Assembly: GCA_903908065.1 (NCBI GenBank) | Contig: CAIVQO010000092.1 | Span: forward strand, 1-64,000 | Length of the DNA stretch: 64,000 bases | Reading direction: 5' to 3' | Source of the DNA: an uncultured beta proteobacterium | Lineage (GTDB): Bacteria; Pseudomonadota; Gammaproteobacteria; Burkholderiales; Rhodocyclaceae | Shown: in pieces, positions 1-64,000 of the stretch | Layout of the letters: every line of letters starts with the position of its first letter | How positions within the stretch are numbered: position 1 is the first letter of the stretch | The notes under the pieces: generated by a model | The model's input: the letters and a program-made list of their open reading frames with translations, nothing else | Databases searched by the model: none | What the model was told of the DNA's origin: nothing | Position numbers and translations under genes: made by a program

Positions 1-1311
1 GACCTGGTCGGCTTTCTCGATGTTGCCGAGGGCCGCTGGTCGTTTGACTACGACGCTGGATGGAATGCCTACTCCTTGTCGCCTTCCTTTCCGCTGGTAA
101 CACGTGGATATCAGGACACGGCTGATATCCGTCAGGTGGAATGGTTCTTCGAGAATTTATTGCCCGAGGGACGGCTGCGCGAGTTGATCGCGTCGAGGGA
201 TCGTATCGACCCAAAGGACACCTGGGCATTGCTGCTTCGTCATGGCCAGGATACGGCCGGCGCTCTCTCGTTGCTTCCCGAAACAATGGACATCTCCAGC
301 GTTCAGGAAAAGTTGCTGCCCCTGTCCCCAGCTGCCCTGCAAGACAAAATTCAGGAATCGCGCTCGCGCAACTTGCCGTTGATGGCATCCTGGGACGAAA
401 TCCGCATGTCGCTGGCTGGCGCACAGGAGAAGCTCGGGCTGTGTATCGACGCGCATGGATCCATGTTTCTGCCCGAAGGTACGGCGGCTTCGACCCATAT
501 CGTCAAGCCCGAGAACGCCAGTGCGGACTTCCCCTTTTGCCCTGCCAACGAATTCTTTTGCATGCGCTTGGCGGCTGAACTGAAAGTACCAGTACCCCAG
601 GTGGATTTGCTGCATTTGCCGGAACCTCTGTATGTCATCGAGCGCTTTGACCGTACGCCGACTGCTGAGACGATTCGGCGACTGCATCAGATCGACCTGT
701 GCCAAGCCCTTGGGGTTTCGCCTTCGAAGAAATACGAGAGCGAAGGAGGGCTGGGGCTACAACACCTGTTCGACCTGGTCAGAAGCCCGTTTATCGACCG
801 TCCCATCGTGGCGACCAATGCCATCTTGCAGTGGGTTGCATTCAACTACCTGGTGGGCAACCTTGATGCGCATGCGAAAAATATCGCTTTCCTGATGCGA
901 GGCCAGAAGGCGGCCGTGGCGCCGTTTTACGACATGCTTTGTGTTGAAGCCTACTTGCCGCGCGCAACCATGTCGATGGCCATCGCCGGTGAAAACAAGC
1001 CGGGCTGGATCGAAGGGGTCCATTGGGACGCCATGGCGCTTGAAGCTGGCGCGGCCCCCCGATTGGTTCGCGGTATCCTCTCGCGAATGAATGCCGAGTT
1101 GCCTGACGCAATTTCTCGGGTTATCGGCGACGAGCGCCTCACGATGGAAGAGCGTGATTTCATTCGGGGAAAGGTTCTCCCGGTTATTGAGGAGCGCTGC
1201 CAGTTTCTTGCCGATTCGCTCAAGACGCGGCAATCAACCAAGGAAGAACTGATCGCCTGCCGCGCACTTGCTCACGATGTTGTCGAAAGAATAAAAGCGG
1301 CAGGCGAGTAG
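1..1311 (+). CDS. HipA-family kinase toxin, 5'-truncated by window edge
   Basis: C-terminal 436 residues of a HipA-type serine/threonine kinase, the toxin half of HipBA-like toxin-antitoxin pairs. The frame is open from base 1, so the true start lies outside. Family marks seen: SLAGAQEKLGL (about 405-437), the nucleotide-site lysine in HIVKPENA (about 496-519), ERFDR (about 640), and the catalytic loop GNLDAHAKN with its Asp codon at 865-867, followed by PFYDML. A TTG at 76 is in frame, but the residues before it (GRWSFDYD) also look like HipA, so it is not the start. No HipB-like gene follows directly; the partner would be expected upstream. Host target and toxicity are not inferable from sequence. 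Confidence 0.85.
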   Translation, partial: DLVGFLDVAEGRWSFDYDAGWNAYSLSPSFPLVTRGYQDTADIRQVEWFFENLLPEGRLRELIASRDRIDPKDTWALLLRHGQDTAGALSLLPETMDISSVQEKLLPLSPAALQDKIQESRSRNLPLMASWDEIRMSLAGAQEKLGLCIDAHGSMFLPEGTAASTHIVKPENASADFPFCPANEFFCMRLAAELKVPVPQVDLLHLPEPLYVIERFDRTPTAETIRRLHQIDLCQALGVSPSKKYESEGGLGLQHLFDLVRSPFIDRPIVATNAILQWVAFNYLVGNLDAHAKNIAFLMRGQKAAVAPFYDMLCVEAYLPRATMSMAIAGENKPGWIEGVHWDAMALEAGAAPRLVRGILSRMNAELPDAISRVIGDERLTMEERDFIRGKVLPVIEERCQFLADSLKTRQSTKEELIACRALAHDVVERIKAAGE

Positions 1312-1420
1312 AAGCCCCTGTTCAGCGTTGACCTGTGACGGCTACGCCTGTCTGCACTATGCCGATCTGATACATTGCGGCGTTGGCCGAATTTCATCTA
1401 TCCAAACGAGGGCAATCAAC

Positions 1421-1858
1421 GTGCCGAATTTTGCAGCCGCACTACGAGAAGAAGTTATCCGTCTGGCGCGCAAGGAACTACGCACCGAAACCGCAGGTTT
1501 GAAAAAGGCTGTGGGGCGTTATCGATCCGAAATCGCTACCTTGAAAAAACGCTTGTCGGCGGTCGAGCAACAGCTTTCCCGGCGACACAAGGAAAACTCG
1601 CAAGCGGCTGTCGTGCCTGATGCAGGCCAGTCCGCATCCAAGATTAGATTCAGCGCCAAGGGATTCCGATCCATGCGGGAGCGACTTGAACTGTCCGTTC
1701 CGGAAGTGGCTGGGCTTCTACAGGTGTCAGTTCAGACTGTTTACAACTGGGAGGCGGGCACGTCACGCCCTCGCGAGCCACAGCTATCCGCAATTGGGGT
1801 GCTCAGAAAAACCGGAAAGCGCGAACTTGCCGCCAGGTTGGGGGCGGCAGCGAAATAG
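1421..1858 (+). CDS. Coiled-coil plus XRE-type helix-turn-helix protein
   Basis: A 145-residue predicted DNA-binding protein. The N-terminal half (about residues 8-60) is charged and heptad-like, with a run of Lys, Glu and Arg around LKKRLSAVEQQL, suggesting a coiled coil. The C-terminal half (about 80-130) contains MRERLELSVPEVAGLLQVS followed by VQTVYNWEAGTSRPR, a standard XRE/Cro helix-turn-helix. GTG at 1421 was chosen because VPNFAAALREEVIRLARKE looks like a natural N-terminus and a GAGGG lies just upstream; the frame is open further back to 1328. It lies 109 bases after the hipA fragment on the same strand, so it could act with it, but HipB antitoxins are usually shorter and precede hipA. 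Function unproven. Confidence 0.7.
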   Translation: MPNFAAALREEVIRLARKELRTETAGLKKAVGRYRSEIATLKKRLSAVEQQLSRRHKENSQAAVVPDAGQSASKIRFSAKGFRSMRERLELSVPEVAGLLQVSVQTVYNWEAGTSRPREPQLSAIGVLRKTGKRELAARLGAAAK

Positions 1859-2104
1859 TTATTTCTTCGCTGTTCCACCGGTGCGGCGTAATTGATCGAT
1901 GTACCCGGCCAGATCCTCGACATGAACATAGCGCCGCCGGGCCTGCAGGATGGTGGGAACAGGAAACACCCCTTTGCTGATCTGGTTGTGTGCCGTCCTG
2001 AGATTGATTCCAATTTCGCGAGCAGCCATAGCGAGCGGAAGCAGAGAACGGCTGTAGCGGCGGGAGAGCATCTCCATGCTGTTTTCTGCGGTGGCGTGGC
2101 TCAT
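1859..2104 (-). CDS. Small AlpA/excisionase-like DNA-binding protein
   Basis: An 81-residue protein, convergent with the preceding gene (the stop codons abut). The middle section, LAMAAREIGINLRTAHNQIS, reads as a helix-turn-helix, followed by a beta-wing-like FPVPTILQARRRYVHVEDLAGYIDQL. That layout matches small winged-helix regulators such as AlpA, phage excisionases and PrtN-like activators. It is divergent from the second small regulator at 2422, and two similar palindromes lie between them. The setting next to a tRNA gene fits a recombination-directionality or element-maintenance regulator, but this is inference. Confidence 0.6.
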   Translation of the reverse strand: MSHATAENSMEMLSRRYSRSLLPLAMAAREIGINLRTAHNQISKGVFPVPTILQARRRYVHVEDLAGYIDQLRRTGGTAKK

Positions 2105-2163
2105 TTTGGGACTCCATTTCGTGACATGCTGATCGTAGCAATGGAGAGATTCGGCTTGTAACC

Positions 2164-2190
2164 GAAACGCGGCCGTAAAGGTCGCATTTC
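2164..2190. promoter_or_regulatory. 27-bp palindrome, candidate operator copy 1
   Basis: Left arm GAAACGCGGCC, 5-base centre GTAAA, right arm GGTCGCATTTC. The arms pair at 9 of 11 positions. The same 11-5-11 layout and nearly the same bases recur at 2301-2327, which argues for a protein-binding site rather than a chance hairpin. It lies 60 bases upstream of the start of the leftward small regulator. Confidence 0.55.
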
Positions 2191-2300
2191 AAGCACCGGT
2201 TTCTATGAGCGACTTCAATCGCTGGCAACAGCCCCTGCCGGATTGACCTATCGCCAGTTAGTTTGAGTGTGACTGCTTCATTTTTTCAGAAATGAGCATC

Positions 2301-2327
2301 GAAATACGTCCTTTGAGGGCGCATTTC
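2301..2327. promoter_or_regulatory. 27-bp palindrome, candidate operator copy 2
   Basis: Left arm GAAATACGTCC, 5-base centre TTTGA, right arm GGGCGCATTTC. The symmetry extends three more bases on each side (ATC and GAT, 2298-2330). It shares architecture and most bases with the palindrome at 2164-2190 and lies about 95 bases upstream of the rightward regulator gene. Confidence 0.6.
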
Positions 2328-2368
2328 GATCCCGCAACATCCCATCACATCCCTACCATTCATTTTGT

Positions 2369-2387
2369 CCTGACCTCCGATGTCAGG
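2369..2387. promoter_or_regulatory. Short inverted repeat CCTGAC-N7-GTCAGG
   Basis: Perfect 6-base arms flank a 7-base centre, ending 34 bases before the chosen ATG at 2422. It could be an autoregulatory operator or a weak hairpin; nothing else supports a specific role. Confidence 0.35.
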
Positions 2388-2421
2388 CATCAAAGTCGGC
2401 TTAGTGAATGGAGCGTGGGCA

Positions 2422-2763
2422 ATGAATACGTTGGATCTACTGATGACCGCTGCCGGCGGGAAAGCGATCATCACTGAACGTGAGGCGGGCGAAATTCTCG
2501 GGGGGGTGTCCCTGAAGCGGCTTCGAAATTTACGCTCGGAGGGGAACGAATTGATACCAACCATGCAGATTGGGGGACGTCGCTTTGTCTGTTTGACAGA
2601 TTTGGCCGAGTTTGTGGATCGCCAGAGAACTGGGAAAACTCCGGTTCAGCCTCAACCCAGAGTGAGTGTAAAGACCAAGCGACGTAGCGTTGGACGCCCG
2701 AAAAAAATCGTCAAAACCAAAACGAGACCATCAAATTCTGGTCAAGATGGCCATCGAGATTAA
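2422..2763 (+). CDS. Small helix-turn-helix protein with basic tail
   Basis: A 113-residue protein. ATG 2422 was preferred over 2380 because GGAG sits 8 bases ahead of it. Residues 18-70 (ITEREAGEILGG then SLKRLRNLRSEG and MQIGGRRFVCLTDLAEFVDRQ) look like an excisionase/AlpA-type winged helix that reads a DNA site. The last 40 residues are Lys/Arg-rich (KTKRRSVGRPKK, an AT-hook-like GRP core). It diverges from the other small regulator at 1859-2104. Probably a regulator or directionality factor of an integrated element; no named family is claimed. Confidence 0.6.
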   Translation: MNTLDLLMTAAGGKAIITEREAGEILGGVSLKRLRNLRSEGNELIPTMQIGGRRFVCLTDLAEFVDRQRTGKTPVQPQPRVSVKTKRRSVGRPKKIVKTKTRPSNSGQDGHRD

Positions 2764-2776
2764 GTCCGAAACGTCA

Positions 2777-2852
2777 TTTGGGAACATTTCGGGAACAGGT
2801 CTAATGGGATCAGATGGGAAATTCGGGAACAATTCGGGAACACTTGGGAACA
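2777..2852. repeat. Array of five 10-bp direct repeats (TTCGGGAACA)
   Basis: Copies start at 2777 (TTTGGGAACA), 2788, 2822, 2833 (each TTCGGGAACA) and 2843 (CTTGGGAACA). Spacings are 11, 34, 11 and 10 bases, close to whole helical turns, so bound proteins would sit on one face of the DNA. The array lies between the small regulators and tRNA-Ser. Short phased direct repeats beside a tRNA resemble the arm-type sites bound by tyrosine integrases or excisionases; that role is inference, and no integrase gene is visible. Confidence 0.6.
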
Positions 2853-2874
2853 AAAAAGCCGACTTTCGTCGGCT
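2852..2874 (-). terminator. Rho-independent terminator after tRNA-Ser
   Basis: Read on the minus strand this is AGCCGAC-GAAA-GTCGGCT, a perfect 7-bp stem with a GNRA-type loop, followed at once by six T. It lies 70 bases downstream of the minus-strand tRNA-Ser and fits its transcript end. Confidence 0.75.
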
Positions 2875-2943
2875 GTATTGCTTCTGCTACGGTCTGCCAC
2901 CTCGTGGATGATTTTGCCAAATCTCCTTAAAATTCAAGGGGTT

Positions 2944-3034
2944 TGGCGGAGAGGGAGGGATTCGAACCCTCGTTAGGATATTATCCTAAACACGCTTTCC
3001 AGGCGTGCGACTTAAACCACTCATCCACCTCTCC
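2944..3034 (-). tRNA. tRNA-Ser (anticodon GGA)
   Basis: On the minus strand the acceptor arms GGAGAGG and CCTCTCC pair, and CCA is encoded (2944-2946). The anticodon loop is CTGGAAA between CACGC and GCGTG, giving GGA. A long variable arm (TTAGGATAATATCCTAA) and GGTTCGAATCC in the T arm confirm a serine tRNA of 91 nt. Its 3' end faces the accessory segment, the usual side for tRNA-targeted integration. Confidence 0.95.
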
Positions 3035-3087
3035 GCTGGCTGTCCGCCGCGATCTGGCCGGGCGGGCAGGGCGCGCATTATAGCGGA

Positions 3088-3936
3088 TCAGCCTTCGCTG
3101 TGCCGCAGCGAAAGATCGATCGCGCGCACATTCTTGGTTAGCCCGCCGATCGAGATGCGGTCAACGCCGGTTTCGGCGATGGCACGCACGGTTTCCAGGC
3201 TGACACCTCCCGAGGCCTCGAGTTCGGCACGGCCAGCGGTAAGGCCGACGGCTTGTCGCATTTGCGCCAGGTCCATGTTGTCGAGCAGGATCATGGTGGC
3301 CCCGGCGTCGAGGGCCTCGGCAAGCTGTTCCAGCGTTTCGACCTCGATCTGGATGAAGACGTCCTTGCGGCCGATGGCTGTGGCCTGAACCAGTGCCGCC
3401 GTGACGCCGCCGGCCGCCATGATGTGGTTTTCCTTGATCAGGATGCCGTCATACAGGCCGAGGCGGTGGTTGCTGCCGCCGCCGCAGGTCACGGCGTATT
3501 TCTGGGCCAGACGCAGTCCCGGCAGGGTCTTGCGCGTATCGACGATGCGCGCCCGGGTGCCGGCTACGGCATCGACATACAGGCGGGTGACGGTGGCGGT
3601 CGCCGAGAGCAGTTGCAGGAAGTTGAGCGCAGCCCGTTCGGCAGTGAGCAGAGCCCGCGTGCTGGCTTCGATTTCGCACAGGGTTTGCCCGGCAGTGACG
3701 GTGTCGCCGTCGCGTGCCTGCCAGCGGATCGAAGCTCTTTGATCGAGTTGGCGGAAGCAGGCATCGAACCAGGCGGTGCCTGCGAGCACGGCATTTTCGC
3801 GGCTGATCACCGTGCCTTGCGAACGACGGCTGGCCGGGGTCAGCAGGGCCGTCAGGTCGCCGCCGCCGATATCCTCGACCAGGGCGGCGAGCACGTTGCG
3901 CTGGACTTCGGCGGCGAGTTGAATTTGGCGTTCCAT
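3088..3936 (-). CDS. nadC: Nicotinate-nucleotide pyrophosphorylase (carboxylating)
   Basis: Quinolinate phosphoribosyltransferase, the cytosolic step of de novo NAD synthesis that joins quinolinate to phosphoribosyl diphosphate and releases CO2. The 282-residue length is normal. Seen: EDIGGGDLT near residue 22, the N-terminal barrel-sandwich DTVTAGQTLCEIE, DTRKTLPGLRLAQKYAV around 130-150, GGGSNHRLGLYDGILIKENH around 150-170, and IQIEVETLEQ and EASGGV strands of the C-terminal barrel. It stands upstream of the tRNA-Ser on the same strand, with no other NAD genes adjacent. Confidence 0.95.
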   Translation of the reverse strand: MERQIQLAAEVQRNVLAALVEDIGGGDLTALLTPASRRSQGTVISRENAVLAGTAWFDACFRQLDQRASIRWQARDGDTVTAGQTLCEIEASTRALLTAERAALNFLQLLSATATVTRLYVDAVAGTRARIVDTRKTLPGLRLAQKYAVTCGGGSNHRLGLYDGILIKENHIMAAGGVTAALVQATAIGRKDVFIQIEVETLEQLAEALDAGATMILLDNMDLAQMRQAVGLTAGRAELEASGGVSLETVRAIAETGVDRISIGGLTKNVRAIDLSLRHSEG

Positions 3937-3980
3937 GATGTGCGTCGGGTTGTGGGGATCGCCGACGATTCTAGCCCGGC

Positions 3981-5633
3981 TTAGCGGAACTTCGTCCCCC
4001 GCAAACTGAGCGTGGTGGAGGGTGCGTCGAAGCTTTCGGCGCTGGCCACATCCCAGAACACCTTGAACACCGGGTGATCCGGCACTCCGGCCAGCAGTTC
4101 GCCGGGTCGTGCCCAGTGGTGCAGGGCTGCCAGTGAGCGCACTTCAGTGGCGGAGACGCGACGAATGACATGTTCCGGCCCCAGTTCGCCGGGGTGCGCG
4201 AGGCCGGCAGCGCCCAGCATTTCCTTGAGGGCGATCAGCGTATTGCGGTGGAACTGATGCACCCGCGCCGACTTGTCGGTGACGTCGAGTGCGCGCATGC
4301 GCAGCGGGTCCTGGGTGGTGACGCCGGTCGGGCAATGCCCGGTGTGGCAGGTCTGGGCCTGCAGGCAGCCAAGGGCGAACATGAAGCCGCGTGCCGAGTT
4401 GCACCAGTCGGCGCCGGTGGCGATGGTACGTGCCATGTCGAAGGCAGTAACGATCTTGCCCGACGAGCCGATGCAGACCTGCTGGCGCAGATTGACGCCG
4501 ACCAGGGTGTTATGCACCAGCATCAGCCCTTCGCGCAGCGGTGCGCCAACGTGATCGGTGAATTCCAGCGGCGCCGCACCGGTGCCGCCCTCGCCGCCGT
4601 CGACCACGATGAAGTCGGGCGCGATGCCGGTTTTCAGCATGGCCTTGACGATGGCGAACCATTCCCAGGGATGGCCGATCGCCAGCTTGAAGCCGACCGG
4701 CTTGCCGCCCGAAAGCTCCCGCAGGCGGGCGATGAACTCAAGGAACTCGATCGGCGTGGAAAATGCGGAATGACGCGACGGGGAAATGCAGTCGGTGCCA
4801 ACCGGAACGCCCCGCGCTTCGGCGATTTCGGGGGTCACCTTGGCGCCGGGCAACACGCCGCCGTGACCTGGCTTCGCCCCTTGCGAGAGCTTGATCTCGA
4901 TCATCTTCACCTGGTCGAGTGCTGCGTTCTCGGCAAAGCGCGCACCGTCGAACTTGCCGTTCGCATCGCGGCAGCCGAAATAGCCGCTGCCGATCTCCCA
5001 GACCAGGTCACCGCCGTTGCGGCGGTGATGGCGGGAGATCGATCCCTCGCCGGTGTCGTGGAAGAAGTTGCCGCGTCGCGCACCCTCGTTGAGGGCGAGA
5101 ATGGCATTGGCCGAAAGTGCGCCGAAGCTCATCGCCGAAATGTTGAAGACACTGGCCGAATACGGTTTGCTGCACGCTGGGCCGCCGACCTTGATGCGAA
5201 AGTCATGGCTCTCGATATGGATCGGTGCGATCGAATGATTGATCCACTCGTAGTGCGGCTCGTAGAGATTGAGCTGGGTGCCGAAGGGTCGCTTGTCCAC
5301 GGCCTGTTTGGAGCGCTGATAGATGATCGAGCGCTGGGCGCGCGAGAAGGGAAGTTCCTCCGAATCGGCCTCGAGAAAATACTGGCGGATTTCGGGGCGG
5401 ATGTACTCGAAGAAGAAGCGGAAATGCGCCAGCACCGGGTAGTTGCGGCGGATCGCCTGGCGCGGCTGCAGGTAATCGACCAGACCCACCAGCGCGAGTG
5501 CGCCGAACACCAGTCCCGGCCAAAGCCAGAAGGAGGAGAGGGAGGCCAGCGCAAGGCAGGCCGTGGCGAGGAGGATGCACAGCGCCCAGGCGTGGTAACG
5601 CTGCGGAACGATGCTGTCGAGCTTCTGCAACAT
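3981..5633 (-). CDS. FMN-binding glutamate synthase-family membrane protein
   Basis: A 550-residue relative of the FMN domain of glutamate synthase large subunits (YerD-like family), lacking the amidotransferase and GXGXG domains. Residues about 15-55 contain two hydrophobic segments (LCILLATACLALASL and LVFGALALVGLV), so it is probably membrane-anchored. The barrel domain shows MSFGALSANAILALNEG, GEGSISRHH, KLSQGAKPGHGG, VVDGGEGGTGAAP and CIGSSGKIVTAFDMARTIATG. The cysteine cluster CLQAQTCHTGHCPTGV matches the iron-sulfur motif of glutamate synthases. The substrate of stand-alone members is not established. Neighbours do not suggest a pathway. Confidence 0.8.
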   Translation of the reverse strand: MLQKLDSIVPQRYHAWALCILLATACLALASLSSFWLWPGLVFGALALVGLVDYLQPRQAIRRNYPVLAHFRFFFEYIRPEIRQYFLEADSEELPFSRAQRSIIYQRSKQAVDKRPFGTQLNLYEPHYEWINHSIAPIHIESHDFRIKVGGPACSKPYSASVFNISAMSFGALSANAILALNEGARRGNFFHDTGEGSISRHHRRNGGDLVWEIGSGYFGCRDANGKFDGARFAENAALDQVKMIEIKLSQGAKPGHGGVLPGAKVTPEIAEARGVPVGTDCISPSRHSAFSTPIEFLEFIARLRELSGGKPVGFKLAIGHPWEWFAIVKAMLKTGIAPDFIVVDGGEGGTGAAPLEFTDHVGAPLREGLMLVHNTLVGVNLRQQVCIGSSGKIVTAFDMARTIATGADWCNSARGFMFALGCLQAQTCHTGHCPTGVTTQDPLRMRALDVTDKSARVHQFHRNTLIALKEMLGAAGLAHPGELGPEHVIRRVSATEVRSLAALHHWARPGELLAGVPDHPVFKVFWDVASAESFDAPSTTLSLRGTKFR

Positions 5634-5680
5634 GGACGGCCTCCTGTTGAAAGCTGCGGCGGTGACGATCTTTTACTTGA

Positions 5681-6556
5681 TCAGGCGCGACGGCGCAAGC
5701 GTTCGCCGAGAGCTATCGAAAGGCTGCTGCCGGCGATCACCAGCATGCCGCCAATGGAAAGCAGATCGGGCAGGTGCTCGAAGAAGATCCAGCTCAGCAG
5801 TGCGGCCCAGATCAACTGCCCATACAGGAAGGGAGAAAGGAACGAGGCGGTCGCATGGCGAAAAGCCCGGATCAGCATAAGGTGGCCCGTTCCGCCGTAG
5901 ATCCCCAGCGAGGCGATCAGCGCTGCATCGACGACGCTGGGGGTGGGGCCACCCCAATACAGCGGCGCAGCGAGCGTCATGGCGACGGTGCCGACCAGGG
6001 CCGTATAGAACAGCATGGTCAGTGTGCTCTCCGTAGGCGAAAGCTGTCGCGTCTGGATTTGATAAATGGCATAGCAGGCGGCGGCAAGCGACATCCAGAC
6101 GATGCCCTCGACATTCAATGCGCCACCGGGTCGGGCGATCAGCAAGGCGCCACCGAAGCCGGCGATCACGGCGAGCCAGTGGCCTCGCGTGATGGATTCC
6201 TTGAGCAGGAAGTGGGAGAGGATTACCACCACCAGCGGCGTGATGAACAGGAAGGCCGTGCTTTCCGCGAGTGGCATCAGGGAAAAACCGGCCATGGCGA
6301 ATCCCGTGGTGCCGGTCAGCATCAGCGCCCGCGTAATCTGGGCCAGCGGTCGCGAGGTCGTGACCAACTGCAGGCGCATCGACGGGGCCAGGAAGATCAC
6401 CATCATTAGCAGATGAAAGGTATAACGACCCCAGACCATCATCGGGATCGGGTAGGTGCGCGAAAGATACTTCGAGGTCGCATCGAGTGCTGCAAAGCAC
6501 AAGGTGGCGCCCACCATCAGCAGGATGGCGATTCCGACCTTGTGCCGGTCAGGCAT
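5681..6556 (-). CDS. DMT-superfamily (EamA) transporter
   Basis: A 291-residue integral membrane protein with the 10-helix, two-repeat EamA pattern (hydrophobic blocks IAILLMVGATLCFAALDA, YTFHLLMMVIFLAP, FLFITPLVVVILSHFLL and others). Such proteins export amino acids or metabolites across the inner membrane; the substrate cannot be read here. ATG 6556 overlaps the end of nnrDE by 8 bases, so the two are probably cotranscribed; a TTG at 6565 is an alternative start. Confidence 0.8.
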   Translation of the reverse strand: MPDRHKVGIAILLMVGATLCFAALDATSKYLSRTYPIPMMVWGRYTFHLLMMVIFLAPSMRLQLVTTSRPLAQITRALMLTGTTGFAMAGFSLMPLAESTAFLFITPLVVVILSHFLLKESITRGHWLAVIAGFGGALLIARPGGALNVEGIVWMSLAAACYAIYQIQTRQLSPTESTLTMLFYTALVGTVAMTLAAPLYWGGPTPSVVDAALIASLGIYGGTGHLMLIRAFRHATASFLSPFLYGQLIWAALLSWIFFEHLPDLLSIGGMLVIAGSSLSIALGERLRRRA

Positions 6557-8003
6557 CAGCGGCAATCAGTCGATTGAGGATGCTGCGCGCGGCGGGAATC
6601 AGTTCGCTGGCGGCGATCCCGATCGGGCCGTCACCATTTGCGACCAGCAGGTCGGCGGCAAGGCCATGGATATGCACTGCGCCACACAAGGCTGCAGACG
6701 CTGGCCAACCCTGGGCCAGCAGGGCCCCGCCAATGCCGGAAAGGACATCGCCGCTGCCTGCCGAAGCCAGCCCCGGATTGCCGCTGGCATTGACGCGCCA
6801 TTGCCCATTGGGGGTGGCGACCACGGTGCCGCAGCCCTTGAGCGCGACGTGGGCCTTGAAGCGCCGGGCCAGCGTCAGTGCGGCGTCGACGCGGTTTGCC
6901 TGAACGTCGTCGGTGGCAATGCCAAGCAGGCGCGCCGCTTCGGCTGGGTGAGGCGTGATCAGCGTGGGTGCCTGGCGGTGCCTGACCCGCGCCGCAAGTA
7001 CGGGGTGGGCGGCGAGTTGGTTCAAGGCGTCGGCATCGAGCAACAGTGGAAAGTCGGCGCTGGCGACACGGCGAACCAGCTCGGTGGCGGCCACAGAATC
7101 ACCCATGCCGGGGCCGGCGACGATGGCCGTGGCCTGGGCCAGCGCCTCATCGGGTGTGCGCAGCATCAATTCGGGCTGGATCGGATCGACGGCCAGTACT
7201 TCCAGTAGGCCGACGAAGACGCGCCCGGCGCCCAGTTGCAGCCCGGACCGCGCCGCCAGCAGGGCGGCCCCGCTCATGCCCGGCGCGCCGCCGATCACGG
7301 CAAGCGAGCCATGGGTTCCCTTGTGGCAATTGCGCGGACGGGGCCGCAGGCCGCCACGAAAATCCGCCGTCGAGAGCAGCGCTCCCGAATGTCCCTCGAG
7401 CGTTGGGCCCAGGCCATCGACATGGATGTCACCGCAGTGGTCGGGGCCCTGCAAGGTATATAGCCCGGGCTTGCCGCCGATGAAGCTGAGGGTGTGCGTG
7501 GCACGCACGGCCGTGCCAAGCACGCGTCCGCTGTCGCCGTCGAGCCCGCTCGGAATATCCAGGGCAAGCACGGGACCGCCATAGGCATTGATGCGCTCGA
7601 TCAGGGCGGCAAGGTCGCCTGTGATCGGTCGCGCGAGACCAATGCCGAACAGCGCATCGACCACCAGGGAAAAATCCCCTGCTGGAACTTCAGAGCAAAA
7701 GTCGGCGCGGGTGGTACGGCAACTCTGGTAGGCCGCCGCCGCATCCGGAGGCAAGCGCGCGGCGTCGCCGACAAAATGTACGCAGACCTGTCGACCTGCG
7801 CGGGCCAGTTCGCGCGCCAGCACAAAGCCGTCGCCACCGTTGTTGCCAGGCCCGGCGCAGATCAACACGCGTCCGGTGCCAAAACGCGATTGGACGAATT
7901 CCGCTGCGGCACGGCCAGCCCGCTCCATCAACGGGGGCGTGGCTCCGGCATGCTCAACTTCGATGGCGCGCAGTTCGGCGGCGCGAAGCAGGGGAATAGG
8001 CAT
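6549..8003 (-). CDS. nnr: Bifunctional NAD(P)HX epimerase/dehydratase
   Basis: Repairs hydrated NADH and NADPH. The N-terminal YjeF domain (about residues 1-215) epimerises NAD(P)HX: AGPGNNGGDGFVLARELARAG and the ALDIPSGLDGDSG segment are clear. The C-terminal ribokinase-like domain (about 225-480) is the ADP-dependent dehydratase: HKGTHGSLAVIGGAPGMSGA, AGPGMG, LLDADALNQL, LITPHPAEAARLLG and ASAGSGDVLSGIGGALLAQG with the catalytic Asp. Length 484 is normal for the fused form. Two copies of the dispersed 30-nt repeat lie inside it, encoding TTRADFC (near residue 100) and VASADFP (near residue 315). Confidence 0.93.
   Translation of the reverse strand: MPIPLLRAAELRAIEVEHAGATPPLMERAGRAAAEFVQSRFGTGRVLICAGPGNNGGDGFVLARELARAGRQVCVHFVGDAARLPPDAAAAYQSCRTTRADFCSEVPAGDFSLVVDALFGIGLARPITGDLAALIERINAYGGPVLALDIPSGLDGDSGRVLGTAVRATHTLSFIGGKPGLYTLQGPDHCGDIHVDGLGPTLEGHSGALLSTADFRGGLRPRPRNCHKGTHGSLAVIGGAPGMSGAALLAARSGLQLGAGRVFVGLLEVLAVDPIQPELMLRTPDEALAQATAIVAGPGMGDSVAATELVRRVASADFPLLLDADALNQLAAHPVLAARVRHRQAPTLITPHPAEAARLLGIATDDVQANRVDAALTLARRFKAHVALKGCGTVVATPNGQWRVNASGNPGLASAGSGDVLSGIGGALLAQGWPASAALCGAVHIHGLAADLLVANGDGPIGIAASELIPAARSILNRLIAADA
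7048..7074 (+). repeat. Dispersed repeat copy 1 (in nnr C-domain)
   Basis: GGAAAGTCGGCGCTGGCG followed by ACACGGCGA. Contains the 11-base core exactly. Read in the gene's antisense orientation, giving VASADF. Shares 22 consecutive bases with copy 3. Confidence 0.8.
7695..7722 (+). repeat. Dispersed repeat copy 2 (in nnr N-domain)
   Basis: GCAAAAGTCGGCGCGGGTGG followed by TACGGCAA. Exact core, degenerate 3' half, with the ACGGC block kept. Antisense to the gene, giving TTRADF. Confidence 0.7.
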
Positions 8004-8017
8004 GGGTCGATTCTAAG

Positions 8018-8797
8018 TCAGGCACCGGCCAACTCAGGCAGACCGACGAGGCGATATCCGGCCTCGAGCAGCCCCTGGCGCAACACCTGGGCGACCTCCA
8101 CGGCATCGGGGCTGTCGCCATGCACGCAGATGCTACCGATCGGCGTCGGAACCCGCGTTCCGTCGATGGCGATCACGGCGCCGGCGGCGAGCATGGCCTT
8201 GACGTGGGCGAGGCAGGCCGCACCACCATGGATCATCGCGTCGGGGCGCGAGCGCGGCATCAGTTGGCCGTCGGGCAGGTAGGCGCGGTCGGCGAAGATC
8301 TCCTCGACCACGGCCAGTCCTGCGGCGCGACCGGCCGCGACCAGGGCCGATGCGGCCGGGGCCAGCAGGATCAGCCCCGGGTCGATGGCGCGCATGGCGC
8401 GGCAGACGGTGTCGGCCAGCGCACGGTCGACGCAGGCCTGGTTGTTGAGTGCGCCGTGCGGCTTGACGTGGGTGATGCGCGTGCCCTCCAGCGCGGCGAT
8501 GGCGGACAGTGCTCCGATTTGCGCCGCGAGCTGGTTTTCCAGTTCCGTGGCCGAGAGCGCCATGGGGCGGCGGCCGAAGCCGCGCAGGTCGGGGTAGCTC
8601 GGATGGGCGCCGACCGAGACGCCGCGCTCGCGGGCGAGGGCCAGTGTTGTGCGCATCACATCCGGATCACCGGCATGGCCGCCGCAGGCGACGTTGGCCG
8701 AGTTGACCACGCCCAGCATGGCTGCATCGTCGCCCATGGTCCAGGGGCCGTAGCCTTCGCCGAGATCGGCGTTGAGGTTAATCCGCATGTCCGGCAT
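8018..8797 (-). CDS. pxpA: 5-oxoprolinase subunit A
   Basis: LamB/YcsF-family subunit of the ATP-dependent 5-oxoprolinase PxpABC, which opens 5-oxoproline (pyroglutamate) to glutamate. The 259 residues carry the family signature INLNADLGEGYGPW, ANVACGGHAGDP, VGAHPSYPDLRGFGRR, HVKPHGALNNQ and EIFADRAYLPDGQLMPRSR. ATG 8797 has a GGAG 6 bases ahead; ATG 8788 is an alternative. Its start overlaps the end of pxpC by 20 bases, the last of a pxpB-pxpC-pxpA run downstream of a TRAP transporter. Confidence 0.92.
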   Translation of the reverse strand: MPDMRINLNADLGEGYGPWTMGDDAAMLGVVNSANVACGGHAGDPDVMRTTLALARERGVSVGAHPSYPDLRGFGRRPMALSATELENQLAAQIGALSAIAALEGTRITHVKPHGALNNQACVDRALADTVCRAMRAIDPGLILLAPAASALVAAGRAAGLAVVEEIFADRAYLPDGQLMPRSRPDAMIHGGAACLAHVKAMLAAGAVIAIDGTRVPTPIGSICVHGDSPDAVEVAQVLRQGLLEAGYRLVGLPELAGA

Positions 8798-9797
8798 CGA
8801 TGACTCCGTCGATCAGGTTGGCGCCATACAGCGCATCAAGGTTGAATTCACGTGCCGCCGGACGCATGGCAGCAAGGCAGTGGTCCAGTGCGCTGGCAGC
8901 GGCATGTCGGGCGGCCAGGGCGTCATCGAGGCTGACGGCAGCGAAGCGTAGTGTCTGACCGGGAAGGACATGGCCGAGGCGGCGCAAGTCGGCGCCGATC
9001 ACCGTGGCGATCTTCGGATACCCGCCGACCGTCTGGCAATCGGCGAGCAGCACGATCGGCTTGCCGTCGCCGGGCACCTGGATCGCACCGGGGGTTACCG
9101 CATCCGAGACGATGTCGGCACCCAGCGTCGGGTCGTGAGCGAGGCGTGGGCCGTCCAGGCGCAGACCCATGCGATCGGCTTCGCGCGTGACTGTGAACTC
9201 GGCGCCAAGAAAATCGGCCCAGGCCGCGGCCGTGAAGTACTCACCTTGCGGCCCTGCGATCACGCGTATCGGGCCGGCGTCGAGCTGCGGTCTCGCGGAC
9301 AGGCGCTGGGCCGTCGACGGCTTGGCGGGGTCGATTTCGAGCGTATCGCCCGCCCGCAGGCAGCGTCCGTCCAGGCCGCCGATGCCGGCACGAACGTAGG
9401 TGGAGCGGCTGCCCAGGACTGGTGGAACCTGGAGTCCGCCCTCGACGGCCAGATAGCCGATGCCGCTGCGCAGGGTCCCCAGCTCGATGATCTCGCCCGG
9501 GGCCAAGATATGGGCGCACCAGTTCGCCGCCGGGCGTCGCGTGCCATCCTGGGTTTCGATCACGGCGCCGAAGTCGCCACCGAGAGCGATGACGAGCGAT
9601 CGATGGACACGCAGGCGCGGTCCGACCAGGCGCATTTCGAGCACCGCCGCCGATGGGGGATTTCCCGCCAGCGCATTGGCGATATGCATCCACTCGGGAT
9701 CGAGCGCCCCGGAGAGCGGCATGCCGAGATGGCGGTAACCAGGGCGACCGAAATCCTGGATGCTGGTCGGCAGGGGAGCGGCCAGGACCTCGATCAT
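8778..9797 (-). CDS. pxpC: 5-oxoprolinase subunit C (carboxyltransferase-like)
   Basis: 339 residues of the biotin-dependent carboxyltransferase-like family (urea amidolyase/KipA). Seen: IQDFGRPGYRHLGMPLSGALD at residues 13-33, the ILAPGEIIELGTLRSGIGYLA strand pair, and a late GAIQVPGDGKPIVLLADCQTVGGYPKIATVI region. Works with PxpA and PxpB on 5-oxoproline. Its ATG overlaps the pxpB stop in an ATGA junction, indicating translational coupling. Confidence 0.92.
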   Translation of the reverse strand: MIEVLAAPLPTSIQDFGRPGYRHLGMPLSGALDPEWMHIANALAGNPPSAAVLEMRLVGPRLRVHRSLVIALGGDFGAVIETQDGTRRPAANWCAHILAPGEIIELGTLRSGIGYLAVEGGLQVPPVLGSRSTYVRAGIGGLDGRCLRAGDTLEIDPAKPSTAQRLSARPQLDAGPIRVIAGPQGEYFTAAAWADFLGAEFTVTREADRMGLRLDGPRLAHDPTLGADIVSDAVTPGAIQVPGDGKPIVLLADCQTVGGYPKIATVIGADLRRLGHVLPGQTLRFAAVSLDDALAARHAAASALDHCLAAMRPAAREFNLDALYGANLIDGVIDAGHAD

Positions 9798-10513
9798 GGC
9801 AGTCGCCACTGGTCGGCGTTGATCTCGCCGGCCGCCACGGCGGCGTGAAGTTGCTGATAGCGGTCGGCCGGGATCGAGGTGAAGCGCAGGCTGTCCCCCG
9901 GCGCAAACAGGGCAGGGCGGTTCTCGTTGGCCAGGTCGAACAGGCGCACGGGCGTGCGTCCGAGCAAGTGCCAGCCGCCGGGGCTGACCCAGGGGTAGAT
10001 CGCCGCTTGCGCCCCGGCAATGGCCAGGCTGTTGGCAGGAACGGCACTGCGCGGCGTGCTGCGACGTGGCAGGCGCAGCCATTCCGGCAATTCGCCGAGA
10101 TAGGGAAAGCCGGGCAGGAAGCCGAGTAGAAATACCCGCAGTTCGGTGGCGCACAGGGCCTCGATTACCGCCTCGGGGCTGCGTCCGGCGGCAGTGGCCA
10201 CGGCGTTGAGGTCGGGACCGTGCTCGCCGCCAAAGCAAACCGGAATTTGCCACCGTGTCGCCAGCGCCGACTTTTGCACGGGTGCTTGGGCGCAGCGCAA
10301 CAGGCAGTCGGCGAGGCGTTGGCGATCAAGCCGCAGGGGATCGAAGTGCACCGTCAGCGATCGCCAGGTCGGCACGACATCGGTGACCCCGTCAAGCGCT
10401 GCCGCCGCCAGAGCGTCGCGGGTTGCCATGACCTTGGCGCTGAACTCGGGAGCGATGCGATCGCCGAATTCGAGCGTCAGCGCACCGTCGCCCAGGTCGA
10501 GCAAGCGTGGCAT
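9794..10513 (-). CDS. pxpB: 5-oxoprolinase subunit B (KipI family)
   Basis: 239 residues of the allophanate hydrolase subunit 1/KipI family. Typical pieces are GDGALTLEFGD at the N-terminus, IPVCFGGEHGPDL, FLLGFLPGFPYLGELP, LRLPRRSTPRSAVPANSLAI, and YPWVSPGGWHLLGRTP near the C-terminus. The ATG shares a base with the dctM stop (TGATG), so transporter and enzyme genes are coupled. A dispersed repeat copy (10251-10278) encodes VQKSALATRW near residue 85, read in the sense direction. Confidence 0.92.
   Translation of the reverse strand: MPRLLDLGDGALTLEFGDRIAPEFSAKVMATRDALAAAALDGVTDVVPTWRSLTVHFDPLRLDRQRLADCLLRCAQAPVQKSALATRWQIPVCFGGEHGPDLNAVATAAGRSPEAVIEALCATELRVFLLGFLPGFPYLGELPEWLRLPRRSTPRSAVPANSLAIAGAQAAIYPWVSPGGWHLLGRTPVRLFDLANENRPALFAPGDSLRFTSIPADRYQQLHAAVAAGEINADQWRLP
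10251..10278 (-). repeat. Dispersed repeat copy 3 (in pxpB)
   Basis: On the minus strand: GCAAAAGTCGGCGCTGGCG then ACACGGTG, a near-consensus copy. Sense relative to pxpB, giving KSALATR, so the frame differs from copies 1, 2, 4 and 5. Confidence 0.85.
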
Positions 10514-11811
10514 CAGCCGACCATGCGTTGCGGCAGCCAGGTCACCAGTCCTGGCATGGCATACAGCAGTCCTACCGCCACGACCATGAGGAAGAACGCC
10601 GGAAGGGCAGTGCGTGCGATCCAGGGCAGTTGCCGGTTGGTCATGCCCTGCAGGACGAACAGGTTGAAGCCGACTGGCGGCGTGATCTGGGCCATCTCGA
10701 CCACCACCACGAGGAAGATGCCGAACCAGATCAGGTCGATGCCGGCCGCCATGATGGTAGGCTGGATCACGCCGATGGTCAGCACCACCATCGAGATGCC
10801 GTCGAGGAAGCAGCCGAGGATGATGTAGAAAATCATCAGGCCGAAGAGCAGCCAGAAGGGTGTCAGGCCGAGGCTGCCGATCCATTCCGCGAGTTGGCGC
10901 GGCAGGCCGAGGTAGCCCATCGACAGGGTGAGGAAGCTCGACCCGGCGAGGATCAGGGCGATCATGCAGTAGAGGCGCGTGGCGCCCATCAGGCTGTCGC
11001 GGAAGCTTTGCCAGGAGAGCGATTGCTGGAAGGCCGCCAGCACCAGGCTGCCGACCACGCCCAGCGCGGCGGCCTCGGTCGCGGTGGCCACGCCGATGTA
11101 GATCGAACCCAGCACCAGCGTGATCAGCAGGACAATCGGAATCAGGTTGCGCGAGGCATACAGTTTCTGGCCCAGGGTGGTGCGTTCAGTGATGGGCGGC
11201 ACGGCATCCGGATGCAGCAGCGCCCAGACGATGATCCAGCCCATGAACAGCCCGCCCAGCATCAGGCCGGGCACCACGCCGCCAATGAACAGCTTGGCGA
11301 TCGAGACTTCGGCGGCGACGCCGTAGACGATCATGATGATCGACGGCGGGATCAGCAGGCCGAGCGTACTGGCGCCGGCGAGGGTGCCGACCGTAATGTT
11401 TTCCGGGTAGCCACGCTTGGCGAGTTCCGGAAGGGTGATCTTGCCGATGGTGGCGCAGGTGGCGGCCGAGGAACCGGAGACGGCGGCAAAGATGGTGCAG
11501 CCAATGACATTGGTGTGGAGCAGGCGTCCAGGCAGTTTTTCCAGCCAGGGCGCGAGGCCCTTGAACATGTCTTCGGAAAGCCGGGTGCGGAACAGGATCT
11601 CGCCCATCCAGAGAAACATCGGCAGCGCGGTCAGGGTCCAGGACGAGGAGGCACCCCAAATGGTGACCGCCATGGCATCGCCGGCCGGGCGCGAGGAAAA
11701 CAGTTCCATGCCGAGCCAGCCGACGCCGAGCAGGGCAAGTCCGATCCAGATGCCGCTGGCGAGGATGGCGAACAGTGCCGCGATGAGGAAGAAGGTGATC
11801 GCGAGGCTCAT
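10513..11811 (-). CDS. dctM: TRAP transporter large permease (DctM type)
   Basis: A 432-residue inner-membrane permease of the tripartite ATP-independent periplasmic class, about 12 hydrophobic segments. Recognisable blocks are ALPMFLWMGEILFRTRLSEDM, VSGSSAATCATIGKITLPELAKRGY, LAGASTLGLLIPPSIIMIVYG and TPPVGFNLFVLQGM, all DctM signatures. The gene abuts dctQ and is followed directly by pxpB, which suggests 5-oxoproline or a related acid as substrate. Confidence 0.92.
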   Translation of the reverse strand: MSLAITFFLIAALFAILASGIWIGLALLGVGWLGMELFSSRPAGDAMAVTIWGASSSWTLTALPMFLWMGEILFRTRLSEDMFKGLAPWLEKLPGRLLHTNVIGCTIFAAVSGSSAATCATIGKITLPELAKRGYPENITVGTLAGASTLGLLIPPSIIMIVYGVAAEVSIAKLFIGGVVPGLMLGGLFMGWIIVWALLHPDAVPPITERTTLGQKLYASRNLIPIVLLITLVLGSIYIGVATATEAAALGVVGSLVLAAFQQSLSWQSFRDSLMGATRLYCMIALILAGSSFLTLSMGYLGLPRQLAEWIGSLGLTPFWLLFGLMIFYIILGCFLDGISMVVLTIGVIQPTIMAAGIDLIWFGIFLVVVVEMAQITPPVGFNLFVLQGMTNRQLPWIARTALPAFFLMVVAVGLLYAMPGLVTWLPQRMVG

Positions 11812-12326
11812 TACTCGCTCCTCACCGGTTCGGCGTCCGGATCACGGTGGCGCAGGGATCGGCCGCTGGCGACGGTGACGAAATCGTCCGTCAGGGCAAC
11901 CAGGAACACCAGTGCGCCCAGTGCCATGCCGATCTGTGGAATCCACAGCGGCGTGGCGTCGTTGCCTTGCGAGACATCGTTGAACTGGAAGGATTGCCAT
12001 ACCAGCCTGGTGGCAAACCAGGCCAGCAGCGCCGCGAGCACGATGCCGGCGCCATGGCACCAGATTTCGAATCCGCGTCGCGCCCCGGGCGGCAGCCGAT
12101 CCAGGATCAGCGTGACTCGTATGTGCTCGCCACGCTTGAGCGTATGCGCCAGGGACAGGAAGGCAGCAGCGGCCATGCAATAGCCGGCATACGCATCCGT
12201 GCCCCGGACATGGAAGTCGAACAGGCGCCCGAACACCGACAGCAGGATCGCTGCCAGGGTGCCGATCATGAACAGGGCCGCCAGCCAGGCGGCACCGCCA
12301 TACACGCTATCGAGCGCCCGTCGCAC
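11811..12326 (-). CDS. dctQ: TRAP transporter small permease (DctQ type)
   Basis: A 171-residue protein with four hydrophobic helices, the usual DctQ size. The loop YAGYCMAAAAFLSLAHTLKRGEHIRVTLILDRLPPGARR is the typical central part (RGEHIRV). Lies between dctP (4-base gap) and dctM (1-base overlap) and would bridge binding protein and large permease. Confidence 0.88.
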   Translation of the reverse strand: MRRALDSVYGGAAWLAALFMIGTLAAILLSVFGRLFDFHVRGTDAYAGYCMAAAAFLSLAHTLKRGEHIRVTLILDRLPPGARRGFEIWCHGAGIVLAALLAWFATRLVWQSFQFNDVSQGNDATPLWIPQIGMALGALVFLVALTDDFVTVASGRSLRHRDPDAEPVRSE

Positions 12327-12330
12327 CGGA

Positions 12331-13299
12331 TTACTTCCGGTAGGCGTCGAGGATGGCCTGGCCGTCGGCGCCGGCAGTCTTCTGCCATTCGCCGATCATG
12401 GTGTCGCCGACCTTCTTCATGTCGGCCTTGAGCGCGGCCGAGGGGGCAGCGACGGTCATGCCGTTCTTGGTCAGCGTCTCGACCCAGACCTTGGTCTTGT
12501 CTTCGCTGGTTTTCCAGCCGCGCGCCTCGGCGTCGGCAGCGGCCTTCAATACCGCGTCCTGGGTTGCCTTGTCGAGCGCATCGAAGGCCTTTTGCGATAC
12601 CAGCACGGCATTCTTCGGCAACCAGGCCTGGGTATCGTAGTAGTTCTTCACCTGTTCCCAGACCTTCGAGTCCACGCCAGTGGCGGCCGAGGTCATGAAC
12701 GCGGCGACGGCCCCGGTGGCCAGCGCCTGCGAGAGTTCGGCGGCCTGGATGGTCACCGGCTGGGCGCCCACCAGTTCGGCGATGCGCGAGGTTTGCGGGC
12801 TGTAGGCGCGCCACTTGACGCCCTTCAGGTCGGCACCGGAGTTGATGGCTTTCGCAGAAAAGATACCCTGTGGCGGCCAGGGCACAGAGAACAGCATCTT
12901 CAGGCCCTGCTTGGTCAGCAGCGCATCGAGCGCCGGCTTTTGCGCGGCGGCGAGCTTCCGTGCCTCGGCGTAGGACGTGGCGAGGAAGGGCACGTTGTCG
13001 GCGCCGAAGACGGGGTTCTCGTTGGCATAGCCGCCGAGCAGGATCTCGCCGATCTGGGCCTGGCCGCCCTGTACGGCACGCTTGATCTCGTTCGCCTTGA
13101 ACAGCGATCCGGCCGGATGGACGGTGATCTTGAGCTTGCCGCCGCTGGCCTTGTCGACGTCGGCGGCGAACTGGCTGATGTTCTCGGTGTGGAAATTGGC
13201 GGCCGGGTAGGGCGTCGGCATGTCCCATTTGGTCTGGGCGGATGCGGCGAGGGCGGTGAAACCGAGTGCGGCGACGAGCGTGCGAAGGCAGGTTTTCAT
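12331..13299 (-). CDS. dctP: TRAP transporter substrate-binding protein (DctP type)
   Basis: A 322-residue periplasmic binding protein. ATG 13299 was chosen because it gives a clean signal peptide (MKTCLRTLVAALGFTALAASA, cleavage near residue 21) and has GAGGA upstream; the open frame extends to 13359. Conserved DctP pieces include GKLKITVHPAGSLFKANEI, PWPPQGIFSAKAI, LKGVKWRAYSPQTSRIAELVGAQPV and a C-terminal helix bundle. Bordetella DctP6/DctP7 of this class are known to bind pyroglutamate; together with the downstream pxpBCA genes that makes 5-oxoproline the likeliest ligand (inference). Confidence 0.9.
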   Translation of the reverse strand: MKTCLRTLVAALGFTALAASAQTKWDMPTPYPAANFHTENISQFAADVDKASGGKLKITVHPAGSLFKANEIKRAVQGGQAQIGEILLGGYANENPVFGADNVPFLATSYAEARKLAAAQKPALDALLTKQGLKMLFSVPWPPQGIFSAKAINSGADLKGVKWRAYSPQTSRIAELVGAQPVTIQAAELSQALATGAVAAFMTSAATGVDSKVWEQVKNYYDTQAWLPKNAVLVSQKAFDALDKATQDAVLKAAADAEARGWKTSEDKTKVWVETLTKNGMTVAAPSAALKADMKKVGDTMIGEWQKTAGADGQAILDAYRK

Positions 13300-13354
13300 C
13301 AGCAGTGTCCTCAGGGAAAGTTCGGTTCGAAGGGAAGGAAGCGGGTACAACGTT

Positions 13355-13387
13355 AACATTACATTTACAAAACGTCAATAAAATGTT
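13355..13387. promoter_or_regulatory. AT-rich divergent promoter region with inverted repeat
   Basis: The 122-base gap between dctP and the MarR-like gene holds an AT-rich block with AACATT and AATGTT as inverted 6-mers 21 bases apart. It would be a natural operator for the adjacent regulator controlling both directions, but the symmetry is weak. Confidence 0.3.
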
Positions 13388-13421
13388 TCAATTATTCGGC
13401 GCAACATCGAGGAATCCCGAA

Positions 13422-13967
13422 ATGGCCAGAAAACCTGCAGCGCCCGCCGACAACGCCAGCGACGGAACGCGACGCATCGTTTCGTCCGAACATCTGGTGT
13501 CCGACAAGTGTCCTGAACTGTCCGAACTCGAATTCGGCCTGATCATTGCCAGCCACGCTTTTGGGCGTTGGATGATCCGCTGCATGGCGGCAGCCGGCGT
13601 CAAGGACATGACGGAAACCGAGATCCTGGTGCTGCACCATGTCAATCATCGCGGTCGCGAGAAAAAGCTGGCTGACATCTGCTTCGTGCTGAACATCGAA
13701 GATACCCACGTGGTGTCCTATGCCTTGAAGAAGCTCGCGAATCTTGACCTGGTCAGGGGCGAGCGGCGCGGCAAGGAGGTATTTTGGTCGGCTACCGCGT
13801 CCGGCGAGGCCCTGTGCGAGCGCTATCGCCAGGTGCGCGAGGCCTGCCTGATGCCGGGCTTTTCCGGTGCCGAAGAAGAAAACCTGCGGATCGGCGACCT
13901 TGCGCGCCTGTTGCGTACCCTCTCGGGACGGTACGACCAGGGCGCGCGCGCGGCGTCGTCGATATGA
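13422..13967 (+). CDS. MarR-like winged-helix regulator
   Basis: A 181-residue predicted transcription factor. Residues 40-140 form a MarR-like fold: [28 protein letters not shown] (recognition region) followed by [36 protein letters not shown], the classic helix-wing with terminal GE. ATG 13422 has GAGGA 9 bases ahead; ATG 13383 in the same frame is less likely. It is divergent from the dctPQM-pxpBCA operon and 20 bases upstream of glutamate dehydrogenase, so it probably regulates one or both. The ligand is unknown. Confidence 0.8.
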
Positions 13968-13987
13968 ACGGAGCCAGGAGCAATACC

Positions 13988-15271
13988 ATGACCACGAAAC
14001 TTGCCAATCTCTCCTACCTGGATCCGGCGCGGCCCGCGCCTTGGTCCAGCTTCCTCGAGCAAATCGATCGCGTCGCTCCCCATCTGGGCGATCTCGCGCA
14101 CTGGATCGAAACCCTGAAACACCCCAAACGTGTTTTGGTCGTCGACGTCCCGATCATTCGCGACGATGGCAGCGTGGCGCATTTCGAGGGCTATCGGGTG
14201 CAGCACAATCTGTCGCGTGGGCCGGGCAAAGGAGGTGTGCGCTTCCACCCGGAGGTGTCGCTCAACGAAGTCATGGCCCTGGCGGGATGGATGACGGTGA
14301 AGAATGCAGCACTGGGCCTGCCCTTCGGTGGCGCCAAGGGCGGGGTGCGGGTCGATCCGCGTACGCTGTCGCGCGGTGAACTGGAGCGCGTGACCCGGCG
14401 TTATACCTCGGAGATCGGCATCGTGATCGGGCCCGACAAGGACATTCCGGCCCCCGACGTCGGCAGCGACCAGCAGATCATGGCCTGGATGATGGATACC
14501 TATTCAGTGAATGTCGGCCATACCGCCAGTGGTGTCGTCACCGGGAAACCGGTGGCTCTGGGGGGCTCGCTCGGGCGCCAGGAAGCAACCGGTCGCGGCG
14601 TGTTCATTGCCGCCCGCGAGGCTGGTGTCCGTAGCGGGATCGCGATTCAGGGCGCACGAGTGGCGGTACAGGGCTTTGGCAACGTGGGCAGCATTGCCGC
14701 GCGCATTTTTGCCGAACATGGCGCACGCGTGGTGGCGTTGCAGGATGTCGGCGGCAGTTACTTCAACTCCGGCGGCATTGACGTGGGGGCCGCAATCGCG
14801 CATGCGGCGGCACGCGGCAGTCTGGCCGGATTTACCGGTGCAACTTCAATCCTTGCCGAGGATTTCTGGCAGACGGAATGTGAATTTCTTGTCCCTGCCG
14901 CCCTGGAAGGGCAGCTTACCGAGGCGCGGGCCGAGGGGCTGCGTGCCCGGATCGTGGTCGAAGGCGCCAATGGTCCGACGCTGCCGGCGGCCGACGATGT
15001 CTTGCGTGAGCGGGGAATCCTGGTGGTGCCTGATGTGCTGGCCAATGCCGGAGGCGTGACCGTGTCGTATTTCGAATGGGTGCAGGATTTCTCCAGCTTT
15101 TTCTGGAGCGAGGACGAGATCAACGCCCGTCTGGAGGCCATCATGGTCAAGGCCGTCACCGCGATCTGGACCTTGGCTGTCGAGCGGCAACTGCCCTTGC
15201 GCACGGCGGCCTTCATCATTGCCTGCCAACGCGTGCTGGCCGCCCGGGAACAGCGGGGCCTGTATCCCTGA
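13988..15271 (+). CDS. gdhA: Glutamate dehydrogenase
   Basis: 427-residue Glu/Leu/Phe/Val dehydrogenase interconverting glutamate and 2-oxoglutarate plus ammonia. Seen: the substrate region [20 protein letters not shown], the catalytic lysine in [31 protein letters not shown], the Rossmann motif [11 protein letters not shown] and the [16 protein letters not shown] segment. ATG 13988 has AGGAG 8 bases ahead. It follows the MarR-like gene closely. Next to the 5-oxoprolinase genes it completes a route from 5-oxoproline through glutamate to 2-oxoglutarate. NAD versus NADP specificity cannot be decided. Confidence 0.92.
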
Positions 15272-15277
15272 GGTGGC

Positions 15278-16363
15278 TCAGGCGGGAGCGACCGCCTTGG
15301 CGTCGCTCAATGTCTGGTAGACCACCCGGTTGCGTCCGCTGAGCTTTGCCTGGTACATGTTGCGGTCGGCATGGGCCAGCATCAGATCGAGCGAGCTTCC
15401 ATCTTCCGGGTAGCTGGCGACGCCAACGCTGACCGTAGTCTTTACCAGTTTTCCGTCGATCGCCAGCGCATTGGATTCGACGGCAGCGCGAATCTTTTCC
15501 GCTGCGTCCAGGGCGCCGACCGCCGGAGTTTCCGGCAACAGGACGATGAATTCGTCGCCGCCATGGCGGACCAGGACGTCGGTGTGGCGCAGATGGCCCT
15601 GGATGCACTTGACGAGGCCGATCAGCAGGGCATCCCCGGCCTTGTGCCCGGTATTGTCGTTGACCTGCTTCAGGTTGTCGCAATCCAGTACCAGCATGCT
15701 GATCGGACGGTTGTAGCGCACCGCCTGGCCGAACAGGCGGTCGGCGATGATGGCGAAGCCGCGTCGGTTGTAGGCCTTGGTCAGCTCGTCGGTCTCGGCC
15801 AGCAGCTTGACCTGGTTGAGTCCGTAGCGGATGTCCGACGCGAACATGGTGGTGATGTAGGCCACCAGCACAAAGGGCGCGAACTGCGCAAAAAGGCCGG
15901 CGGCGTGTTTCAGGGTGAGGATGTCACGCGTTTCGCCTTCACCCAGCATGACGATGCAGGCTCCGATCAGTGCCAGTTCCAGCAGGGTGGTCAGCTTGCC
16001 CAGGGCCAGGGCACTGGTAATGATCACCAGCAGGTAAGAATTGAGTAGCGGGCTCTCCAGGCGGCCGGTGTGGAGCAGCGTCCAGGTGATGAAGGCGGTC
16101 ATGATCCAGGTTTCAACGGCCAGCTTCCAGCGCGACTCATGCTTGAAGAAGTTGGCGTAGCGGAACCCCATGATGCACAAGGCGTACAAGACCATGGCCA
16201 CGACTGTGGTCGGCTGGTCGTCTTCGGGGATGCCGCCGAAGGCGTGGTAGAGCAATACCACGATCATCAGCAACCACTCGATCTCGCCGACGGAGCGCGA
16301 AATGCCGCGCAACTCCTCCTGCTCGATAGTCGTTGCTTCGTTCCCCTTGTCAGTGCTGGCCAT
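15278..16363 (-). CDS. Membrane-bound diguanylate cyclase
   Basis: 361 residues: about five to six hydrophobic segments up to residue 190 (for example WLLMIVVLLYHAFGGI, FAPFVLVAYITTMFASD), then a GGDEF domain that makes cyclic di-GMP. The active-site motif is intact (RHGGDEFIVLLPE), DELTKAYNRRGF opens the domain, and RHTD five residues ahead of GGDEF is a product-inhibition I-site (RxxD). No known sensor family is recognised in the membrane part. It converges on gdhA with 6 bases between stops. Confidence 0.88.
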   Translation of the reverse strand: MASTDKGNEATTIEQEELRGISRSVGEIEWLLMIVVLLYHAFGGIPEDDQPTTVVAMVLYALCIMGFRYANFFKHESRWKLAVETWIMTAFITWTLLHTGRLESPLLNSYLLVIITSALALGKLTTLLELALIGACIVMLGEGETRDILTLKHAAGLFAQFAPFVLVAYITTMFASDIRYGLNQVKLLAETDELTKAYNRRGFAIIADRLFGQAVRYNRPISMLVLDCDNLKQVNDNTGHKAGDALLIGLVKCIQGHLRHTDVLVRHGGDEFIVLLPETPAVGALDAAEKIRAAVESNALAIDGKLVKTTVSVGVASYPEDGSSLDLMLAHADRNMYQAKLSGRNRVVYQTLSDAKAVAPA

Positions 16364-16429
16364 TGCGGATTGCGTTGTTTTTGGGATGCCGTTGTCAGTG
16401 TAATCTTACGCCCACTCGGCATGGGCTAA

Positions 16430-17569
16430 CTACAAAAGCAATTCGGTCTGCCGTGAGGTTTCCCAATGTGTTTCACTGTTGGCCGGCACCAGTCCGCTGG
16501 TTTTGACGCCGAGCAGGCGTAGGCGCTGGTCCAGAGGGACGCGGCGCAGGCAATCGGTCGCGGCGCGGCGTATGGCCATGGCGTCGGCGGTGGCGACCGG
16601 CAGGCTCAGATCGCGGGTAATGGTACGAAAATCCTCGAAGCGCAGCTTGATGCCGATGGTGCGGGCCAGGTAGCCCTTGCGCCGCAGATCGTCGGCTACC
16701 CGGATGCAGAGTTCGGTGAATATTCCCGACAGGGTATTGCGATCGTGGCGGGGGTGCAGGTCTCGCTCGAAGGTGGTTTCCCGGCTGATCGAGCGGGGTT
16801 CCGAATGGGTGACCACCGGCCGCTCGTCGATTCCGTGGGCGGCGGCATGCAGCCATGACGCAAAGCTTCGCCCGAAGTGCGCCTGCAATAGCGCGGGGTC
16901 GGCGGCGGCCAGGTCGGCAATCGTGATGATGCCCAGCGTGCCCAGCTTCTCTGTCGCGCGCGGCCCGATGCCATTGATCTTGCGTACCGGCAAGGGCCAG
17001 ATGCGTGTCCGCACGTCGTCGATCGAGAGCAGGGTCAGGCCGTCCGGCTTTTCCAGGTCGGAGCAGATTTTCGACAAGAGCTTGTTGGGACTGATGCCGA
17101 TGGAGCAGCTCAGGCCCGTGGCGTTGCGTACGGCCGTCTTGATTTCTCGCGCGAGCACGAGGGTATCGCCAGCGAGGTCGGTCAGGTCGATGTAGATTTC
17201 GTCGATTCCCCGATCCTCGATGCATGGGGCCACCGTGGCGACAGCGGCCTTGAACAGCCGCGAGTAATGACGGTAGGCCGCGAAGTCCGTCGGCAAAAGA
17301 ATGGCATCGGGTGCCAGTTGGGCAGACTTCATCACGCCCATGCCGGAGTACACACCGAGTGCCCGCGCTTCGTAGGTTGAGGTGGTGACCACCCCGCGAC
17401 CGACGTAGTCGCGCAGGCGCGCAAACTGGCGGCTGCCATCGGTACGCGTGACGGGCTGGTGCTGTCGGCGTCCGCCGATCACGACCGCCTGTCCGCGCAG
17501 TTCGGGGTAACGCAGCAACTCGACGGACGCATAGAACGCATCCATGTCCAGATGCGCGATGCGTCGCAC
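16430..17569 (-). CDS. dinB: DNA polymerase IV
   Basis: Y-family translesion polymerase of 379 residues. The N-terminus RRIAHLDMDAFYASVELLRYPELRGQAVVIGG contains the first catalytic Asp; the second acidic pair is in IEDRGIDEIYIDLTD. NKLLSKICSDLEKPDGL and the GIGPRATEKLGTLGI helix-hairpin-helix follow, then a little-finger domain. The loop between RQHQPV and RDYVGRGVVTTS is somewhat extended. No SOS box could be named with confidence in the short upstream gap. Confidence 0.92.
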   Translation of the reverse strand: MRRIAHLDMDAFYASVELLRYPELRGQAVVIGGRRQHQPVTRTDGSRQFARLRDYVGRGVVTTSTYEARALGVYSGMGVMKSAQLAPDAILLPTDFAAYRHYSRLFKAAVATVAPCIEDRGIDEIYIDLTDLAGDTLVLAREIKTAVRNATGLSCSIGISPNKLLSKICSDLEKPDGLTLLSIDDVRTRIWPLPVRKINGIGPRATEKLGTLGIITIADLAAADPALLQAHFGRSFASWLHAAAHGIDERPVVTHSEPRSISRETTFERDLHPRHDRNTLSGIFTELCIRVADDLRRKGYLARTIGIKLRFEDFRTITRDLSLPVATADAMAIRRAATDCLRRVPLDQRLRLLGVKTSGLVPANSETHWETSRQTELLL

Positions 17570-17580
17570 CGCAGACCGCG

Positions 17581-18861
17581 TCAGGTGATTGCCTTCGATT
17601 CGGGCACCGCCAGAATGGCCCGTACCGTGCGATGCGGCGGCAATTCGCCGGGCGGCACCGTGACGCTGACGGTGGTCTGGAAGCGATACACCGCAGCACC
17701 CATGGTCATCGCTGCGGCCAGTTCGGCATAACGCGGTTCCCGGGGCCGATCGGCGGTGACGGCCACCGGGTTGGCGGCTGGCGATGGGGATGTACGGGCC
17801 GGGCTGTCACGCGCGACCGTCGCGTCCGCCACCGCGCGCTGGGTCTCGACGGCTTGCGCTGGTACGGATTCGGGGCGCGAGGCTGCTATCGATTCCGAAT
17901 CGGCCGTGGCATCCGGTACTGCCGGCGCGGCGGGAGTTCCGCCGGCAGGCAATGGCCGCTGTGCGGCACGTAGCAGGGCGTCGGTTGCCAGTCCCGGAAT
18001 CGGCAGCGCCACTTCCAACGCGTCGGTGTTCAGGTCGGAACCGCTTGCAGTATCGGTCTCGGTGCCGGGCAGGGCGAGCCCAGCCAGCAGCAGGTCACTG
18101 GCTCCAGCGACGCCGCTGTGCCGGCGACGGGGTCGGGCGGCATCGGTTTCGGCGAGCGCTTCTTCGAGATCGGCATTCAGCAGGCGATTAAACGCCTGGG
18201 TCGAGGTATCGTTGTTGGTGAGGGCTTGTGCGGGGGTGGCCAGACTGGCGGCGGCGCCCCGGTCGGTGCCGACGGCCCGGGCGGCAAGTGCCAGGGATTC
18301 GGCAGGCAGGTTGTTGGCTGCCTGCAGGGCTTCATGGGTGGGTGCCGACTGGAAGGCGTCACGCAGGGTGATGGCCGAGGCGGCCGAGCGTGTTCGGTCG
18401 AGGCCGGACGAGAAACTGCTCAGGGTTTGCGCCAGCAAATCCTGCAAGGCGAGATCCGATGCGAGTCCGGTTTCCCCACCGCTGCCGCTGGCGAGGACCG
18501 CATCGAGGGCATCCGCTGAATTCGCCGATAGGGCGGCCCGGCTTGCTCCGGTCAGTCCGGCACTACCCGAGTCGAGACCCAGGGTCGTTTCCAGATTGGC
18601 CTGCAACTCGATCGCTGCGTCACCCGCCTGGCGGGTTGTGGGCAACTGGCCGTCCCGATCCAGAGTGATCAGGCCGCGAATCAGGCCGGATGCATCGTAG
18701 AGGCGCGGCTGCACCTGGGTGCTGCCCAAGCTGACCGTCAAGGGGGTTGTGGCCAGGGTCGGGATTTTCTGCGCCAGCGCGGAAGGATCGCGCACGCTTG
18801 CCGCCCGTGCCGAGACCAAGGCAGTTACACCGGTGAGTGTCTGTGCGGCATTGATCGTCAT
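17581..18861 (-). CDS. Hypothetical Ala/Ser/Thr-rich protein without Cys or Trp
   Basis: A 426-residue protein that I do not recognise. It is rich in Ala, Ser, Thr, Leu and Asp, contains no Cys and no Trp and only two Lys, and has no signal peptide or membrane helix. Much of it looks disordered (repeated AASxA-type runs, and a Pro/Ala/Val-rich stretch at about residues 295-370). The last 55 residues are more ordered: PRYAELAAAMTMGAAVYRFQ then TTVSVTVPPGELPPHRTVRA, which suggests a small folded domain. ATG 18861 is chosen, but no good ribosome site is visible; TTG 18888 is in frame. It lies 11 bases before dinB on the same strand. Codon pattern supports a real gene. Confidence 0.65.
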   Translation of the reverse strand: MTINAAQTLTGVTALVSARAASVRDPSALAQKIPTLATTPLTVSLGSTQVQPRLYDASGLIRGLITLDRDGQLPTTRQAGDAAIELQANLETTLGLDSGSAGLTGASRAALSANSADALDAVLASGSGGETGLASDLALQDLLAQTLSSFSSGLDRTRSAASAITLRDAFQSAPTHEALQAANNLPAESLALAARAVGTDRGAAASLATPAQALTNNDTSTQAFNRLLNADLEEALAETDAARPRRRHSGVAGASDLLLAGLALPGTETDTASGSDLNTDALEVALPIPGLATDALLRAAQRPLPAGGTPAAPAVPDATADSESIAASRPESVPAQAVETQRAVADATVARDSPARTSPSPAANPVAVTADRPREPRYAELAAAMTMGAAVYRFQTTVSVTVPPGELPPHRTVRAILAVPESKAIT

Positions 18862-18988
18862 GCTCAAATGGTAGCCTAGGCGCTGCAAATTCCCAAATGC
18901 CCCTGGCTCGCAAATGCCTTTTGGGGGTTCGCCACTCTGGCGCCAGACTGCTAGGATTGGGCACCCGAGCCCAGCTACGAGTCACCTC

Positions 18989-20152
18989 ATGATCGACGAT
19001 ATCCTGCCCGGACTTACTCCTCGAATCGCCGCATTGCGCCGCGATATCCACGCTCATCCCGAACTCGCATTTGCCGAGACGCGGACCGCTGGCAAGGTCG
19101 CAGATTTCCTCGACGGACTGGGCCTGGAGGTCCATCGCGGCATTGCCCGAACCGGAGTGGTGGCAAAGCTTTCGCTGGGCAGCAGTCCGCGTGCGATCGG
19201 CCTGCGTGCCGACATGGATGCCCTGCCGCTTAGCGAACTCAACACGTTTCCCCATCATTCGACACATCAGGGGCGCATGCATGCCTGCGGCCACGACGGG
19301 CATACGGCCATGTTGCTGGGCGCCGCCGAGGCCCTGAGCACGCTGCGCAACTTCGACGGCACGGTGTATTTCATCTTCCAGCCCGCTGAAGAGCACGAGG
19401 GCGGCGGGCGGGTGATGGTCGAGGAAGGGCTGTTCGAGCGCTTTCCGATGGACATGGTGTTCGGATTGCACAACTGGCCGGGAATGGCGGCCGGCAGCTT
19501 TGGTGTTACCGAGGGGCCGGTGATGGCCGGCGCCGATCGTTTCGATATCCAGATCACCGGCCGGGGCGGCCATGCCGCCATGCCACATCAGGCCGTTGAT
19601 ACTGTCCTCGCCGGTAGCGCCCTGGTGCAGGCCCTGCAATCCCTGGTGTCGCGCAATACCGATCCGCTGGATGCGGCCGTGGTCAGCGTGACGCGCTTTC
19701 ATGCCGGTCATGCCGACAATGTGCTTCCCGAAAAGGCGCAACTGGGCGGCACCGTGCGCAGCTTCAAGGGCGATTTGCAGGATTCTCTCGAGGACGGACT
19801 GCGCCGGGTGTGTTCCGGTATCGAGGCGACCTACCGGGTAAACATCGACTTGCGCTACGAACGCGGCTATCCGCCGACGGTGAATGCGGCCGAGCCCAGC
19901 GCCATCGCGCGTGACGTGGCGCGCCACGTGGTTGGTGAAGCCAAGGTGTTCACCGGCTTGGCGCCGAGCATGGGTGCCGAAGATTTTGCCTACCTGTCCA
20001 AGGTGGTGCCGGGGTGTTACGTCTGGCTGGGCAACGGGCCGGGCGAGGGCGGTTGCATGTTGCACAGTCCGCACTATGACTTCAATGACGAGGTGATCGC
20101 CACCGGCATCCGTTACTGGGTGCGCCTGGCGGAACGCGTGCTGGCTCGGTAA
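18989..20152 (+). CDS. M20-family amidohydrolase (hippurate/N-acyl amino acid hydrolase type)
   Basis: 387-residue cytosolic metallopeptidase-like hydrolase. Seen: RRDIHAHPELAFAETRTA at residues 14-31, LRADMDALPL (metal Asp), MHACGHDGHTAMLLGAA (metal His), QPAEEHEGGGRVM (catalytic Glu pair), GLHNWPGMAAG, the dimerisation-domain ITGRGGHAAMPHQ, and the late SMGAEDFAYL. These match the AmhX/hippuricase subgroup that removes acyl groups from amino acids. In a phenylacetate/benzoate degrader it might act on hippurate or phenylacetyl amino acids, but substrate is inference. ATG 18989 follows directly from MIDDILPGL. Confidence 0.85.
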   Translation: MIDDILPGLTPRIAALRRDIHAHPELAFAETRTAGKVADFLDGLGLEVHRGIARTGVVAKLSLGSSPRAIGLRADMDALPLSELNTFPHHSTHQGRMHACGHDGHTAMLLGAAEALSTLRNFDGTVYFIFQPAEEHEGGGRVMVEEGLFERFPMDMVFGLHNWPGMAAGSFGVTEGPVMAGADRFDIQITGRGGHAAMPHQAVDTVLAGSALVQALQSLVSRNTDPLDAAVVSVTRFHAGHADNVLPEKAQLGGTVRSFKGDLQDSLEDGLRRVCSGIEATYRVNIDLRYERGYPPTVNAAEPSAIARDVARHVVGEAKVFTGLAPSMGAEDFAYLSKVVPGCYVWLGNGPGEGGCMLHSPHYDFNDEVIATGIRYWVRLAERVLAR

Positions 20153-20159
20153 ACGCAAA

Positions 20160-20179
20160 CGGGCAGCCTCGGCTGCCCG
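20160..20179. terminator. Stem-loop between convergent genes
   Basis: CGGGCAGC-CTCG-GCTGCCCG forms a perfect 8-bp GC stem between the M20 hydrolase and efp stops. There is only a short, interrupted T run on the minus strand side (GTTTGCGTTT), so termination efficiency is uncertain; it could serve both directions. Confidence 0.6.
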
Positions 20180-20198
20180 TTCGGAGGACGCGCGGGGA

Positions 20199-20756
20199 TT
20201 ACTTGACGCGGTTCTTGTACTCTCCGGTACGCGTGTCGATCTCGATCTTGTCGCCGATTTCCACGAACAGCGGCACCGGCAGCTCCATGCCGGTGTTGGT
20301 CTTGGCTGGCTTCATCACCTTGCCCGAGGTGTCGCCCTTGACGGCGGGCTCGGTGTAGACGACTTCGCGCACCACGCTGTTGGGCATTTCGACCGAAATC
20401 GCCTTGCCGTCGTAGAACACCACTTCCACCGCCATGCCGTCCTCGATGTAAGGGATGGCGTCGGACATGTTTTCGGCTTCGACCTCGTACTGGTTGTACT
20501 CGGTGTCCATGAACACGTACATCGGGTCGGCGAAGTAGGAATAGGTGCATTCCTTGCGCTCGGGCACGACCTGGTCGAACTTGTCGTCGGCCTTGTAGAC
20601 CGCCTCGGAGGCGGCGCCAGTCAGCAGGTTCTTGAACTTGAACTTGACCACGGCGGCACTGCGACCGCCCTTGTTGTATTCGGCCTTCTGCACGACGAGC
20701 GGGTCGTTGCCGACCATCACGACGTTGCCGGCGCGGAGTTCCTGGGCGATTTTCAT
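20199..20756 (-). CDS. efp: Elongation factor P
   Basis: 185-residue three-domain EF-P that rescues ribosomes stalled at polyproline. The modification loop reads [13 protein letters not shown] and places Arg at position 32, the residue that is rhamnosylated in the EarP branch rather than the lysine used by EpmAB systems. Other conserved parts are [35 protein letters not shown] and [25 protein letters not shown]. The earP gene lies just upstream on the same strand. Confidence 0.96.
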
Positions 20757-20789
20757 GGCATGAATCCTGAAGCGGGAATTGGAAACCCG

Positions 20790-21833
20790 CTATTTTAGCC
20801 GCTCGCCACTGAATTGCACAAGAGCGGCCGCGAGGTTCGGCAGTCCGGAAAGCGTTTCGCGCCAGGTTTTTGCAGCAACTTCCTGGTCCGGCAGCGACGC
20901 GGCAAATGCCTGCCAGTCGAGGCGGCGCCAGCCATTCCATGCATGCCAGAACGGGCGCAATACGTTGCCTGCCGGGTGCCGGTCGAGAAAGGCGTCGAGC
21001 TTGACACGGTGGGCATCGTCTTCCTGCGGATAGATGTGCCAGACGAAGGGCTTGGCCGCCCATTGGGCGCGCACGAAGGAGTCTTCGCCCCGTACGAAGT
21101 TCAGGTCACAGGCCCAGAGGATTTCGTCGTAGCGGCGCTGGGGCAGGAAGGGCAGGGGGAACTGGTTCACAGCGCCATTAGAGGATGTCCGTTGCACTCC
21201 GCCTGGGAGCAGGATCGATACCGGGCGCTCCGATGTGGCCAGGGCGGTCAATAGGTCCGGTAACGGGGCATGCGGGTAGGCGAACATCGAAATCGTCAGC
21301 TCGTCCACTTGTCGCGGTGGCAGGCCGAATTCGGCACGAAATGCCGACTCGTTGAAGGCGGCACGGCGGGCTTCGTAATCGACCTCGCGCAGCAAGCCGC
21401 CGGTGGCGGCATCGAAACCCGGGAAGAGGAAATGCTTGACCAGCGGCAGGCGCGGATGCGGCGAAGCTTGGCCATGGCAGGATGCGACCCAGGATTCGGC
21501 GGAGAGGTATTCCAGGTTGATCCAGACCGGCTGGTGCTCTGCGCGAGCCATTGCCGCGACATACTCGGCCGGCGGATCGCAGGCGAAGGCTTCGATGACG
21601 ACCTCGGCCGGATCCACGGCAGGCCAGGGCGCGTCCCAGTGGCGGACCTCGATCGGCCCCTTGGCCATGTCCGGTGCCAGCCGATACAGTGGCTGTGGAT
21701 CGTCGATCCAGAGGCGGACCTGCCAGCCGTGTTCGTGCGCGAGTTGGCTGGCCAGGCGCCAACAGACCCCCGCGTCGCCATAGTTGTCGACCACGGCGCA
21801 GAAAATGTCGCAGGTAGGAGGCATCGATGTCAT
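20790..21833 (-). CDS. earP: EF-P arginine rhamnosyltransferase
   Basis: 347-residue GT-B type enzyme (formerly DUF2331) that transfers rhamnose from dTDP-rhamnose to Arg32 of EF-P. The N-terminal CDIFCAVVDNYGDAGVCWRL contains the catalytic Asp pair of DNYGD, followed by VRLWIDDPQPLYRL, VVIEAFACDPP, WINLEYLSAE and the C-terminal CDLNFVRGEDSFVRAQWAAKPFVWHIYPQEDDAH, which lines the nucleotide-sugar site. ATG 21833 was chosen to match the usual short N-terminus; ATG 21824 is also possible. Located 33 bases before efp. Confidence 0.93.
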   Translation of the reverse strand: MTSMPPTCDIFCAVVDNYGDAGVCWRLASQLAHEHGWQVRLWIDDPQPLYRLAPDMAKGPIEVRHWDAPWPAVDPAEVVIEAFACDPPAEYVAAMARAEHQPVWINLEYLSAESWVASCHGQASPHPRLPLVKHFLFPGFDAATGGLLREVDYEARRAAFNESAFRAEFGLPPRQVDELTISMFAYPHAPLPDLLTALATSERPVSILLPGGVQRTSSNGAVNQFPLPFLPQRRYDEILWACDLNFVRGEDSFVRAQWAAKPFVWHIYPQEDDAHRVKLDAFLDRHPAGNVLRPFWHAWNGWRRLDWQAFAASLPDQEVAAKTWRETLSGLPNLAAALVQFSGERLK

Positions 21834-21855
21834 GGCGAGGCGGTATCCTAGCTCA

Positions 21856-22485
21856 ATGGATTCCCTCTTACGTTGCACCGATTGCCCCCGCCTGGCGGGC
21901 TTCCTCGCCGATGTGAGGAGCCGGCACCCTGATTACCACGCCCGTCCCGTGCTTCCCTTTGGCGATCCCAAGGCGCGATTGCTGGTCGTAGGCCTCGCCC
22001 CCGGCATGCATGGCGCCAATCGCACCGGGCGACCGTTCACCGGCGATTACGCCGGGATCCTGCTCTACGAGACGCTGCACGTCTTCGGCTTTGCCTCGCG
22101 GGCAGAATCCGTCGCCGCCGATGATGGGCTGCGCCTGATCGATTGCCGGATCAGCAATGCGGTGAAATGCCTGCCGCCGGAGAACAAACCGGAACCGGCC
22201 GAGATCAAGACCTGCAACCGCTATCTTGCCGAGGAACTGCGTGCGGCTCCGGAGCTGCGTGTCTTACTGGCGCTTGGCCTGGTGGCGCACAAGGCGGTGT
22301 TGATGGCGCTGGGCATGAAGCAATCGGCGTTCTCCTTTGCCCATGGTGCGCGCCACGTCCTGCCGGACGGCCGGATTCTGATCGACAGCTATCACTGCAG
22401 TCGCTACAACACCCAGACTCGCCGTCTCACCAGCGCCGACTTCCAGGAAGTGTTTCGCCGTGTCCGCCAAGACATCGACGCCTGA
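21856..22485 (+). CDS. Family 5 uracil-DNA glycosylase
   Basis: 209-residue iron-sulfur uracil-DNA glycosylase removing deaminated bases. The N-terminal CTDCPRLAGFL supplies two cluster cysteines and CRISNAVKCLPPENK two more. The catalytic motif is VVGLAPGMHGANRTGRPFTGD and the C-terminal motif is DSYHCSRYNTQTRRLT, typical of family 5. ATG 21856 is chosen as the most natural start. The 3' end overlaps uvrC by 26 bases, grouping two repair genes. A dispersed repeat copy encodes TSADF near the C-terminus. Confidence 0.87.
   Translation: MDSLLRCTDCPRLAGFLADVRSRHPDYHARPVLPFGDPKARLLVVGLAPGMHGANRTGRPFTGDYAGILLYETLHVFGFASRAESVAADDGLRLIDCRISNAVKCLPPENKPEPAEIKTCNRYLAEELRAAPELRVLLALGLVAHKAVLMALGMKQSAFSFAHGARHVLPDGRILIDSYHCSRYNTQTRRLTSADFQEVFRRVRQDIDA
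22420..22444 (-). repeat. Dispersed repeat copy 4 (3' end of UDG gene)
   Basis: On the minus strand: GGAAGTCGGCGCTGGTGAG then ACGGCG; matches the consensus at about 20 of 25 positions. The core has one change. Antisense to the gene, giving LTSADF. Confidence 0.6.
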
Positions 22486-24262
22486 ACCCGCGTTCGATGC
22501 CCGGGAGTTCCTCGCCTCCCTGACCGAGGCCCCGGGGGTGTATCGCATGCTCGCCGCCGATCGTGCCGTGTTGTATGTCGGCAAGGCGAAGAACCTGAAG
22601 AAGCGCGTGTCGTCCTACTTTCAGAAGACGGGCCAAAGCCCGCGCATTGCGCTGATGCTGCAGCAGGTCGCGGCGATGGAAGTGACGGCCACGCGCTCCG
22701 AGGCCGAGGCCCTGATCCTGGAAAACACGCTGATCAAGAAGCTCGCACCGAAGTACAACATCCTGTTCCGCGACGACAAGTCCTACCCCTACATCGGGCT
22801 TTCCGGCGGCGAGTTTCCCCGGCTCTTCTACCATCGGGGCGCCTTCGAAAAGAAGTCGCGCTATTTCGGTCCCTTTCCCAGTGGCCTCGCGGTGCGCGAG
22901 AGCATTCAGCTCATCCAGAAAACCTTTCTGCTTCGTACCTGCGAGGAGGCGGTGTTTGCCCATCGCTCCCGTCCCTGCCTGATGCATCAGATCCGGCGCT
23001 GCAAGGCACCGTGCGTCGGCCTGGTTTCTGCTGCTGATTACGGTGCCGACGTAAGGCTGGCGGAGATGTTCCTGCGCGGCCGCCATTCGGAGGTCATCGA
23101 TGGGCTGACGCAGCGCATGGAGGCGGCAGCTACCGCCCTGCGCTTCGAAGAAGCAGCCGCCTGGCGCGACCAGGTGCGCGCGCTGCAGGCGGTGCTGCAT
23201 CGGCAATACGTCAGTTCGACGCGCGATGCCGATGTCGATATCGTCGCCGCCGTGGTCGATCGCGGTGCCCTTTGCATCAACCTCGCCATGGTGCGCGGTG
23301 GTCTGCACCTGGGCGATCGCGCCTACTTTCCGCAGGCGGCCGGTGAAGTCGAGGCGGGCGAAGGGCTGGCGGCATTCCTTGCCCAGCACTACGCCGAGCA
23401 TCCGGTTCCCTCGCGCCTGATTCTCGGCGTTTGGCCGCTGGAGGACATCGACGAGGCGCTCAATGCTGGCCCGCCGCGCAATGAAATGGAGCGCGCCTGG
23501 ATGGAGATGGCGCTGAAGAATGCCGATCTGGCATTGCAGGCGCGCTGGCAAAGCAAATCGCGCAGCAGCAGTCGGCTCGCGGCCTTGCAGGAGGCGCTCG
23601 AACTCGCAGAACCCCCGCGTCGCATCGAGTGTTTCGACATCAGCCATACCCTGGGGGAAGGCACCGTGGCGTCTTGCGTCGTCAATATCGACGGCGCGAT
23701 GAAGAAGGGCGAATACCGCCGCTTCAATATTGAGGGCATCCAGCCGGGGGATGATTACGCCGCCATGCGCCAGGCCCTGACGCGGCGTTACGAGAAGGTG
23801 GCCACGGGGGAGACCGTTTCGCCGGACCTGATCCTGATCGACGGCGGCAAAGGCCAGCATCGCGTGGCGCGGGAAGTCTTCGCCGAACTTGGGCTCGATC
23901 ACCTGGCGAGCATCGGCGTTGCCAAGGGCGAGGAGCGCAAGCCCGGACTCGAAACCCTTTTCGTGCATGGACGGGAGCTGCCGCTACAATTGGCCATGGA
24001 CCACGCCGGCTTCCACCTGATTCAGGAGATTCGCGACGAAGCACATCGCTTTGCGATCGTTGGTCATCGCGCCCGGCGGGCCAAGCCGCGCGGACGTTCG
24101 AAACTTGAGGACGTCGCCGGCGTCGGCCCGACGCGGCGCCGCAAGCTGCTGGCCCAGTTTGGGGGCCTGGATGGAGTCAAGGCGGCGACCATCGAGGATC
24201 TCTGTCGCGTCGAGGGTATTTCGCGTCGCTTGGCGGAAGACATCTACCACGCATTTCATTGA
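22460..24262 (+). CDS. uvrC: Excinuclease ABC subunit C
   Basis: 600-residue dual-incision nuclease of nucleotide excision repair. Domains in order: GIY-YIG nuclease (GVYRMLAADRAVLYVGKAKNL, residues about 20-100), a cysteine-containing linker (RTCEEAVFAHRSRPC, RRCKAPCVG), a UVR helix pair (ALRFEEAAAWRDQVRALQ), the RNase H-like domain (IECFDISHTLGEGTVAS and LILIDGGKGQ), and a C-terminal double helix-hairpin-helix. The start is GTG 22460 inside the glycosylase gene; pgsA follows 1 base after the stop. Confidence 0.95.
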   Translation: MSAKTSTPEPAFDAREFLASLTEAPGVYRMLAADRAVLYVGKAKNLKKRVSSYFQKTGQSPRIALMLQQVAAMEVTATRSEAEALILENTLIKKLAPKYNILFRDDKSYPYIGLSGGEFPRLFYHRGAFEKKSRYFGPFPSGLAVRESIQLIQKTFLLRTCEEAVFAHRSRPCLMHQIRRCKAPCVGLVSAADYGADVRLAEMFLRGRHSEVIDGLTQRMEAAATALRFEEAAAWRDQVRALQAVLHRQYVSSTRDADVDIVAAVVDRGALCINLAMVRGGLHLGDRAYFPQAAGEVEAGEGLAAFLAQHYAEHPVPSRLILGVWPLEDIDEALNAGPPRNEMERAWMEMALKNADLALQARWQSKSRSSSRLAALQEALELAEPPRRIECFDISHTLGEGTVASCVVNIDGAMKKGEYRRFNIEGIQPGDDYAAMRQALTRRYEKVATGETVSPDLILIDGGKGQHRVAREVFAELGLDHLASIGVAKGEERKPGLETLFVHGRELPLQLAMDHAGFHLIQEIRDEAHRFAIVGHRARRAKPRGRSKLEDVAGVGPTRRRKLLAQFGGLDGVKAATIEDLCRVEGISRRLAEDIYHAFH

Positions 24263-24263
24263 C

Positions 24264-24827
24264 ATGCCGCTGAACATTCCCAATCTGCTGACCTGGGCGC
24301 GCATACTTCTGATTCCTGTGGTTGTGGGCGTGTTCTACCTGCCGCTGAGCGGCGGAGAGCAGAATTTCATCGCCACTATCGCTTTCGTTGTTGCGGCAAT
24401 CACAGACTGGATTGATGGCTGGCTGGCGCGCAAGCTGAACCAGACGTCGGCATTCGGGGCCTTCCTCGATCCGGTGGCGGACAAATTGATGGTGGCGGCG
24501 GCGCTGGTGATGCTGGTCAAGCTCGATCGTGCCGATGCGATCCTGGCGTTCGTCATCATTGGTCGCGAGATCGCGATATCGGCCCTGCGCGAATGGATGG
24601 CGCATATCGGGGCGCGCAAGAGCGTGGCCGTTTCCGTCCTCGGCAAGCTGAAGACGATTGCTCAGATGACGGCGATTCCGATGCTGCTATGGCATGCCCC
24701 GATCGGGCCTTTGAACGTGGTTTGGCTCGGTACAGTGGCCTTGTGGATCGCTGCCTTGCTGACCTTGTGGTCGATGGGCTATTACCTGCGCAAAGCGTGG
24801 CCGGAAATTTCCGAGCGCAGTCGTTGA
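24264..24827 (+). CDS. pgsA: CDP-diacylglycerol-glycerol-3-phosphate 3-phosphatidyltransferase
   Basis: 187-residue inner-membrane enzyme of phosphatidylglycerol synthesis. The CDP-alcohol phosphotransferase motif is present with all acidic residues in DGWLARKLNQTSAFGAFLDP plus the following VADK. Five to six hydrophobic helices and the N-terminal IPNLLTWARILLIPVVVGVF are typical. uvrC-pgsA-tRNA order is common in proteobacteria. Its stop codon overlaps the -35 box of the tRNA promoter. Confidence 0.93.
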   Translation: MPLNIPNLLTWARILLIPVVVGVFYLPLSGGEQNFIATIAFVVAAITDWIDGWLARKLNQTSAFGAFLDPVADKLMVAAALVMLVKLDRADAILAFVIIGREIAISALREWMAHIGARKSVAVSVLGKLKTIAQMTAIPMLLWHAPIGPLNVVWLGTVALWIAALLTLWSMGYYLRKAWPEISERSR

Positions 24828-24851
24828 CAGCGTAAATGTCCCCGCTATAAT
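24824..24851 (+). promoter_or_regulatory. Sigma-70 promoter of the tRNA cluster
   Basis: Perfect -35 TTGACA (24824-24829) and perfect -10 TATAAT (24846-24851) with a 16-base spacer, 13 bases before tRNA-Gly. The run GCGCGG after the -10 resembles a GC-rich discriminator of stringently controlled stable-RNA promoters. Confidence 0.9.
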
Positions 24852-24864
24852 GCGCGGCTGTTTT

Positions 24865-24940
24865 GCGGCAGTAGCTCAGTTGGTAGAGCGCAACCTTGCC
24901 AAGGTTGAGGTCGAGAGTTCGAGACTCTTCTGCCGCTCCA
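24865..24940 (+). tRNA. tRNA-Gly (anticodon GCC)
   Basis: 76 nt with GCGGCAG/CTGCCGC acceptor stem, D arm GTAGCTCAGTTGGTAGAGC, anticodon loop TTGCCAA between CAACC and GGTTG, T arm with GTTCGAG, and encoded CCA. Confidence 0.97.
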
Positions 24941-24947
24941 GAATTCC

Positions 24948-24974
24948 GGGGGAAAGCCATGCTTTCCCCCTTTT
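24948..24974 (+). terminator. Terminator-like hairpin between tRNA-Gly and tRNA-Cys
   Basis: GGGGGAAAGC-CAT-GCTTTCCCCC is a perfect 10-bp stem followed by TTTT. It may end part of the transcripts or serve as a processing signal, since two more tRNAs follow without an obvious separate promoter. Confidence 0.7.
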
Positions 24975-24991
24975 AACTTCAAGTCCTTCGC

Positions 24992-25065
24992 GGCGCGATG
25001 GCAGAGTGGTTATGCAGCGGCCTGCAAAGCCGTGTACCTCGGTTCGATTCCGGGTCGCGCCTCCA
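24992..25065 (+). tRNA. tRNA-Cys (anticodon GCA)
   Basis: 74 nt with GGCGCGA/TCGCGCC acceptor stem, anticodon loop CTGCAAA between GCGGC and GCCGT, GGTTCGATTCC T arm, and encoded CCA after discriminator T. Confidence 0.96.
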
Positions 25066-25108
25066 GTATTCCTCCGCTTGGAGCCCTGGCTAAGGAGCCT
25101 CGGCTCAG

Positions 25109-25193
25109 GCCCGGATGGTGAAATTGGTAGACACAAGGGACTTAAAATCCCTCGCCGCAAGGCGTACCGGTTCGATTCCGGTTCCGGGCACCA
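25109..25193 (+). tRNA. tRNA-Leu (anticodon TAA)
   Basis: 85 nt with GCCCGGA/TCCGGGC acceptor stem, anticodon loop CTTAAAA between AGGGA and TCCCT, long variable arm CGCCGCAAGGCG, T arm GGTTCGATTCC and encoded CCA. Confidence 0.96.
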
Positions 25194-25247
25194 CCTAAAG
25201 CGCTTTTTCGGACCAACGCCCGTTTCGGGGATCGGTTCGTCGGAGGC

Positions 25248-26171
25248 TCAGCCAGAAAAGTAGCCGGCCCCTTTTTCTTCCAGAAGGCGCATCACCGCAG
25301 ATTTGCGGAAGACAAAGAGCTCCTCGGCGAGTTCATCCTCTGCGAGTTTGCGCAGGATTGCGGCGCGATCGATTCCGACCAGCGCCTCGACCTCGGCCAG
25401 ATCGACCAGTTCGAGCTCGCTGCGGATATAGCCGGCGAGGTCCTGATTCGCCGACTCCGGAAGGTTCTGCGCTTTCCTGACGATTTCCTCGTGATTGAAG
25501 CGGACCATCTGGTAGGCCGGCTTACCGTCATCGACCGTGACCACCTTGTCGTTGAGACGAACTTTGCGATAGCCGGGGCGGCCCGATTCGATGGTGATCA
25601 AGCTGAGCTTGAACATGTGCTTGAGCGTTGCGTTCACCTCCTGGCGGGAGTGACGCAGGATACGCATGCACTGGTCGACCACTTCGTCGATCGGCAGCGA
25701 AATCTCTGCTTCTCGTTCCCGCTTCAGTTTGTTGGACGCGACTTGCGGCGCAGCGATCAGTTCCAGCAGTTGCGCATAGGCCACCACCACGGATAACCCC
25801 ATCGCGTGACGCGCCACCAATTCGTCTTTGCGCTTGACCATGGCGATCAGGGTCCGCAGCATGTAGCGGACGATGGGTGAAGACTTGTCGATCAGTCGTT
25901 CCAGTGCGTCAGCTTCTATCACCTGGAATTCGCAGTAGGTCAAAGCCTTTGCCGTGGCACTGCGCGGTTCGGTTGATAGAAGGGCCATTTCCCCAAAGAA
26001 CTGGCCGCGCCCAAGGGTGGAAAGCACGACCTTGCGCTCGCCGCGCGTTATCGATATCTCAACTGACCCTTCCTTGATGACATACATGAAGGGATTGCCC
26101 ATCGACCCCTCGGAGAAGATCACTTCGCCGGGAGAGGCCGCTCGTGTGGGTAGCGATTGCTGTTGCGCCAT
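25248..26171 (-). CDS. Cyclic nucleotide-binding regulator with unusual C-terminal region
   Basis: 307 residues. Residues about 15-125 are a Crp/Fnr cyclic nucleotide-binding domain: GEVIFSEGSMGNPFMYVIKEGSVEI, GRGQFFGEMALLSTEPRSATA (phosphate-binding cassette with FGEMAL and R-SAT). Residues 150-215 may form a DNA-binding segment (EVVDQCMRILRHSRQEVNATLKHM then FKLSLITI). The last 90 residues (from about VRFNHEEIVRKAQNL) are acidic, helical and unfamiliar, so this is not a plain CRP. ATG 26171 is preceded by GAGGG; GTG 26180 is possible. A nucleotide cyclase gene lies 0.7 kb away. Confidence 0.75.
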   Translation of the reverse strand: MAQQQSLPTRAASPGEVIFSEGSMGNPFMYVIKEGSVEISITRGERKVVLSTLGRGQFFGEMALLSTEPRSATAKALTYCEFQVIEADALERLIDKSSPIVRYMLRTLIAMVKRKDELVARHAMGLSVVVAYAQLLELIAAPQVASNKLKREREAEISLPIDEVVDQCMRILRHSRQEVNATLKHMFKLSLITIESGRPGYRKVRLNDKVVTVDDGKPAYQMVRFNHEEIVRKAQNLPESANQDLAGYIRSELELVDLAEVEALVGIDRAAILRKLAEDELAEELFVFRKSAVMRLLEEKGAGYFSG

Positions 26172-26380
26172 GGATTGCACCCTCGATTCCGGGCGACCGC
26201 TGCCCTCTCATGACGCCAAGGCCGTGGCCGCAAATTCGTTCAATAAGCTGATCGAATCAGGATAAACCAAAGACGAGGCCCGCAACCTTGTGGAAACTAC
26301 GTGATTTCTGCGGGAAATACGAGGCGCGGCGGGAGATACAATAGGGCCGTCAACGCTTTCCGTGGCATTTCGGATCTATT

Positions 26381-26812
26381 GTGATCGTCCTCAACATTCT
26401 TTGTGATTCAGGCCATCGCTTCGAGGGCTGGTTCGCCTCGACCGACGCCTTTCGCAGCCAGTGTGAGCGGCAGCTCGTGAATTGCCCGCACTGCCAAACC
26501 TCGGATGTGCGCTTGCTGCCCTCCGCTCCGCACGTCCGGCGCAGCGTCGTTGCCTCTGCCGAAGCCGTGGCTGAGGCGCCTGCGGTCCCGACCGAACTTG
26601 CCGGCAAACTGTTCCAGGTGCTGGCGCAGGCCGCAAAACAGGCCGAGAACGTGGGCGAGCGCTTCCCTGAAGAGGCCCGACGAATCCACTATGACGAGGC
26701 GCCTGCCCGCAGCATTCGTGGCCGTGCCAGTGCCGAGGAAACCCTGGCATTGCTCGACGAAGGCATCATGGTCTTGCCGGCACCGGTCCCTCACGAGGAC
26801 GAGTTCCACTGA
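26381..26812 (+). CDS. DUF1178 family protein
   Basis: 143-residue conserved protein of unknown function. Begins at GTG 26381 with IVLNILCDSGHRFEGWFAS and carries the zinc-ribbon-like CERQLVNCPHCQTSDV pair, both hallmarks of DUF1178. The C-terminal half has GERFPEEARRIHYDEAPARSIRGRASAEE, conserved in the family, and an LLDEGI ending. It lies alone between two regulators on the opposite strand. Confidence 0.85.
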   Translation: MIVLNILCDSGHRFEGWFASTDAFRSQCERQLVNCPHCQTSDVRLLPSAPHVRRSVVASAEAVAEAPAVPTELAGKLFQVLAQAAKQAENVGERFPEEARRIHYDEAPARSIRGRASAEETLALLDEGIMVLPAPVPHEDEFH

Positions 26813-26830
26813 AGCGGCCTTAGCCGTGAC

Positions 26831-27928
26831 TCAGGTGGTCGCCACCGGTTCGAAAATTTTGACCGGGGTGGCAAAGCCTTTCAGCATTACTTCGCCAGCT
26901 TCCCGCATCGGTATCGTTGCCCCGGCGTTCAGGGCGGCTTGTTGTGCGATCAATATCTGACCGCCGCGTGCTTCGCTGCAAAGACGCGCGGCGAGATTGG
27001 TGACGCTGCCGATGGCGCCGTAATCGCGCCTGCCCTCGAAGCCTATGGCGCCAATGGTCGCCACCCCCTGTGCGATGCCGATCCCCATGGACAGCGAGTA
27101 GCCGCGCGCCTGCCATTGCAGTTGCAGACCGGCAAAGCGCTGCTGCATGTCGAGCGCCATGCGTACCGCCGTTCCCGCCGGATCGTCGATCTCCAGCGGA
27201 TCATTGAAAAATATCATCATGCCGTCGCCGGCAAAGCGTTCCAGCGTCGCGCCGCACTGCATGACAAGTTGCCCCATGGCGGCATGAAATTCGCCCAGCA
27301 CGCGCATCACTTCGTCGGCGCCGAACTCTTCGGTGAATGATGTGTAGCCGCGCAGATCCAGGAACACCACCACAATTTCACGACGGTGCGTCTTCAACGG
27401 ATCGTCTGCGTCCCCGGTCAACAACATATCCGCCACCGCCGGGGAAAAGAAGCGCCGCAGGCGACCGAAGCGCTCCACCTCGGCGACGCCGTCGGCAACG
27501 CGTTGCGCCAGCGATCGGTTGAGCTCCTCCAGTTCCATGGCCTGACGGCGCAGGGCCAAATGGTTGCGCACCCTAGCCATCAGGATCGGGGTGCTGATGG
27601 GCTTGGTCAGATAGTCGACCGCGCCCAGCGAGAGGCCATGTTCCTCGTTCTCCATTTCCGACATCGAGGTGACGAAGATGACCGGTATGTCATGGGTTGT
27701 CGGCTTTTCCTTTAGACGGGTGCAGACCTCGTAGCCGCTCATGTCGGGCATCATTACATCCAGCAGGATCAGATCCGGGGGAGGCTCGGACGAGGCTTGT
27801 GCCAGTGCCTTGGCGCCACAGTCGGCGGTGATGACCCGGTAGTGTGCTTGCAGCAGCTTCTGCAGCAGCAGCACATTCACCGGATGATCATCGACTACCA
27901 GGATCGTCGCGCTTTTCTCCGCGTTCAT
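26831..27928 (-). CDS. Response regulator with class III nucleotide cyclase domain
   Basis: 365 residues. The N-terminal receiver (about 8-125) has ATILVVDDHP, phospho-acceptor Asp in LILLDVMMPDMSGYEV, and the switch Lys in DYLTKPIS. After a helical linker (MELEELNRSLAQRVADGVAEVERF) comes a class III adenylate/guanylate cyclase domain (about 165-355): FLDLRGYTSFTEEFGADEVM with the first metal Asp, ERFAGDGMMIFFNDP with the second, and GIAQGVATIGAIGFEGRRDYGAIGSVTNLAARL. It should make cAMP (or cGMP) under control of a phosphorelay. No kinase is adjacent. ATG 27928 starts MNAEKSATILVVDD. Confidence 0.88.
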   Translation of the reverse strand: MNAEKSATILVVDDHPVNVLLLQKLLQAHYRVITADCGAKALAQASSEPPPDLILLDVMMPDMSGYEVCTRLKEKPTTHDIPVIFVTSMSEMENEEHGLSLGAVDYLTKPISTPILMARVRNHLALRRQAMELEELNRSLAQRVADGVAEVERFGRLRRFFSPAVADMLLTGDADDPLKTHRREIVVVFLDLRGYTSFTEEFGADEVMRVLGEFHAAMGQLVMQCGATLERFAGDGMMIFFNDPLEIDDPAGTAVRMALDMQQRFAGLQLQWQARGYSLSMGIGIAQGVATIGAIGFEGRRDYGAIGSVTNLAARLCSEARGGQILIAQQAALNAGATIPMREAGEVMLKGFATPVKIFEPVATT

Positions 27929-27952
27929 GGGTTCGCCCGCCTGCACCAGAAT

Positions 27953-28903
27953 TCACTGCGCATTGTATTGAAGCCTGGGCCCGGCGACGACCCGTGGCTC
28001 GAAATGAAACAGCCGGGGATTGCGTCGATCGACCGTCGCCTTGGTCCAGCCGAAGGATGGTGAGCCATGCGTCTCCACCCGGGTGAAGTTGGCTACGGTC
28101 TGGCCGGTATCGGGGTCTTCGAGGGGCTGATCGATGCGCTGGTGATGGGTATCGCCATGGACCAGCACTACCTGCCCGGGAAAATTCCGAGTCTCCGCAC
28201 GCAATTGTTCGAGAAATTGTCGATATCCCGAGGGCGGGTGGCCGGCATTTGCGGCCTGAAACCCCGGGTTTCCCTGGATGACGATCAGGATGCCTGACAG
28301 CTTTTTGCGGCGCGCCTGCGCAAACGACTGCTCCAGCCACGCGGTGTTTGCCAGGCTGCGACCGATGAACTCAGCGCGATCCGGTGCATCGTGGTTGTTG
28401 TTGGTGCCCGGGATGTTCAGCGTCACAAACAGTACCGGCCCGGTTTCCCAGCGTGAATTTTCCCGGTAGGTGGAAAATACTGCCTGTGCGCTTTGGCGCT
28501 CGAGCACCAAACGACGCTTGCCGAGCGTGAGATCGTCGGGGAAAAACAATTGACGGAGCTTTGCCAGGCGTTCCAGGGGCTGGTATCCGCCGTTGCTGCG
28601 TCGATGGCAGTCGGTCCACTCATTGTCGCCCGGCACATAGATCAAGGGATGGACGGAGTTGGCGAAGACTCCGTGAATGTCCGCAAAGGCCTTGTCGCTA
28701 CACTCGTCCGATCCGCTCTTTATGTCTCCGTCGTGGATCACGAAGGCGAGGTTCTCGCGATCCATATCGGCGATCAGATCGGGCAGGTGCAGGCGTTCCC
28801 ACTGGGTATAGGGCGTGTCGCCGAAGAGGCCGAACGAGAAGCTGTCTGCCTGTGCCGGCAGGGCCAGCAGCACGCCGAGAAGCAGAAGCAGTGTTGGCCT
28901 CAC
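27953..28903 (-). CDS. Exported metallophosphoesterase-like protein
   Basis: 316 residues with a signal peptide ([18 protein letters not shown], cleavage near residue 19). The mature part looks like a calcineurin-type phosphoesterase: [40 protein letters not shown] and [14 protein letters not shown] provide the metal-binding Asp/His/Asn set in order. Substrate unknown, likely periplasmic. GTG 28903 overlaps the mutS stop in GTGA, so the gene is read through from mutS. Confidence 0.8.
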
Positions 28904-31479
28904 GTCTTGGCCAGGCGCACCAATTGGTAAAGCCGGTCGAGCGCCTCGCGCGGGCTCAAGTCGTCGGGATTCAGGTCGCGCAGTGCATCCAGCGCCGGGT
29001 GCGGCGGCTCGGGCAGGGGCGGGGCGCTGGCAAACAGATCGGGCTGTTGCAAGGAACCCGCCTCGCGATTCTCCAGCAGCGTCAGGCGCCGCCGGGCTTC
29101 GCGCACCACAGCCGGCGGCATCCCGGCCAGTGCTGCAACCTGCACGCCATAGCTTTGCGACGCCGGGCCTTCCTCAACCGCATGGAGGAAGATGATCTTG
29201 TGGCCATGCTCGACAGCGTCGAGGTGGATGTTGGCGCAGATCGGCGAATCCTGCGCCAGGCGCGTCAGTTCGAAGTAATGCGTCGAGAAGAGGGAAAAGG
29301 CGCGGTTCTTTTCCAGCAGGTGACGGGCGATGGCAAAGGCCAGGGCCACGCCGTCGAAGGTCGAGGTGCCGCGCCCGATCTCGTCCATCAGCACCAGCGA
29401 CTTTTCAGTCGCGCCATTCAGGATGGCGGCGGCCTCGGTCATTTCGACCATGAAGGTCGAGCGCCCGGAGGCCAGGTCATCCGAAGCGCCGATGCGCGTG
29501 TAGATGGCGTCGATTGGTCCCAGGCGGCAATGCGCTGCGGGGACGAAGCTGCCGCAATGGGCGAGCAAAACAATCAGGGCCGCCTGGCGCATATAGGTGG
29601 ATTTGCCGCCCATGTTGGGGCCGGTGATCAGCAGCATGCGGCGTTGGGCAGCGAAACGGGTGTCGTTGGCGATGAAACTGTCGACCTGCCGCTCGACCAC
29701 CGGGTGGCGCCCGGCGTCGATCTCGATCAGCGCCTCGTCGACGAACTCCGGCTGTCGGTAGTCATGCAGCATGGCGACGGTGGCAAAGGCGGTCAGGCCA
29801 TCGAGTTCGGCGATGGCACGAGCGATTTTCTGCAACTGCGGAATATGCGTTGCCAGTGCGCCCAGCAGTTCTTCCCAGAGCTGCTTTTCCAGGGCCAGGG
29901 CGCGTTCGTTGGCGGACAGGGCTTTGTCCTCGAAGGCCTTGAGTTCCGGCGTGATGTAGCGCTCGGCGTTCTTCAGCGTCTGGCGGCGGCGGTAATCTTC
30001 GGGGATCTTGTCCACGTTGGCGTGAGTGACCTCGATGTAAAAGCCATGCACCTTGTTGAACTCGACCTTGAGGCTGGCGATACCGCTGCGTTCGCGCTCG
30101 CGCGCTTCGAGCTCAATCAGGAAAGCGCCGCAGTTGTCCTGGATCGCGCGCAGCTCATCGAGGTCCGCGCTGTAGCCCGGCGCTATCACGCCGCCATCGC
30201 GCAGCAAGGCACCTGGTTCGGCCGCGACAGCGTCGTTGAGCAGCGAGAGGCAGGCCTGGGGTGTGGCGAGCGCGGCGAGCAGTTCGTTGAGCCGCGTCGC
30301 CGTAGTCTGGGCGCCGACTATTGGCCGGATCCGGTCCAGGCGCCCGAGGCTGTCGCGCAGCGCGGATAGGTCGCGTGGGCGGGCATTTTTCAGCGCGATG
30401 CGGGCCGCGATGCGTTCAATGTCGGCGAAGCCGGCCAAGGCCTCGCTCAACGCCGTTGCCGGCCCGCTGCCAGACTCTCCGATCAGCGCCGCGACGGCGT
30501 CGTGGCGCGCTGACGGAATGCGGCGGTCGGTGGAAGGATGGTGCAGGCAGTGGCGCAACCAGCGCGAACCCATGCTGGTGGCACATCGGTCGAACAACGA
30601 GAGCAGGGTGGGTGCCGGCTCGCCGCGCAAGGTTTCCGAGATTTCAAGATTGCGCCGGGTTGCGGCATCCAGGCGCAGGTAGCTGCCCTCGTGCTCGACA
30701 CCCAATTGCGTGACGTGGGACAAGGCCTGGAACTGCGTGGCCTGGGCGTAACGGTAGAGCGCACCGGCCGCGGCCAGCGCCAGCGTTTCTCCGCCGACGC
30801 CGAAACCGGCGAGGTCGCGGGTGCCGAAGTGTTCTGCCAGCGCATGGCTTGCCGCACGTTCGTCGAAATGCCAGTCGGGCAGGTGTTGCACCACCGCGCG
30901 CGATTCCGGCAGGTCGCCTCGCTGGCCATCAGGTAGCAGCAGCTCTGCCGGACGCAGGCGTTCGAAGTGGGCGGCGAGGGCGTCGACGCTGGTTTCCAGC
31001 AGGCGCATGTCGCCATTGGCCAGATTGAGCCAGGCCAGACCGGCGCGCTGGCGGTCGATGGCGAGCGCCAGCAGAAGGCTTTCCGCGCGCTCGTCGAGCA
31101 GGTTGGCATCGGTCAGCGTGCCGGGGGTGACGATGCGGGTGACTGCCCGATCCACCGGACCCTTGGCTTGGGCCGGATCGGAGATCTGCTCGCAGATGGC
31201 GACGGAAACGCCGAGCTTGACCAGCTTGGCCAGGTAGCCGTCGGCCGCGTGGTAGGGAATGCCCGCCATGGCGATCGGCTTGCCGGCCGACTGGCCGCGC
31301 GCGGTCAGCGTGATGTCGAGCAGGCGGGCGGCGCGTTCCGCGTCTTCGTAGAACAGCTCGTAGAAGTCCCCCATGCGGAAGAACAACAGCTTGTCCTCGT
31401 GCTGCGCCTTGTGGCGCAACCACTGCTGCATGACCGGGGTATGAACCGCCAGTTCGGCGGCGCCGGGTACGGCCGCCAT
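28900..31479 (-). CDS. mutS: DNA mismatch repair protein MutS
   Basis: 859 residues. ATG 31479 was chosen because it starts 10 bases after the preceding stop and gives a short leader; the frame is open to 31524. The mismatch-contacting Phe and Glu are in [18 protein letters not shown]; the ATPase has Walker [10 protein letters not shown], the ABC-type region [18 protein letters not shown], Walker [17 protein letters not shown] and the His in [10 protein letters not shown]-terminal tail with PDLFAS and [20 protein letters not shown] is the MutS dimer/tetramer region. Confidence 0.96.
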
Positions 31480-31489
31480 GGGCGACGGC

Positions 31490-32296
31490 TCAGGCAGGCA
31501 GCGCGGCCGTTCGGTGCGGCGCAATGAGTTGCAGCAATTGGCCGAAGACCTTCGGGTTGCCGCCGACGATGTTGCCGGTCGCCATGTAGTTCGGTTCGCC
31601 CGCCAGGTCGCCCACCAGGCCGCCGGCTTCGGTGATCAGCAGGCTGCCGGCTGCCATGTCCCAGGGTGAAAGGCCGAGTTCCCAGAAGCCATCCATACGA
31701 CCGCAGGCCACCCAGGCCAGGTCGAGTGCTGCCGCGCCGGGACGGCGCATGCCGGCCGTCTTGCGCGCGACATCGCGGAAGATCGCCAGGTAGGCTTCGA
31801 TGTGGTCGAACATGCGAAACGGAAAGCCGGTGCCGATCAGGGCTTCGTCGAGCCGGGTGCGCTTGCTGACCCGGATGCGCTTGTCGTTGAGGAAGGCGCC
31901 GCCGCCGCGAGTGGCAGTAAACAGTTCATTGCGGTTCGGATCGAAAACCACCGCCTGGGTCATCTGGCCCTTGTGCGCCAGTCCGATCGAGATGGCATAT
32001 TGCGGCAGGCCGTGGATGAAGTTGGTGGTGCCGTCCAGCGGATCGATGATCCACTGGTATTCGGAGTCGGCGCTGGTGCCGGCCAGGCCGGACTCCTCTG
32101 CTAAAATTCCGTGCGCTGGATAGGCGTCGCGCAGGACGCTGAGGATGGCGGCTTCGGCCGCGCGATCCACCTCGGTGACGAAGTCGCTCTGGCGCTTGAC
32201 GTCGATCTTGAGCTTGTCGATGTCGAGGCTGGCGCGATTGATGATTTTGGCAGCCTCGCGGGCGGCCTTGACGGCGATGTTCAGCGTGGGATGCAT
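31490..32296 (-). CDS. suhB: Inositol-1-monophosphatase
   Basis: 268-residue lithium-sensitive phosphatase family. Metal-binding motifs: [24 protein letters not shown], and the late [35 protein letters not shown] 32296 ([19 protein letters not shown]) fits SuhB N-termini; the open frame extends to 32326. It is divergent from trmJ, an arrangement also found in Escherichia coli, where SuhB additionally assists ribosomal RNA antitermination. Confidence 0.93.
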
Positions 32297-32391
32297 GATT
32301 ATTGCGGGACGGGCTGGCGGTCGCACTGGGCGAACAGGTCCGCAATTCTATCCCGGGATGCCGTCCCGGCCCAGCGGGAAACGGACCTGAA

Positions 32392-33186
32392 ATGAACACC
32401 ACGAATTTCACTGCCAGCCCTGTCTTCGCGCGGACGCGAATTGTCCTCTCGCATCCCAGCCATCCGGGAAACATTGGCGCCGCCGCACGGGCGATGAAGA
32501 CCATGGGGCTGTCTCGCCTGGTGCTGGTCAATCCGCGCGAATTTCCCCATGCCCAAGCCGATGCCATGGCGGCCGGCGCGGTCGATGTGCTGGCCAATGC
32601 GGAAATTGTCGATTCGCTGGGCGCCGCCCTGCAGGGAACGGTGCTGGCCGTGGCGCTGACAGCGCGTCGGCGCGAGCTGGCGGCCCCAGCGCTCTGGGTG
32701 CGCGACGCCGCTTCCGAGGTGGTGCGTACCGCCGCCAGCGGGGACGTGGCGCTGGTCTTCGGCAACGAGACCTCGGGGCTATCCAATGAGGAACTGGCGC
32801 TATGTGCGCGCTGGGCCACGGTGCCGGTGGACCCTGCATTCAGTTCGCTGAATCTCGCCGCTGCGGTGCAGTTGATGGCCTACGAATTGCGCATGGCGGC
32901 GCTTGACCCCGGCGCACCACCGGCGATCTCGGGCGCCGGGATGGCAGCCAGCCATGAAGACGTTGAGGGGCTGATCGCGCATATCGAGCGGGCGGCCATC
33001 GGCTCCGGCTTCCTCGATCCCGCCAGTCCCAAGCGCTTGATTCCGCGCCTGCGTCGCCTGCTGTCGCGCGCCGGACCGGAGCGAGAAGAAATCAATATCC
33101 TGCGCGGCCTGTTTGCCGCCTTGGAGGAACCCCTGCACGGCGCCACGCCGGAATTCCTCAAACGCCGTTTCCGCGACGGAAAATAA
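32392..33186 (+). CDS. trmJ: tRNA (cytidine/uridine-32-2'-O)-methyltransferase
   Basis: 264-residue SPOUT methyltransferase. Seen: LSHPSHPGNIGAAARAMKTM at residues 17-36, VFGNETSGLSNEELALC and the knot segment PVDPAFSSLNLAAAVQLMAY that binds S-adenosylmethionine, then a C-terminal helical extension typical of TrmJ. ATG 32392 was chosen over the open frame from 32302 because it gives the normal length. It precedes cysE and iscR as in the suhB-trmJ-iscR order of many proteobacteria. Confidence 0.92.
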   Translation: MNTTNFTASPVFARTRIVLSHPSHPGNIGAAARAMKTMGLSRLVLVNPREFPHAQADAMAAGAVDVLANAEIVDSLGAALQGTVLAVALTARRRELAAPALWVRDAASEVVRTAASGDVALVFGNETSGLSNEELALCARWATVPVDPAFSSLNLAAAVQLMAYELRMAALDPGAPPAISGAGMAASHEDVEGLIAHIERAAIGSGFLDPASPKRLIPRLRRLLSRAGPEREEINILRGLFAALEEPLHGATPEFLKRRFRDGK

Positions 33187-33189
33187 AAC

Positions 33190-33218
33190 TTGATCTTTCC
33201 GCTCGGGAATTTTAACAT
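33190..33218 (+). promoter_or_regulatory. Candidate sigma-70 promoter of cysE
   Basis: TTGATC (33190-33195), 17-base spacer, TAACAT (33213-33218), in an AT-rich patch 26 bases before the cysE ATG and just after the trmJ stop. Confidence 0.5.
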
Positions 33219-33244
33219 TTCAAAAAATCCTAATAAATTCATCC

Positions 33245-33997
33245 ATGTTTGCTCGTTTGCGTGAAGACATTGCCTGCGTTTTCGAACGCGATCCAGCCGC
33301 CCGTTCCACCTGGGAGGTGCTGACCTGCTATCCGGGCTTTCATGCCCTTACCCTGCACAGGGTTTCGCACTGGCTGTGGTCGGCGCGGCTGCGCTGGATG
33401 GCGCGCGCGCTGTCGCATTTCACGCGCTGGATTACGGGTATCGAGATTCATCCGGGGGCGACGATCGGGCGTCGCGTGTTCATTGACCATGGCATGGGTG
33501 TGGTGATAGGAGAGACCGCTGTCATTGAAGATGAATGCACGCTGTATCACGGCGTGACGCTGGGTGGAACCTCGTGGAACAAGGGCAAGCGCCATCCGAC
33601 TCTGAAGCCCGGTGTGGTGATTGGTGCCGGCGCCAAGGTGCTGGGACCGATCACGCTGGGCGCGGGGGCGAAGGTCGGCTCGAACGCGGTGGTGGTGCGC
33701 GACGTGCCTCCCGGCGCTACGGCAGTTGGGATTCCGGCGCGGATCATTGAGGACCGTAGCGAGATCGATCGCGAGGTGAAGGCGGGCCAGATGGGCTTCT
33801 CGGCCTATGCGGTGACCCGCGCCGAAGACGATCCGGTGACACATGCGATTCACGGTTTGCTGGATCATGCCGTGGAAACCGATCGGCGTATCGATGCCTT
33901 GCTGAAAACCATGGAGCGTTGCGGGGTCAAGCTGGAGGATGACGTGGCGACCGCCGACAATTTCGATCCAAAATTAATCTCGAAAATAGTTGACTAA
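33245..33997 (+). CDS. cysE: Serine O-acetyltransferase
   Basis: 250-residue enzyme making O-acetylserine, the carbon acceptor for cysteine. The left-handed hexapeptide repeat region is plain ([20 protein letters not shown] then [40 protein letters not shown]), with GIEIHP ahead of it and [15 protein letters not shown] after. Its C-terminus is longer than in short epsC-type enzymes. It stands directly before iscR, consistent with cysteine supply to the cysteine desulfurases. Confidence 0.94.
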
Positions 33998-34010
33998 AAC
34001 ACTCGGCTCC
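33986..34010 (+). promoter_or_regulatory. IscR-type binding site 1
   Basis: 25-base site beginning ATAGTTGACTA and containing ACTCGG at positions 16-21, matching the layout of type 1 IscR boxes. Lies at the very end of cysE, about 80 bases before iscR. Confidence 0.7.
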
Positions 34011-34014
34011 CCAT

Positions 34015-34039
34015 ATAGTTGATGGAAATGCTCGGGTAT
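34015..34039 (+). promoter_or_regulatory. IscR-type binding site 2
   Basis: 25-base site beginning ATAGTTGAT and ending GCTCGGGTAT, aligned base for base with site 1 and displaced by 29 bases. The final GGTAT is closer to the type 1 consensus than in site 1. Expected to mediate [2Fe-2S]-IscR autorepression. Confidence 0.7.
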
Positions 34040-34087
34040 TGGCTCCCGGCGCATTTCCCGAGTGCAGTAAACCTACGGAGAGTAGAC

Positions 34088-34582
34088 ATGAGACTGACCA
34101 CCAAAGGACGTTTTGCCGTCACCGCGATGATCGACCTGGCCCTGCGTCAGCATGCAGGCCCCGTCACCCTGGCTGGCATCAGCGAGCGCCAAAAGATTTC
34201 CCTGTCGTATCTGGAGCAGTTGTTCGGCAAGCTGCGCCGCCGGCATCTGGTATCGAGCGTGCGGGGCCCGGGCGGCGGTTATTGCCTGGCCAAGCCGCTG
34301 GAAGCCGTTTCGGTGGCGGACATCATCCATGCCGTCGATGAATCGCTGGATGCCACCAACTGCGGCGGCAAGGGCAATTGCGCGGAAGACCAGCGCCCCT
34401 GCATGACCCACGACCTGTGGACCAGCCTCAACGAGAAGATGTTCGAGTACCTGAGCTCGGTCACCCTTGCCGAACTGGTGGCCCAGCAGCGCGAACGCAC
34501 CGGTCAACCGGCAGTGCTGCACGACGAACGTCCCATGCGGCGCGTGCGCCGGCCGGCTGACGAATTCGCCGCGGCCGCCTGA
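34088..34582 (+). CDS. iscR: Iron-sulfur cluster regulator IscR
   Basis: 164-residue Rrf2-family repressor. The N-terminus [19 protein letters not shown], the recognition region [29 protein letters not shown] and the three cluster cysteines in [17 protein letters not shown] are all present. The C-terminal tail (from RTGQPAV) is longer and basic. With [2Fe-2S] bound it represses the isc operon. ATG 34088 follows a GGAGAGT site, downstream of two tandem IscR boxes. Confidence 0.95.
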
Positions 34583-34609
34583 CCAGGATTCGCGAGCCTG
34601 TATCCGGCC

Positions 34610-35767
34610 ATGTTCGCCCCGGCCTACTTCGACCACAACGCGACAACGCCGCTCGCTGCGACGGTGCTCGACGCCATGCTGCCTTATCTGGAAGGCCGCT
34701 TCGGTAATGCGTCGAGTCGCCACGAGTACGGGCGGGCGGCGCGGCGTGCCATCGACGAGGCCAGGCAGCGCGTGGCCTGTGCGGTCGGTGCCCACCCCAC
34801 GGAGGTGATTTTCACCAGTGGCGGGTCGGAAGCCAACAACCTGTTCATCAAGGGTGCGGCGGCCTGCATGACTCCCGGCACGGTGGCCATTTCCGCAATC
34901 GAGCATCCCTGCGTACGCGAACCCGCCAGGGCCTTGCGTCGCTCGGGCTGGATGCTGCGCGAGATTGCCGTCGGTTCGGATTGCCGTGTCGCCTGCGCCG
35001 ACTTTCAAGCGGCGATGGCCGACAAGCCTTCGCTCGTTTCGGTCATGCTTGCCAACAACGAGACCGGTGCGCTGCAGGACGTCGCCGGGCTGGCGGCCAT
35101 GGCGGCGTCGTCACGGGCATGGTTCCATACCGATGCGGTGCAGGCCTGCGGGCGCGTGGCGCTGGATTTTCGCAGGCTCAATTCTGCCGGCGTGCATGCC
35201 ATGACCCTGTCGGCGCACAAGCTGGGTGGGCCCAAGGGGGCGGGCGCGCTGGTGGTCGACAAGCGTGTCGAGATGCAGCCCCTGATCGCCGGTGGCGGGC
35301 ATGAACGTGGGCTTCGGTCGGGAACCGAGAACGTCGCTGCCATCGTCGGGTTTGGTGTCGCCGCCGAACTGGCCGCAGCCAATGTAGAGCGCCGTGCGCG
35401 CGATCTGGCGAAGCTGCGCGACGAACTGGAGCTTGGACTGGTAGCGCAGGGCGCGACGATTTTCGCCGCCGCCGCCGAGCGCTTGCCGAATACCAGCTAC
35501 TTCGCCTTTGATGGCATCGATGGCGAAACCCTGGTTGGCAAGCTAGACCGTGCGGGATTTGCCGTCGCCGCCGGTGCGGCTTGCTCCAGCGCCAACCCCG
35601 AACCCTCCCATGTCCTGCTGGCGATGGGCGTGGAACCGGAACTTGCGCGCGGTGCGGTGCGCATCAGCCTTGGCGCGGACAACACTGTTGCGCAAGTACG
35701 CGAGCTTTTAGCCAGCGTGAATACTACAATCTTGCAACTCAGGGGCCTCACTGCCCTCGTTAGCTGA
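34610..35767 (+). CDS. Second cysteine desulfurase (NifS/IscS-like)
   Basis: 385-residue PLP enzyme, clearly related to but distinct from the IscS that follows. Seen: YFDHNATTPLAATVLDAMLP, GGSEANNLFIKG, HTDAVQACGRVALDF, PLP lysine in LSAHKLGGPKGAG, and catalytic Cys in AAGAACSSANPEPSHVLLAMG. So it should be active in releasing sulfur from cysteine. Sitting between iscR and iscS it is cotranscribed with the isc genes and may be a duplicated donor. A dispersed repeat copy encodes RVACADF at about residue 127-133. Confidence 0.88.
   Translation: MFAPAYFDHNATTPLAATVLDAMLPYLEGRFGNASSRHEYGRAARRAIDEARQRVACAVGAHPTEVIFTSGGSEANNLFIKGAAACMTPGTVAISAIEHPCVREPARALRRSGWMLREIAVGSDCRVACADFQAAMADKPSLVSVMLANNETGALQDVAGLAAMAASSRAWFHTDAVQACGRVALDFRRLNSAGVHAMTLSAHKLGGPKGAGALVVDKRVEMQPLIAGGGHERGLRSGTENVAAIVGFGVAAELAAANVERRARDLAKLRDELELGLVAQGATIFAAAAERLPNTSYFAFDGIDGETLVGKLDRAGFAVAAGAACSSANPEPSHVLLAMGVEPELARGAVRISLGADNTVAQVRELLASVNTTILQLRGLTALVS
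34979..35008 (-). repeat. Dispersed repeat copy 5 (in second cysteine desulfurase)
   Basis: On the minus strand: TTGAAAGTCGGCGCAGGCG followed by ACACGGCAATC. Exact core; one change in the middle; keeps the terminal ATC. Antisense to the gene, giving RVACADF. Confidence 0.75.
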
Positions 35768-35783
35768 ACTGGAGAAACTTTAG

Positions 35784-37007
35784 ATGGATTCAGGCATGAG
35801 ACTGCCGGTGTATCTCGACTATTCGGCCACCACCCCGGTCGATCCGCGCGTGGCCGAAAAAATGATTCCCTGGCTGACCGAGCATTTCGGCAATCCGGCA
35901 TCGCGCTCCCATGTGTATGGCTGGGATGCGGAAAAGGCCGTGGAAGAAGCTCGCGAACAGGTGGCGGCGCTGGTCGGCGCCGATGCCAAGGAAATCATCT
36001 GGACCTCCGGGGCCACCGAGTCGAACAACCTCGCGATCAAGGGTGCCGCGCACTTTTACGCCGGGACCAAGGGCAAGCACATCATCACCGTGTCCACCGA
36101 GCACAAGGCGGTACTGGACACGGTCAAGGAGCTCGAGCGCCAGGGCTTCGAAGCGACCTACCTGGTGCCGCAGGAAAACGGCCTGATCACGGTCGAACAA
36201 TTCAAGGCGGCGCTGCGTCCCGACACAGTCGTCGCTTCGGTGATGGCGGTGAACAACGAGATCGGCGTGATCCAGCCGATCGCCGAACTTGGCGAAGCCT
36301 GCCGCGCCAACGGCACCATCTTCCATGTCGACGCGGCCCAGGCCACCGGCAAAATGCCGATCGACCTGTCGAAGCTGAAGGTCGATTTGATGTCCTTCTG
36401 CGCGCACAAGACCTATGGCCCGAAGGGCATCGGCGCGCTCTACGTGCGGCGCAAACCGCGTATTCGCCTCGAGGCGCAGATGCACGGCGGCGGCCACGAG
36501 CGCGGCATGCGGTCCGGCACCCTGGCGACCCACCAGATCGTCGGCATGGGTGAGTGTTTCCGCCTCGCTCGCGAGGAAATGGCCACCGAGAACGAGCGCA
36601 TCCGCATGCTGCGCGACAAGCTGCTCAAGGGCTTGATGGACATCGAGGAAACCTACGTCAACGGCGACATCGAGCAGCGCGTGCCGCACAACCTCAATGT
36701 CAGCTTCAACTTTGTCGAAGGCGAATCGCTGATCATGGCGATCAAGGACATCGCGGTATCGAGCGGCTCCGCCTGTACCTCGGCCAGTCTGGAGCCATCC
36801 TACGTGCTGCGCGCACTGGGCCGTTCCGACGAACTGGCGCATAGCTCGATCCGCTTCACACTCGGCCGCTTCACCACCGAGGCTGATGTCGACTTCACCA
36901 TCAAGCTGCTGCACGACAAGTTGGGCAAGCTGCGCGAACTCTCCCCGCTCTGGGAAATGTACAAGGACGGCGTCGATCTGAATTCCGTTCAATGGGCTGC
37001 ACACTGA
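35784..37007 (+). CDS. iscS: Cysteine desulfurase IscS
   Basis: 407-residue main sulfur donor of the Isc pathway. Seen: [52 protein letters not shown] lysine in [19 protein letters not shown], the long active-site loop [20 protein letters not shown] with the catalytic Cys, and a complete IscU-binding C-terminus. ATG 35784 has GGAG upstream. iscU begins 10 bases after the stop. Confidence 0.96.
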
Positions 37008-37017
37008 GGAAACCATC

Positions 37018-37401
37018 ATGGCATACAGCGAAAAAGTACTCGATCACTACGAAAACCCCCGCAACGTTGGCTCCTTTGGCAAGGACGACGACGGTGTCGC
37101 CACCGGCATGGTCGGCGCCCCGGCCTGCGGCGACGTGATGAAGCTGCAGATCAAGGTGAGCAAGGATGGTGTCATCGAGGACGCCAAGTTCAAGACCTAC
37201 GGCTGCGGTTCCGCAATTGCGTCGTCCTCGTTGGTGACGGAGTGGGTCAAGGGCAAGACCATCGACCAGGCGCTGGAGATCAAGAACACCCAAATCGCCG
37301 AGGAACTGGCCTTGCCGCCGGTGAAGATCCATTGCTCCATCCTCGCCGAGGATGCGATCAAGGCGGCAGTTGCCGACTACAAGAAAAAGCACGGAGCCTG
37401 A
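37018..37401 (+). CDS. iscU: Iron-sulfur scaffold protein IscU
   Basis: 127-residue scaffold on which [2Fe-2S] clusters are built. The three ligand cysteines are in [23 protein letters not shown] and [16 protein letters not shown], and the LPPVK motif that recruits HscA is intact. Start ATG with a GAGGAAACC upstream. Confidence 0.97.
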
Positions 37402-37402
37402 A

Positions 37403-37807
37403 ATGAGCGCATGCACCAGCACTGAAAACACGAGCGCTGCGCCGCTGGCAGCGCCCGCCGCTTGGCAGGGCGCCGAGCGTGCTAGCCCGGTCACGCTTTC
37501 GGCGCGCGCCGCCGATCACATCGCCAAGTTCCTCGCCAAGCGCGGCAAGGGCATCGGCATTCGCCTGGGGGTCAGGACCTCCGGCTGTTCGGGCATGGCC
37601 TACAAGCTGGAGTTCGCCGACAGCCCGAACCCGGAGGACATCGAGTTCAGCAGCCATGGCGTCAAGGTGCTGGTCGACCCCAAGAGCCTGCCCTATCTGG
37701 CGGGAACAGAATTGGATTACGCGCGCGAAGGGCTCAACGAAGGCTTCAAGTTCAACAACCCGAACGTCAAGGACGCCTGTGGCTGCGGCGAATCCTTCAA
37801 CGTTTGA
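37403..37807 (+). CDS. iscA: A-type carrier IscA
   Basis: 134 residues, with about 27 extra residues at the N-terminus (Ala/Ser/Thr-rich) compared with the usual 107. The conserved part starts [18 protein letters not shown] and carries the three cysteines in [14 protein letters not shown] and [14 protein letters not shown] 37403 is adjacent to the iscU stop; no internal ATG gives the classical length, so the extension seems real. Confidence 0.92.
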
Positions 37808-38349
37808 GCGTCGTGACCGGTCTCGATTTCACGGCTGACCATTTCGCGCTGTTCGGTCTGGCCCGCGCACAGGGCATCGACCTTCCGGCACTGGATCTGC
37901 GCTTTCGCGAGTTGCAGGCCCAGGTCCATCCGGACAAGCACGCTCACGCCTCGGATTCCGACCAACGCCTTTCGATGCAATGGGCAACGCGTGTCAACGA
38001 AGCCTATCAGACGCTGAAAAATCCGCTGGCCCGCGCCCGCTACCTGCTGCATCTGCTCGGGCACGATGCGCAGGTCGAGAGCAACACTTCGATGCCGATG
38101 GAGTTCCTCGTCGCGCAGATGGAGTTGCGCGAGGCGGTGGCCGACGCAAAAGTCGGTGCTGACGATGCAGCGCTTGATGATCTGCGGCGCAAGCTGGTGG
38201 CCGAGATGAAGCAGGACTACCAGCGCCTGCAATCCCTGATCGATGCCGAGACCGACTATGTCGGGGCTTCCGGCCTGGTGCGGCAACTGATGTTCCAGGA
38301 GAAGTTGCTGCAAGAGATCGACGACGCGCTCGAGGCCGTTCTCGCCTGA
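37804..38349 (+). CDS. hscB: Co-chaperone HscB
   Basis: 181-residue J-protein that brings IscU to HscA. The J-domain has [25 protein letters not shown] and the HPD motif in VHPDKHA, then [23 protein letters not shown]; the C-terminal three-helix bundle follows. The start is uncertain: TTG 37804 overlaps the iscA stop, GTG 37813 is in frame. A dispersed repeat copy encodes [10 protein letters not shown] near residue 115-124, in a stretch between helices. Confidence 0.9.
38146..38173 (+). repeat. Dispersed repeat copy 6 (in hscB)
   Basis: GCAAAAGTCGGTGCTGACG then ATGCAGCG: one change in the core (C to T), ACACGGCG half degenerate. Sense to the gene, giving KVGADDAA, the same frame as copy 10 in padI. 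Confidence 0.65.
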
Positions 38350-38399
38350 CAATTCCGAATAATCCGCAGCGCCAATCCCGGCGCCACTGACGACAGCCC

Positions 38400-40274
38400 A
38401 TGGCACTCCTGCAAATTGCGGAGCCCGGCGAATCCGCCGCTCCCCACGAACACCGGCTTGCGGTCGGCATCGACCTCGGCACCACCAATTCCCTCGTTGC
38501 CACTGTGCGCAGCGGCATGAGCGTGGTGCTCAACGACGAGCGCGGACGGCCACTGCTGCCATCCATCGTGCGCTATCTCGCCAATGGCGAAATCGAGGTG
38601 GGTTTCAGCGCCCAAGCCCATCAGGCCTCCGATCCACGCAATACCATCGTCTCGGCCAAGCGGTTCATGGGGCGTGGGCGCAAGGACATTGCCCACATCG
38701 AAATGCTGCCTTACGACTTCATCGATGCCGAAGGCATGGTCAAGCTGAAAACGGCACAAGGAATCAAGAGTCCGGTCGAGGTGTCGGCGGAAGTGCTCAA
38801 GGCCCTGCGCGTGCGTGCCGAAGCTTCCCTCGGCGGCGAATTGACCGGCGTGGTGATCACGGTGCCGGCCTACTTCGACGACGCGCAGCGCCAGGCCACC
38901 AAGGATGCCGCCCGCCTGGCCGGCCTGAACGTGCTGCGCCTGCTCAACGAGCCGACGGCGGCCGCCATCGCCTATGGCCTCGACAATGGCGCCGAAGGCG
39001 TCTATGCCGTGTTCGACCTCGGCGGTGGCACCTTTGACATTTCCATCCTGCGCCTCTCGAAGGGTGTTTTCGAGGTGATGGCTACCGGCGGCGATTCGGC
39101 GCTGGGCGGTGACGATTTCGATCATCGCGTGTTCTGCTGGATCATCGAGCAGGCCGGGCTCAAGCCCTTGTCGCCGCACGACGTGCGCCTGTTGCAGGTT
39201 CGCGCGCGGGAAGCCAAGGAATACCTGTCCCAACATAGCGAGGCGCCGATCACGGTAAAGCTCGGCAGCGGCGAGTACGTCGACCTGACGCTGACCACCG
39301 ATATCTTTGCCGAGATCACCCGCACCCTGGTGCAGAAGACCCTGGTGCCCACGCGCAAGGCCTTGCGCGATGCGGGACTGGCGCCGGAAGACATCAAGGG
39401 CGTGGTGATGGTGGGTGGCTCGACACGCATGCCGCAGATCCAGCACGCGGTCGGCGAATTCTTCCGCCAGGAGCCGCTCAACAACCTCGATCCCGACAAG
39501 GTGGTGGCCCTGGGTGCGGCGATCCAGGCCAACCTGCTGGCGGGCAATCGTGCCGCCGGCGACGACTGGCTGCTGCTCGACGTGATTCCGCTTTCGCTCG
39601 GCCTCGAGACCATGGGCGGCCTGGTCGAGAAAGTGATTCCGCGCAACAGCACGATACCGATTGCCCGGGCCCAGGAGTTCACCACCTACAAGGATGGCCA
39701 GACGGCATTGGCGGTGCATGTGGTGCAGGGCGAGCGCGAACTGGTGTCGGATTGCCGCAGCCTGGCGCGTTTCGAGTTGCGCGGCATCCCGCCCATGGTG
39801 GCGGGGGCGGCGCGCATCCGCGTCAGTTTCCAGGTCGATGCCGACGGTTTGCTGTCGGTGACCGCGCGTGAGCAGACCACCGGCCACGAGGCGAGAATCG
39901 AGGTCAAACCTTCCTATGGCCTCTCCGACGACGAGATCGCCGCCATGCTCAAGGACAGTTTCAGCCATGCCTCTGACGACGCCTTCCGCCGAGCCCTGCG
40001 TGAGGCGCAGGTCGAGGCCCAGCGCCTGATTGAGGCGGTGGCTTCGGCCTTGAAGGAAGATGCGGAACTGCTCTCGACGCAAGAGCGGACTCAGATCGAC
40101 AACGCCATCGTGCGCTTGCAGGCGGCCGTGATGGGGGACGATCGGCGTGCCATCGACCAGGCCATGGATGCCCTCAGCAAGGGCACCAACGAATTTGCTG
40201 CACGACGCATGAACAAGAGCGTGAGCAAGGCCCTTTCAGGCAAGAAAATTGACGAAGTAGGACTTGACGCATGA
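38400..40274 (+). CDS. hscA: Fe-S assembly chaperone HscA
   Basis: 624-residue specialised Hsp70. ATPase motifs: [77 protein letters not shown]. Substrate domain starts [21 protein letters not shown]. Cycles IscU during cluster transfer. fdx overlaps its stop by 4 bases (ATGA). Confidence 0.96.
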
Positions 40275-40618
40275 CTCAGATCATCATCCTTCCCCATGTC
40301 GAACTCTGTCCCGACGGTGCTGTTCTTGATGCCGTACCGGGCACCACGATCTGCGATGCCCTGCTCGGCAACGAGATCGAAATTGAGCACGCCTGCGAGA
40401 AGTCCTGCGCCTGCACCACCTGCCACGTGGTGATCCGCGAGGGTTTCGAGTCGCTCGGCGAGGCCGACGAACTGGAGGAAGACCTGCTCGACAAGGCCTG
40501 GGGCCTGGAGCCGACCTCGCGCCTGTCCTGCCAGGCTGTGGTGGGGCAGACGCCGCTTGTGATCGAAATTCCCAAATACACCATCAACATGGTCAAGGAA
40601 GGACACTCGAAAAAGTGA
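40271..40618 (+). CDS. fdx: [2Fe-2S] ferredoxin of the Isc system
   Basis: 115-residue adrenodoxin-type ferredoxin. Cluster cysteines are in [16 protein letters not shown] and the distant RLSCQAVV. Supplies electrons for cluster assembly. Overlaps both hscA and iscX by 4 bases. Confidence 0.96.
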
Positions 40619-40809
40619 AGTGGACCGATTCCCTAGAAATTGCGATCCAGCTTGCCGATGCGCATCCCGATGTCGATCCTACGCGCCTGAATTTTGTTGA
40701 CCTGATGCGCTGGGTCATGGCGCTGCCGGGCTTCGAGGAAAACGAATCCCATTGCGGTGAGAAAAAGCTCGAAGCCATACAGCAGGCCTGGATCGACGAA
40801 AGGGAGTAG
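40615..40809 (+). CDS. iscX: Isc accessory protein IscX
   Basis: 64-residue acidic protein, starting [20 protein letters not shown], with LRFVDL-like LNFVDLMRWV and the terminal QQAWIDERE, all standard for IscX. Binds IscS and iron and modulates desulfurase activity. GTG start overlapping the fdx stop. Confidence 0.94.
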   Translation: MKWTDSLEIAIQLADAHPDVDPTRLNFVDLMRWVMALPGFEENESHCGEKKLEAIQQAWIDERE

Positions 40810-40812
40810 GGC

Positions 40813-41586
40813 GTGCTGGTTGACACCCACTGCCACCTGGATGCCGCCGAGTTCGATGCCGACCGCGATTCTGTGGCACAGGCGGCCCTTGCCGCGGGTG
40901 TTGGCCGGATCGTGATCCCGGCCGTGGAGCGGGCCAATTTCGGCGCAGTTACGTCGCTGTGTCGGGACTATTCCGCCTGCGCCGCCGCCTATGGAATCCA
41001 TCCACTATATGTAGATCGCGCCCGCGAGGAAGACCTCGATGCCCTGGGCGAAACCCTGGATCGCGAACAGCCGCTGGCCGTCGGTGAGATCGGCCTCGAC
41101 CGCCATGTCGACCCGCGTGACGACGCCCGTCAGGAATTCTGGTTTGCCGCGCAGCTTCAGCTCGCGCGCGAACGCGACCTGCCGGTACTGCTCCATGTGC
41201 GCCGTGCGGTCGATCCGGTGCTCAAGCATTTGCGCCGCTCGCGGGTACCGGGCGGCATCGCCCATGCGTTCAACGGCAGTCGCCAGCAGGCCGACGAATT
41301 CATCAAGCTCGGCTTCAAGCTTGGCTTTGGCGGCGCCATGAGCTTTCCCGGCTCCCGCCGCATTCGCGAGCTGGCGGCGACGCTGCCCATCGATGCCATT
41401 GTGCTGGAAACCGATGCCCCCGACATTCCTCCGGCCTGGCGTGTCGGCCGGCGCAACAGCCCCGACCAGTTGGCGCGCATTGCCGAAGTGCTGGCCGAGC
41501 TGCGCGGCACCACGCCGGCCGAAATCGCCGCTGCAACCACGGCCAATGCCCTCGCCGTGCTGCCCGGGCTGGCTCGGTTACACTGA
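40813..41586 (+). CDS. tatD: TatD-family metal-dependent hydrolase
   Basis: 257 residues; metal ligands in [39 protein letters not shown] and [10 protein letters not shown]. Family members act as 3'-5' DNA exonucleases or deoxyribonucleases. GTG 40813 three bases after iscX stop, so it may ride on the isc transcript. Confidence 0.9.
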
Positions 41587-41647
41587 GACGTTTTTACAAA
41601 CCTCCGATACGTATCCCCCCAAATACCACCCCAGAGAGGAGCGACAC

Positions 41648-42151
41648 ATGAGCACCACCATTACCCTGCGCGGCACCCCGGTTCGCGTCGATGGCGATTT
41701 TCCTGCCGCCGGCAGCAAGGCCCCCGATCTCAAGCTCACCAGCGCGACGCTGGCCGATGTTTCGCTGCAGGACTTTGCCGGCAAGCGCAAGGTGCTGAAC
41801 ATCTATCCCAGCATCGATACACCAACCTGCGCCAAGTCGACGCGCAAGTTCAATGAAGCCGCCAGCGGTCTGGCCAATACCGTGGTGCTCTGCGTTTCCG
41901 GCGATCTGCCGTTTGCGGCCAAGCGCTTCTGCGAGATGGAAGGCCTGGCCAATGTGGCCCACCTCTCCACGTTCCGTCATCCCGAGTTCATGAAGGCCTG
42001 GGGCGTCGCCTTTGCCGAGGGACCGATGGTCGGCCTTACGGTGCGCGCGGTCGTGGTGCTGGATGAGAACGACAAGGTCATCCATAGCCAGATGGTGCCG
42101 GAAATCGCGCAAGAGCCGGATTACGACGCCGCCCTGAAGGCACTGGGCTGA
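41648..42151 (+). CDS. tpx: Thiol peroxidase
   Basis: 167-residue atypical two-cysteine peroxiredoxin. Peroxidatic Cys in [16 protein letters not shown], resolving Cys in [32 protein letters not shown] is the typical N-terminus. Reduces peroxides with thioredoxin. ATG 41648 has GAGAGGAG upstream. A strong terminator follows. Confidence 0.95.
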
Positions 42152-42160
42152 ACATGCCGG

Positions 42161-42192
42161 ATTATCGGCGTGCCGCCAGCGCCGACTTTTGC
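42161..42192 (-). repeat. Dispersed repeat copy 7 (intergenic, after tpx)
   Basis: On the minus strand: GCAAAAGTCGGCGCTGGCG followed by GCACGCCGATAAT. Exact core plus the longest 3' extension, 9 bases after the tpx stop and just before its terminator. Confidence 0.85.
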
Positions 42193-42200
42193 CATGCGAA

Positions 42201-42224
42201 CGGGAGCCGAGGCTCCCGTTTTTT
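42201..42224 (+). terminator. Rho-independent terminator of tpx
   Basis: CGGGAGCC-GA-GGCTCCCG, an 8-bp perfect stem, followed by TTTTTT. Confidence 0.85.
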
Positions 42225-42239
42225 GCGGGTGGCCTAGGC

Positions 42240-42950
42240 ATGTCCGCCACGGTCGCCATCATGCAGCCCTATGCTTTCCCCTATCTGGGCTACTTTTCGC
42301 TGGTGGCGGCGGCCGACGTGTTCGTTTTCTACGACGACGTCAATTACATTCCACGGGGCTGGATCAACCGCAACCGGGTGCTGATCAACGGCCAATCGCA
42401 TACCTTCACAATTCCGGTTGCTGGTGCGAGCCAGAACGATCGCATCCTCGATGTCCGCCTGCATGAATTTGACGGCTTTCGCGACAAGTTCCTCAAGCAG
42501 GTCCGGCTCGCCTATGCCAGGGCGCCGAATTTCGAGGCCGGATACGCGTATGTCCTTTCCGTGTTCGCGTGCGAGCCGGCGACGATAGCGCAACTTGCCA
42601 TCGACTCGGTAACCCTGCTGTGCCGGCAACTCGGCATCGAAAGGCGATTCTTGAGGTCGTCGCAGCTATCGCCCGAAACGCAGGGGATGGACAAGGCCGA
42701 GCGGCTGGTCGCGATCACGCGTGCGCTGGGGGCGACGAAATATGTGAATGCCCTGGGCGGCACCGCGCTCTATGACAAGCCCCGGTTCGCCGCACTTGGC
42801 GTGGAGTTGAGCTTCGTCAGTCCGCGTCTGGGTGCGTATCCGCAGGGGCAGGCCGCCGAATTCACGGCAGGCTTGTCGATCATCGATGTCTTGATGAACA
42901 ATTCCGCTGCACAGGTAGTTCGCATGATCGGAGACTATGAACTTGTCTAG
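42240..42950 (+). CDS. WbqC-like protein
   Basis: 236 residues of the WbqC family, found in surface-glycan gene clusters. Seen: VAIMQPYAFPYLGYFSLVAA, FVFYDDVNYIPRGWINRNRV, FTIPVAG, and the C-terminal YPQGQAAEFTAGLSIIDVLM. Family members are thought to act in modified amino-sugar formation; the reaction is not established. Overlaps the following formyltransferase-like gene by 14 bases. Confidence 0.85.
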   Translation: MSATVAIMQPYAFPYLGYFSLVAAADVFVFYDDVNYIPRGWINRNRVLINGQSHTFTIPVAGASQNDRILDVRLHEFDGFRDKFLKQVRLAYARAPNFEAGYAYVLSVFACEPATIAQLAIDSVTLLCRQLGIERRFLRSSQLSPETQGMDKAERLVAITRALGATKYVNALGGTALYDKPRFAALGVELSFVSPRLGAYPQGQAAEFTAGLSIIDVLMNNSAAQVVRMIGDYELV

Positions 42951-43629
42951 CCACGCTACCCCCCCCTCCAAGGTCGTATTCATCGGCAGCACCGGAGGGG
43001 GCGTGCTGTCCCGCCTCGTCAGTCACGCCTTCGTGCGGGAGATGGCACTCGAAGCCGTCGCCGACCGTCCGTGCGGCTTTGTCGACGTGGCCCGGTCCGG
43101 CGGTGTCGCCGCCGCCGTCATCGAGTCTGCAGACGGGCTGGCGTTCTCCGACGCGCTGGATCGGCGCTACCCCGATACCGGCAACATCCTGTTCCTGAGC
43201 TTTTACACGCGCCTGTTTCGCGGCTCCTTCCTGAGCCGGAACCTGGGACGGATCTTCAATTGCCATCCCTCGCTTTTGCCTGCGTTCAAGGGCATGCATG
43301 GATTCGAGGACACGCTGGCATCGACCAGCCGGTTCATGGGGTGCACCCTGCACACAGTGGATGCCGGAATCGATGGTGGCACCTCCGTGATCCAGGCGGC
43401 GATACCGATCGATCGCCAACTGCCGACGGCGGAGAATCGACACAAGGTATTTCTGGCGCAGTACTACTCGACCCTGCAATTCCTGCGCTGGGTGGCCGAC
43501 GGGCGCCTGCACCTTGACGGAAACGCCGGGGCGAACATCTCCGGCGCGCGCTACACACCCTCGATGTTCTCGCCCAATCTCGATCCGGATTTTTTCAGCC
43601 GGCTCGGCGAAGCGAACCAACTCGCCTAG
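42937..43629 (+). CDS. Formyltransferase-family protein
   Basis: 230 residues related to 10-formyltetrahydrofolate-dependent formyltransferases (PurN/sugar formyltransferase type). The catalytic Asn-His pair is in GRIFNCHPSLLPAFKGMHGF; VVFIGSTGGGVLSRL is the N-terminal strand-loop; GCTLHTVDAGIDGGTSVIQAA is the family's downstream motif. Because purN is usually elsewhere and this gene overlaps a WbqC-like gene, it likely formylates an amino sugar or an amino group in a glycan (inference). Confidence 0.8.
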   Translation: MNLSSHATPPSKVVFIGSTGGGVLSRLVSHAFVREMALEAVADRPCGFVDVARSGGVAAAVIESADGLAFSDALDRRYPDTGNILFLSFYTRLFRGSFLSRNLGRIFNCHPSLLPAFKGMHGFEDTLASTSRFMGCTLHTVDAGIDGGTSVIQAAIPIDRQLPTAENRHKVFLAQYYSTLQFLRWVADGRLHLDGNAGANISGARYTPSMFSPNLDPDFFSRLGEANQLA

Positions 43630-43670
43630 CCGGCACAGGGCGGGCAAGCCGCCCGGCCTGGTGCGCTTTC

Positions 43671-45491
<1,821 letters not shown>

Positions 45492-45577
45492 TGGATGGGG
45501 TGCGTACTGCAAGGCGAAAAGGGCGCGCATTCTAGCACGTGGGACCGTCGGTTCCGATTGAATTTTCAGGAGTTTTC

Positions 45578-46315
45578 ATGCTCGGCATCATCGGCGGCAG
45601 CGGCTTGACGCAACTTGCGAATCTCGATATCTCGCACCGCGAAGTGGTGCGCACGCCCTATGGCGAGCCTTCCGGACCGCTCAGTTTCGGTCGCATCGGT
45701 TGCCTGGATGTGGTCTTCCTCGCCCGGCATGGCTATGGCCATACGATTCCGCCGCACCTGGTGAACTACCGCGCCAACATGCACGCGCTGGAGAGCGTCG
45801 GTGTGTCGCGCGTGGTTTCCGTGGCCTCGGTCGGCGGCATTCGCGCCGACCTCGGGCCCGGCAAGCTGGTCGTCCCGCATCAGATCATCGATTACACCTG
45901 GGGCCGCGAAATGACCTTCCAGTCGGGAGGCGACGGTCCGGTGGTGCATGTGGATTTCACCGAACCCTATGCCGAAGAGGTGCGTCGCACCCTGCTCGAT
46001 ATTGCGCAGCGGATTGGCGAACCGGTCAGCGACGGCGCGGTGTATGCCACCACCCAGGGACCGCGACTGGAGACGGCGGCCGAGATCAACCGCATGCAGG
46101 GCGACGGCGCCGACATCGTCGGCATGACCGGTATGCCCGAAGCCGGCCTGGCGCGGGAACTCGACCTGCCCTATGCGGCCCTTTGCGTGGTGGCCAACTG
46201 GGCAGCGGGCCGCGCGGATTCGCGCCACGGCATCAAGTTCGAGGAACTGGAAGCGGTCCTGCAGGAAGCCATGGCGCGCGTGCGCCGCATCATCGAAGGG
46301 CTGTGCGAGTCGTGA
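45578..46315 (+). CDS. mtnP: S-methyl-5'-thioinosine phosphorylase
   Basis: 245-residue purine nucleoside phosphorylase of the MTAP/MTIP branch. Seen: [37 protein letters not shown] (phosphate site), [33 protein letters not shown] and [10 protein letters not shown]. The late NWAAG in place of the Asp-containing MTAP segment suggests preference for methylthioinosine over methylthioadenosine, as in Pseudomonas. Salvages purine from polyamine and quorum-signal by-products. Precedes def by 7 bases. Confidence 0.85.
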
Positions 46316-46322
46316 GCCGCGC

Positions 46323-46853
46323 ATGATCCGCGAGATCCTGCGCATGGGCGATGCCCGGTTGCTGCGGGTGGCGCGGCCGGTGGTTGAATTTGGCTCGACG
46401 CCGTTGGCGGAATTGCTGGGCGACATGCGCGACACCATGGCCCATCTCGATGGCGCCGGATTGGCGGCACCGCAGATCGGCGTCGACTTGCGGGTCGTGA
46501 TTTTCGGCGGCCGCGCAAACCCGCGCTATCCCGACGCGCCGCCGGTGCCCGACACCGTATTGATCAATCCCGAACTGACACCCTTCGGCGACGAGGAAGA
46601 GGAGGGCTGGGAAGGCTGCCTCTCAGTGCCGGGCATGCGCGGCTGGGTGCCGCGCTGGAAGCGCCTCTACTACTCGGGCCAGGATGAAAACGGTCGCCGC
46701 TTCGAGCGCCGCGTCGATGGTTTCCATGCCCGCGTGGTGCAACATGAATGCGACCATCTCGACGGCATTCTCTATCCGATGCGGATCCGCGACTTTCGCC
46801 GCTTCGGATTCACCGACGTGCTGAATCTGCCGGGGGCGGTGGCCGACGAGTAG
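46323..46853 (+). CDS. def: Peptide deformylase
   Basis: 176-residue Fe2+/Zn2+ enzyme removing N-formyl groups from nascent proteins. All three motifs are present: [28 protein letters not shown] (metal Cys) and [18 protein letters not shown] (metal His pair and catalytic Glu). Not adjacent to fmt, so possibly a second copy. Confidence 0.95.
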
Positions 46854-46856
46854 GGG

Positions 46857-46886
46857 CGGCGCCGTATCCCCGGCGCCGACTTTTGC
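46857..46886 (-). repeat. Dispersed repeat copy 8 (intergenic, after def)
   Basis: On the minus strand: GCAAAAGTCGGCGCCGGGG followed by ATACGGCGCCG. Exact core, starts four bases after the def stop, between convergent genes. Confidence 0.8.
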
Positions 46887-46892
46887 TGTCGC

Positions 46893-47294
46893 TCAGCCCG
46901 CCTTGGCGCGCTTGGCTTGCAGGCGCTGGGCGGTCTTTTCGACGCCGACCACGAAGCGGCTGTGCTTGCCGCGCGCCACTTCCTCCACCGCGTCGCGCGC
47001 CTTGAATTCGAAGCTCACGGCCGGGCCATTGACTTCGGTCAGGGTGACGGTGATCTCCACCCACATGCCCATCAGCGTGGCGCCGACGTGGTCCAGCTCG
47101 ACACGCGTGCCGACCGAGTCCTTGCCCGCATCGATGTGCTGCAACAGCAGGTCGCGGCAGGCCATCTCGATGTCGTAAAGCAGGTTGGGCGTCGAATACA
47201 CGCGGCAGTCGTCGCCCATGAATGAGATGGTCTTGTCGCGGTCGATGTCGACGCGGCGGGTGCCGATCAGGCCGGGCTTGAGGGTATCGCTCAT
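46893..47294 (-). CDS. Hotdog-fold acyl-CoA thioesterase (FlK-like)
   Basis: 133 residues resembling fluoroacetyl-CoA thioesterase-type hotdog proteins. The likely catalytic triad lies in YSTPNLLYDIEMACRDLL (Ser/Thr and Glu) and VELDHVGATLMGM (His). Expected to hydrolyse a CoA thioester in the cytosol. Start ATG 47294 has AAGGAGG upstream. It follows the ADP-forming acyl-CoA synthetase gene by 26 bases on the same strand, so the two form an operon next to the phenylacetate genes. Confidence 0.78.
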   Translation of the reverse strand: MSDTLKPGLIGTRRVDIDRDKTISFMGDDCRVYSTPNLLYDIEMACRDLLLQHIDAGKDSVGTRVELDHVGATLMGMWVEITVTLTEVNGPAVSFEFKARDAVEEVARGKHSRFVVGVEKTAQRLQAKRAKAG

Positions 47295-47320
47295 GGTGTT
47301 TCCTCCTTGGTGTGTTCGGT

Positions 47321-49423
47321 TCAACGGATGGATTGGCGGCGCAGCGCATCGGCTTGCAGGCGGGCTTCGACATAGCGTACCAGCGCCCGGGTGCCGCGCG
47401 CGCAGTTGCGGAAGATGCACACGCCCTGATCCATCAGGCGCGCGGACATGGCATCGTAAAGGCTGCCGCCGTCGATGATGCCGATCACCGGCTTGGCGTG
47501 GCGGGCGACCAGCGGCGGCATCAGGTGCACCGTGCTTTTCGGATCGTTGATGTCGAAGCCGGGGCGCAGCTTGCTGGTTTCGAGTGCTCGTACCGACGGC
47601 GCGGTGGGATCGAGGCCAACCACCACGGCATCGATGTTCGGGTCGCCCAGAAAGGCCTCGACGATCTGCAGGTGGGCCTCGTCGTCGGCCCCCGGGTTGA
47701 TGTCGATTGGATTCCTTACCTCGACCAGGGCGTCGAGCTTCTTCGCCTTGAGGATGTCTTCGACCCGGGTCACGCTGGCGGCTTCCAGCACGCCCATCTC
47801 CATGGCGAAGGTTTCGCCTTCGATCGAGTCGGCCATGCCTACCGCCTCGAAGCCGGCGCCGCTGATGGCGCCGAGCCGGCGACCGGAGACAGCCTTGCCG
47901 TGCAGGGCGCCCGCGATGTAGAACAGGTCGTCGAAGCTGTTGAAGTCCTCGGCGACGATGGCGCCGGCATGGCGCACCACGGATTCGAAGAGCACCGGGC
48001 CGCCCGCAATCGACGCGGTATGGCCCATCACGCCACCCATGCCCGGTGCAGTCTTGCCCGACTTGTACACCACCACCTGCTTGCCCTGGGTGGTCGCCTT
48101 GCGCACGGCACGGGCGAAATCGAGTCCGTCGCCGTCCTTGAAACCCTCGATGTAGATGCCGATGGTTTCGATTTCCGGCCGCTCGGCAAACCAGGAAAGC
48201 ATGTCGCCGTGGGTGAGGTCGGTCTGGTTGCCCAGCGCCAGCATGTAGCGCGGATCGAGCCAGGGATTCTGGCTGATGCGGGTGATCATGAAGGCGCCGC
48301 TCTGGGAGAGCATCACCGAATTGCGTTCGGCCTTCTTCGGTGGCTTGGGCAGGCGTTCCAGCGGGATGAACCAGGAATCGTAGTTGCCCGGATGTGACAC
48401 CACGCCCAGGCAGTTGGCGCCGAGGAAGATCGGGCCGCCACCGGGCTTGCCGTGCGCAGCATTGATGCGTTCTGCCAGGGCGGCGGCCGGCTCGCGGCTG
48501 GCGCGGGTTTCGCCGAGGCTGCCGGGGATCAGCATCACCGATTCGACGGCATCGGACTCGATGATCTCATCGACCAGGTCATACACGGCGCTGGCGGCGA
48601 CCGCCACGATCAACAGGTCGAGCTTTCCGTTCAGCGCCTTGAGGCCTTCGACGCAGCGCACGCCGTCGATCTCGCTTTCGCCGGGACGGATGATGCACAA
48701 CTGTTCCTTGGGGTAGCCGCTGCCCATCAGGTTCTTGAGGATGATGCGGCCGAAGTTCATGCTGGTCGACGAGACGCCGATGATGCCGATCGACTTGGGG
48801 TGGATCAGCTTGTCGATCTTCTGTGTCGGACGCGGCAGGCGGGGCGACGCGACGGGAGCGAGTTCGCACCGGGCAGCGCCGATCGTCAGCGTGTCGGCGG
48901 CGCATACCGGGTTCAATTCCAGGCTTTGCGGCCCGGGTTCGCCGGCGGGCCAGGGGCCGGCGGCGAGTTCGAGCAACCGGGAGAAAACCTCGCGCAGCGC
49001 TGCTTCGGGTGGAGTTCTGCCGTCGCGTCGGGCGCGGCCCACAAGGCGTTGCCAGGCGAGGGTGCGCTTGAACAGGGTGAGGAAGTCATCGGCATCGGTG
49101 AGTTCGGCGGCAGCGTAGACCGAAGCGCGATCGCGACGGAAATTGCCTTCGTCGAGTTCGGCATCGAGTCCGCCCAGCCCGGCGCTCAGCACCATGCCGA
49201 ACTCACGGGTGCGATTGAGGCTGATGCGCAGGTCGATCGATGCGTGGCCAGCCGTGTCGGCTGCCGCAGGTTCGACGCCGAGCGCGCCAAGCAGGCGTCT
49301 CAGTTCGTCCTGATCGAGCTGCGTGCGTCCGCTGGCGGCGGCGCTACGGAAAAGCTCGTCGGCCAGTCGGTTGATTTCATTCCGCGATGCTGCGTTGCTG
49401 GCATTGCCGGACGCCTGGTCCAT
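47321..49423 (-). CDS. ADP-forming acyl-CoA synthetase family protein
   Basis: 700 residues of the acetate-CoA ligase (ADP-forming)/succinyl-CoA synthetase-like superfamily. The N-terminal part (about 1-205) looks like a shortened ATP-grasp-type subdomain (ISLNRTREFGMVLSAGLGG, SLELNPVCAADT). From about 210 comes the CoA-binding domain (IHPKSIGIIGVSSTSMNFGRIILKNL), then ligase-CoA domains with SQSGAFMITRI and the phospho-histidine motif GGVMGHTASIAGGPVLFE, ending in VEVRNPIDINPGADDEAHLQ. The order differs from E. coli-type subunits. ATG 49423 has GGGGGAG upstream. Substrate unknown; position beside the pad genes suggests an aromatic or phenylacetate-type acid (inference). Confidence 0.8.
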   Translation of the reverse strand: MDQASGNASNAASRNEINRLADELFRSAAASGRTQLDQDELRRLLGALGVEPAAADTAGHASIDLRISLNRTREFGMVLSAGLGGLDAELDEGNFRRDRASVYAAAELTDADDFLTLFKRTLAWQRLVGRARRDGRTPPEAALREVFSRLLELAAGPWPAGEPGPQSLELNPVCAADTLTIGAARCELAPVASPRLPRPTQKIDKLIHPKSIGIIGVSSTSMNFGRIILKNLMGSGYPKEQLCIIRPGESEIDGVRCVEGLKALNGKLDLLIVAVAASAVYDLVDEIIESDAVESVMLIPGSLGETRASREPAAALAERINAAHGKPGGGPIFLGANCLGVVSHPGNYDSWFIPLERLPKPPKKAERNSVMLSQSGAFMITRISQNPWLDPRYMLALGNQTDLTHGDMLSWFAERPEIETIGIYIEGFKDGDGLDFARAVRKATTQGKQVVVYKSGKTAPGMGGVMGHTASIAGGPVLFESVVRHAGAIVAEDFNSFDDLFYIAGALHGKAVSGRRLGAISGAGFEAVGMADSIEGETFAMEMGVLEAASVTRVEDILKAKKLDALVEVRNPIDINPGADDEAHLQIVEAFLGDPNIDAVVVGLDPTAPSVRALETSKLRPGFDINDPKSTVHLMPPLVARHAKPVIGIIDGGSLYDAMSARLMDQGVCIFRNCARGTRALVRYVEARLQADALRRQSIR

Positions 49424-49482
49424 GGTGTTCTCCCCCGAGCTGCTGTTCGATCGACAGAATGCTTCGGCGGCGAACTATATCA

Positions 49483-49520
49483 GATACAAAATAAACGGCA
49501 ATAAGCAATAAAAATGTATC
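49483..49520. promoter_or_regulatory. Inverted GATACA/TGTATC half-sites upstream of acyl-CoA synthetase
   Basis: GATACA at 49483-49488 and TGTATC at 49515-49520 in an AT-rich gap. The same hexamer appears three more times on the other side of the PaaX-like gene (50577-50650), making it a candidate recognition element of that regulator. Confidence 0.45.
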
Positions 49521-49532
49521 GCTTGATATCCA

Positions 49533-50495
49533 TCAAATTTCAGTGGATTCGAGGAGAGGGCTCGGTGCGAGAGGCTCCAGGCCGTCGAAACGTTCGTGGA
49601 AGTAGGCTGCGGCGGCGGGCAGGGGGCCGCTGGCCGTTTCGCAAACCGCCAGCAAGTGGCGCTGGGCGTGGGGCCAGGTGATGCGATAGATATCGCGGCA
49701 GAGCTGGCGCGCGATGCCGCCGCTCCAGGCGGCGGGGAGTAGTTGCGCGGGGAGTTGCGGGTCGTGCAGCAGGGCGCGGCGAAAGTCGTGCATCAACAAA
49801 GTTTGGACCAGGAAGCACTGTTCCGGATCGAGTTCATTGGCGGCGCGCAGGGTGCGCAGCACCGGGCGGAAGCGCTCGATGAAGTCCTCGTACTTGGCGG
49901 TCAGGACGTCCAGGTTCCAGCATTCATGTACCAGTTCCTGGAGCGGTTTGCTGGTCAGGGCGCTGATGTTGCTGGCGCGCATCGCCACCACCTTGTCGTG
50001 GGCGCCGGCCTCCTGCAGGATGTCGAGCAGGGCGTCCGAGTCGGCCGAGGGGTGGGCCAGGATTCCGGACGCCAGCGCGCCGTAGCCGGCCCAGGTCAGT
50101 TCCTTGCGCAGTTGGTCGCGCGTGGCGCCGGCGAGCGAGCCCGGGATCAGCACCAGTTGCCATTCGCCGCCCCAGGTGTCCTGCGGCGCGAAGTAGATGC
50201 GACGGTAAGCGTGCTCGAAGCGGCGCCGGCCGGAGGCAGTCAGGCTGTAATAGCTGCGGCGGCCGATCTGTTCGGAAACCAGCCACTTTTCCTGGGACAG
50301 CCGATATACGCTGGTGCGCACCATGCGTTCGTTGAGTCCCAGGGGTTCCACCAGGCGGATGAAGCTGCCGAGCCAGACCGTACCGCCATGCGGGGCGATG
50401 AAATCGCCGTAGATGGTGATGATCAGGGAGTTGGCGCGGGTCGGGTGCTGTTCGAGGAACTTGCTGATCCACTGGCTGAGGTGTCGACTTTTCAA
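49533..50495 (-). CDS. PaaX-like transcriptional repressor
   Basis: About 320 residues of the PaaX family, repressors of phenylacetate catabolism that respond to phenylacetyl-CoA. Seen: winged-helix part SLIITIYGDFIAPHGGTVWL and LNERMVRTSVYRLSQEKWLV, then SEQIGRRSYYSLTASGRRRFEHA (wing), followed by the PaaX central domain with WGGEWQLVLIPGSLAGATRDQLRKEL. The start is uncertain: TTG 50495 gives KSRHLSQWISKFLEQHPT, the expected N-terminus, while the frame stays open to 50618 through the operator-like region. Lies between the acyl-CoA synthetase operon and the pad operon and is the likely regulator of both. Confidence 0.85.
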   Translation of the reverse strand: MKSRHLSQWISKFLEQHPTRANSLIITIYGDFIAPHGGTVWLGSFIRLVEPLGLNERMVRTSVYRLSQEKWLVSEQIGRRSYYSLTASGRRRFEHAYRRIYFAPQDTWGGEWQLVLIPGSLAGATRDQLRKELTWAGYGALASGILAHPSADSDALLDILQEAGAHDKVVAMRASNISALTSKPLQELVHECWNLDVLTAKYEDFIERFRPVLRTLRAANELDPEQCFLVQTLLMHDFRRALLHDPQLPAQLLPAAWSGGIARQLCRDIYRITWPHAQRHLLAVCETASGPLPAAAAYFHERFDGLEPLAPSPLLESTEI

Positions 50496-50576
50496 AGGCT
50501 TGTCCGAAGGTGGGTAGGGCGGATCGGGCGTTCCGGTCTGCCGGCATTGTAGGCGAGAGGGGTAATTGGTGAGCAA

Positions 50577-50650
50577 TGTATCCAGTATCCCGTATAAGGC
50601 ATGGCTAATATGATACAAAAGGCTTGCTTCAAAAAGCTATAAACTGTATC
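50577..50650. promoter_or_regulatory. Candidate operator region of the pad operon
   Basis: Three copies of the TGTATC/GATACA hexamer: TGTATC 50577-50582, GATACA 50612-50617, TGTATC 50645-50650, in AT-rich DNA between the PaaX-like gene and fdhD. The second and third form an inverted pair about 33 bases apart. A TATAAACT at 50638-50645 could be a -10 element. Binding by the PaaX-like protein is inference. Confidence 0.5.
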
Positions 50651-50696
50651 GTATTAAAAAAGCGGCTAAGAATGCCGCATGGAGGAGCAAGCCTTG

Positions 50697-51512
50697 ATGC
50701 ACGATGCAACAGGCAGCGAACAGGAGGCTCATCGCCGCTATCCGGCCAGTCGGCACACGACGACGGGCAGCCGGGCCTGCGCCGAAATCCTCGCCGAGGA
50801 AGTGCCGGTGGCCCTGGTCTACAACGGCATTTCGCACGCCGTGATGCTTGCCACCCCCAGCGATCTGGAAGACTTTGCACTGGGCTTCAGCCTCAGCGAG
50901 TGCATCGTCGGCCGCGCCGGGGAAATCCTCGACCTCGAAATCGTCGAGCAGGCGCAAGGCATCGAAGTGCGGATGCAGCTCACGGCCGAGCGTGCCCATG
51001 CGCTCAAGCAGCATCGCCGCAACCTGGCCGGACGCACCGGCTGCGGCCTGTGCGGCACGGAAAGCCTCGAACAACTGGCGAGACGCGAAGGGCGGGTGAC
51101 GTCGAGCGCGCAGGTGGGCCAGGGTGCGGTGACCCGCGCGCTGGCCGGGCTGGAGCAGCAGCAGGTGTTGTTCGGCCTGACCGGCGCGGTGCACGCCGCC
51201 GCCTGGTGCGAACTCGGCGGAAAGATCGAACTGCTGCGCGAGGACGTCGGTCGCCACAACGCCCTGGACAAGATGATCGGTGCGCTGGCGCGCGATCGCC
51301 GGGGATTCGATGAGGGCTTTGTCCTGATGACCAGCCGCGCCAGTTACGAGATCGTGCAAAAAGCGGCGGCCGTGGGGATTGCAGTGGTTGCTGCCGTGTC
51401 GGCGCCAACCGGAATGGCGGTGCGGGTGGCGCAGGACGCCGGACTGACCCTGATCGGCTTCGCCCGGGGCGAACGGTACTGCGTCTATTCGCATCCGCAA
51501 CGGATTCATTGA
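50697..51512 (+). CDS. fdhD: Formate dehydrogenase accessory sulfurtransferase FdhD
   Basis: 271-residue protein that passes sulfur from a cysteine desulfurase to the Mo/W-bis-pyranopterin cofactor. The transferring cysteines are in GRTGCGLCGTESLEQL; EEVPVALVYNGISHAVMLATPSDLEDFALGF and ELLREDVGRHNALDKMIGAL are family signatures. ATG 50697 has GGAGGAG 9 bases ahead; ATG 50679 is in frame. As first gene of the pad operon it most likely matures PadB rather than a formate dehydrogenase, none of which is present here. Confidence 0.93.
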   Translation: MHDATGSEQEAHRRYPASRHTTTGSRACAEILAEEVPVALVYNGISHAVMLATPSDLEDFALGFSLSECIVGRAGEILDLEIVEQAQGIEVRMQLTAERAHALKQHRRNLAGRTGCGLCGTESLEQLARREGRVTSSAQVGQGAVTRALAGLEQQQVLFGLTGAVHAAAWCELGGKIELLREDVGRHNALDKMIGALARDRRGFDEGFVLMTSRASYEIVQKAAAVGIAVVAAVSAPTGMAVRVAQDAGLTLIGFARGERYCVYSHPQRIH

Positions 51513-51535
51513 AGCAAATGGTGAGGAACATGAGC

Positions 51536-54286
51536 ATGGAAGCAGTCCCGCCCAAGTCGATCAAACGCGTCCCGAGCTACTGCTACAACTGCGTTTCGGG
51601 CCCCGACCTGATGAAGGTCAAGGTGGTCGATGGCGTTGCCACCGAGATCGAGCCCAACTTCGATGCGGCCGAGGTCCATCCGGCCAAGGGCAAGGTCTGC
51701 GTCAAGGCCTACGGCCTGGTGCAGAAGACCTACAACCCCAACCGCGTGCGCACGCCGATGAAGCGCACCAACCCGAAGAAGGGGCGAAACGAAGATCCCG
51801 GCTTCGTGCCGATTTCCTGGGACGAGGCGCTCGACATAGTCGCCGCGAAGCTCAAGGCGGTGAAGGCCAAGGGCCTGATCGACGATGCCGGCCTGCCGCG
51901 CGTTGCCGTAAGCCTGGGCCACGGCGGCACGCCGTCCAACTACATGGGCACCTTCCCGGCCTTCCTGCAGGCCTGGGGGCCGGTGGATTTCAGCTTCGGC
52001 TCGGGGCAGGGCGTCAAGTGCGTGCATTCCGAGCACCTCTACGGCGAGTTCTGGCATCGCGCCTTCACCGTCGCCGCCGACACGCCGAACTGCCGCTACA
52101 ACATCGCGGTAGGTGCCAATGTCGATGTCACCGGCGGTCCCTGTGCCGTGATCCGCCATGCCGATGCGCGCGTGCGCGGCTACAAGCGCGTTCAGGTCGA
52201 GCCGCACCTGACGGCCACCGGCGCCTGCTCCGCCGAGTGGGTGCCGATCCGGCCGAAAACCGACCCGGCCTTCCTCTTTGCGCTGATCCATGTCCTGGTA
52301 CGCGAGAACGGACTGGCGAAACTCGACGTTCCCTTCCTGCGCGACCGCACCGCCTCGCCCTATCTCATCGGGCCGGGCGGGCTCTACCTGCGCGATGCCG
52401 ACAGCGGCAAGCCCCTGGTCTGGGACGAGGCCTCGGCGCGTGCCGTGCCGCACGACACGCAAGGCGCGGTGCCGGCCGTGGCCGGCAGCTTCCGCGTCGC
52501 CCGCGCCGTGACGGTCGATGCCGACAAGGAGCGGGTCGAGCATGTCGAGGTCGAGGGCGTGACCGCCTACGAAATGCTCGCGCGGCACATCGAGAAGTAT
52601 TCGCCGGAATGGGCCGAGGGCGTTTGCGACGTGAAGGCCGACACCATCCGCCGCATCGCCAACGAATACCTCGAGGCGGCCAGCATCGGCGAGACCATCG
52701 TCATCGACGGCAAGACCCTGCCGCTGCGCCCGGTGGCCGTGACTCTGGGCAAGTCGGTGAATAACGGCTGGGGCGCCTACGAATGCTGCTGGGCGCGCAC
52801 GGTGCTGGCGGCGCTGGTCGGCGCGCTGGAAAACCCCGGTGGCCTGCTCGGCACCACGGTGCGCCTGAACAAGACGCGCGACAACCGCCATTTGTCGGTG
52901 GCGCCGGGCGAAGACGGCTTCATGGTCCAGTACTTCAACCCGACCAGCAAGGAAGAGTGGCAGTTCCAGCCCTCGACGCGCAACCTGCACCAGACCCTGG
53001 TGCCCATCGTCGGCCACAACGGCGCCTGGAGCCAGGCCCTGGGGCCCACGCAACTGGCCTGGATGTTCCAGGGCGAACGGCCGGACGACTGGTCGATGCC
53101 GATGCCGACGCTGCCCGAGGTCTGGCTGGTGTATCGCTCCAACCCCTCGATCTCCTTCTGGGATACGCGCCACCTGGCCGACATCGCGGCGAAGTTCCCC
53201 TTCATGGCCTGCTTCGCCTACACGGTGGACGAGACCAACTACATGGCCGACGTGCTGCTGCCCGAGGCCACCGACCTCGAGTCGGAGCAGATGATCCGCA
53301 TGGGCGGCACCAAGTACATGGAGCAGTTCTGGGACCACAAGGGCGTGGTGTTGCGCGGCAAGGCCGTCGAGCCGCAGGGCGAGGCGCGTGACTTCACCTG
53401 GATCACCACGGAACTGGCCAAGCGCACCGGGCTGCTCGAGTCCTACGTCAAGGCCGTCAACAAGGGCGTGGCGGGCGTTGCGCCGCTGAAGGGCGAGGGC
53501 TACGACTTCAGCCTCTCGGGCGAGCCGAGCCCCGAGCAGATCTGGGACTCGGTCTGCAAGGCCGCCACCTTCACCATTTCGGAGGGACGCGAGCAGCACG
53601 GCCTCGACTGGTATCGCGAGCACGGCTTCTACACCGTACCGATGTCGCGCCTCGAGTGGTATCTGACGCCGACCATGGAGCAGCACGGCCTGCGCTACGA
53701 GCTGCCCTACCAGGAGCGCCTGCTGCGCGCCGGCCGCGAACTCGGCCGCCGCCTGCACGAGAAGCAGATGAACTGGTGGGACGAACAACTCGCCGAGTAT
53801 CAGGCCCTGCCCGAGTGGCACGACGTGCCGGGGCGCTGGATCCACAACCTGGAGAAAGCCGGTGCCAAGGCCGCCGACTTCCCCTTCTGGCTGCTGACCA
53901 CCAAGAGCATGCAATACCACGCCGGCGGCAATGCCGCCATCGCCGTGATGGACGAAGTGGCGCAGAACCTGCGCGGCCACGCCGGGGTGATCATCAACGC
54001 CAAGACGGCGGCGGGCCTGGGGATAGCCGAAGGCGACCGCATCGAGGTGCGCTCCCACATCGGCGTCACCCGTGGCAAGGCGTCCCTGGCCCATGGCGTG
54101 CGGCCGGACACGCTGGTGATCATGGGCCAGTTCGACCACTGGGCGACACCCTACGCCAAGGGCATGGAAGCACCCAGCCTCAACACCATCGCGCCGATGT
54201 CGCTCGACCTCACCGACGCCACGGGTTCGGGTGCGGACATCGTGCGCGTGGCGGTGCGCAAACTCGAGGAGGCGAAAGCAGCATGA
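51536..54286 (+). CDS. padB: Phenylacetyl-CoA:acceptor oxidoreductase, catalytic subunit
   Basis: 916-residue molybdopterin oxidoreductase (DMSO reductase superfamily), the large subunit of the membrane-bound enzyme that oxidises phenylacetyl-CoA to phenylglyoxylate. Near the N-terminus Cys16, Cys19 and Cys55 (SYCYNCVSGPD and GKVCVKAYG) suggest an FS0-like cluster; the usual third close Cys is replaced by a PD stretch. Further: FVPISWDEALDIVAAKLK, VWLVYRSNPSISFWDTRHLAD, DVLLPEATDLESEQ and a C-terminal aspartate-decarboxylase-like barrel (GLGIAEGDRIEVRSHIG). ATG 51536 has GAGGA 8 bases ahead. Mo versus W is not decidable. No twin-arginine signal is visible, so it should face the cytoplasm. Confidence 0.9.
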   Translation: MEAVPPKSIKRVPSYCYNCVSGPDLMKVKVVDGVATEIEPNFDAAEVHPAKGKVCVKAYGLVQKTYNPNRVRTPMKRTNPKKGRNEDPGFVPISWDEALDIVAAKLKAVKAKGLIDDAGLPRVAVSLGHGGTPSNYMGTFPAFLQAWGPVDFSFGSGQGVKCVHSEHLYGEFWHRAFTVAADTPNCRYNIAVGANVDVTGGPCAVIRHADARVRGYKRVQVEPHLTATGACSAEWVPIRPKTDPAFLFALIHVLVRENGLAKLDVPFLRDRTASPYLIGPGGLYLRDADSGKPLVWDEASARAVPHDTQGAVPAVAGSFRVARAVTVDADKERVEHVEVEGVTAYEMLARHIEKYSPEWAEGVCDVKADTIRRIANEYLEAASIGETIVIDGKTLPLRPVAVTLGKSVNNGWGAYECCWARTVLAALVGALENPGGLLGTTVRLNKTRDNRHLSVAPGEDGFMVQYFNPTSKEEWQFQPSTRNLHQTLVPIVGHNGAWSQALGPTQLAWMFQGERPDDWSMPMPTLPEVWLVYRSNPSISFWDTRHLADIAAKFPFMACFAYTVDETNYMADVLLPEATDLESEQMIRMGGTKYMEQFWDHKGVVLRGKAVEPQGEARDFTWITTELAKRTGLLESYVKAVNKGVAGVAPLKGEGYDFSLSGEPSPEQIWDSVCKAATFTISEGREQHGLDWYREHGFYTVPMSRLEWYLTPTMEQHGLRYELPYQERLLRAGRELGRRLHEKQMNWWDEQLAEYQALPEWHDVPGRWIHNLEKAGAKAADFPFWLLTTKSMQYHAGGNAAIAVMDEVAQNLRGHAGVIINAKTAAGLGIAEGDRIEVRSHIGVTRGKASLAHGVRPDTLVIMGQFDHWATPYAKGMEAPSLNTIAPMSLDLTDATGSGADIVRVAVRKLEEAKAA

Positions 54287-54930
54287 CACGTTACGCAATG
54301 TCCATCGACCTGCGCCGCTGCGTCGGCTGCCAGACCTGCACCGCCTCGTGCAAGGGCGCCAACGCCACGCCGCCCGGCATCCAGTGGCGCCGCGTGCTCG
54401 ACATCGAGAGCGGCGAGTTCCCCGACGTGCGGCGCAGCTTCCTGCCGATCGCCTGCATGCACTGTGGCGACCCGCCCTGCGAAGCCGTCTGCCCGACCGA
54501 GGCCACCACCAAGCGCGCCGACGGCCTGGTCGCCATCGACTACGACCTGTGCATCGGCTGCGCCAACTGCGTCATGGCCTGCCCCTACGATGCGCGCTCG
54601 ATCGTGCACGAAGTACGCTATGCCTATGGCGACGCGCCGATGGCTTCGGAAGCCAAGCGCTTCGACCCGGGCCGCATCGGCGTGTCGATGAAATGCAGCT
54701 TCTGCAAGGATCGCATTGACCATGCTGCGCGTACCGGCCAGAAACCTGGCGTCGATCCCGAGGTGACGCCGGCCTGCGTCAATTCCTGCATTTCCGGCGC
54801 CATGGCATTCGGCGATCTCGACGATGCGGACAGCGGCATCAGCCGCCTGCTGGCCGAGACGCAGCATTTCCGCATGCACGAGGAACTCGGTACCGCGCCG
54901 GGCGTGTATTACATCTGGGACAAGTCATGA
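54283..54930 (+). CDS. padC: Phenylacetyl-CoA:acceptor oxidoreductase, iron-sulfur subunit
   Basis: 215-residue electron-transfer subunit of the DmsB/NrfC type. Four cysteine groups are visible: RRCVGCQTCTASCKGAN, ACMHCGDPPCEAVCPTEA, LCIGCANCVMACPYDAR and MKCSFCKDRID with a late TPACVNSC, enough for four [4Fe-4S] clusters. Passes electrons from PadB to PadD. ATG overlaps the padB stop (ATGA). Confidence 0.93.
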   Translation: MTRYAMSIDLRRCVGCQTCTASCKGANATPPGIQWRRVLDIESGEFPDVRRSFLPIACMHCGDPPCEAVCPTEATTKRADGLVAIDYDLCIGCANCVMACPYDARSIVHEVRYAYGDAPMASEAKRFDPGRIGVSMKCSFCKDRIDHAARTGQKPGVDPEVTPACVNSCISGAMAFGDLDDADSGISRLLAETQHFRMHEELGTAPGVYYIWDKS

Positions 54931-55838
54931 AGCCAGCGACCCTACGCGCAGCGCAGCTAGCGGCGCCCAAACAACAGCGCAACTGGGACTGGCGTGCCGC
55001 CGCCAACTTCATCTGCGGCGGGGCCGGCGGTGGCCTGCTGTTGTTTGCCGCTTTCGCCGGATTCGGTCGCGGCGCCACGTTGGCCTCGCTGCTCGCCGGC
55101 ATGGCGCTGATCGGTACCGGGTTGACCTGCGTCTGGTTCGAGATCGGCCGTCCTTGGCGGGCGCTCAATGTTTATCGCCACATCGCCAGCTCCTGGATGA
55201 CGCGCGAGGCCGTCGTTGCGCTGGCCGTATTCGGCTGCGGTGCCCTGGCGGTACTGACGGGCTCGGTGGTTGCTGCGGTCTTTGCCGGCATCTGCGGCGG
55301 TGCTTTCCTCTACAGCCAGGCGCGCATCCTTGCCGCCAACAAGGGCATCCCCGCCTGGCGCCATCCCGCCAGCGTGCCGCTGCTGGTGGCGACCGGGCTG
55401 GCCGAGGGGGCGACATTGGCCCTGGCGATAGGTGCCCTGGCTGGCGCGGTCATCGGTGTGGGATTGGTGGTGGCAGCACTGATCCTGGTCCTCGTCCGCG
55501 CCTGGGCCTGGTGGCGCTACCGCGCGGGGCTGGGCAGCACGGGCGCGCCCGAGGCGGCCCTGCGCGTGCTCGACGGCTTTGCGCCGCGCCTGCTGTGGCT
55601 CGGCACGGTGCTGCCGGCGCTGGCGCTGCTGGCCCTGCTGTTCGGGATGCCGGGGCTGGGGCCAGTGCTGTTGCTGGTGGTACTGCTGGCCGCCGGTACC
55701 GGCGCCTGGCTCAAATACACCCTGGTGCGGCGGGCGGCCTTCACCCAGGGGCTGGCCATCGACCATATCCCGGTGCGCGGGCGCGGCCCGGCCGGTCCGG
55801 CGGTCAAGCCGGGCTGGAAGCCGGCCTCGCAAGGCTGA
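54927..55838 (+). CDS. padD: Phenylacetyl-CoA:acceptor oxidoreductase, membrane anchor
   Basis: 303-residue hydrophobic protein with about eight membrane helices, similar to the NrfD/DmsC class. AANFICGGAGGGLLLFAAFA and TGLTCVWFEIGRPWRALNVY are characteristic early segments. It should anchor PadBC and deliver electrons to the quinone pool. Start overlaps padC by 4 bases. Confidence 0.87.
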   Translation: MKPATLRAAQLAAPKQQRNWDWRAAANFICGGAGGGLLLFAAFAGFGRGATLASLLAGMALIGTGLTCVWFEIGRPWRALNVYRHIASSWMTREAVVALAVFGCGALAVLTGSVVAAVFAGICGGAFLYSQARILAANKGIPAWRHPASVPLLVATGLAEGATLALAIGALAGAVIGVGLVVAALILVLVRAWAWWRYRAGLGSTGAPEAALRVLDGFAPRLLWLGTVLPALALLALLFGMPGLGPVLLLVVLLAAGTGAWLKYTLVRRAAFTQGLAIDHIPVRGRGPAGPAVKPGWKPASQG

Positions 55839-55849
55839 CGGAGGTGAAC

Positions 55850-56422
55850 ATGTACGAGGTACGCATACACGGACGCGGCGGGCAGGGTGCAGTTTCCGCC
55901 GCCACCATGCTGGCGGCGGCGATGCTGGAGCAGGGCAAGTACGCTGTGGCGATTCCCGCCTTCGGCTTCGAACGGCGCGGCGCCCCGGTGGTCTCCTTCG
56001 TTCGCTGCAGCGATCGGGAGATCCGCCAGATGACCAACATCTACGCACCGGACTGCCTGATCTGCGTCGATCCCACGCTGACGCGCTCGGTCGACATCTT
56101 CGCCGGCCTCAAGCCCGGCGGCACCCTGGTGCAGGCTACCAACCGACCGCTCGAGGAGGTCAAGCTGGCGCCCAATGTCGCCACGGCCGGTCTGTGCGAT
56201 GCGGTCAGCATCGCGCTGGAGATCTTCAAGCGGCCGATCACCAACACCATCATGCTCGGCGCCTTCGCCCGGAGCACCGGCGTGGTCTCCCTGGAGGCCC
56301 TGCAGCGCTCGCTGGAAGATTCGGATTTCCGCGACGCCGGCCTGAAGCAGAACCTGATGGCGCTGGAGCGCGGCTACAACGAAACCCGGGTACACACCAT
56401 CGAGCAAAGGGCTGCCGCATGA
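55850..56422 (+). CDS. padE: Phenylglyoxylate dehydrogenase, gamma subunit
   Basis: 190-residue gamma domain of 2-oxoacid:acceptor oxidoreductases, starting YEVRIHGRGGQGAVSAATML, with FGFERRGAPVVSFVR and the late NTIMLGAFARSTGVVSLEAL. Part of the enzyme that converts phenylglyoxylate and CoA to benzoyl-CoA, CO2 and NADH. ATG 55850 has GGAGGTG upstream and overlaps nothing; padF overlaps its stop. Confidence 0.92.
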   Translation: MYEVRIHGRGGQGAVSAATMLAAAMLEQGKYAVAIPAFGFERRGAPVVSFVRCSDREIRQMTNIYAPDCLICVDPTLTRSVDIFAGLKPGGTLVQATNRPLEEVKLAPNVATAGLCDAVSIALEIFKRPITNTIMLGAFARSTGVVSLEALQRSLEDSDFRDAGLKQNLMALERGYNETRVHTIEQRAAA

Positions 56423-56715
56423 GACATAACGCCTACCCGATGTTCAACCTCAAGCAGGCCAACGTGCCCGACGACCTGTCGCCGGTGGCCACGGAGATCA
56501 GCCCCATGCTGCCCGGCGACTGGCGCAGCATGCGGCCGGTGGTGGATCGCGACAAGTGCGTCAAATGCGCCGTGTGCTGGCTTTATTGCCCGGTGCAATG
56601 CGTGCAGGAATACCCCGCCTGGTTCGACTTCAACCTCAAGACCTGCAAGGGTTGCGGCATCTGCGCCAACGAATGCCCGCAGCGCGCGATCACCATGATT
56701 CCGGAGGCAGCATGA
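56419..56715 (+). CDS. padF: Phenylglyoxylate dehydrogenase, delta subunit (ferredoxin-like)
   Basis: 98-residue subunit with two [4Fe-4S] motifs: KCVKCAVCWLYCPVQCVQ and TCKGCGICANECPQRAI. Feeds electrons from the thiamine subunit toward the NADH-forming subunit. Its stop overlaps the ATG of a small open frame that separates it from padG. Confidence 0.92.
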   Translation: MRHNAYPMFNLKQANVPDDLSPVATEISPMLPGDWRSMRPVVDRDKCVKCAVCWLYCPVQCVQEYPAWFDFNLKTCKGCGICANECPQRAITMIPEAA

Positions 56716-56885
56716 GCAGCGGAGGGGGACCCGTGAGCGCAGCGAGCGGGGTCGTAGCGTCCGCGATTGCTGCATGCTGCCGACGCGCCGACATGAAAAT
56801 CTATCGACACGCTATCGGAGGCAGCCGCATGATGATTAATCGCCGTATCGCGAGCGCCGACTTTCATCTGACGGAGGCCGCATGA
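56712..56885 (+). CDS. Small open frame bridging padF and padG (57 codons)
   Basis: A 57-residue frame whose ATG overlaps the padF stop (ATGA at 56712) and whose stop overlaps the padG ATG (ATGA at 56882). The product is Ala/Ser/Gly-rich at the start, with CCRRADMKIYRH in the middle and RIASADFHLTEAA at the end; the last part is encoded by a dispersed repeat copy. Three ribosome-site-like GGAGGC boxes, each followed closely by ATGA or ATGATG, lie at 56703, 56818 and 56875. It looks like an insertion or duplication at a former padF/padG junction rather than an enzyme subunit; whether it is translated is unknown. Confidence 0.35.
   Translation: MSSGGGPVSAASGVVASAIAACCRRADMKIYRHAIGGSRMMINRRIASADFHLTEAA
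56834..56864 (-). repeat. Dispersed repeat copy 9 (between padF and padG)
   Basis: On the minus strand: GAAAGTCGGCGCTCGCG followed by ATACGGCGATTAATC. Exact core and the full ACGGCGAT-ATC tail; 18 bases before padG. Confidence 0.8.
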
Positions 56886-58120
56886 GTACCGCCACGCTGG
56901 AAAAGCCCGCGGCCGCGAAGCCGAAGGTCATCCTCGCCGAGGGCAACGAAGCCGCGGCCCTGGGCGTTGCCCTGGCGCGGCCCGACATGGTGGCGGTATA
57001 TCCGATCACGCCGCAGTCCTCGCTGGTCGAGCATGTCGCCAAGCTGATCGCCGACGGCAAGATGGACGCCGACATCGTCGATGCCGAAGGCGAGCACTCG
57101 GTGCTCTCGGTGCTGCAGGGCGCGGCGCTGGCCGGCGGACGTACCTATACCGCTACCTGCGGCCCCGGCCTGGCCTTCATGTTCGAGCCTTATTTCCGTA
57201 CCTCGGGCATGCGCCTGCCGATGGTGATGACCATCGTCACCCGCGACGGCATCACGCCGCAGTCGGTGTGGGGCGGCCACCAGGACGCGATGACGGTGCG
57301 CGAGGTGGGCTGGATCCAGATCTACTGCGAGTCGGTGCAGGAAGTGCTCGACACCACCATCATGGCCTTCAAGATCGCCGAGCACCACGACGTGATGCTG
57401 CCGGTGAACGTCTGCCTCGACGGCAACTACCTGTCCTACGGTGCCTCGCGCGTCGAGCTGCCGCCGCAGGCCGAGGTCGATGCCTTCATGGGCGACAAGG
57501 ACGTGAATTGGCACGTCGCCCTCGACCCTTCGCGGCCGATGGCGGTCGATCCGCTGACCGGGGGCTCGGGCGGCAAGGGGCCGTCGACCTTCGTGCGCTA
57601 CCGCAAAGGCCAGTGCAAGGGCATGCAGAATGCGCTCGCCGTGATCGAGGAGGTGCATGAAGAATGGGCGCAGCGCTTCGGCCGCCGCTTCGCGCCGCTG
57701 GTCGAGGAATACCGTCTCGACGATGCCGATTACGCGATCATGACCCTGGGCAGCATGTCCGGCGCCGCCAAGGACGCCGTCGATGCCGCGCGCGACGCCG
57801 GGCGCAAGGTGGGCCTGATCAAGCTCAAGACCTTCAGCCCCTTCCCTGTCGTGGCGCTGCAAAAGGCGCTGGCCAAGGTCAAGGCGCTGGGCGTGGTCGA
57901 TCGCTCGGTGGGCTTCCGCTGGAACTGCGGGCCGATGTACCAGGAGACCATGGGCGCGCTCTACCGCCTGGGCCGCTTCATCCCCTCGATGAGCTTCATC
58001 GGCGGCCTGGCCGGCGCTGACATCACCGAGGCCCATTTCCAGCGCGTGATCGCCGAGACCGAGGCGCTGCTGACGAACCCGGCGCCCACAGAGCCCGTCT
58101 GGCTCAACGAGAAGGACTGA
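56882..58120 (+). CDS. padG: Phenylglyoxylate dehydrogenase, alpha subunit
   Basis: 412-residue alpha/transketolase-type subunit of a 2-oxoacid:acceptor oxidoreductase: LAEGNEAAALGVALARPDMV, VYPITPQSSLVEHVAKLI, DAEGEHSVLSVLQGAALAGG and MTLGSMSGAAKDAVDAARDAG. Pairs with PadI to form the thiamine-diphosphate site for phenylglyoxylate. padH begins 4 bases after its stop. Confidence 0.92.
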   Translation: MSTATLEKPAAAKPKVILAEGNEAAALGVALARPDMVAVYPITPQSSLVEHVAKLIADGKMDADIVDAEGEHSVLSVLQGAALAGGRTYTATCGPGLAFMFEPYFRTSGMRLPMVMTIVTRDGITPQSVWGGHQDAMTVREVGWIQIYCESVQEVLDTTIMAFKIAEHHDVMLPVNVCLDGNYLSYGASRVELPPQAEVDAFMGDKDVNWHVALDPSRPMAVDPLTGGSGGKGPSTFVRYRKGQCKGMQNALAVIEEVHEEWAQRFGRRFAPLVEEYRLDDADYAIMTLGSMSGAAKDAVDAARDAGRKVGLIKLKTFSPFPVVALQKALAKVKALGVVDRSVGFRWNCGPMYQETMGALYRLGRFIPSMSFIGGLAGADITEAHFQRVIAETEALLTNPAPTEPVWLNEKD

Positions 58121-58124
58121 GGCC

Positions 58125-59384
58125 ATGCCCAACACCAAATACCTGGTCGTCGGCTCCAGCCACGCCGCGCTCGAAGCGGTGCAGGCGATCCGCATGCACG
58201 ACAGCGAGGGCAGCCTGACGCTGCTGACGCGCGACAGCCACCTGCCGTATTCGCCGACCGTGCTGCCCTACGTGGTGTCCGGGCGCTCGGCGCCAAACGC
58301 CGTTGCCCTGCGCGACGACGCCTATTTCACGCAGCACAAGGTCGATTTTGTGCGCGGCAAGGCGGTGAAGTCGCTGCATGCCGACCGCAATGCCGTGGAA
58401 CTCGACGACGGCAGCGAGATCGCCTACGAAAGGCTGCTGCTGGCCACTGGCGCGTCGCCGGCTATCCCGCCGATCGAGGGCATCGGCAGCGTGTCCTACC
58501 ACGTGCTGCGCACGCTTGATGACGCGACGAAGCTCAATGCCGCGATGAAGCAGGCGAAGCAGGCGGTGGTGATGGGCGCCGGCCTGGTCGGCATGCACGC
58601 CGCCGAGAACCTGGTCAAGGCCGGCGTGCCGGTGACCATCGTCGAAATGGCGAAGCAGCTTACCGACGGCTATTTCGACGCCACGGCGGCTGGGCTGATC
58701 GAAAAGGCCTTTACCGACAATGGCGCGAAGATCTTGACCGGCAGCCGCGTGGTCAAGCTCGCGCCTTCCAGCCTCGGTGCGACGCTGACCCTGGATTCCG
58801 GCGCCACGCTGGAGGCCGACCTGCTGCTGGTGGCGACCGGCGTGCGCGCCAACATCGGTTTCCTCAACGGCTCGGGCGCGCTGGTCGCCCACGACAGGGG
58901 CATCCTGGTGGATGAGACCATGCAGACCAGCGCCGCCAACGTCTGGGCCGCGGGCGACGTCGCCCAGGCCAAGGGCTTCTTCAGCGAGGACAAGGTGATG
59001 AATGCCATCCTGCCCGATGCCGCCGAGCAGGGCCGCATCGCCGGCCAGGCGATGGTCGGCGACCCGGGCCTGCGCCGCTACCCGGGAGGAATCCCGCTCA
59101 ATACCTACCATTTCTTCGGCCGCCACGCGATTTCGGTCGGGTCGAGCAAGGTGCCCGAGGGCGGCGAAGTCTTCACGCGCTTCGACGAGGCCAGCGGCCG
59201 TTACCTCAAGGCCATCTTCCTCGACGGCCGGCTGCGCGGCATCTACGGTGTCAACGAGTTCTTCGACGGCGGCGTGATGTGCCAGCTGATCCTGCGCGGC
59301 ACCGACCTCACGCCGGTGAAGGAGCGCTTCCTCGCCGAGCCGATGAAGGTCGGCCGCGAACTCATGTCGAAGCTCTGGAGGTAG
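58125..59384 (+). CDS. padH: Phenylglyoxylate dehydrogenase, NADH-forming flavoprotein subunit
   Basis: 419-residue FAD/NAD-binding protein of the rubredoxin reductase-like type. FAD site YLVVGSSHAALEAVQAIRMH, NAD site VVMGAGLVGMHAAENLVKAG, and the second FAD motif NVWAAGDVAQAKGF. It makes the enzyme NAD-dependent, unlike ferredoxin-linked relatives. Followed after 2 bases by padI. Confidence 0.92.
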   Translation: MPNTKYLVVGSSHAALEAVQAIRMHDSEGSLTLLTRDSHLPYSPTVLPYVVSGRSAPNAVALRDDAYFTQHKVDFVRGKAVKSLHADRNAVELDDGSEIAYERLLLATGASPAIPPIEGIGSVSYHVLRTLDDATKLNAAMKQAKQAVVMGAGLVGMHAAENLVKAGVPVTIVEMAKQLTDGYFDATAAGLIEKAFTDNGAKILTGSRVVKLAPSSLGATLTLDSGATLEADLLLVATGVRANIGFLNGSGALVAHDRGILVDETMQTSAANVWAAGDVAQAKGFFSEDKVMNAILPDAAEQGRIAGQAMVGDPGLRRYPGGIPLNTYHFFGRHAISVGSSKVPEGGEVFTRFDEASGRYLKAIFLDGRLRGIYGVNEFFDGGVMCQLILRGTDLTPVKERFLAEPMKVGRELMSKLWR

Positions 59385-59386
59385 AC

Positions 59387-60733
59387 ATGTCCGCTTATGC
59401 CACCATCGCCTTCGACGCCGCCAAATGTGACGGCTGCGGCAAATGCATGTCTGCATGTTCGATTCAAAAAGTCGGCGCTGACGACACGGCGCGCTCGCGC
59501 ATCCAGATCGGCGGCAGCGCCGACGCAGGCTTCGAGCTGGCCCTGTGCCGCCAGTGCGGCGATCCGCGCTGCGTCGCCGTCTGCCCGGCCGGGGCCCTGA
59601 GCAAGGATGGCGCCAGCGGCGTGATCGGCTGGGATGCCACCAAGTGCGTCGACTGCCTGCTGTGCACCGTCGGTTGCGCCTATGCCGGCATCGCCCTCGA
59701 CGCCGAAGCGGGGCATGTCGCCAAGTGCGACATGTGCGCAGGCGCTCCGGCCTGCGTGCCGGCCTGCCCGACCGGGGCGCTCAGGCACGTCACCACGGCG
59801 CGCATCTACAACGAGGTCGGCCACTGGGAAGACCTGTTCGCCCCAGGCCTGGCCGGTTGCCAGGGCTGCAACACCGAACTGCTGATGCGCCACACGCTGC
59901 GCCGTGCCGGGCCCGACACCGTTCTGGCGACGCCGCCGGGCTGCGTGCCGGGCATGGGCTCGGTGGGCTTCAACGGCACCACGGGCACCAAGGTGCCGGT
60001 ATTTCACCCGCTGCTGACCAATACGGCCGCCATGCTGGCCGGGATCAAGCGCCAGTACGAGCGCAAGGGACGCGAGGTGCTGGCAATGGCCATCGCCGGC
60101 GACGGCGGGGCGTCGGACGTGGGCTTCCAGTCGCTGTCGGGTGCCGCCGAGCGCAACGAGCGCATCTTCTTCATGGTGGTGGACAACGAGGGCTACATGA
60201 ACACCGGGATGCAGCGCTCGAGCTGCACGCCCTACGGCGCCTGGACCTCGACCACCCCGGTGGGCGTGGGCAAGGGGCCGGCGGGAATGCCTTCGCAGGG
60301 CAAGACGCAGGACGCCAAGAACCTGCCGCTGATCATGGTGAACCATCGCTGCGAGTATGTCGCCACGGCCTCCACGGCCTACATGGAGGACCTCTACGAC
60401 AAGCTGGACAAGGCCATCGCCGCCTCGAAGCGCGGTTTCGCCTACCTGCACGTGTATTCGCCCTGTACCACGGGCTGGCGCTTTCCGACCGACCAGAACA
60501 TGGAAGTGGCGAGAAAGGCCGTCGAAACGAACTTTGTCACCCTGTGGGAGTACACCCCGCAGGAGGGCCTGAGTTTCACCCGGAGGATAGACCAGCCGCT
60601 GCCGGTGACCGAGTACCTGAAGGCCATGGGGCGCTTCCGGCACCTGAGCAATGATCAGATTTCACACATACAGTCCAAGGTCGTGGAAAATCTCGCTTTC
60701 GTAAAACAACTGGCCCAAGTGGCAAAGGTATAG
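59387..60733 (+). CDS. padI: Phenylglyoxylate dehydrogenase, beta subunit with ferredoxin domain
   Basis: 448 residues. Residues 1-155 are a polyferredoxin-like domain with cysteine groups CDGCGKCMSACS, CRQCGDPRCVAVCP, CVDCLLCTVGC and CDMCAGAPACVPACP. The remainder is the thiamine-diphosphate-binding subunit: GCQGCNTELLMRHTLRRAG, AIAGDGGASDVGFQSLSGAAE (GDG) and NEGYMNTGMQRS, the metal/thiamine motif. A repeat copy encodes KVGADDTAR between the first two cysteine groups (residues about 28-36). ATG 59387 follows GGAGGTAG. Confidence 0.93.
   Translation: MSAYATIAFDAAKCDGCGKCMSACSIQKVGADDTARSRIQIGGSADAGFELALCRQCGDPRCVAVCPAGALSKDGASGVIGWDATKCVDCLLCTVGCAYAGIALDAEAGHVAKCDMCAGAPACVPACPTGALRHVTTARIYNEVGHWEDLFAPGLAGCQGCNTELLMRHTLRRAGPDTVLATPPGCVPGMGSVGFNGTTGTKVPVFHPLLTNTAAMLAGIKRQYERKGREVLAMAIAGDGGASDVGFQSLSGAAERNERIFFMVVDNEGYMNTGMQRSSCTPYGAWTSTTPVGVGKGPAGMPSQGKTQDAKNLPLIMVNHRCEYVATASTAYMEDLYDKLDKAIAASKRGFAYLHVYSPCTTGWRFPTDQNMEVARKAVETNFVTLWEYTPQEGLSFTRRIDQPLPVTEYLKAMGRFRHLSNDQISHIQSKVVENLAFVKQLAQVAKV
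59465..59493 (+). repeat. Dispersed repeat copy 10 (in padI)
   Basis: CAAAAAGTCGGCGCTGACG followed by ACACGGCGCG. Exact core and matches copy 1 over AAAGTCGGCGCTG-CGACACGGCG with a single difference. Sense to the gene, giving KVGADDTA. Confidence 0.8.
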
Positions 60734-60742
60734 GGGGGAGCA

Positions 60743-62056
60743 GTGAGCGCATCGAACAACAACGGCCTGGAACCGATCGAAAAGGCCAGCAAGGACGAAC
60801 TGCAAGCCCTGCAGTTGCAGCGCATGAAGTGGTCGATCAAGCACGCTTACGACAATGTGCCGCATTACCGCAAGAAATACGATGCCGCCGGGGTGCACCC
60901 GGACGACCTTAAGACCCTGGCCGACCTCGCCAAGTTTCCCTTCACCACCAAGGCCGACCTGCGCGATACCTACCCCTTCGGCATGTTCGCAACGCCGATG
61001 CGGGACGTGGTCCGCATCCATGCCTCGTCCGGCACCACCGGCAAACCGACGGTGGTCGGCTACACGAAGAACGACATCGCAATGTGGGCCCAGCTCATGG
61101 CCCGCTCGATGCGCGCGGCGGGCTGCAGCGCCGACGACATGATCCTCAATTCCTACGGCTACGGTTTATTCACCGGCGGCCTGGGCGCCCATTACGGCGG
61201 CGAGTGCCTGGGCGCGACGGTGATCCCGATGTCCGGCGGCCAGACCGAAAAGCAGATCCAGCTGATCCAGGATTTCAAGCCGACGGTTATCTGCTGCACG
61301 CCGTCTTACATGCTGACGGTCGCCGACGAGATGATCAAGTTGGGCATCGATCCCCGTGGCACCAGCCTGCGCGTCGGCATCTTCGGCGCCGAACCCTGGA
61401 CCAACGAAATGCGGCGCGAGATCGAGGAACGCCTCAACATCAGCGCCATCGACATCTATGGCCTGTCGGAAGTCATGGGGCCCGGCGTGGCCTGCGAGTG
61501 TGCCGAAACCAAGGACGGTCCCACGTTGTGGGAGGACCACTTTTACCCCGAGATCATCAGCCCCGAATCCGGCGCGGTCCTGCCCGACGGAGAAATGGGC
61601 GAACTGGTATTCACCTCCCTGTCCAAGGAAGCGCTGCCCATCATCCGCTACCGCACACGCGACCTGACCCGCTTGTTGCCGGGCACCGCGCGACCAATGC
61701 GGCGCATGGAAAAGATCACCGGCCGCAGCGACGACATGCTGATCATCCGCGGCGTGAATGTGTTCCCGACCCAGATCGAGGAAATCCTGCTCAAGAATCC
61801 GAACCTGTGCGCCCAGTACCAGCTGCAGGTGACACGCGACGGCCATCTCGACAAGCTCGACGTTTTCGTCGAAGTGCGTGCCGACCTGTCCGACGCCGTC
61901 AATGAGGAGAAGCGCAGGGAAATCGGCGCCGAAGTCGAACACCGGATCAAGGTGCTGGTCGGTGTATCCTCGACCGTGCATGTGGTCGAGACCGACAAGG
62001 TCGAACGCACGCTGGTGGGCAAGGCCAGGCGTGTGATCGACAAGCGGCCGAAATAA
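60743..62056 (+). CDS. padJ: Phenylacetate-CoA ligase (AMP-forming)
   Basis: 437-residue PaaK/PadJ-type ligase that activates phenylacetate with ATP and CoA, first step of the pathway. Seen: RIHASSGTTGKPTVVGYTKN (AMP-binding P-loop), ILNSYGYGLFTGGLGAHYGG, IYGLSEVMGPGVACEC, YRTRDLTRLLPG, ITGRSDDMLIIRGVNVFPTQ and C-terminal KARRVIDKR. GTG start with GGGGGAG upstream. The missing GNE-type extension fits short PaaK relatives. Confidence 0.94.
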   Translation: MSASNNNGLEPIEKASKDELQALQLQRMKWSIKHAYDNVPHYRKKYDAAGVHPDDLKTLADLAKFPFTTKADLRDTYPFGMFATPMRDVVRIHASSGTTGKPTVVGYTKNDIAMWAQLMARSMRAAGCSADDMILNSYGYGLFTGGLGAHYGGECLGATVIPMSGGQTEKQIQLIQDFKPTVICCTPSYMLTVADEMIKLGIDPRGTSLRVGIFGAEPWTNEMRREIEERLNISAIDIYGLSEVMGPGVACECAETKDGPTLWEDHFYPEIISPESGAVLPDGEMGELVFTSLSKEALPIIRYRTRDLTRLLPGTARPMRRMEKITGRSDDMLIIRGVNVFPTQIEEILLKNPNLCAQYQLQVTRDGHLDKLDVFVEVRADLSDAVNEEKRREIGAEVEHRIKVLVGVSSTVHVVETDKVERTLVGKARRVIDKRPK

Positions 62057-62083
62057 GCGGTCGCCAACGGGGGAGATCCGATC

Positions 62084-62956
62084 TTGTCGCAATTCCTGCA
62101 GTTCCTGTTTTCCGGCATCACGGTCGGCGCCACCTACGCGCTGGCCGCGCTGGGCTTCACCTTGATCTACAACGCCAGCAACGTGATCAATTTTGCCCAG
62201 GGCGAATTCATCATGCTGGGCGGCATGTTGGTCTTCTTCTTCCTCCAGGCCGGCCTGCCGATGCCCGTGGCGATCTTCCTTGCGATTGCCATTCCGGCAA
62301 TCGTCGGCATGCTGATCGAAAAATTCACCATCGAGCCGGCGCGCGAGGCGGACGTGGTTACGCTGATCATCATCACCATCGGCGTCTCGCTGGTGATCCG
62401 CGGCGTGATCCAGGTCTGGCTGGGCAAGGGTACGCACAGCTATCCGGCGTTTTCCGGCAACGATCCGATCCTCATCGGCGGTGCCACGCTGCTACCGCAA
62501 AGCCTCTGGGTGCTCGGCATCACGGCGCTGGTGGTGGTGGCGCTGTGGTACTTCTTCAGCCGCACGCTGGCCGGCAAGGCCATCCTCGCCACCTCCTGCA
62601 ATCCGTTGGCGGCGCAGCTGGTGGGCGTCAATACGCAATGGGTGCTGCTGGTCAGCTTCGCGCTTTCGGCGGCGCTGGGCGCCATCGGTGGCGTGCTGCT
62701 GACGCCGATCACGCTCACTTCCTACGATGTCGGCATCATGCTCGGCCTCAAGGGCTTTGTCGCCGTGGTGGTCGGCGGCCTTGGCAGCGGCCTGGGTGCC
62801 GTGGTCGGCGGCCTGCTGGTGGGCATCATCGAAGCCATGGCGGCGGGCTATATCTCCTCGGCCTACAAGGATGCCGTGCCCTTCATCCTGATCCTGGTGA
62901 TCCTGTTCTTCCTGCCGCGCGGCATTTTCGGCGCCAAGGTCACGGAGCGGGTATGA
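62084..62956 (+). CDS. livH: ABC transporter inner-membrane permease (LivH type)
   Basis: 290-residue permease of the branched-chain amino-acid family, eight or so helices: SGITVGATYALAALGFTLIY, NFAQGEFIMLGG, LLTPITLTSYDVGIMLGLKG and the C-terminal FFLPRGIFGAKV. TTG start with a GGGGGAG about 10 bases upstream. Placed right after padJ, so the substrate is probably phenylacetate, phenylalanine or a related aromatic acid rather than leucine (inference). Confidence 0.9.
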   Translation: MSQFLQFLFSGITVGATYALAALGFTLIYNASNVINFAQGEFIMLGGMLVFFFLQAGLPMPVAIFLAIAIPAIVGMLIEKFTIEPAREADVVTLIIITIGVSLVIRGVIQVWLGKGTHSYPAFSGNDPILIGGATLLPQSLWVLGITALVVVALWYFFSRTLAGKAILATSCNPLAAQLVGVNTQWVLLVSFALSAALGAIGGVLLTPITLTSYDVGIMLGLKGFVAVVVGGLGSGLGAVVGGLLVGIIEAMAAGYISSAYKDAVPFILILVILFFLPRGIFGAKVTERV

Positions 62957-63897
62957 ACATGCTTCGCCGCCACAAGCCCTTGCTGATCCTCGCCGCGGTC
63001 TTGCTGTGCCTGCCGCTGGTATTGCCCAACAACTTCTACTATGACATCGCGATCCGCATGGCGATCAACGCCATCATCGTGCTCGGCCTCAATCTTTTGA
63101 TCGGCTTCGCCGGCCAGATCAGCCTCGGCCACGCCGGATTCATTGGCATCGGCGCCTACGCCTCGGCGATCCTGCCGACGCATTTCAACTGGCATCCCTT
63201 GCTGGCGATGGTGGCCGGGGCGGTCGGCGCCAGCGTCGTCGCCGCCATCGTCGCGCGGCCGATCTTCCGCCTCAAGGGGCATTACCTGGCGATGGCCACG
63301 CTGGGCCTGGGCATCATCATCGCCATCGTGATCAAGAACGAAGCCACCTACACCGGCGGTCCCGACGGCATGCCGGTCCCGGCGCTGGGCATCGGCAGCT
63401 TCAGCATCAATGGCGAAAAGCAGTGGTACTGGGTGCTGGCGGCCCTGCTGCTGTTCAGCTTCTGGGCCTCGCGCAACCTGATCGATTCCCCCTTCGGCCG
63501 CGCCCTGCGCGCGCTGCACGGTTCCGAGGTGGCCTCGCAGGTAATGGGCGTCGATGTCGTGCGCTACAAGGTGGCGATCTTCATCCTCTCCGCCTTTTTT
63601 GCCAGCCTCATGGGCAGCGTGACGGCCCACTACATCGGCTTCGTCACGCCCAACATCGCCGACTTCTTCCATTCCATCGAACTGGTGACCATGGTGGTGG
63701 TCGGCGGCATGGCCTCGATCTACGGCTCGCTGATCGGCGCGGTGCTGCTGACGGCCTTGCCACAGGCGCTGTCGACCTTCGAGGGCTGGGAGACCGTGGT
63801 CTTTGGCAGTATTCTGATCTTCTGCATGATCTTCATGCCGCGCGGCCTGGTGCCGACCTTGGCCGAGCGTTTTGGCGGTCGCGGGGAGGACGCCTGA
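62953..63897 (+). CDS. livM: ABC transporter inner-membrane permease (LivM type)
   Basis: 314-residue partner permease: MAINAIIVLGLNLLIGFAGQ, ISLGHAGFIGIGAYASAILP (family motif), GPDGMPVPALG, FGRALRALHGSEVASQVMGVD, GMASIYGSLIGAVLLTALPQ and terminal FMPRGLVPTLAERF. ATG overlaps the livH stop. Confidence 0.92.
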   Translation: MNMLRRHKPLLILAAVLLCLPLVLPNNFYYDIAIRMAINAIIVLGLNLLIGFAGQISLGHAGFIGIGAYASAILPTHFNWHPLLAMVAGAVGASVVAAIVARPIFRLKGHYLAMATLGLGIIIAIVIKNEATYTGGPDGMPVPALGIGSFSINGEKQWYWVLAALLLFSFWASRNLIDSPFGRALRALHGSEVASQVMGVDVVRYKVAIFILSAFFASLMGSVTAHYIGFVTPNIADFFHSIELVTMVVVGGMASIYGSLIGAVLLTALPQALSTFEGWETVVFGSILIFCMIFMPRGLVPTLAERFGGRGEDA

Positions 63898-64000
63898 TGG
63901 CCCTGCTCGATGTCGAAAACCTGTCGATCGCCTTCGGTGGCGTCAAGGCCGTGCAGAACGTGAGCTTCTCCGTCGAGAAGGGCATCGTCTATTCCGTGAT
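63897..64000 (+). CDS. livG: ABC transporter ATPase (LivG type), truncated by window end
   Basis: First 34 codons only, starting at ATG overlapping the livM stop by one base. LLDVENLSIAFGGVKAVQNV then SFSVEKGIVYSVI is the usual opening of LivG ahead of the Walker A motif, which lies beyond the window. Completes livHMG downstream of padJ. Confidence 0.85.
   Translation, partial: MALLDVENLSIAFGGVKAVQNVSFSVEKGIVYSV

What the first reader, a model, noticed from the sequence alone, without database searches (positions are those of the whole stretch)
7048..59493. A dispersed 27-33-nt repeat with core AAAGTCGGCGC, at least ten copies, most inside genes
The same sequence, GCAAAAGTCGGCGCTGG continuing CGACACGGCGATnATC, appears at 7048, 7695, 10251(-), 22420(-), 34979(-), 38146, 42161(-), 46857(-), 56834(-) and 59465. 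Eight copies keep the 11-base core exactly; about 0.03 are expected by chance in 64 kb counting both strands. Seven lie in unrelated protein-coding genes and three between genes. It occurs in both orientations. The protein read differs by copy: VASADF/TTRADF/TSADF/CADF when antisense, KVGADDTA or KSALATR when sense. Selection therefore seems to act on DNA, or the unit was inserted. It is not palindromic and has no gene of its own. Candidates are a mobile mini-repeat tolerated in loops, a DNA-uptake signal, or a chromosome-organising or protein-binding motif.
Basis: seen in the sequence. Interest (0 to 1): 0.82.

Follow-up and report, generated by a model that had tools for sequence, protein, structure and literature searches.

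The report
Possible third DNA-uptake signal in bacteria
Hundreds of copies of one 24-letter DNA word are scattered through the genomes of a group of environmental bacteria (Sulfuritalea-like), and their behaviour resembles the 'self' labels that Neisseria and Haemophilus use to choose which DNA to take up, although uptake itself has not been tested here.

Summary
It is a sharply bounded two-block word, RRRAGTCGGCGCTGGCG-NN-ACGGCGR: 620 copies at <=3 mismatches in the 3.84 Mb genome against 4 in the reversed-pattern control. Copies lie on both strands without replichore bias, are 4-5 times denser between genes and are not explained by the encoded proteins. Pieces of it lead the over-represented 12-mers of 1.26 Mb from two genomes of the genus. 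Copies come and go mostly by substitution in place, not as 25-bp insertions. All carriers that could be placed (8 of 11 genera) fall in one Rhodocyclaceae clade in an RpoB tree. Lineages have dialects with the same architecture: the sister genus has AAAGTCAGTCCCGGCG-NN-ACGGCG, found de novo as its top word. This is the signature of a DNA-uptake sequence (DUS/USS), which my searches found described only in Neisseriaceae and Pasteurellaceae. ComEC is intact in 28 of 28 genomes, carriers or not. No receptor was identified and uptake cannot be tested here; a chromosome-structuring binding site is the main rival. Side finding: short hairpin inserts lie inside the motif in some orthologs.

The parts
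7050..7073 (+). motif copy, 0 mismatches; antisense inside the YjeF-type NAD(P)HX dehydratase/epimerase gene 6549-8003(-)
   Evidence: orthologs
7698..7721 (+). motif copy, 3 mismatches; second copy antisense in the same gene 6549-8003(-)
   Evidence: orthologs
10251..10274 (-). motif copy, 1 mismatch; sense in the carboxyltransferase-domain (CT_C_D) gene called at 9794-10513(-)
   Evidence: orthologs
22420..22443 (-). motif copy, 2 mismatches; antisense in called gene 21856-22485(+), which overlaps the start of the uvrC gene 22460-24262(+)
34982..35005 (-). motif copy, 2 mismatches; antisense in the class-V aminotransferase gene 34610-35767(+); the same position in G052 carries a dialect-like variant without a gap
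38149..38172 (+). degenerate motif copy, 4 mismatches; sense in the hscB-like gene 37804-38349(+)
42166..42189 (-). motif copy, 1 mismatch; intergenic, between called genes 41648-42151(+) and 42240-42950(+)
46860..46883 (-). motif copy, 2 mismatches; intergenic, between convergent genes 46323-46853(+) and 46893-47294(-)
56841..56864 (-). motif copy, 1 mismatch; intergenic, upstream of the pyruvate:ferredoxin-oxidoreductase-like gene 56882-58120(+)
59468..59491 (+). motif copy, 1 mismatch; sense in the Fe-S/TPP-domain gene called at 59387-60733(+)

Best explanation
The repeat is a genomic DNA-uptake sequence: a 24-25-bp bipartite word that a surface DNA receptor of the type IV pilus competence machinery prefers. 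Fragments carrying it are taken up and recombined more often, so copies and near-copies accumulate in permissive places by substitution plus biased recombination (molecular drive), and lineages diverge into dialects as the receptor changes. Shown here: over-representation, sharp borders, position-specific conservation, strand and replichore neutrality, intergenic enrichment, change in place, single-clade distribution of the placed carriers, lineage dialects, an intact ComEC. Inferred: that uptake is the driving force, that a minor pilin reads the word, and that these bacteria are naturally competent.
For: 620 copies vs 4 control; 71 copies in 455 kb vs a Markov mean of 0.3 and 2 in the reversed sequence; motif pieces lead the over-represented 12-mers. 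Abrupt borders and a nearly free NN. In G002 68 + and 81 - copies, 37/42 and 31/39 in the two halves of the chromosome. 5.0 and 4.2 times denser between genes in own and G002, 2.3 and 1.7 in G039 and G048; about 3 times denser between convergent genes; two near-perfect inverted pairs in 800 kb of G002. 5-kb counts slightly under-dispersed, variance/mean 0.64-0.89. Low-GC bins hold 8 of 313 copies against 226 of 2498 chance-level near-matches, p=1.7e-5. Ungapped lacking orthologs at 12 positions. Dialects with the same architecture in g10, g19 and g85, and an orthologous position that carries different dialects in G002 and G039. One clade in RpoB. ComEC open in 28 of 28; type IV minor pilins in G002 and G048. 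These match what is printed for DUS/USS (PMC1939737, PMC3630211, PMC13020248; passages read).
Against: No uptake experiment and no receptor. ComEC does not separate 14 carriers from 14 genomes then taken as non-carriers (one of these, G039, proved to carry a dialect). Density (about 1 per 6 kb) is lower than in Neisseria or Haemophilus (about 1 per kb, recalled). The word is about twice as long as a DUS. Inverted pairs are rare. Spacing evenness alone is not significant (7.1% of simulations as even). Sites are indel-prone: 81 of 336 lacking alignments are ungapped at the site against 270-286 of 336 in windows 100-150 bases away, mostly because the ortholog has EXTRA sequence (99 of 336, from 5 positions). 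Direction (gain or loss) was not polarised. Some species in carrier genera have few copies, and a non-carrier (G047) has three perfect copies. A chromosomal protein-binding word would share most of these features.
Confidence: 0.68

Rival explanations
1. The word is the binding site of a chromosome-structuring or DNA-processing protein (nucleoid organiser, segregation or recombination factor) and is maintained by selection at each site.
For: Long, two-block, directional word with position-specific conservation; spread along the whole sampled chromosome and slightly under-dispersed; dialects could also follow a co-evolving binding protein.
Against: No orientation bias by replichore, unlike KOPS or Chi (recalled); intergenic preference and scarcity in low-GC DNA; exact-core numbers from 23 to 415 within one genus, odd for a housekeeping site; not palindromic. 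Ori or ter clustering was judged only by eye from 40 sampled stretches.
Confidence: 0.18
2. The 25-bp unit is a mobile mini-element (MITE/REP-like) tolerated in genes.
For: Dispersed, in both orientations, also inside coding sequence; partial tandem duplications exist; sites are indel-prone.
Against: Ungapped lacking orthologs at 12 positions; gaps of 18 or more at 4 of 65 positions with a lacking ortholog, all in alignments to G039 or G048. Only a weak hairpin. Two nearly free bases inside an otherwise fixed word are not how random decay looks. Concerted dialect shifts between genera.
Confidence: 0.06
3. The word is the target of a site-specific recombinase or of hairpin mini-elements that land in it, and is conserved as a landing site.
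For: 9 of 10 H3-type hits are followed by the right half of the motif (read by eye; the script's two-half flag gave 0 of 10), and 9 of 17 H1-type hits were flagged with both halves nearby (one of these, L174:10708, is only near a motif, and L136 was missed by the flag). At 7050 and 10251 most other orthologs have an uninterrupted word.
Against: Interrupted copies are a small minority; one was recognised in 455 kb of the window's genome (L129). Landing does not explain why hundreds of intact targets exist or form dialects. The H2 pattern was not above its reversed control (12 hits against 24).
Confidence: 0.06

Closest known systems
Neisseriaceae DNA uptake sequence (DUS and its dialects; receptor ComP)
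   Same: Over-represented non-palindromic word on both strands, enriched in permissive and intergenic DNA, inverted pairs at some terminators, lineage dialects that share a core (PMC3630211, PMC13020248; passages).
   Different: About 24 bp with a free NN instead of 10-12 bp; unrelated sequence; several times sparser (their density recalled); receptor unknown; uptake untested; inverted pairs rare.
Pasteurellaceae uptake signal sequence (USS; Hin AAGTGCGGT, Apl ACAAGCGGT; receptor predicted to be minor pilin PpdA/ComN)
   Same: Core word, no orientation bias, origin by point mutation, excess in non-coding DNA (PMC1939737, PMC12616744; passages).
   Different: A second GC-rich block, ACGGCG, instead of AT-rich flanks (those recalled); GC-rich hosts; sparser; receptor unknown. 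A FimT-like pilin of G002 has NCBIfam NF007800 (prepilin peptidase-dependent protein) as its best match, at 31 bits against a cut-off of 158.
Dispersed mini-repeats (REP/BIME, MITE, Rickettsia palindromic elements; all recalled)
   Same: Short, dispersed, both orientations, sometimes inside genes.
   Different: No clean insertion relative to orthologs, only a weak hairpin, position-specific conservation, concerted dialects.
Chromosome motifs KOPS, Chi, matS (recalled)
   Same: Genome-wide short words read by a protein.
   Different: No replichore orientation, not palindromic, intergenic excess.

Membership tests
DNA uptake sequence (DUS/USS) | Far over-represented genome-wide, leading word of its length | tested here: met
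DNA uptake sequence (DUS/USS) | Both strands, no replichore orientation bias, not palindromic | tested here: met
   (G002: 37/42 in the first half, 31/39 in the second)
DNA uptake sequence (DUS/USS) | Excess in non-coding DNA; coding copies not explained by protein | tested here: met
   density ratios 5.0, 4.2, 2.3, 1.7 (own, G002, G039, G048); coding copies 49, 99, 46, 27 against synonymous-shuffle means 7.8, 18.6, 5.5, 2.2
DNA uptake sequence (DUS/USS) | Evolves by point substitution, not insertion | tested here: met
   caveats: 12 of 65 positions give a clean ungapped case, 4 of 65 a large gap, and sites are indel-prone
DNA uptake sequence (DUS/USS) | Lineage-specific dialects with a shared core | tested here: met
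DNA uptake sequence (DUS/USS) | Scarce in foreign DNA | tested here: inconclusive
   proxy only: scarce in low-GC bins beyond composition, odds ratio 0.26; foreign genes were not identified as such
DNA uptake sequence (DUS/USS) | Inverted pairs at transcription terminators | tested here: inconclusive
   two near-perfect pairs among 149 sites of G002; sites denser between convergent genes
DNA uptake sequence (DUS/USS) | Competence machinery present | tested here: met
   ComEC in 28 of 28; type IV minor pilins in G002 and G048. Present in non-carriers too
DNA uptake sequence (DUS/USS) | Sequence-specific surface receptor (ComP/ComN type) | tested here: inconclusive
   pilins found, none specific to carriers; the FimT query missed two carriers
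DNA uptake sequence (DUS/USS) | Raises uptake or transformation of DNA that carries it | not testable with these tools
   needs a bench assay
Mobile mini-element (MITE/REP) | Clean presence/absence as an insertion in orthologs | tested here: not met
Mobile mini-element (MITE/REP) | Strong hairpin or terminal inverted repeats | tested here: not met
   best RNA fold of the consensus -7.7 kcal/mol (5 pairs) on one strand, -4.1 on the other
Replication-oriented motif (KOPS, Chi) | Orientation bias by replichore | tested here: not met

The most novel reading that the evidence does not exclude
A third, independently evolved system of sequence-marked DNA uptake, in environmental Rhodocyclaceae, with a long bipartite signal and at least three clear dialects (Sulfuritalea-type, g19-type, g10-type; a fourth in g85), and with hairpin mini-elements that land precisely inside the signal.
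Probability: 0.6. Interest if true: 0.9.

Novelty: new variant of a known kind. Interest (0 to 1): 0.82.

Why it matters
My searches found uptake signals described in two families only, so it is hard to say what makes them evolve. A third, unrelated lineage of environmental bacteria, with the word and its dialects spread over about a dozen genera and with at least one named strain among the carriers (Sulfurisoma sediminicola BSN1), would allow a comparative test of how receptor and word co-evolve, whether marking serves kin recognition, nutrition or plain molecular drive, and which surface protein reads the word. It would also offer a handle for transforming these bacteria.

Tried and rejected
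Mobile insertion of the 25-bp unit: rejected as above. Protein-level explanation (a conserved peptide): rejected, because several frames and both orientations occur and synonymous shuffling removes most, not all, coding copies. RNA element: the only Rfam matches in the window at gathering score are four tRNAs. Terminator role as the main function: most copies are in genes and unpaired. Low-GC scarcity: composition alone gives ratios of 0.50-0.67, so only the excess over that is used. Receptor search by presence of ComEC and a FimT-type pilin: not discriminating. Plasmids: 3 weak hits, none covering 80% of the query. One search read the wrong alignment columns and its counts are discarded (redone). 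The first RpoB tree read three rows in a wrong frame and is replaced. A g23 (G052) dialect resembling AGTCAGCGC is weak (50 sites with diffuse conservation) and is not claimed.
Full report
WHAT IS THERE. Aligning 171 exact-core copies from the loci shows a unit with abrupt edges: 116 have the full 25-mer by selection; the other 55 keep the right block (47 to 53 of 55 at each base of ACGGCG), while the two positions before it and the flanks are near random. In 455,103 bases of the window's own genome 71 sites lie within 4 mismatches of AAAGTCGGCGCTGGCGNNACGGCG; a third-order Markov resampling gives a mean of 0.3 and the reversed sequence 2. Mismatch classes 0 to 4 hold 9, 20, 18, 14 and 10 sites; class 5 (5 sites, 4.7 expected) is at chance. 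The profile is RRRAGTCGGCGCTGGCG-NN-ACGGCGR. Genome-wide there are 348 exact 11-mers against 1 control and 620 sites at <=3 mismatches, 301 and 319 on the two strands, against 4, about one per 6 kb. In a count of 12-mers over 1.26 Mb of two genomes of the genus (own and G002), ranked by observed over expected, the first ten words are all pieces of this motif.

WHERE THE COPIES SIT. In own and G002 samples 49 and 99 copies are in called genes and 22 and 50 between genes, density ratios 5.0 and 4.2 (with joined contigs the own split is 51 and 20). In the other dialects the ratios are lower: 2.3 in G039, 1.7 in G048. Between genes they are about three times denser in convergent than in other gaps. 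Synonymous-codon shuffling leaves on average 7.8 and 18.6 coding copies in own and G002, so proteins explain a minor part. Common peptides are KVGAGDTA-like in sense, RRxASADF and AVxPAPT in antisense. In G002, a one-contig genome sampled as 40 stretches of 20 kb, copies are 37/42 (+/-) in the first half and 31/39 in the second, while GC skew is mostly positive in the first and mostly negative in the second: no orientation by replichore. By eye there is no ori or ter cluster; two stretches have no copy, one of them near the second skew change. Five-kb counts are slightly under-dispersed (0.64-0.89); the evenness of spacing in own is not significant on its own. Low-GC bins hold 8 of 313 copies pooled over four genomes, against 226 of 2498 chance-level near-matches (p=1.7e-5), a proxy for scarcity in acquired DNA.

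HOW COPIES ARISE. Orthologs of the 7050, 7698 and 10251 sites in the genus mostly carry the motif at the same place. At 7050, L143 (G021) lacks it without a gap and L162 (G017, a motif-poor species) has only a 6-mismatch likeness. Over the fetched loci 129 independent positions have an alignable relative; 65 have one that lacks every dialect tested (7 or more mismatches). Twelve of these have an ungapped lacking ortholog at 70% identity or more (five above 80%); four have a subject gap of 18 or more, all in alignments to G039 or G048 stretches. So the word mostly comes or goes in place; which of the two was not polarised. Against a simple picture, the sites are indel-prone: 81 of 336 lacking alignments are ungapped at the site against 270-286 of 336 in windows 100-150 bases away; the excess is mainly extra sequence in the ortholog (99 of 336), from 5 positions.

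WHO HAS IT. Of 199 genomes (68 genera) drawn from the family, 11 genera have a genome with 30 or more sites at <=3 mismatches (g1, g8, g14, g19, g23, g78, g85, g86, g96, g104, g106); elsewhere counts are 25 or less, mostly near control. RpoB was sought in 30 genomes and found in 23; carriers of g8, g78 and g96 were among the misses. In the tree of 23, all 11 carrier tips (8 genera) and one poor, 79%-complete relative (G152) form a clade with support 100/99, and G039 of genus g10 is its sister (95/94).

DIALECTS. G039 had been counted as a non-carrier. In 400 kb of it the leading 11-mers are pieces of AAAAGTCAGTCCC; 61 sites fit AAAGTCAGTCCCGGCGNNACGGCG within 4 mismatches against none in the reversed sequence, and the Sulfuritalea form is absent at <=2. 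G048 (g19) mostly ends in ACGGCA and has AAAATC beside AAAGTC; the pattern ARTCGGCGCTGGCGNNACGGCA finds 200-460 sites at <=1 mismatch in three g19 genomes. G114 (g85) reads AGTCGACGCTGGCG in all of its listed hits (6 and 7). With the middle left free (AAAGTC N7 GCG NN ACGGCG, <=1 mismatch) 10 of 68 genera have a genome with 30 or more sites among 297 genomes, including 9 of 11 g10 genomes at 147-372 and 4 of 6 g106 genomes at 74-248; G043 of g14 falls to 1 with this pattern. An orthologous position carries different dialects without a gap: G002 L184:19218 against G039 L336:18237; window site 34982 faces a dialect-like word in G052. G047, a non-carrier, has no site at <=5 mismatches in 200 kb and its leading 11-mer is an unrelated, partly palindromic GTCATGACTTT (n=7), but its whole genome has three perfect copies.

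MECHANISM. The properties match those printed for uptake sequences: not palindromes, no orientation bias, more in non-coding DNA than expected, gradual origin by point mutation rather than insertion (PMC1939737, passages); dialects and inverted pairs at terminators (PMC3630211, passages; PMC13020248, passages). ComEC is open without stops in 28 of 28 genomes. G002 and G048 have minor pilin operons. A FimT-type pilin query matched 26 of 28 genomes, several only in the common N-terminus and one (G008) with a stop inside; the misses G114 and G039 are both carriers. The G002 FimT-like pilin has NCBIfam NF007800 as best match, far below its cut-off; the Pasteurellaceae receptor is predicted to be a PpdA pilin (PMC12616744, passages), while ComP is described as restricted to Neisseriaceae and FimT motifs as non-specific DNA binders elsewhere (PMC8897410, passages; the non-specificity is my reading). 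None of this separates carriers from non-carriers, so the receptor is open. My reading is an uptake signal spread by biased uptake and recombination; a chromosome-binding word is the main rival.

NOVELTY. I found no report of this word or of uptake sequences in Rhodocyclales: searches returned no paper, one unrelated paper, one search returned 42 papers holding one of the core strings (15 listed, none on this topic by title), one search returned 23 papers, none naming this group in its title. A natural-transformation paper on another Burkholderiales bacterium speaks of such signals only for Neisseriaceae and Pasteurellaceae (PMC4212676, passages), as does PMC7811141 (start of abstract in a listing). 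The library is open PubMed Central papers only, without preprints.

SIDE FINDING. Some orthologs carry a short hairpin inside the motif. H3-type lies between AAAGT and CGGCGC (9 of 10 hits, by eye; reversed control 1). H1-type lies at two other points, each in one orientation (17 hits, reversed control 0; 9 flagged with both halves nearby, with one false and at least one missed flag). H2-type is seen by eye in L059, L073 and L082, but the H2 pattern as searched is not above its control (12 against 24). At 7050 and 10251 most other orthologs have the word uninterrupted, so these look like insertions into it. How they get there is not known; gene conversion between motif copies or a site-specific mini-element are both possible.

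Confidence in the uptake reading was lowered from 0.70 to 0.68 because the FimT query missed two carriers and the gain/loss direction was not polarised; the scarcity-in-foreign-DNA row was set to inconclusive because only a proxy was used.

Noticed in passing
H3: L137, L145, L167:10624, L169:3432, L171:5141 and 17211, L197:17196, L059:7957, L288:9104; H1: L136, L146, L149, L154, L156, L174:12581, L180, L224, L031: Short hairpin sequences inside the 24-bp motif, in fixed orientation, in different genes; at 7050 and 10251 the length differences from the uninterrupted orthologs are 12, 15, 24 or 36 bases, all multiples of three.
   Followed up: partly
own contigs and L165-L204: A second repeat around TCCGCAGATTTC / CGAAATCTGCGG, 12-13 copies in 1.26 Mb, unrelated to the motif.
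   Followed up: no
L324-L343 (G039): TCTGTGTCTCT-type words, 13 copies in 400 kb where almost none are expected; perhaps a tandem array.
   Followed up: no
L284-L303 (G052): Over-represented TTCTTGGCAGCGGGCTTCTTCGCCGG words, perhaps coding repeats of a lysine/alanine-rich protein.
   Followed up: no
G017 and G016 (g1), G152 (g23), G221 and G332 (g10), G309 (g19), G288 and G245 (g106): Genomes with few motif copies inside motif-rich genera: possible loss of the system, another dialect, or incomplete assemblies; useful natural controls.
   Followed up: no
G043 (g14): 94 sites with the canonical pattern at <=3 mismatches but 1 with the AAAGTC-anchored pattern: perhaps a further dialect with a different start.
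   Followed up: no
G047 C1:1807611, 4957515, 5002087: Three perfect copies of the motif in a genome otherwise poor in it: relics, transfer from a carrier, or chance.
   Followed up: no
L269, L277, L280, L281, L282 (RpoB loci): RpoB segment 10 residues longer (1143 against 1133) in G048, G115, G182, G193 and G052, which group together.
   Followed up: no
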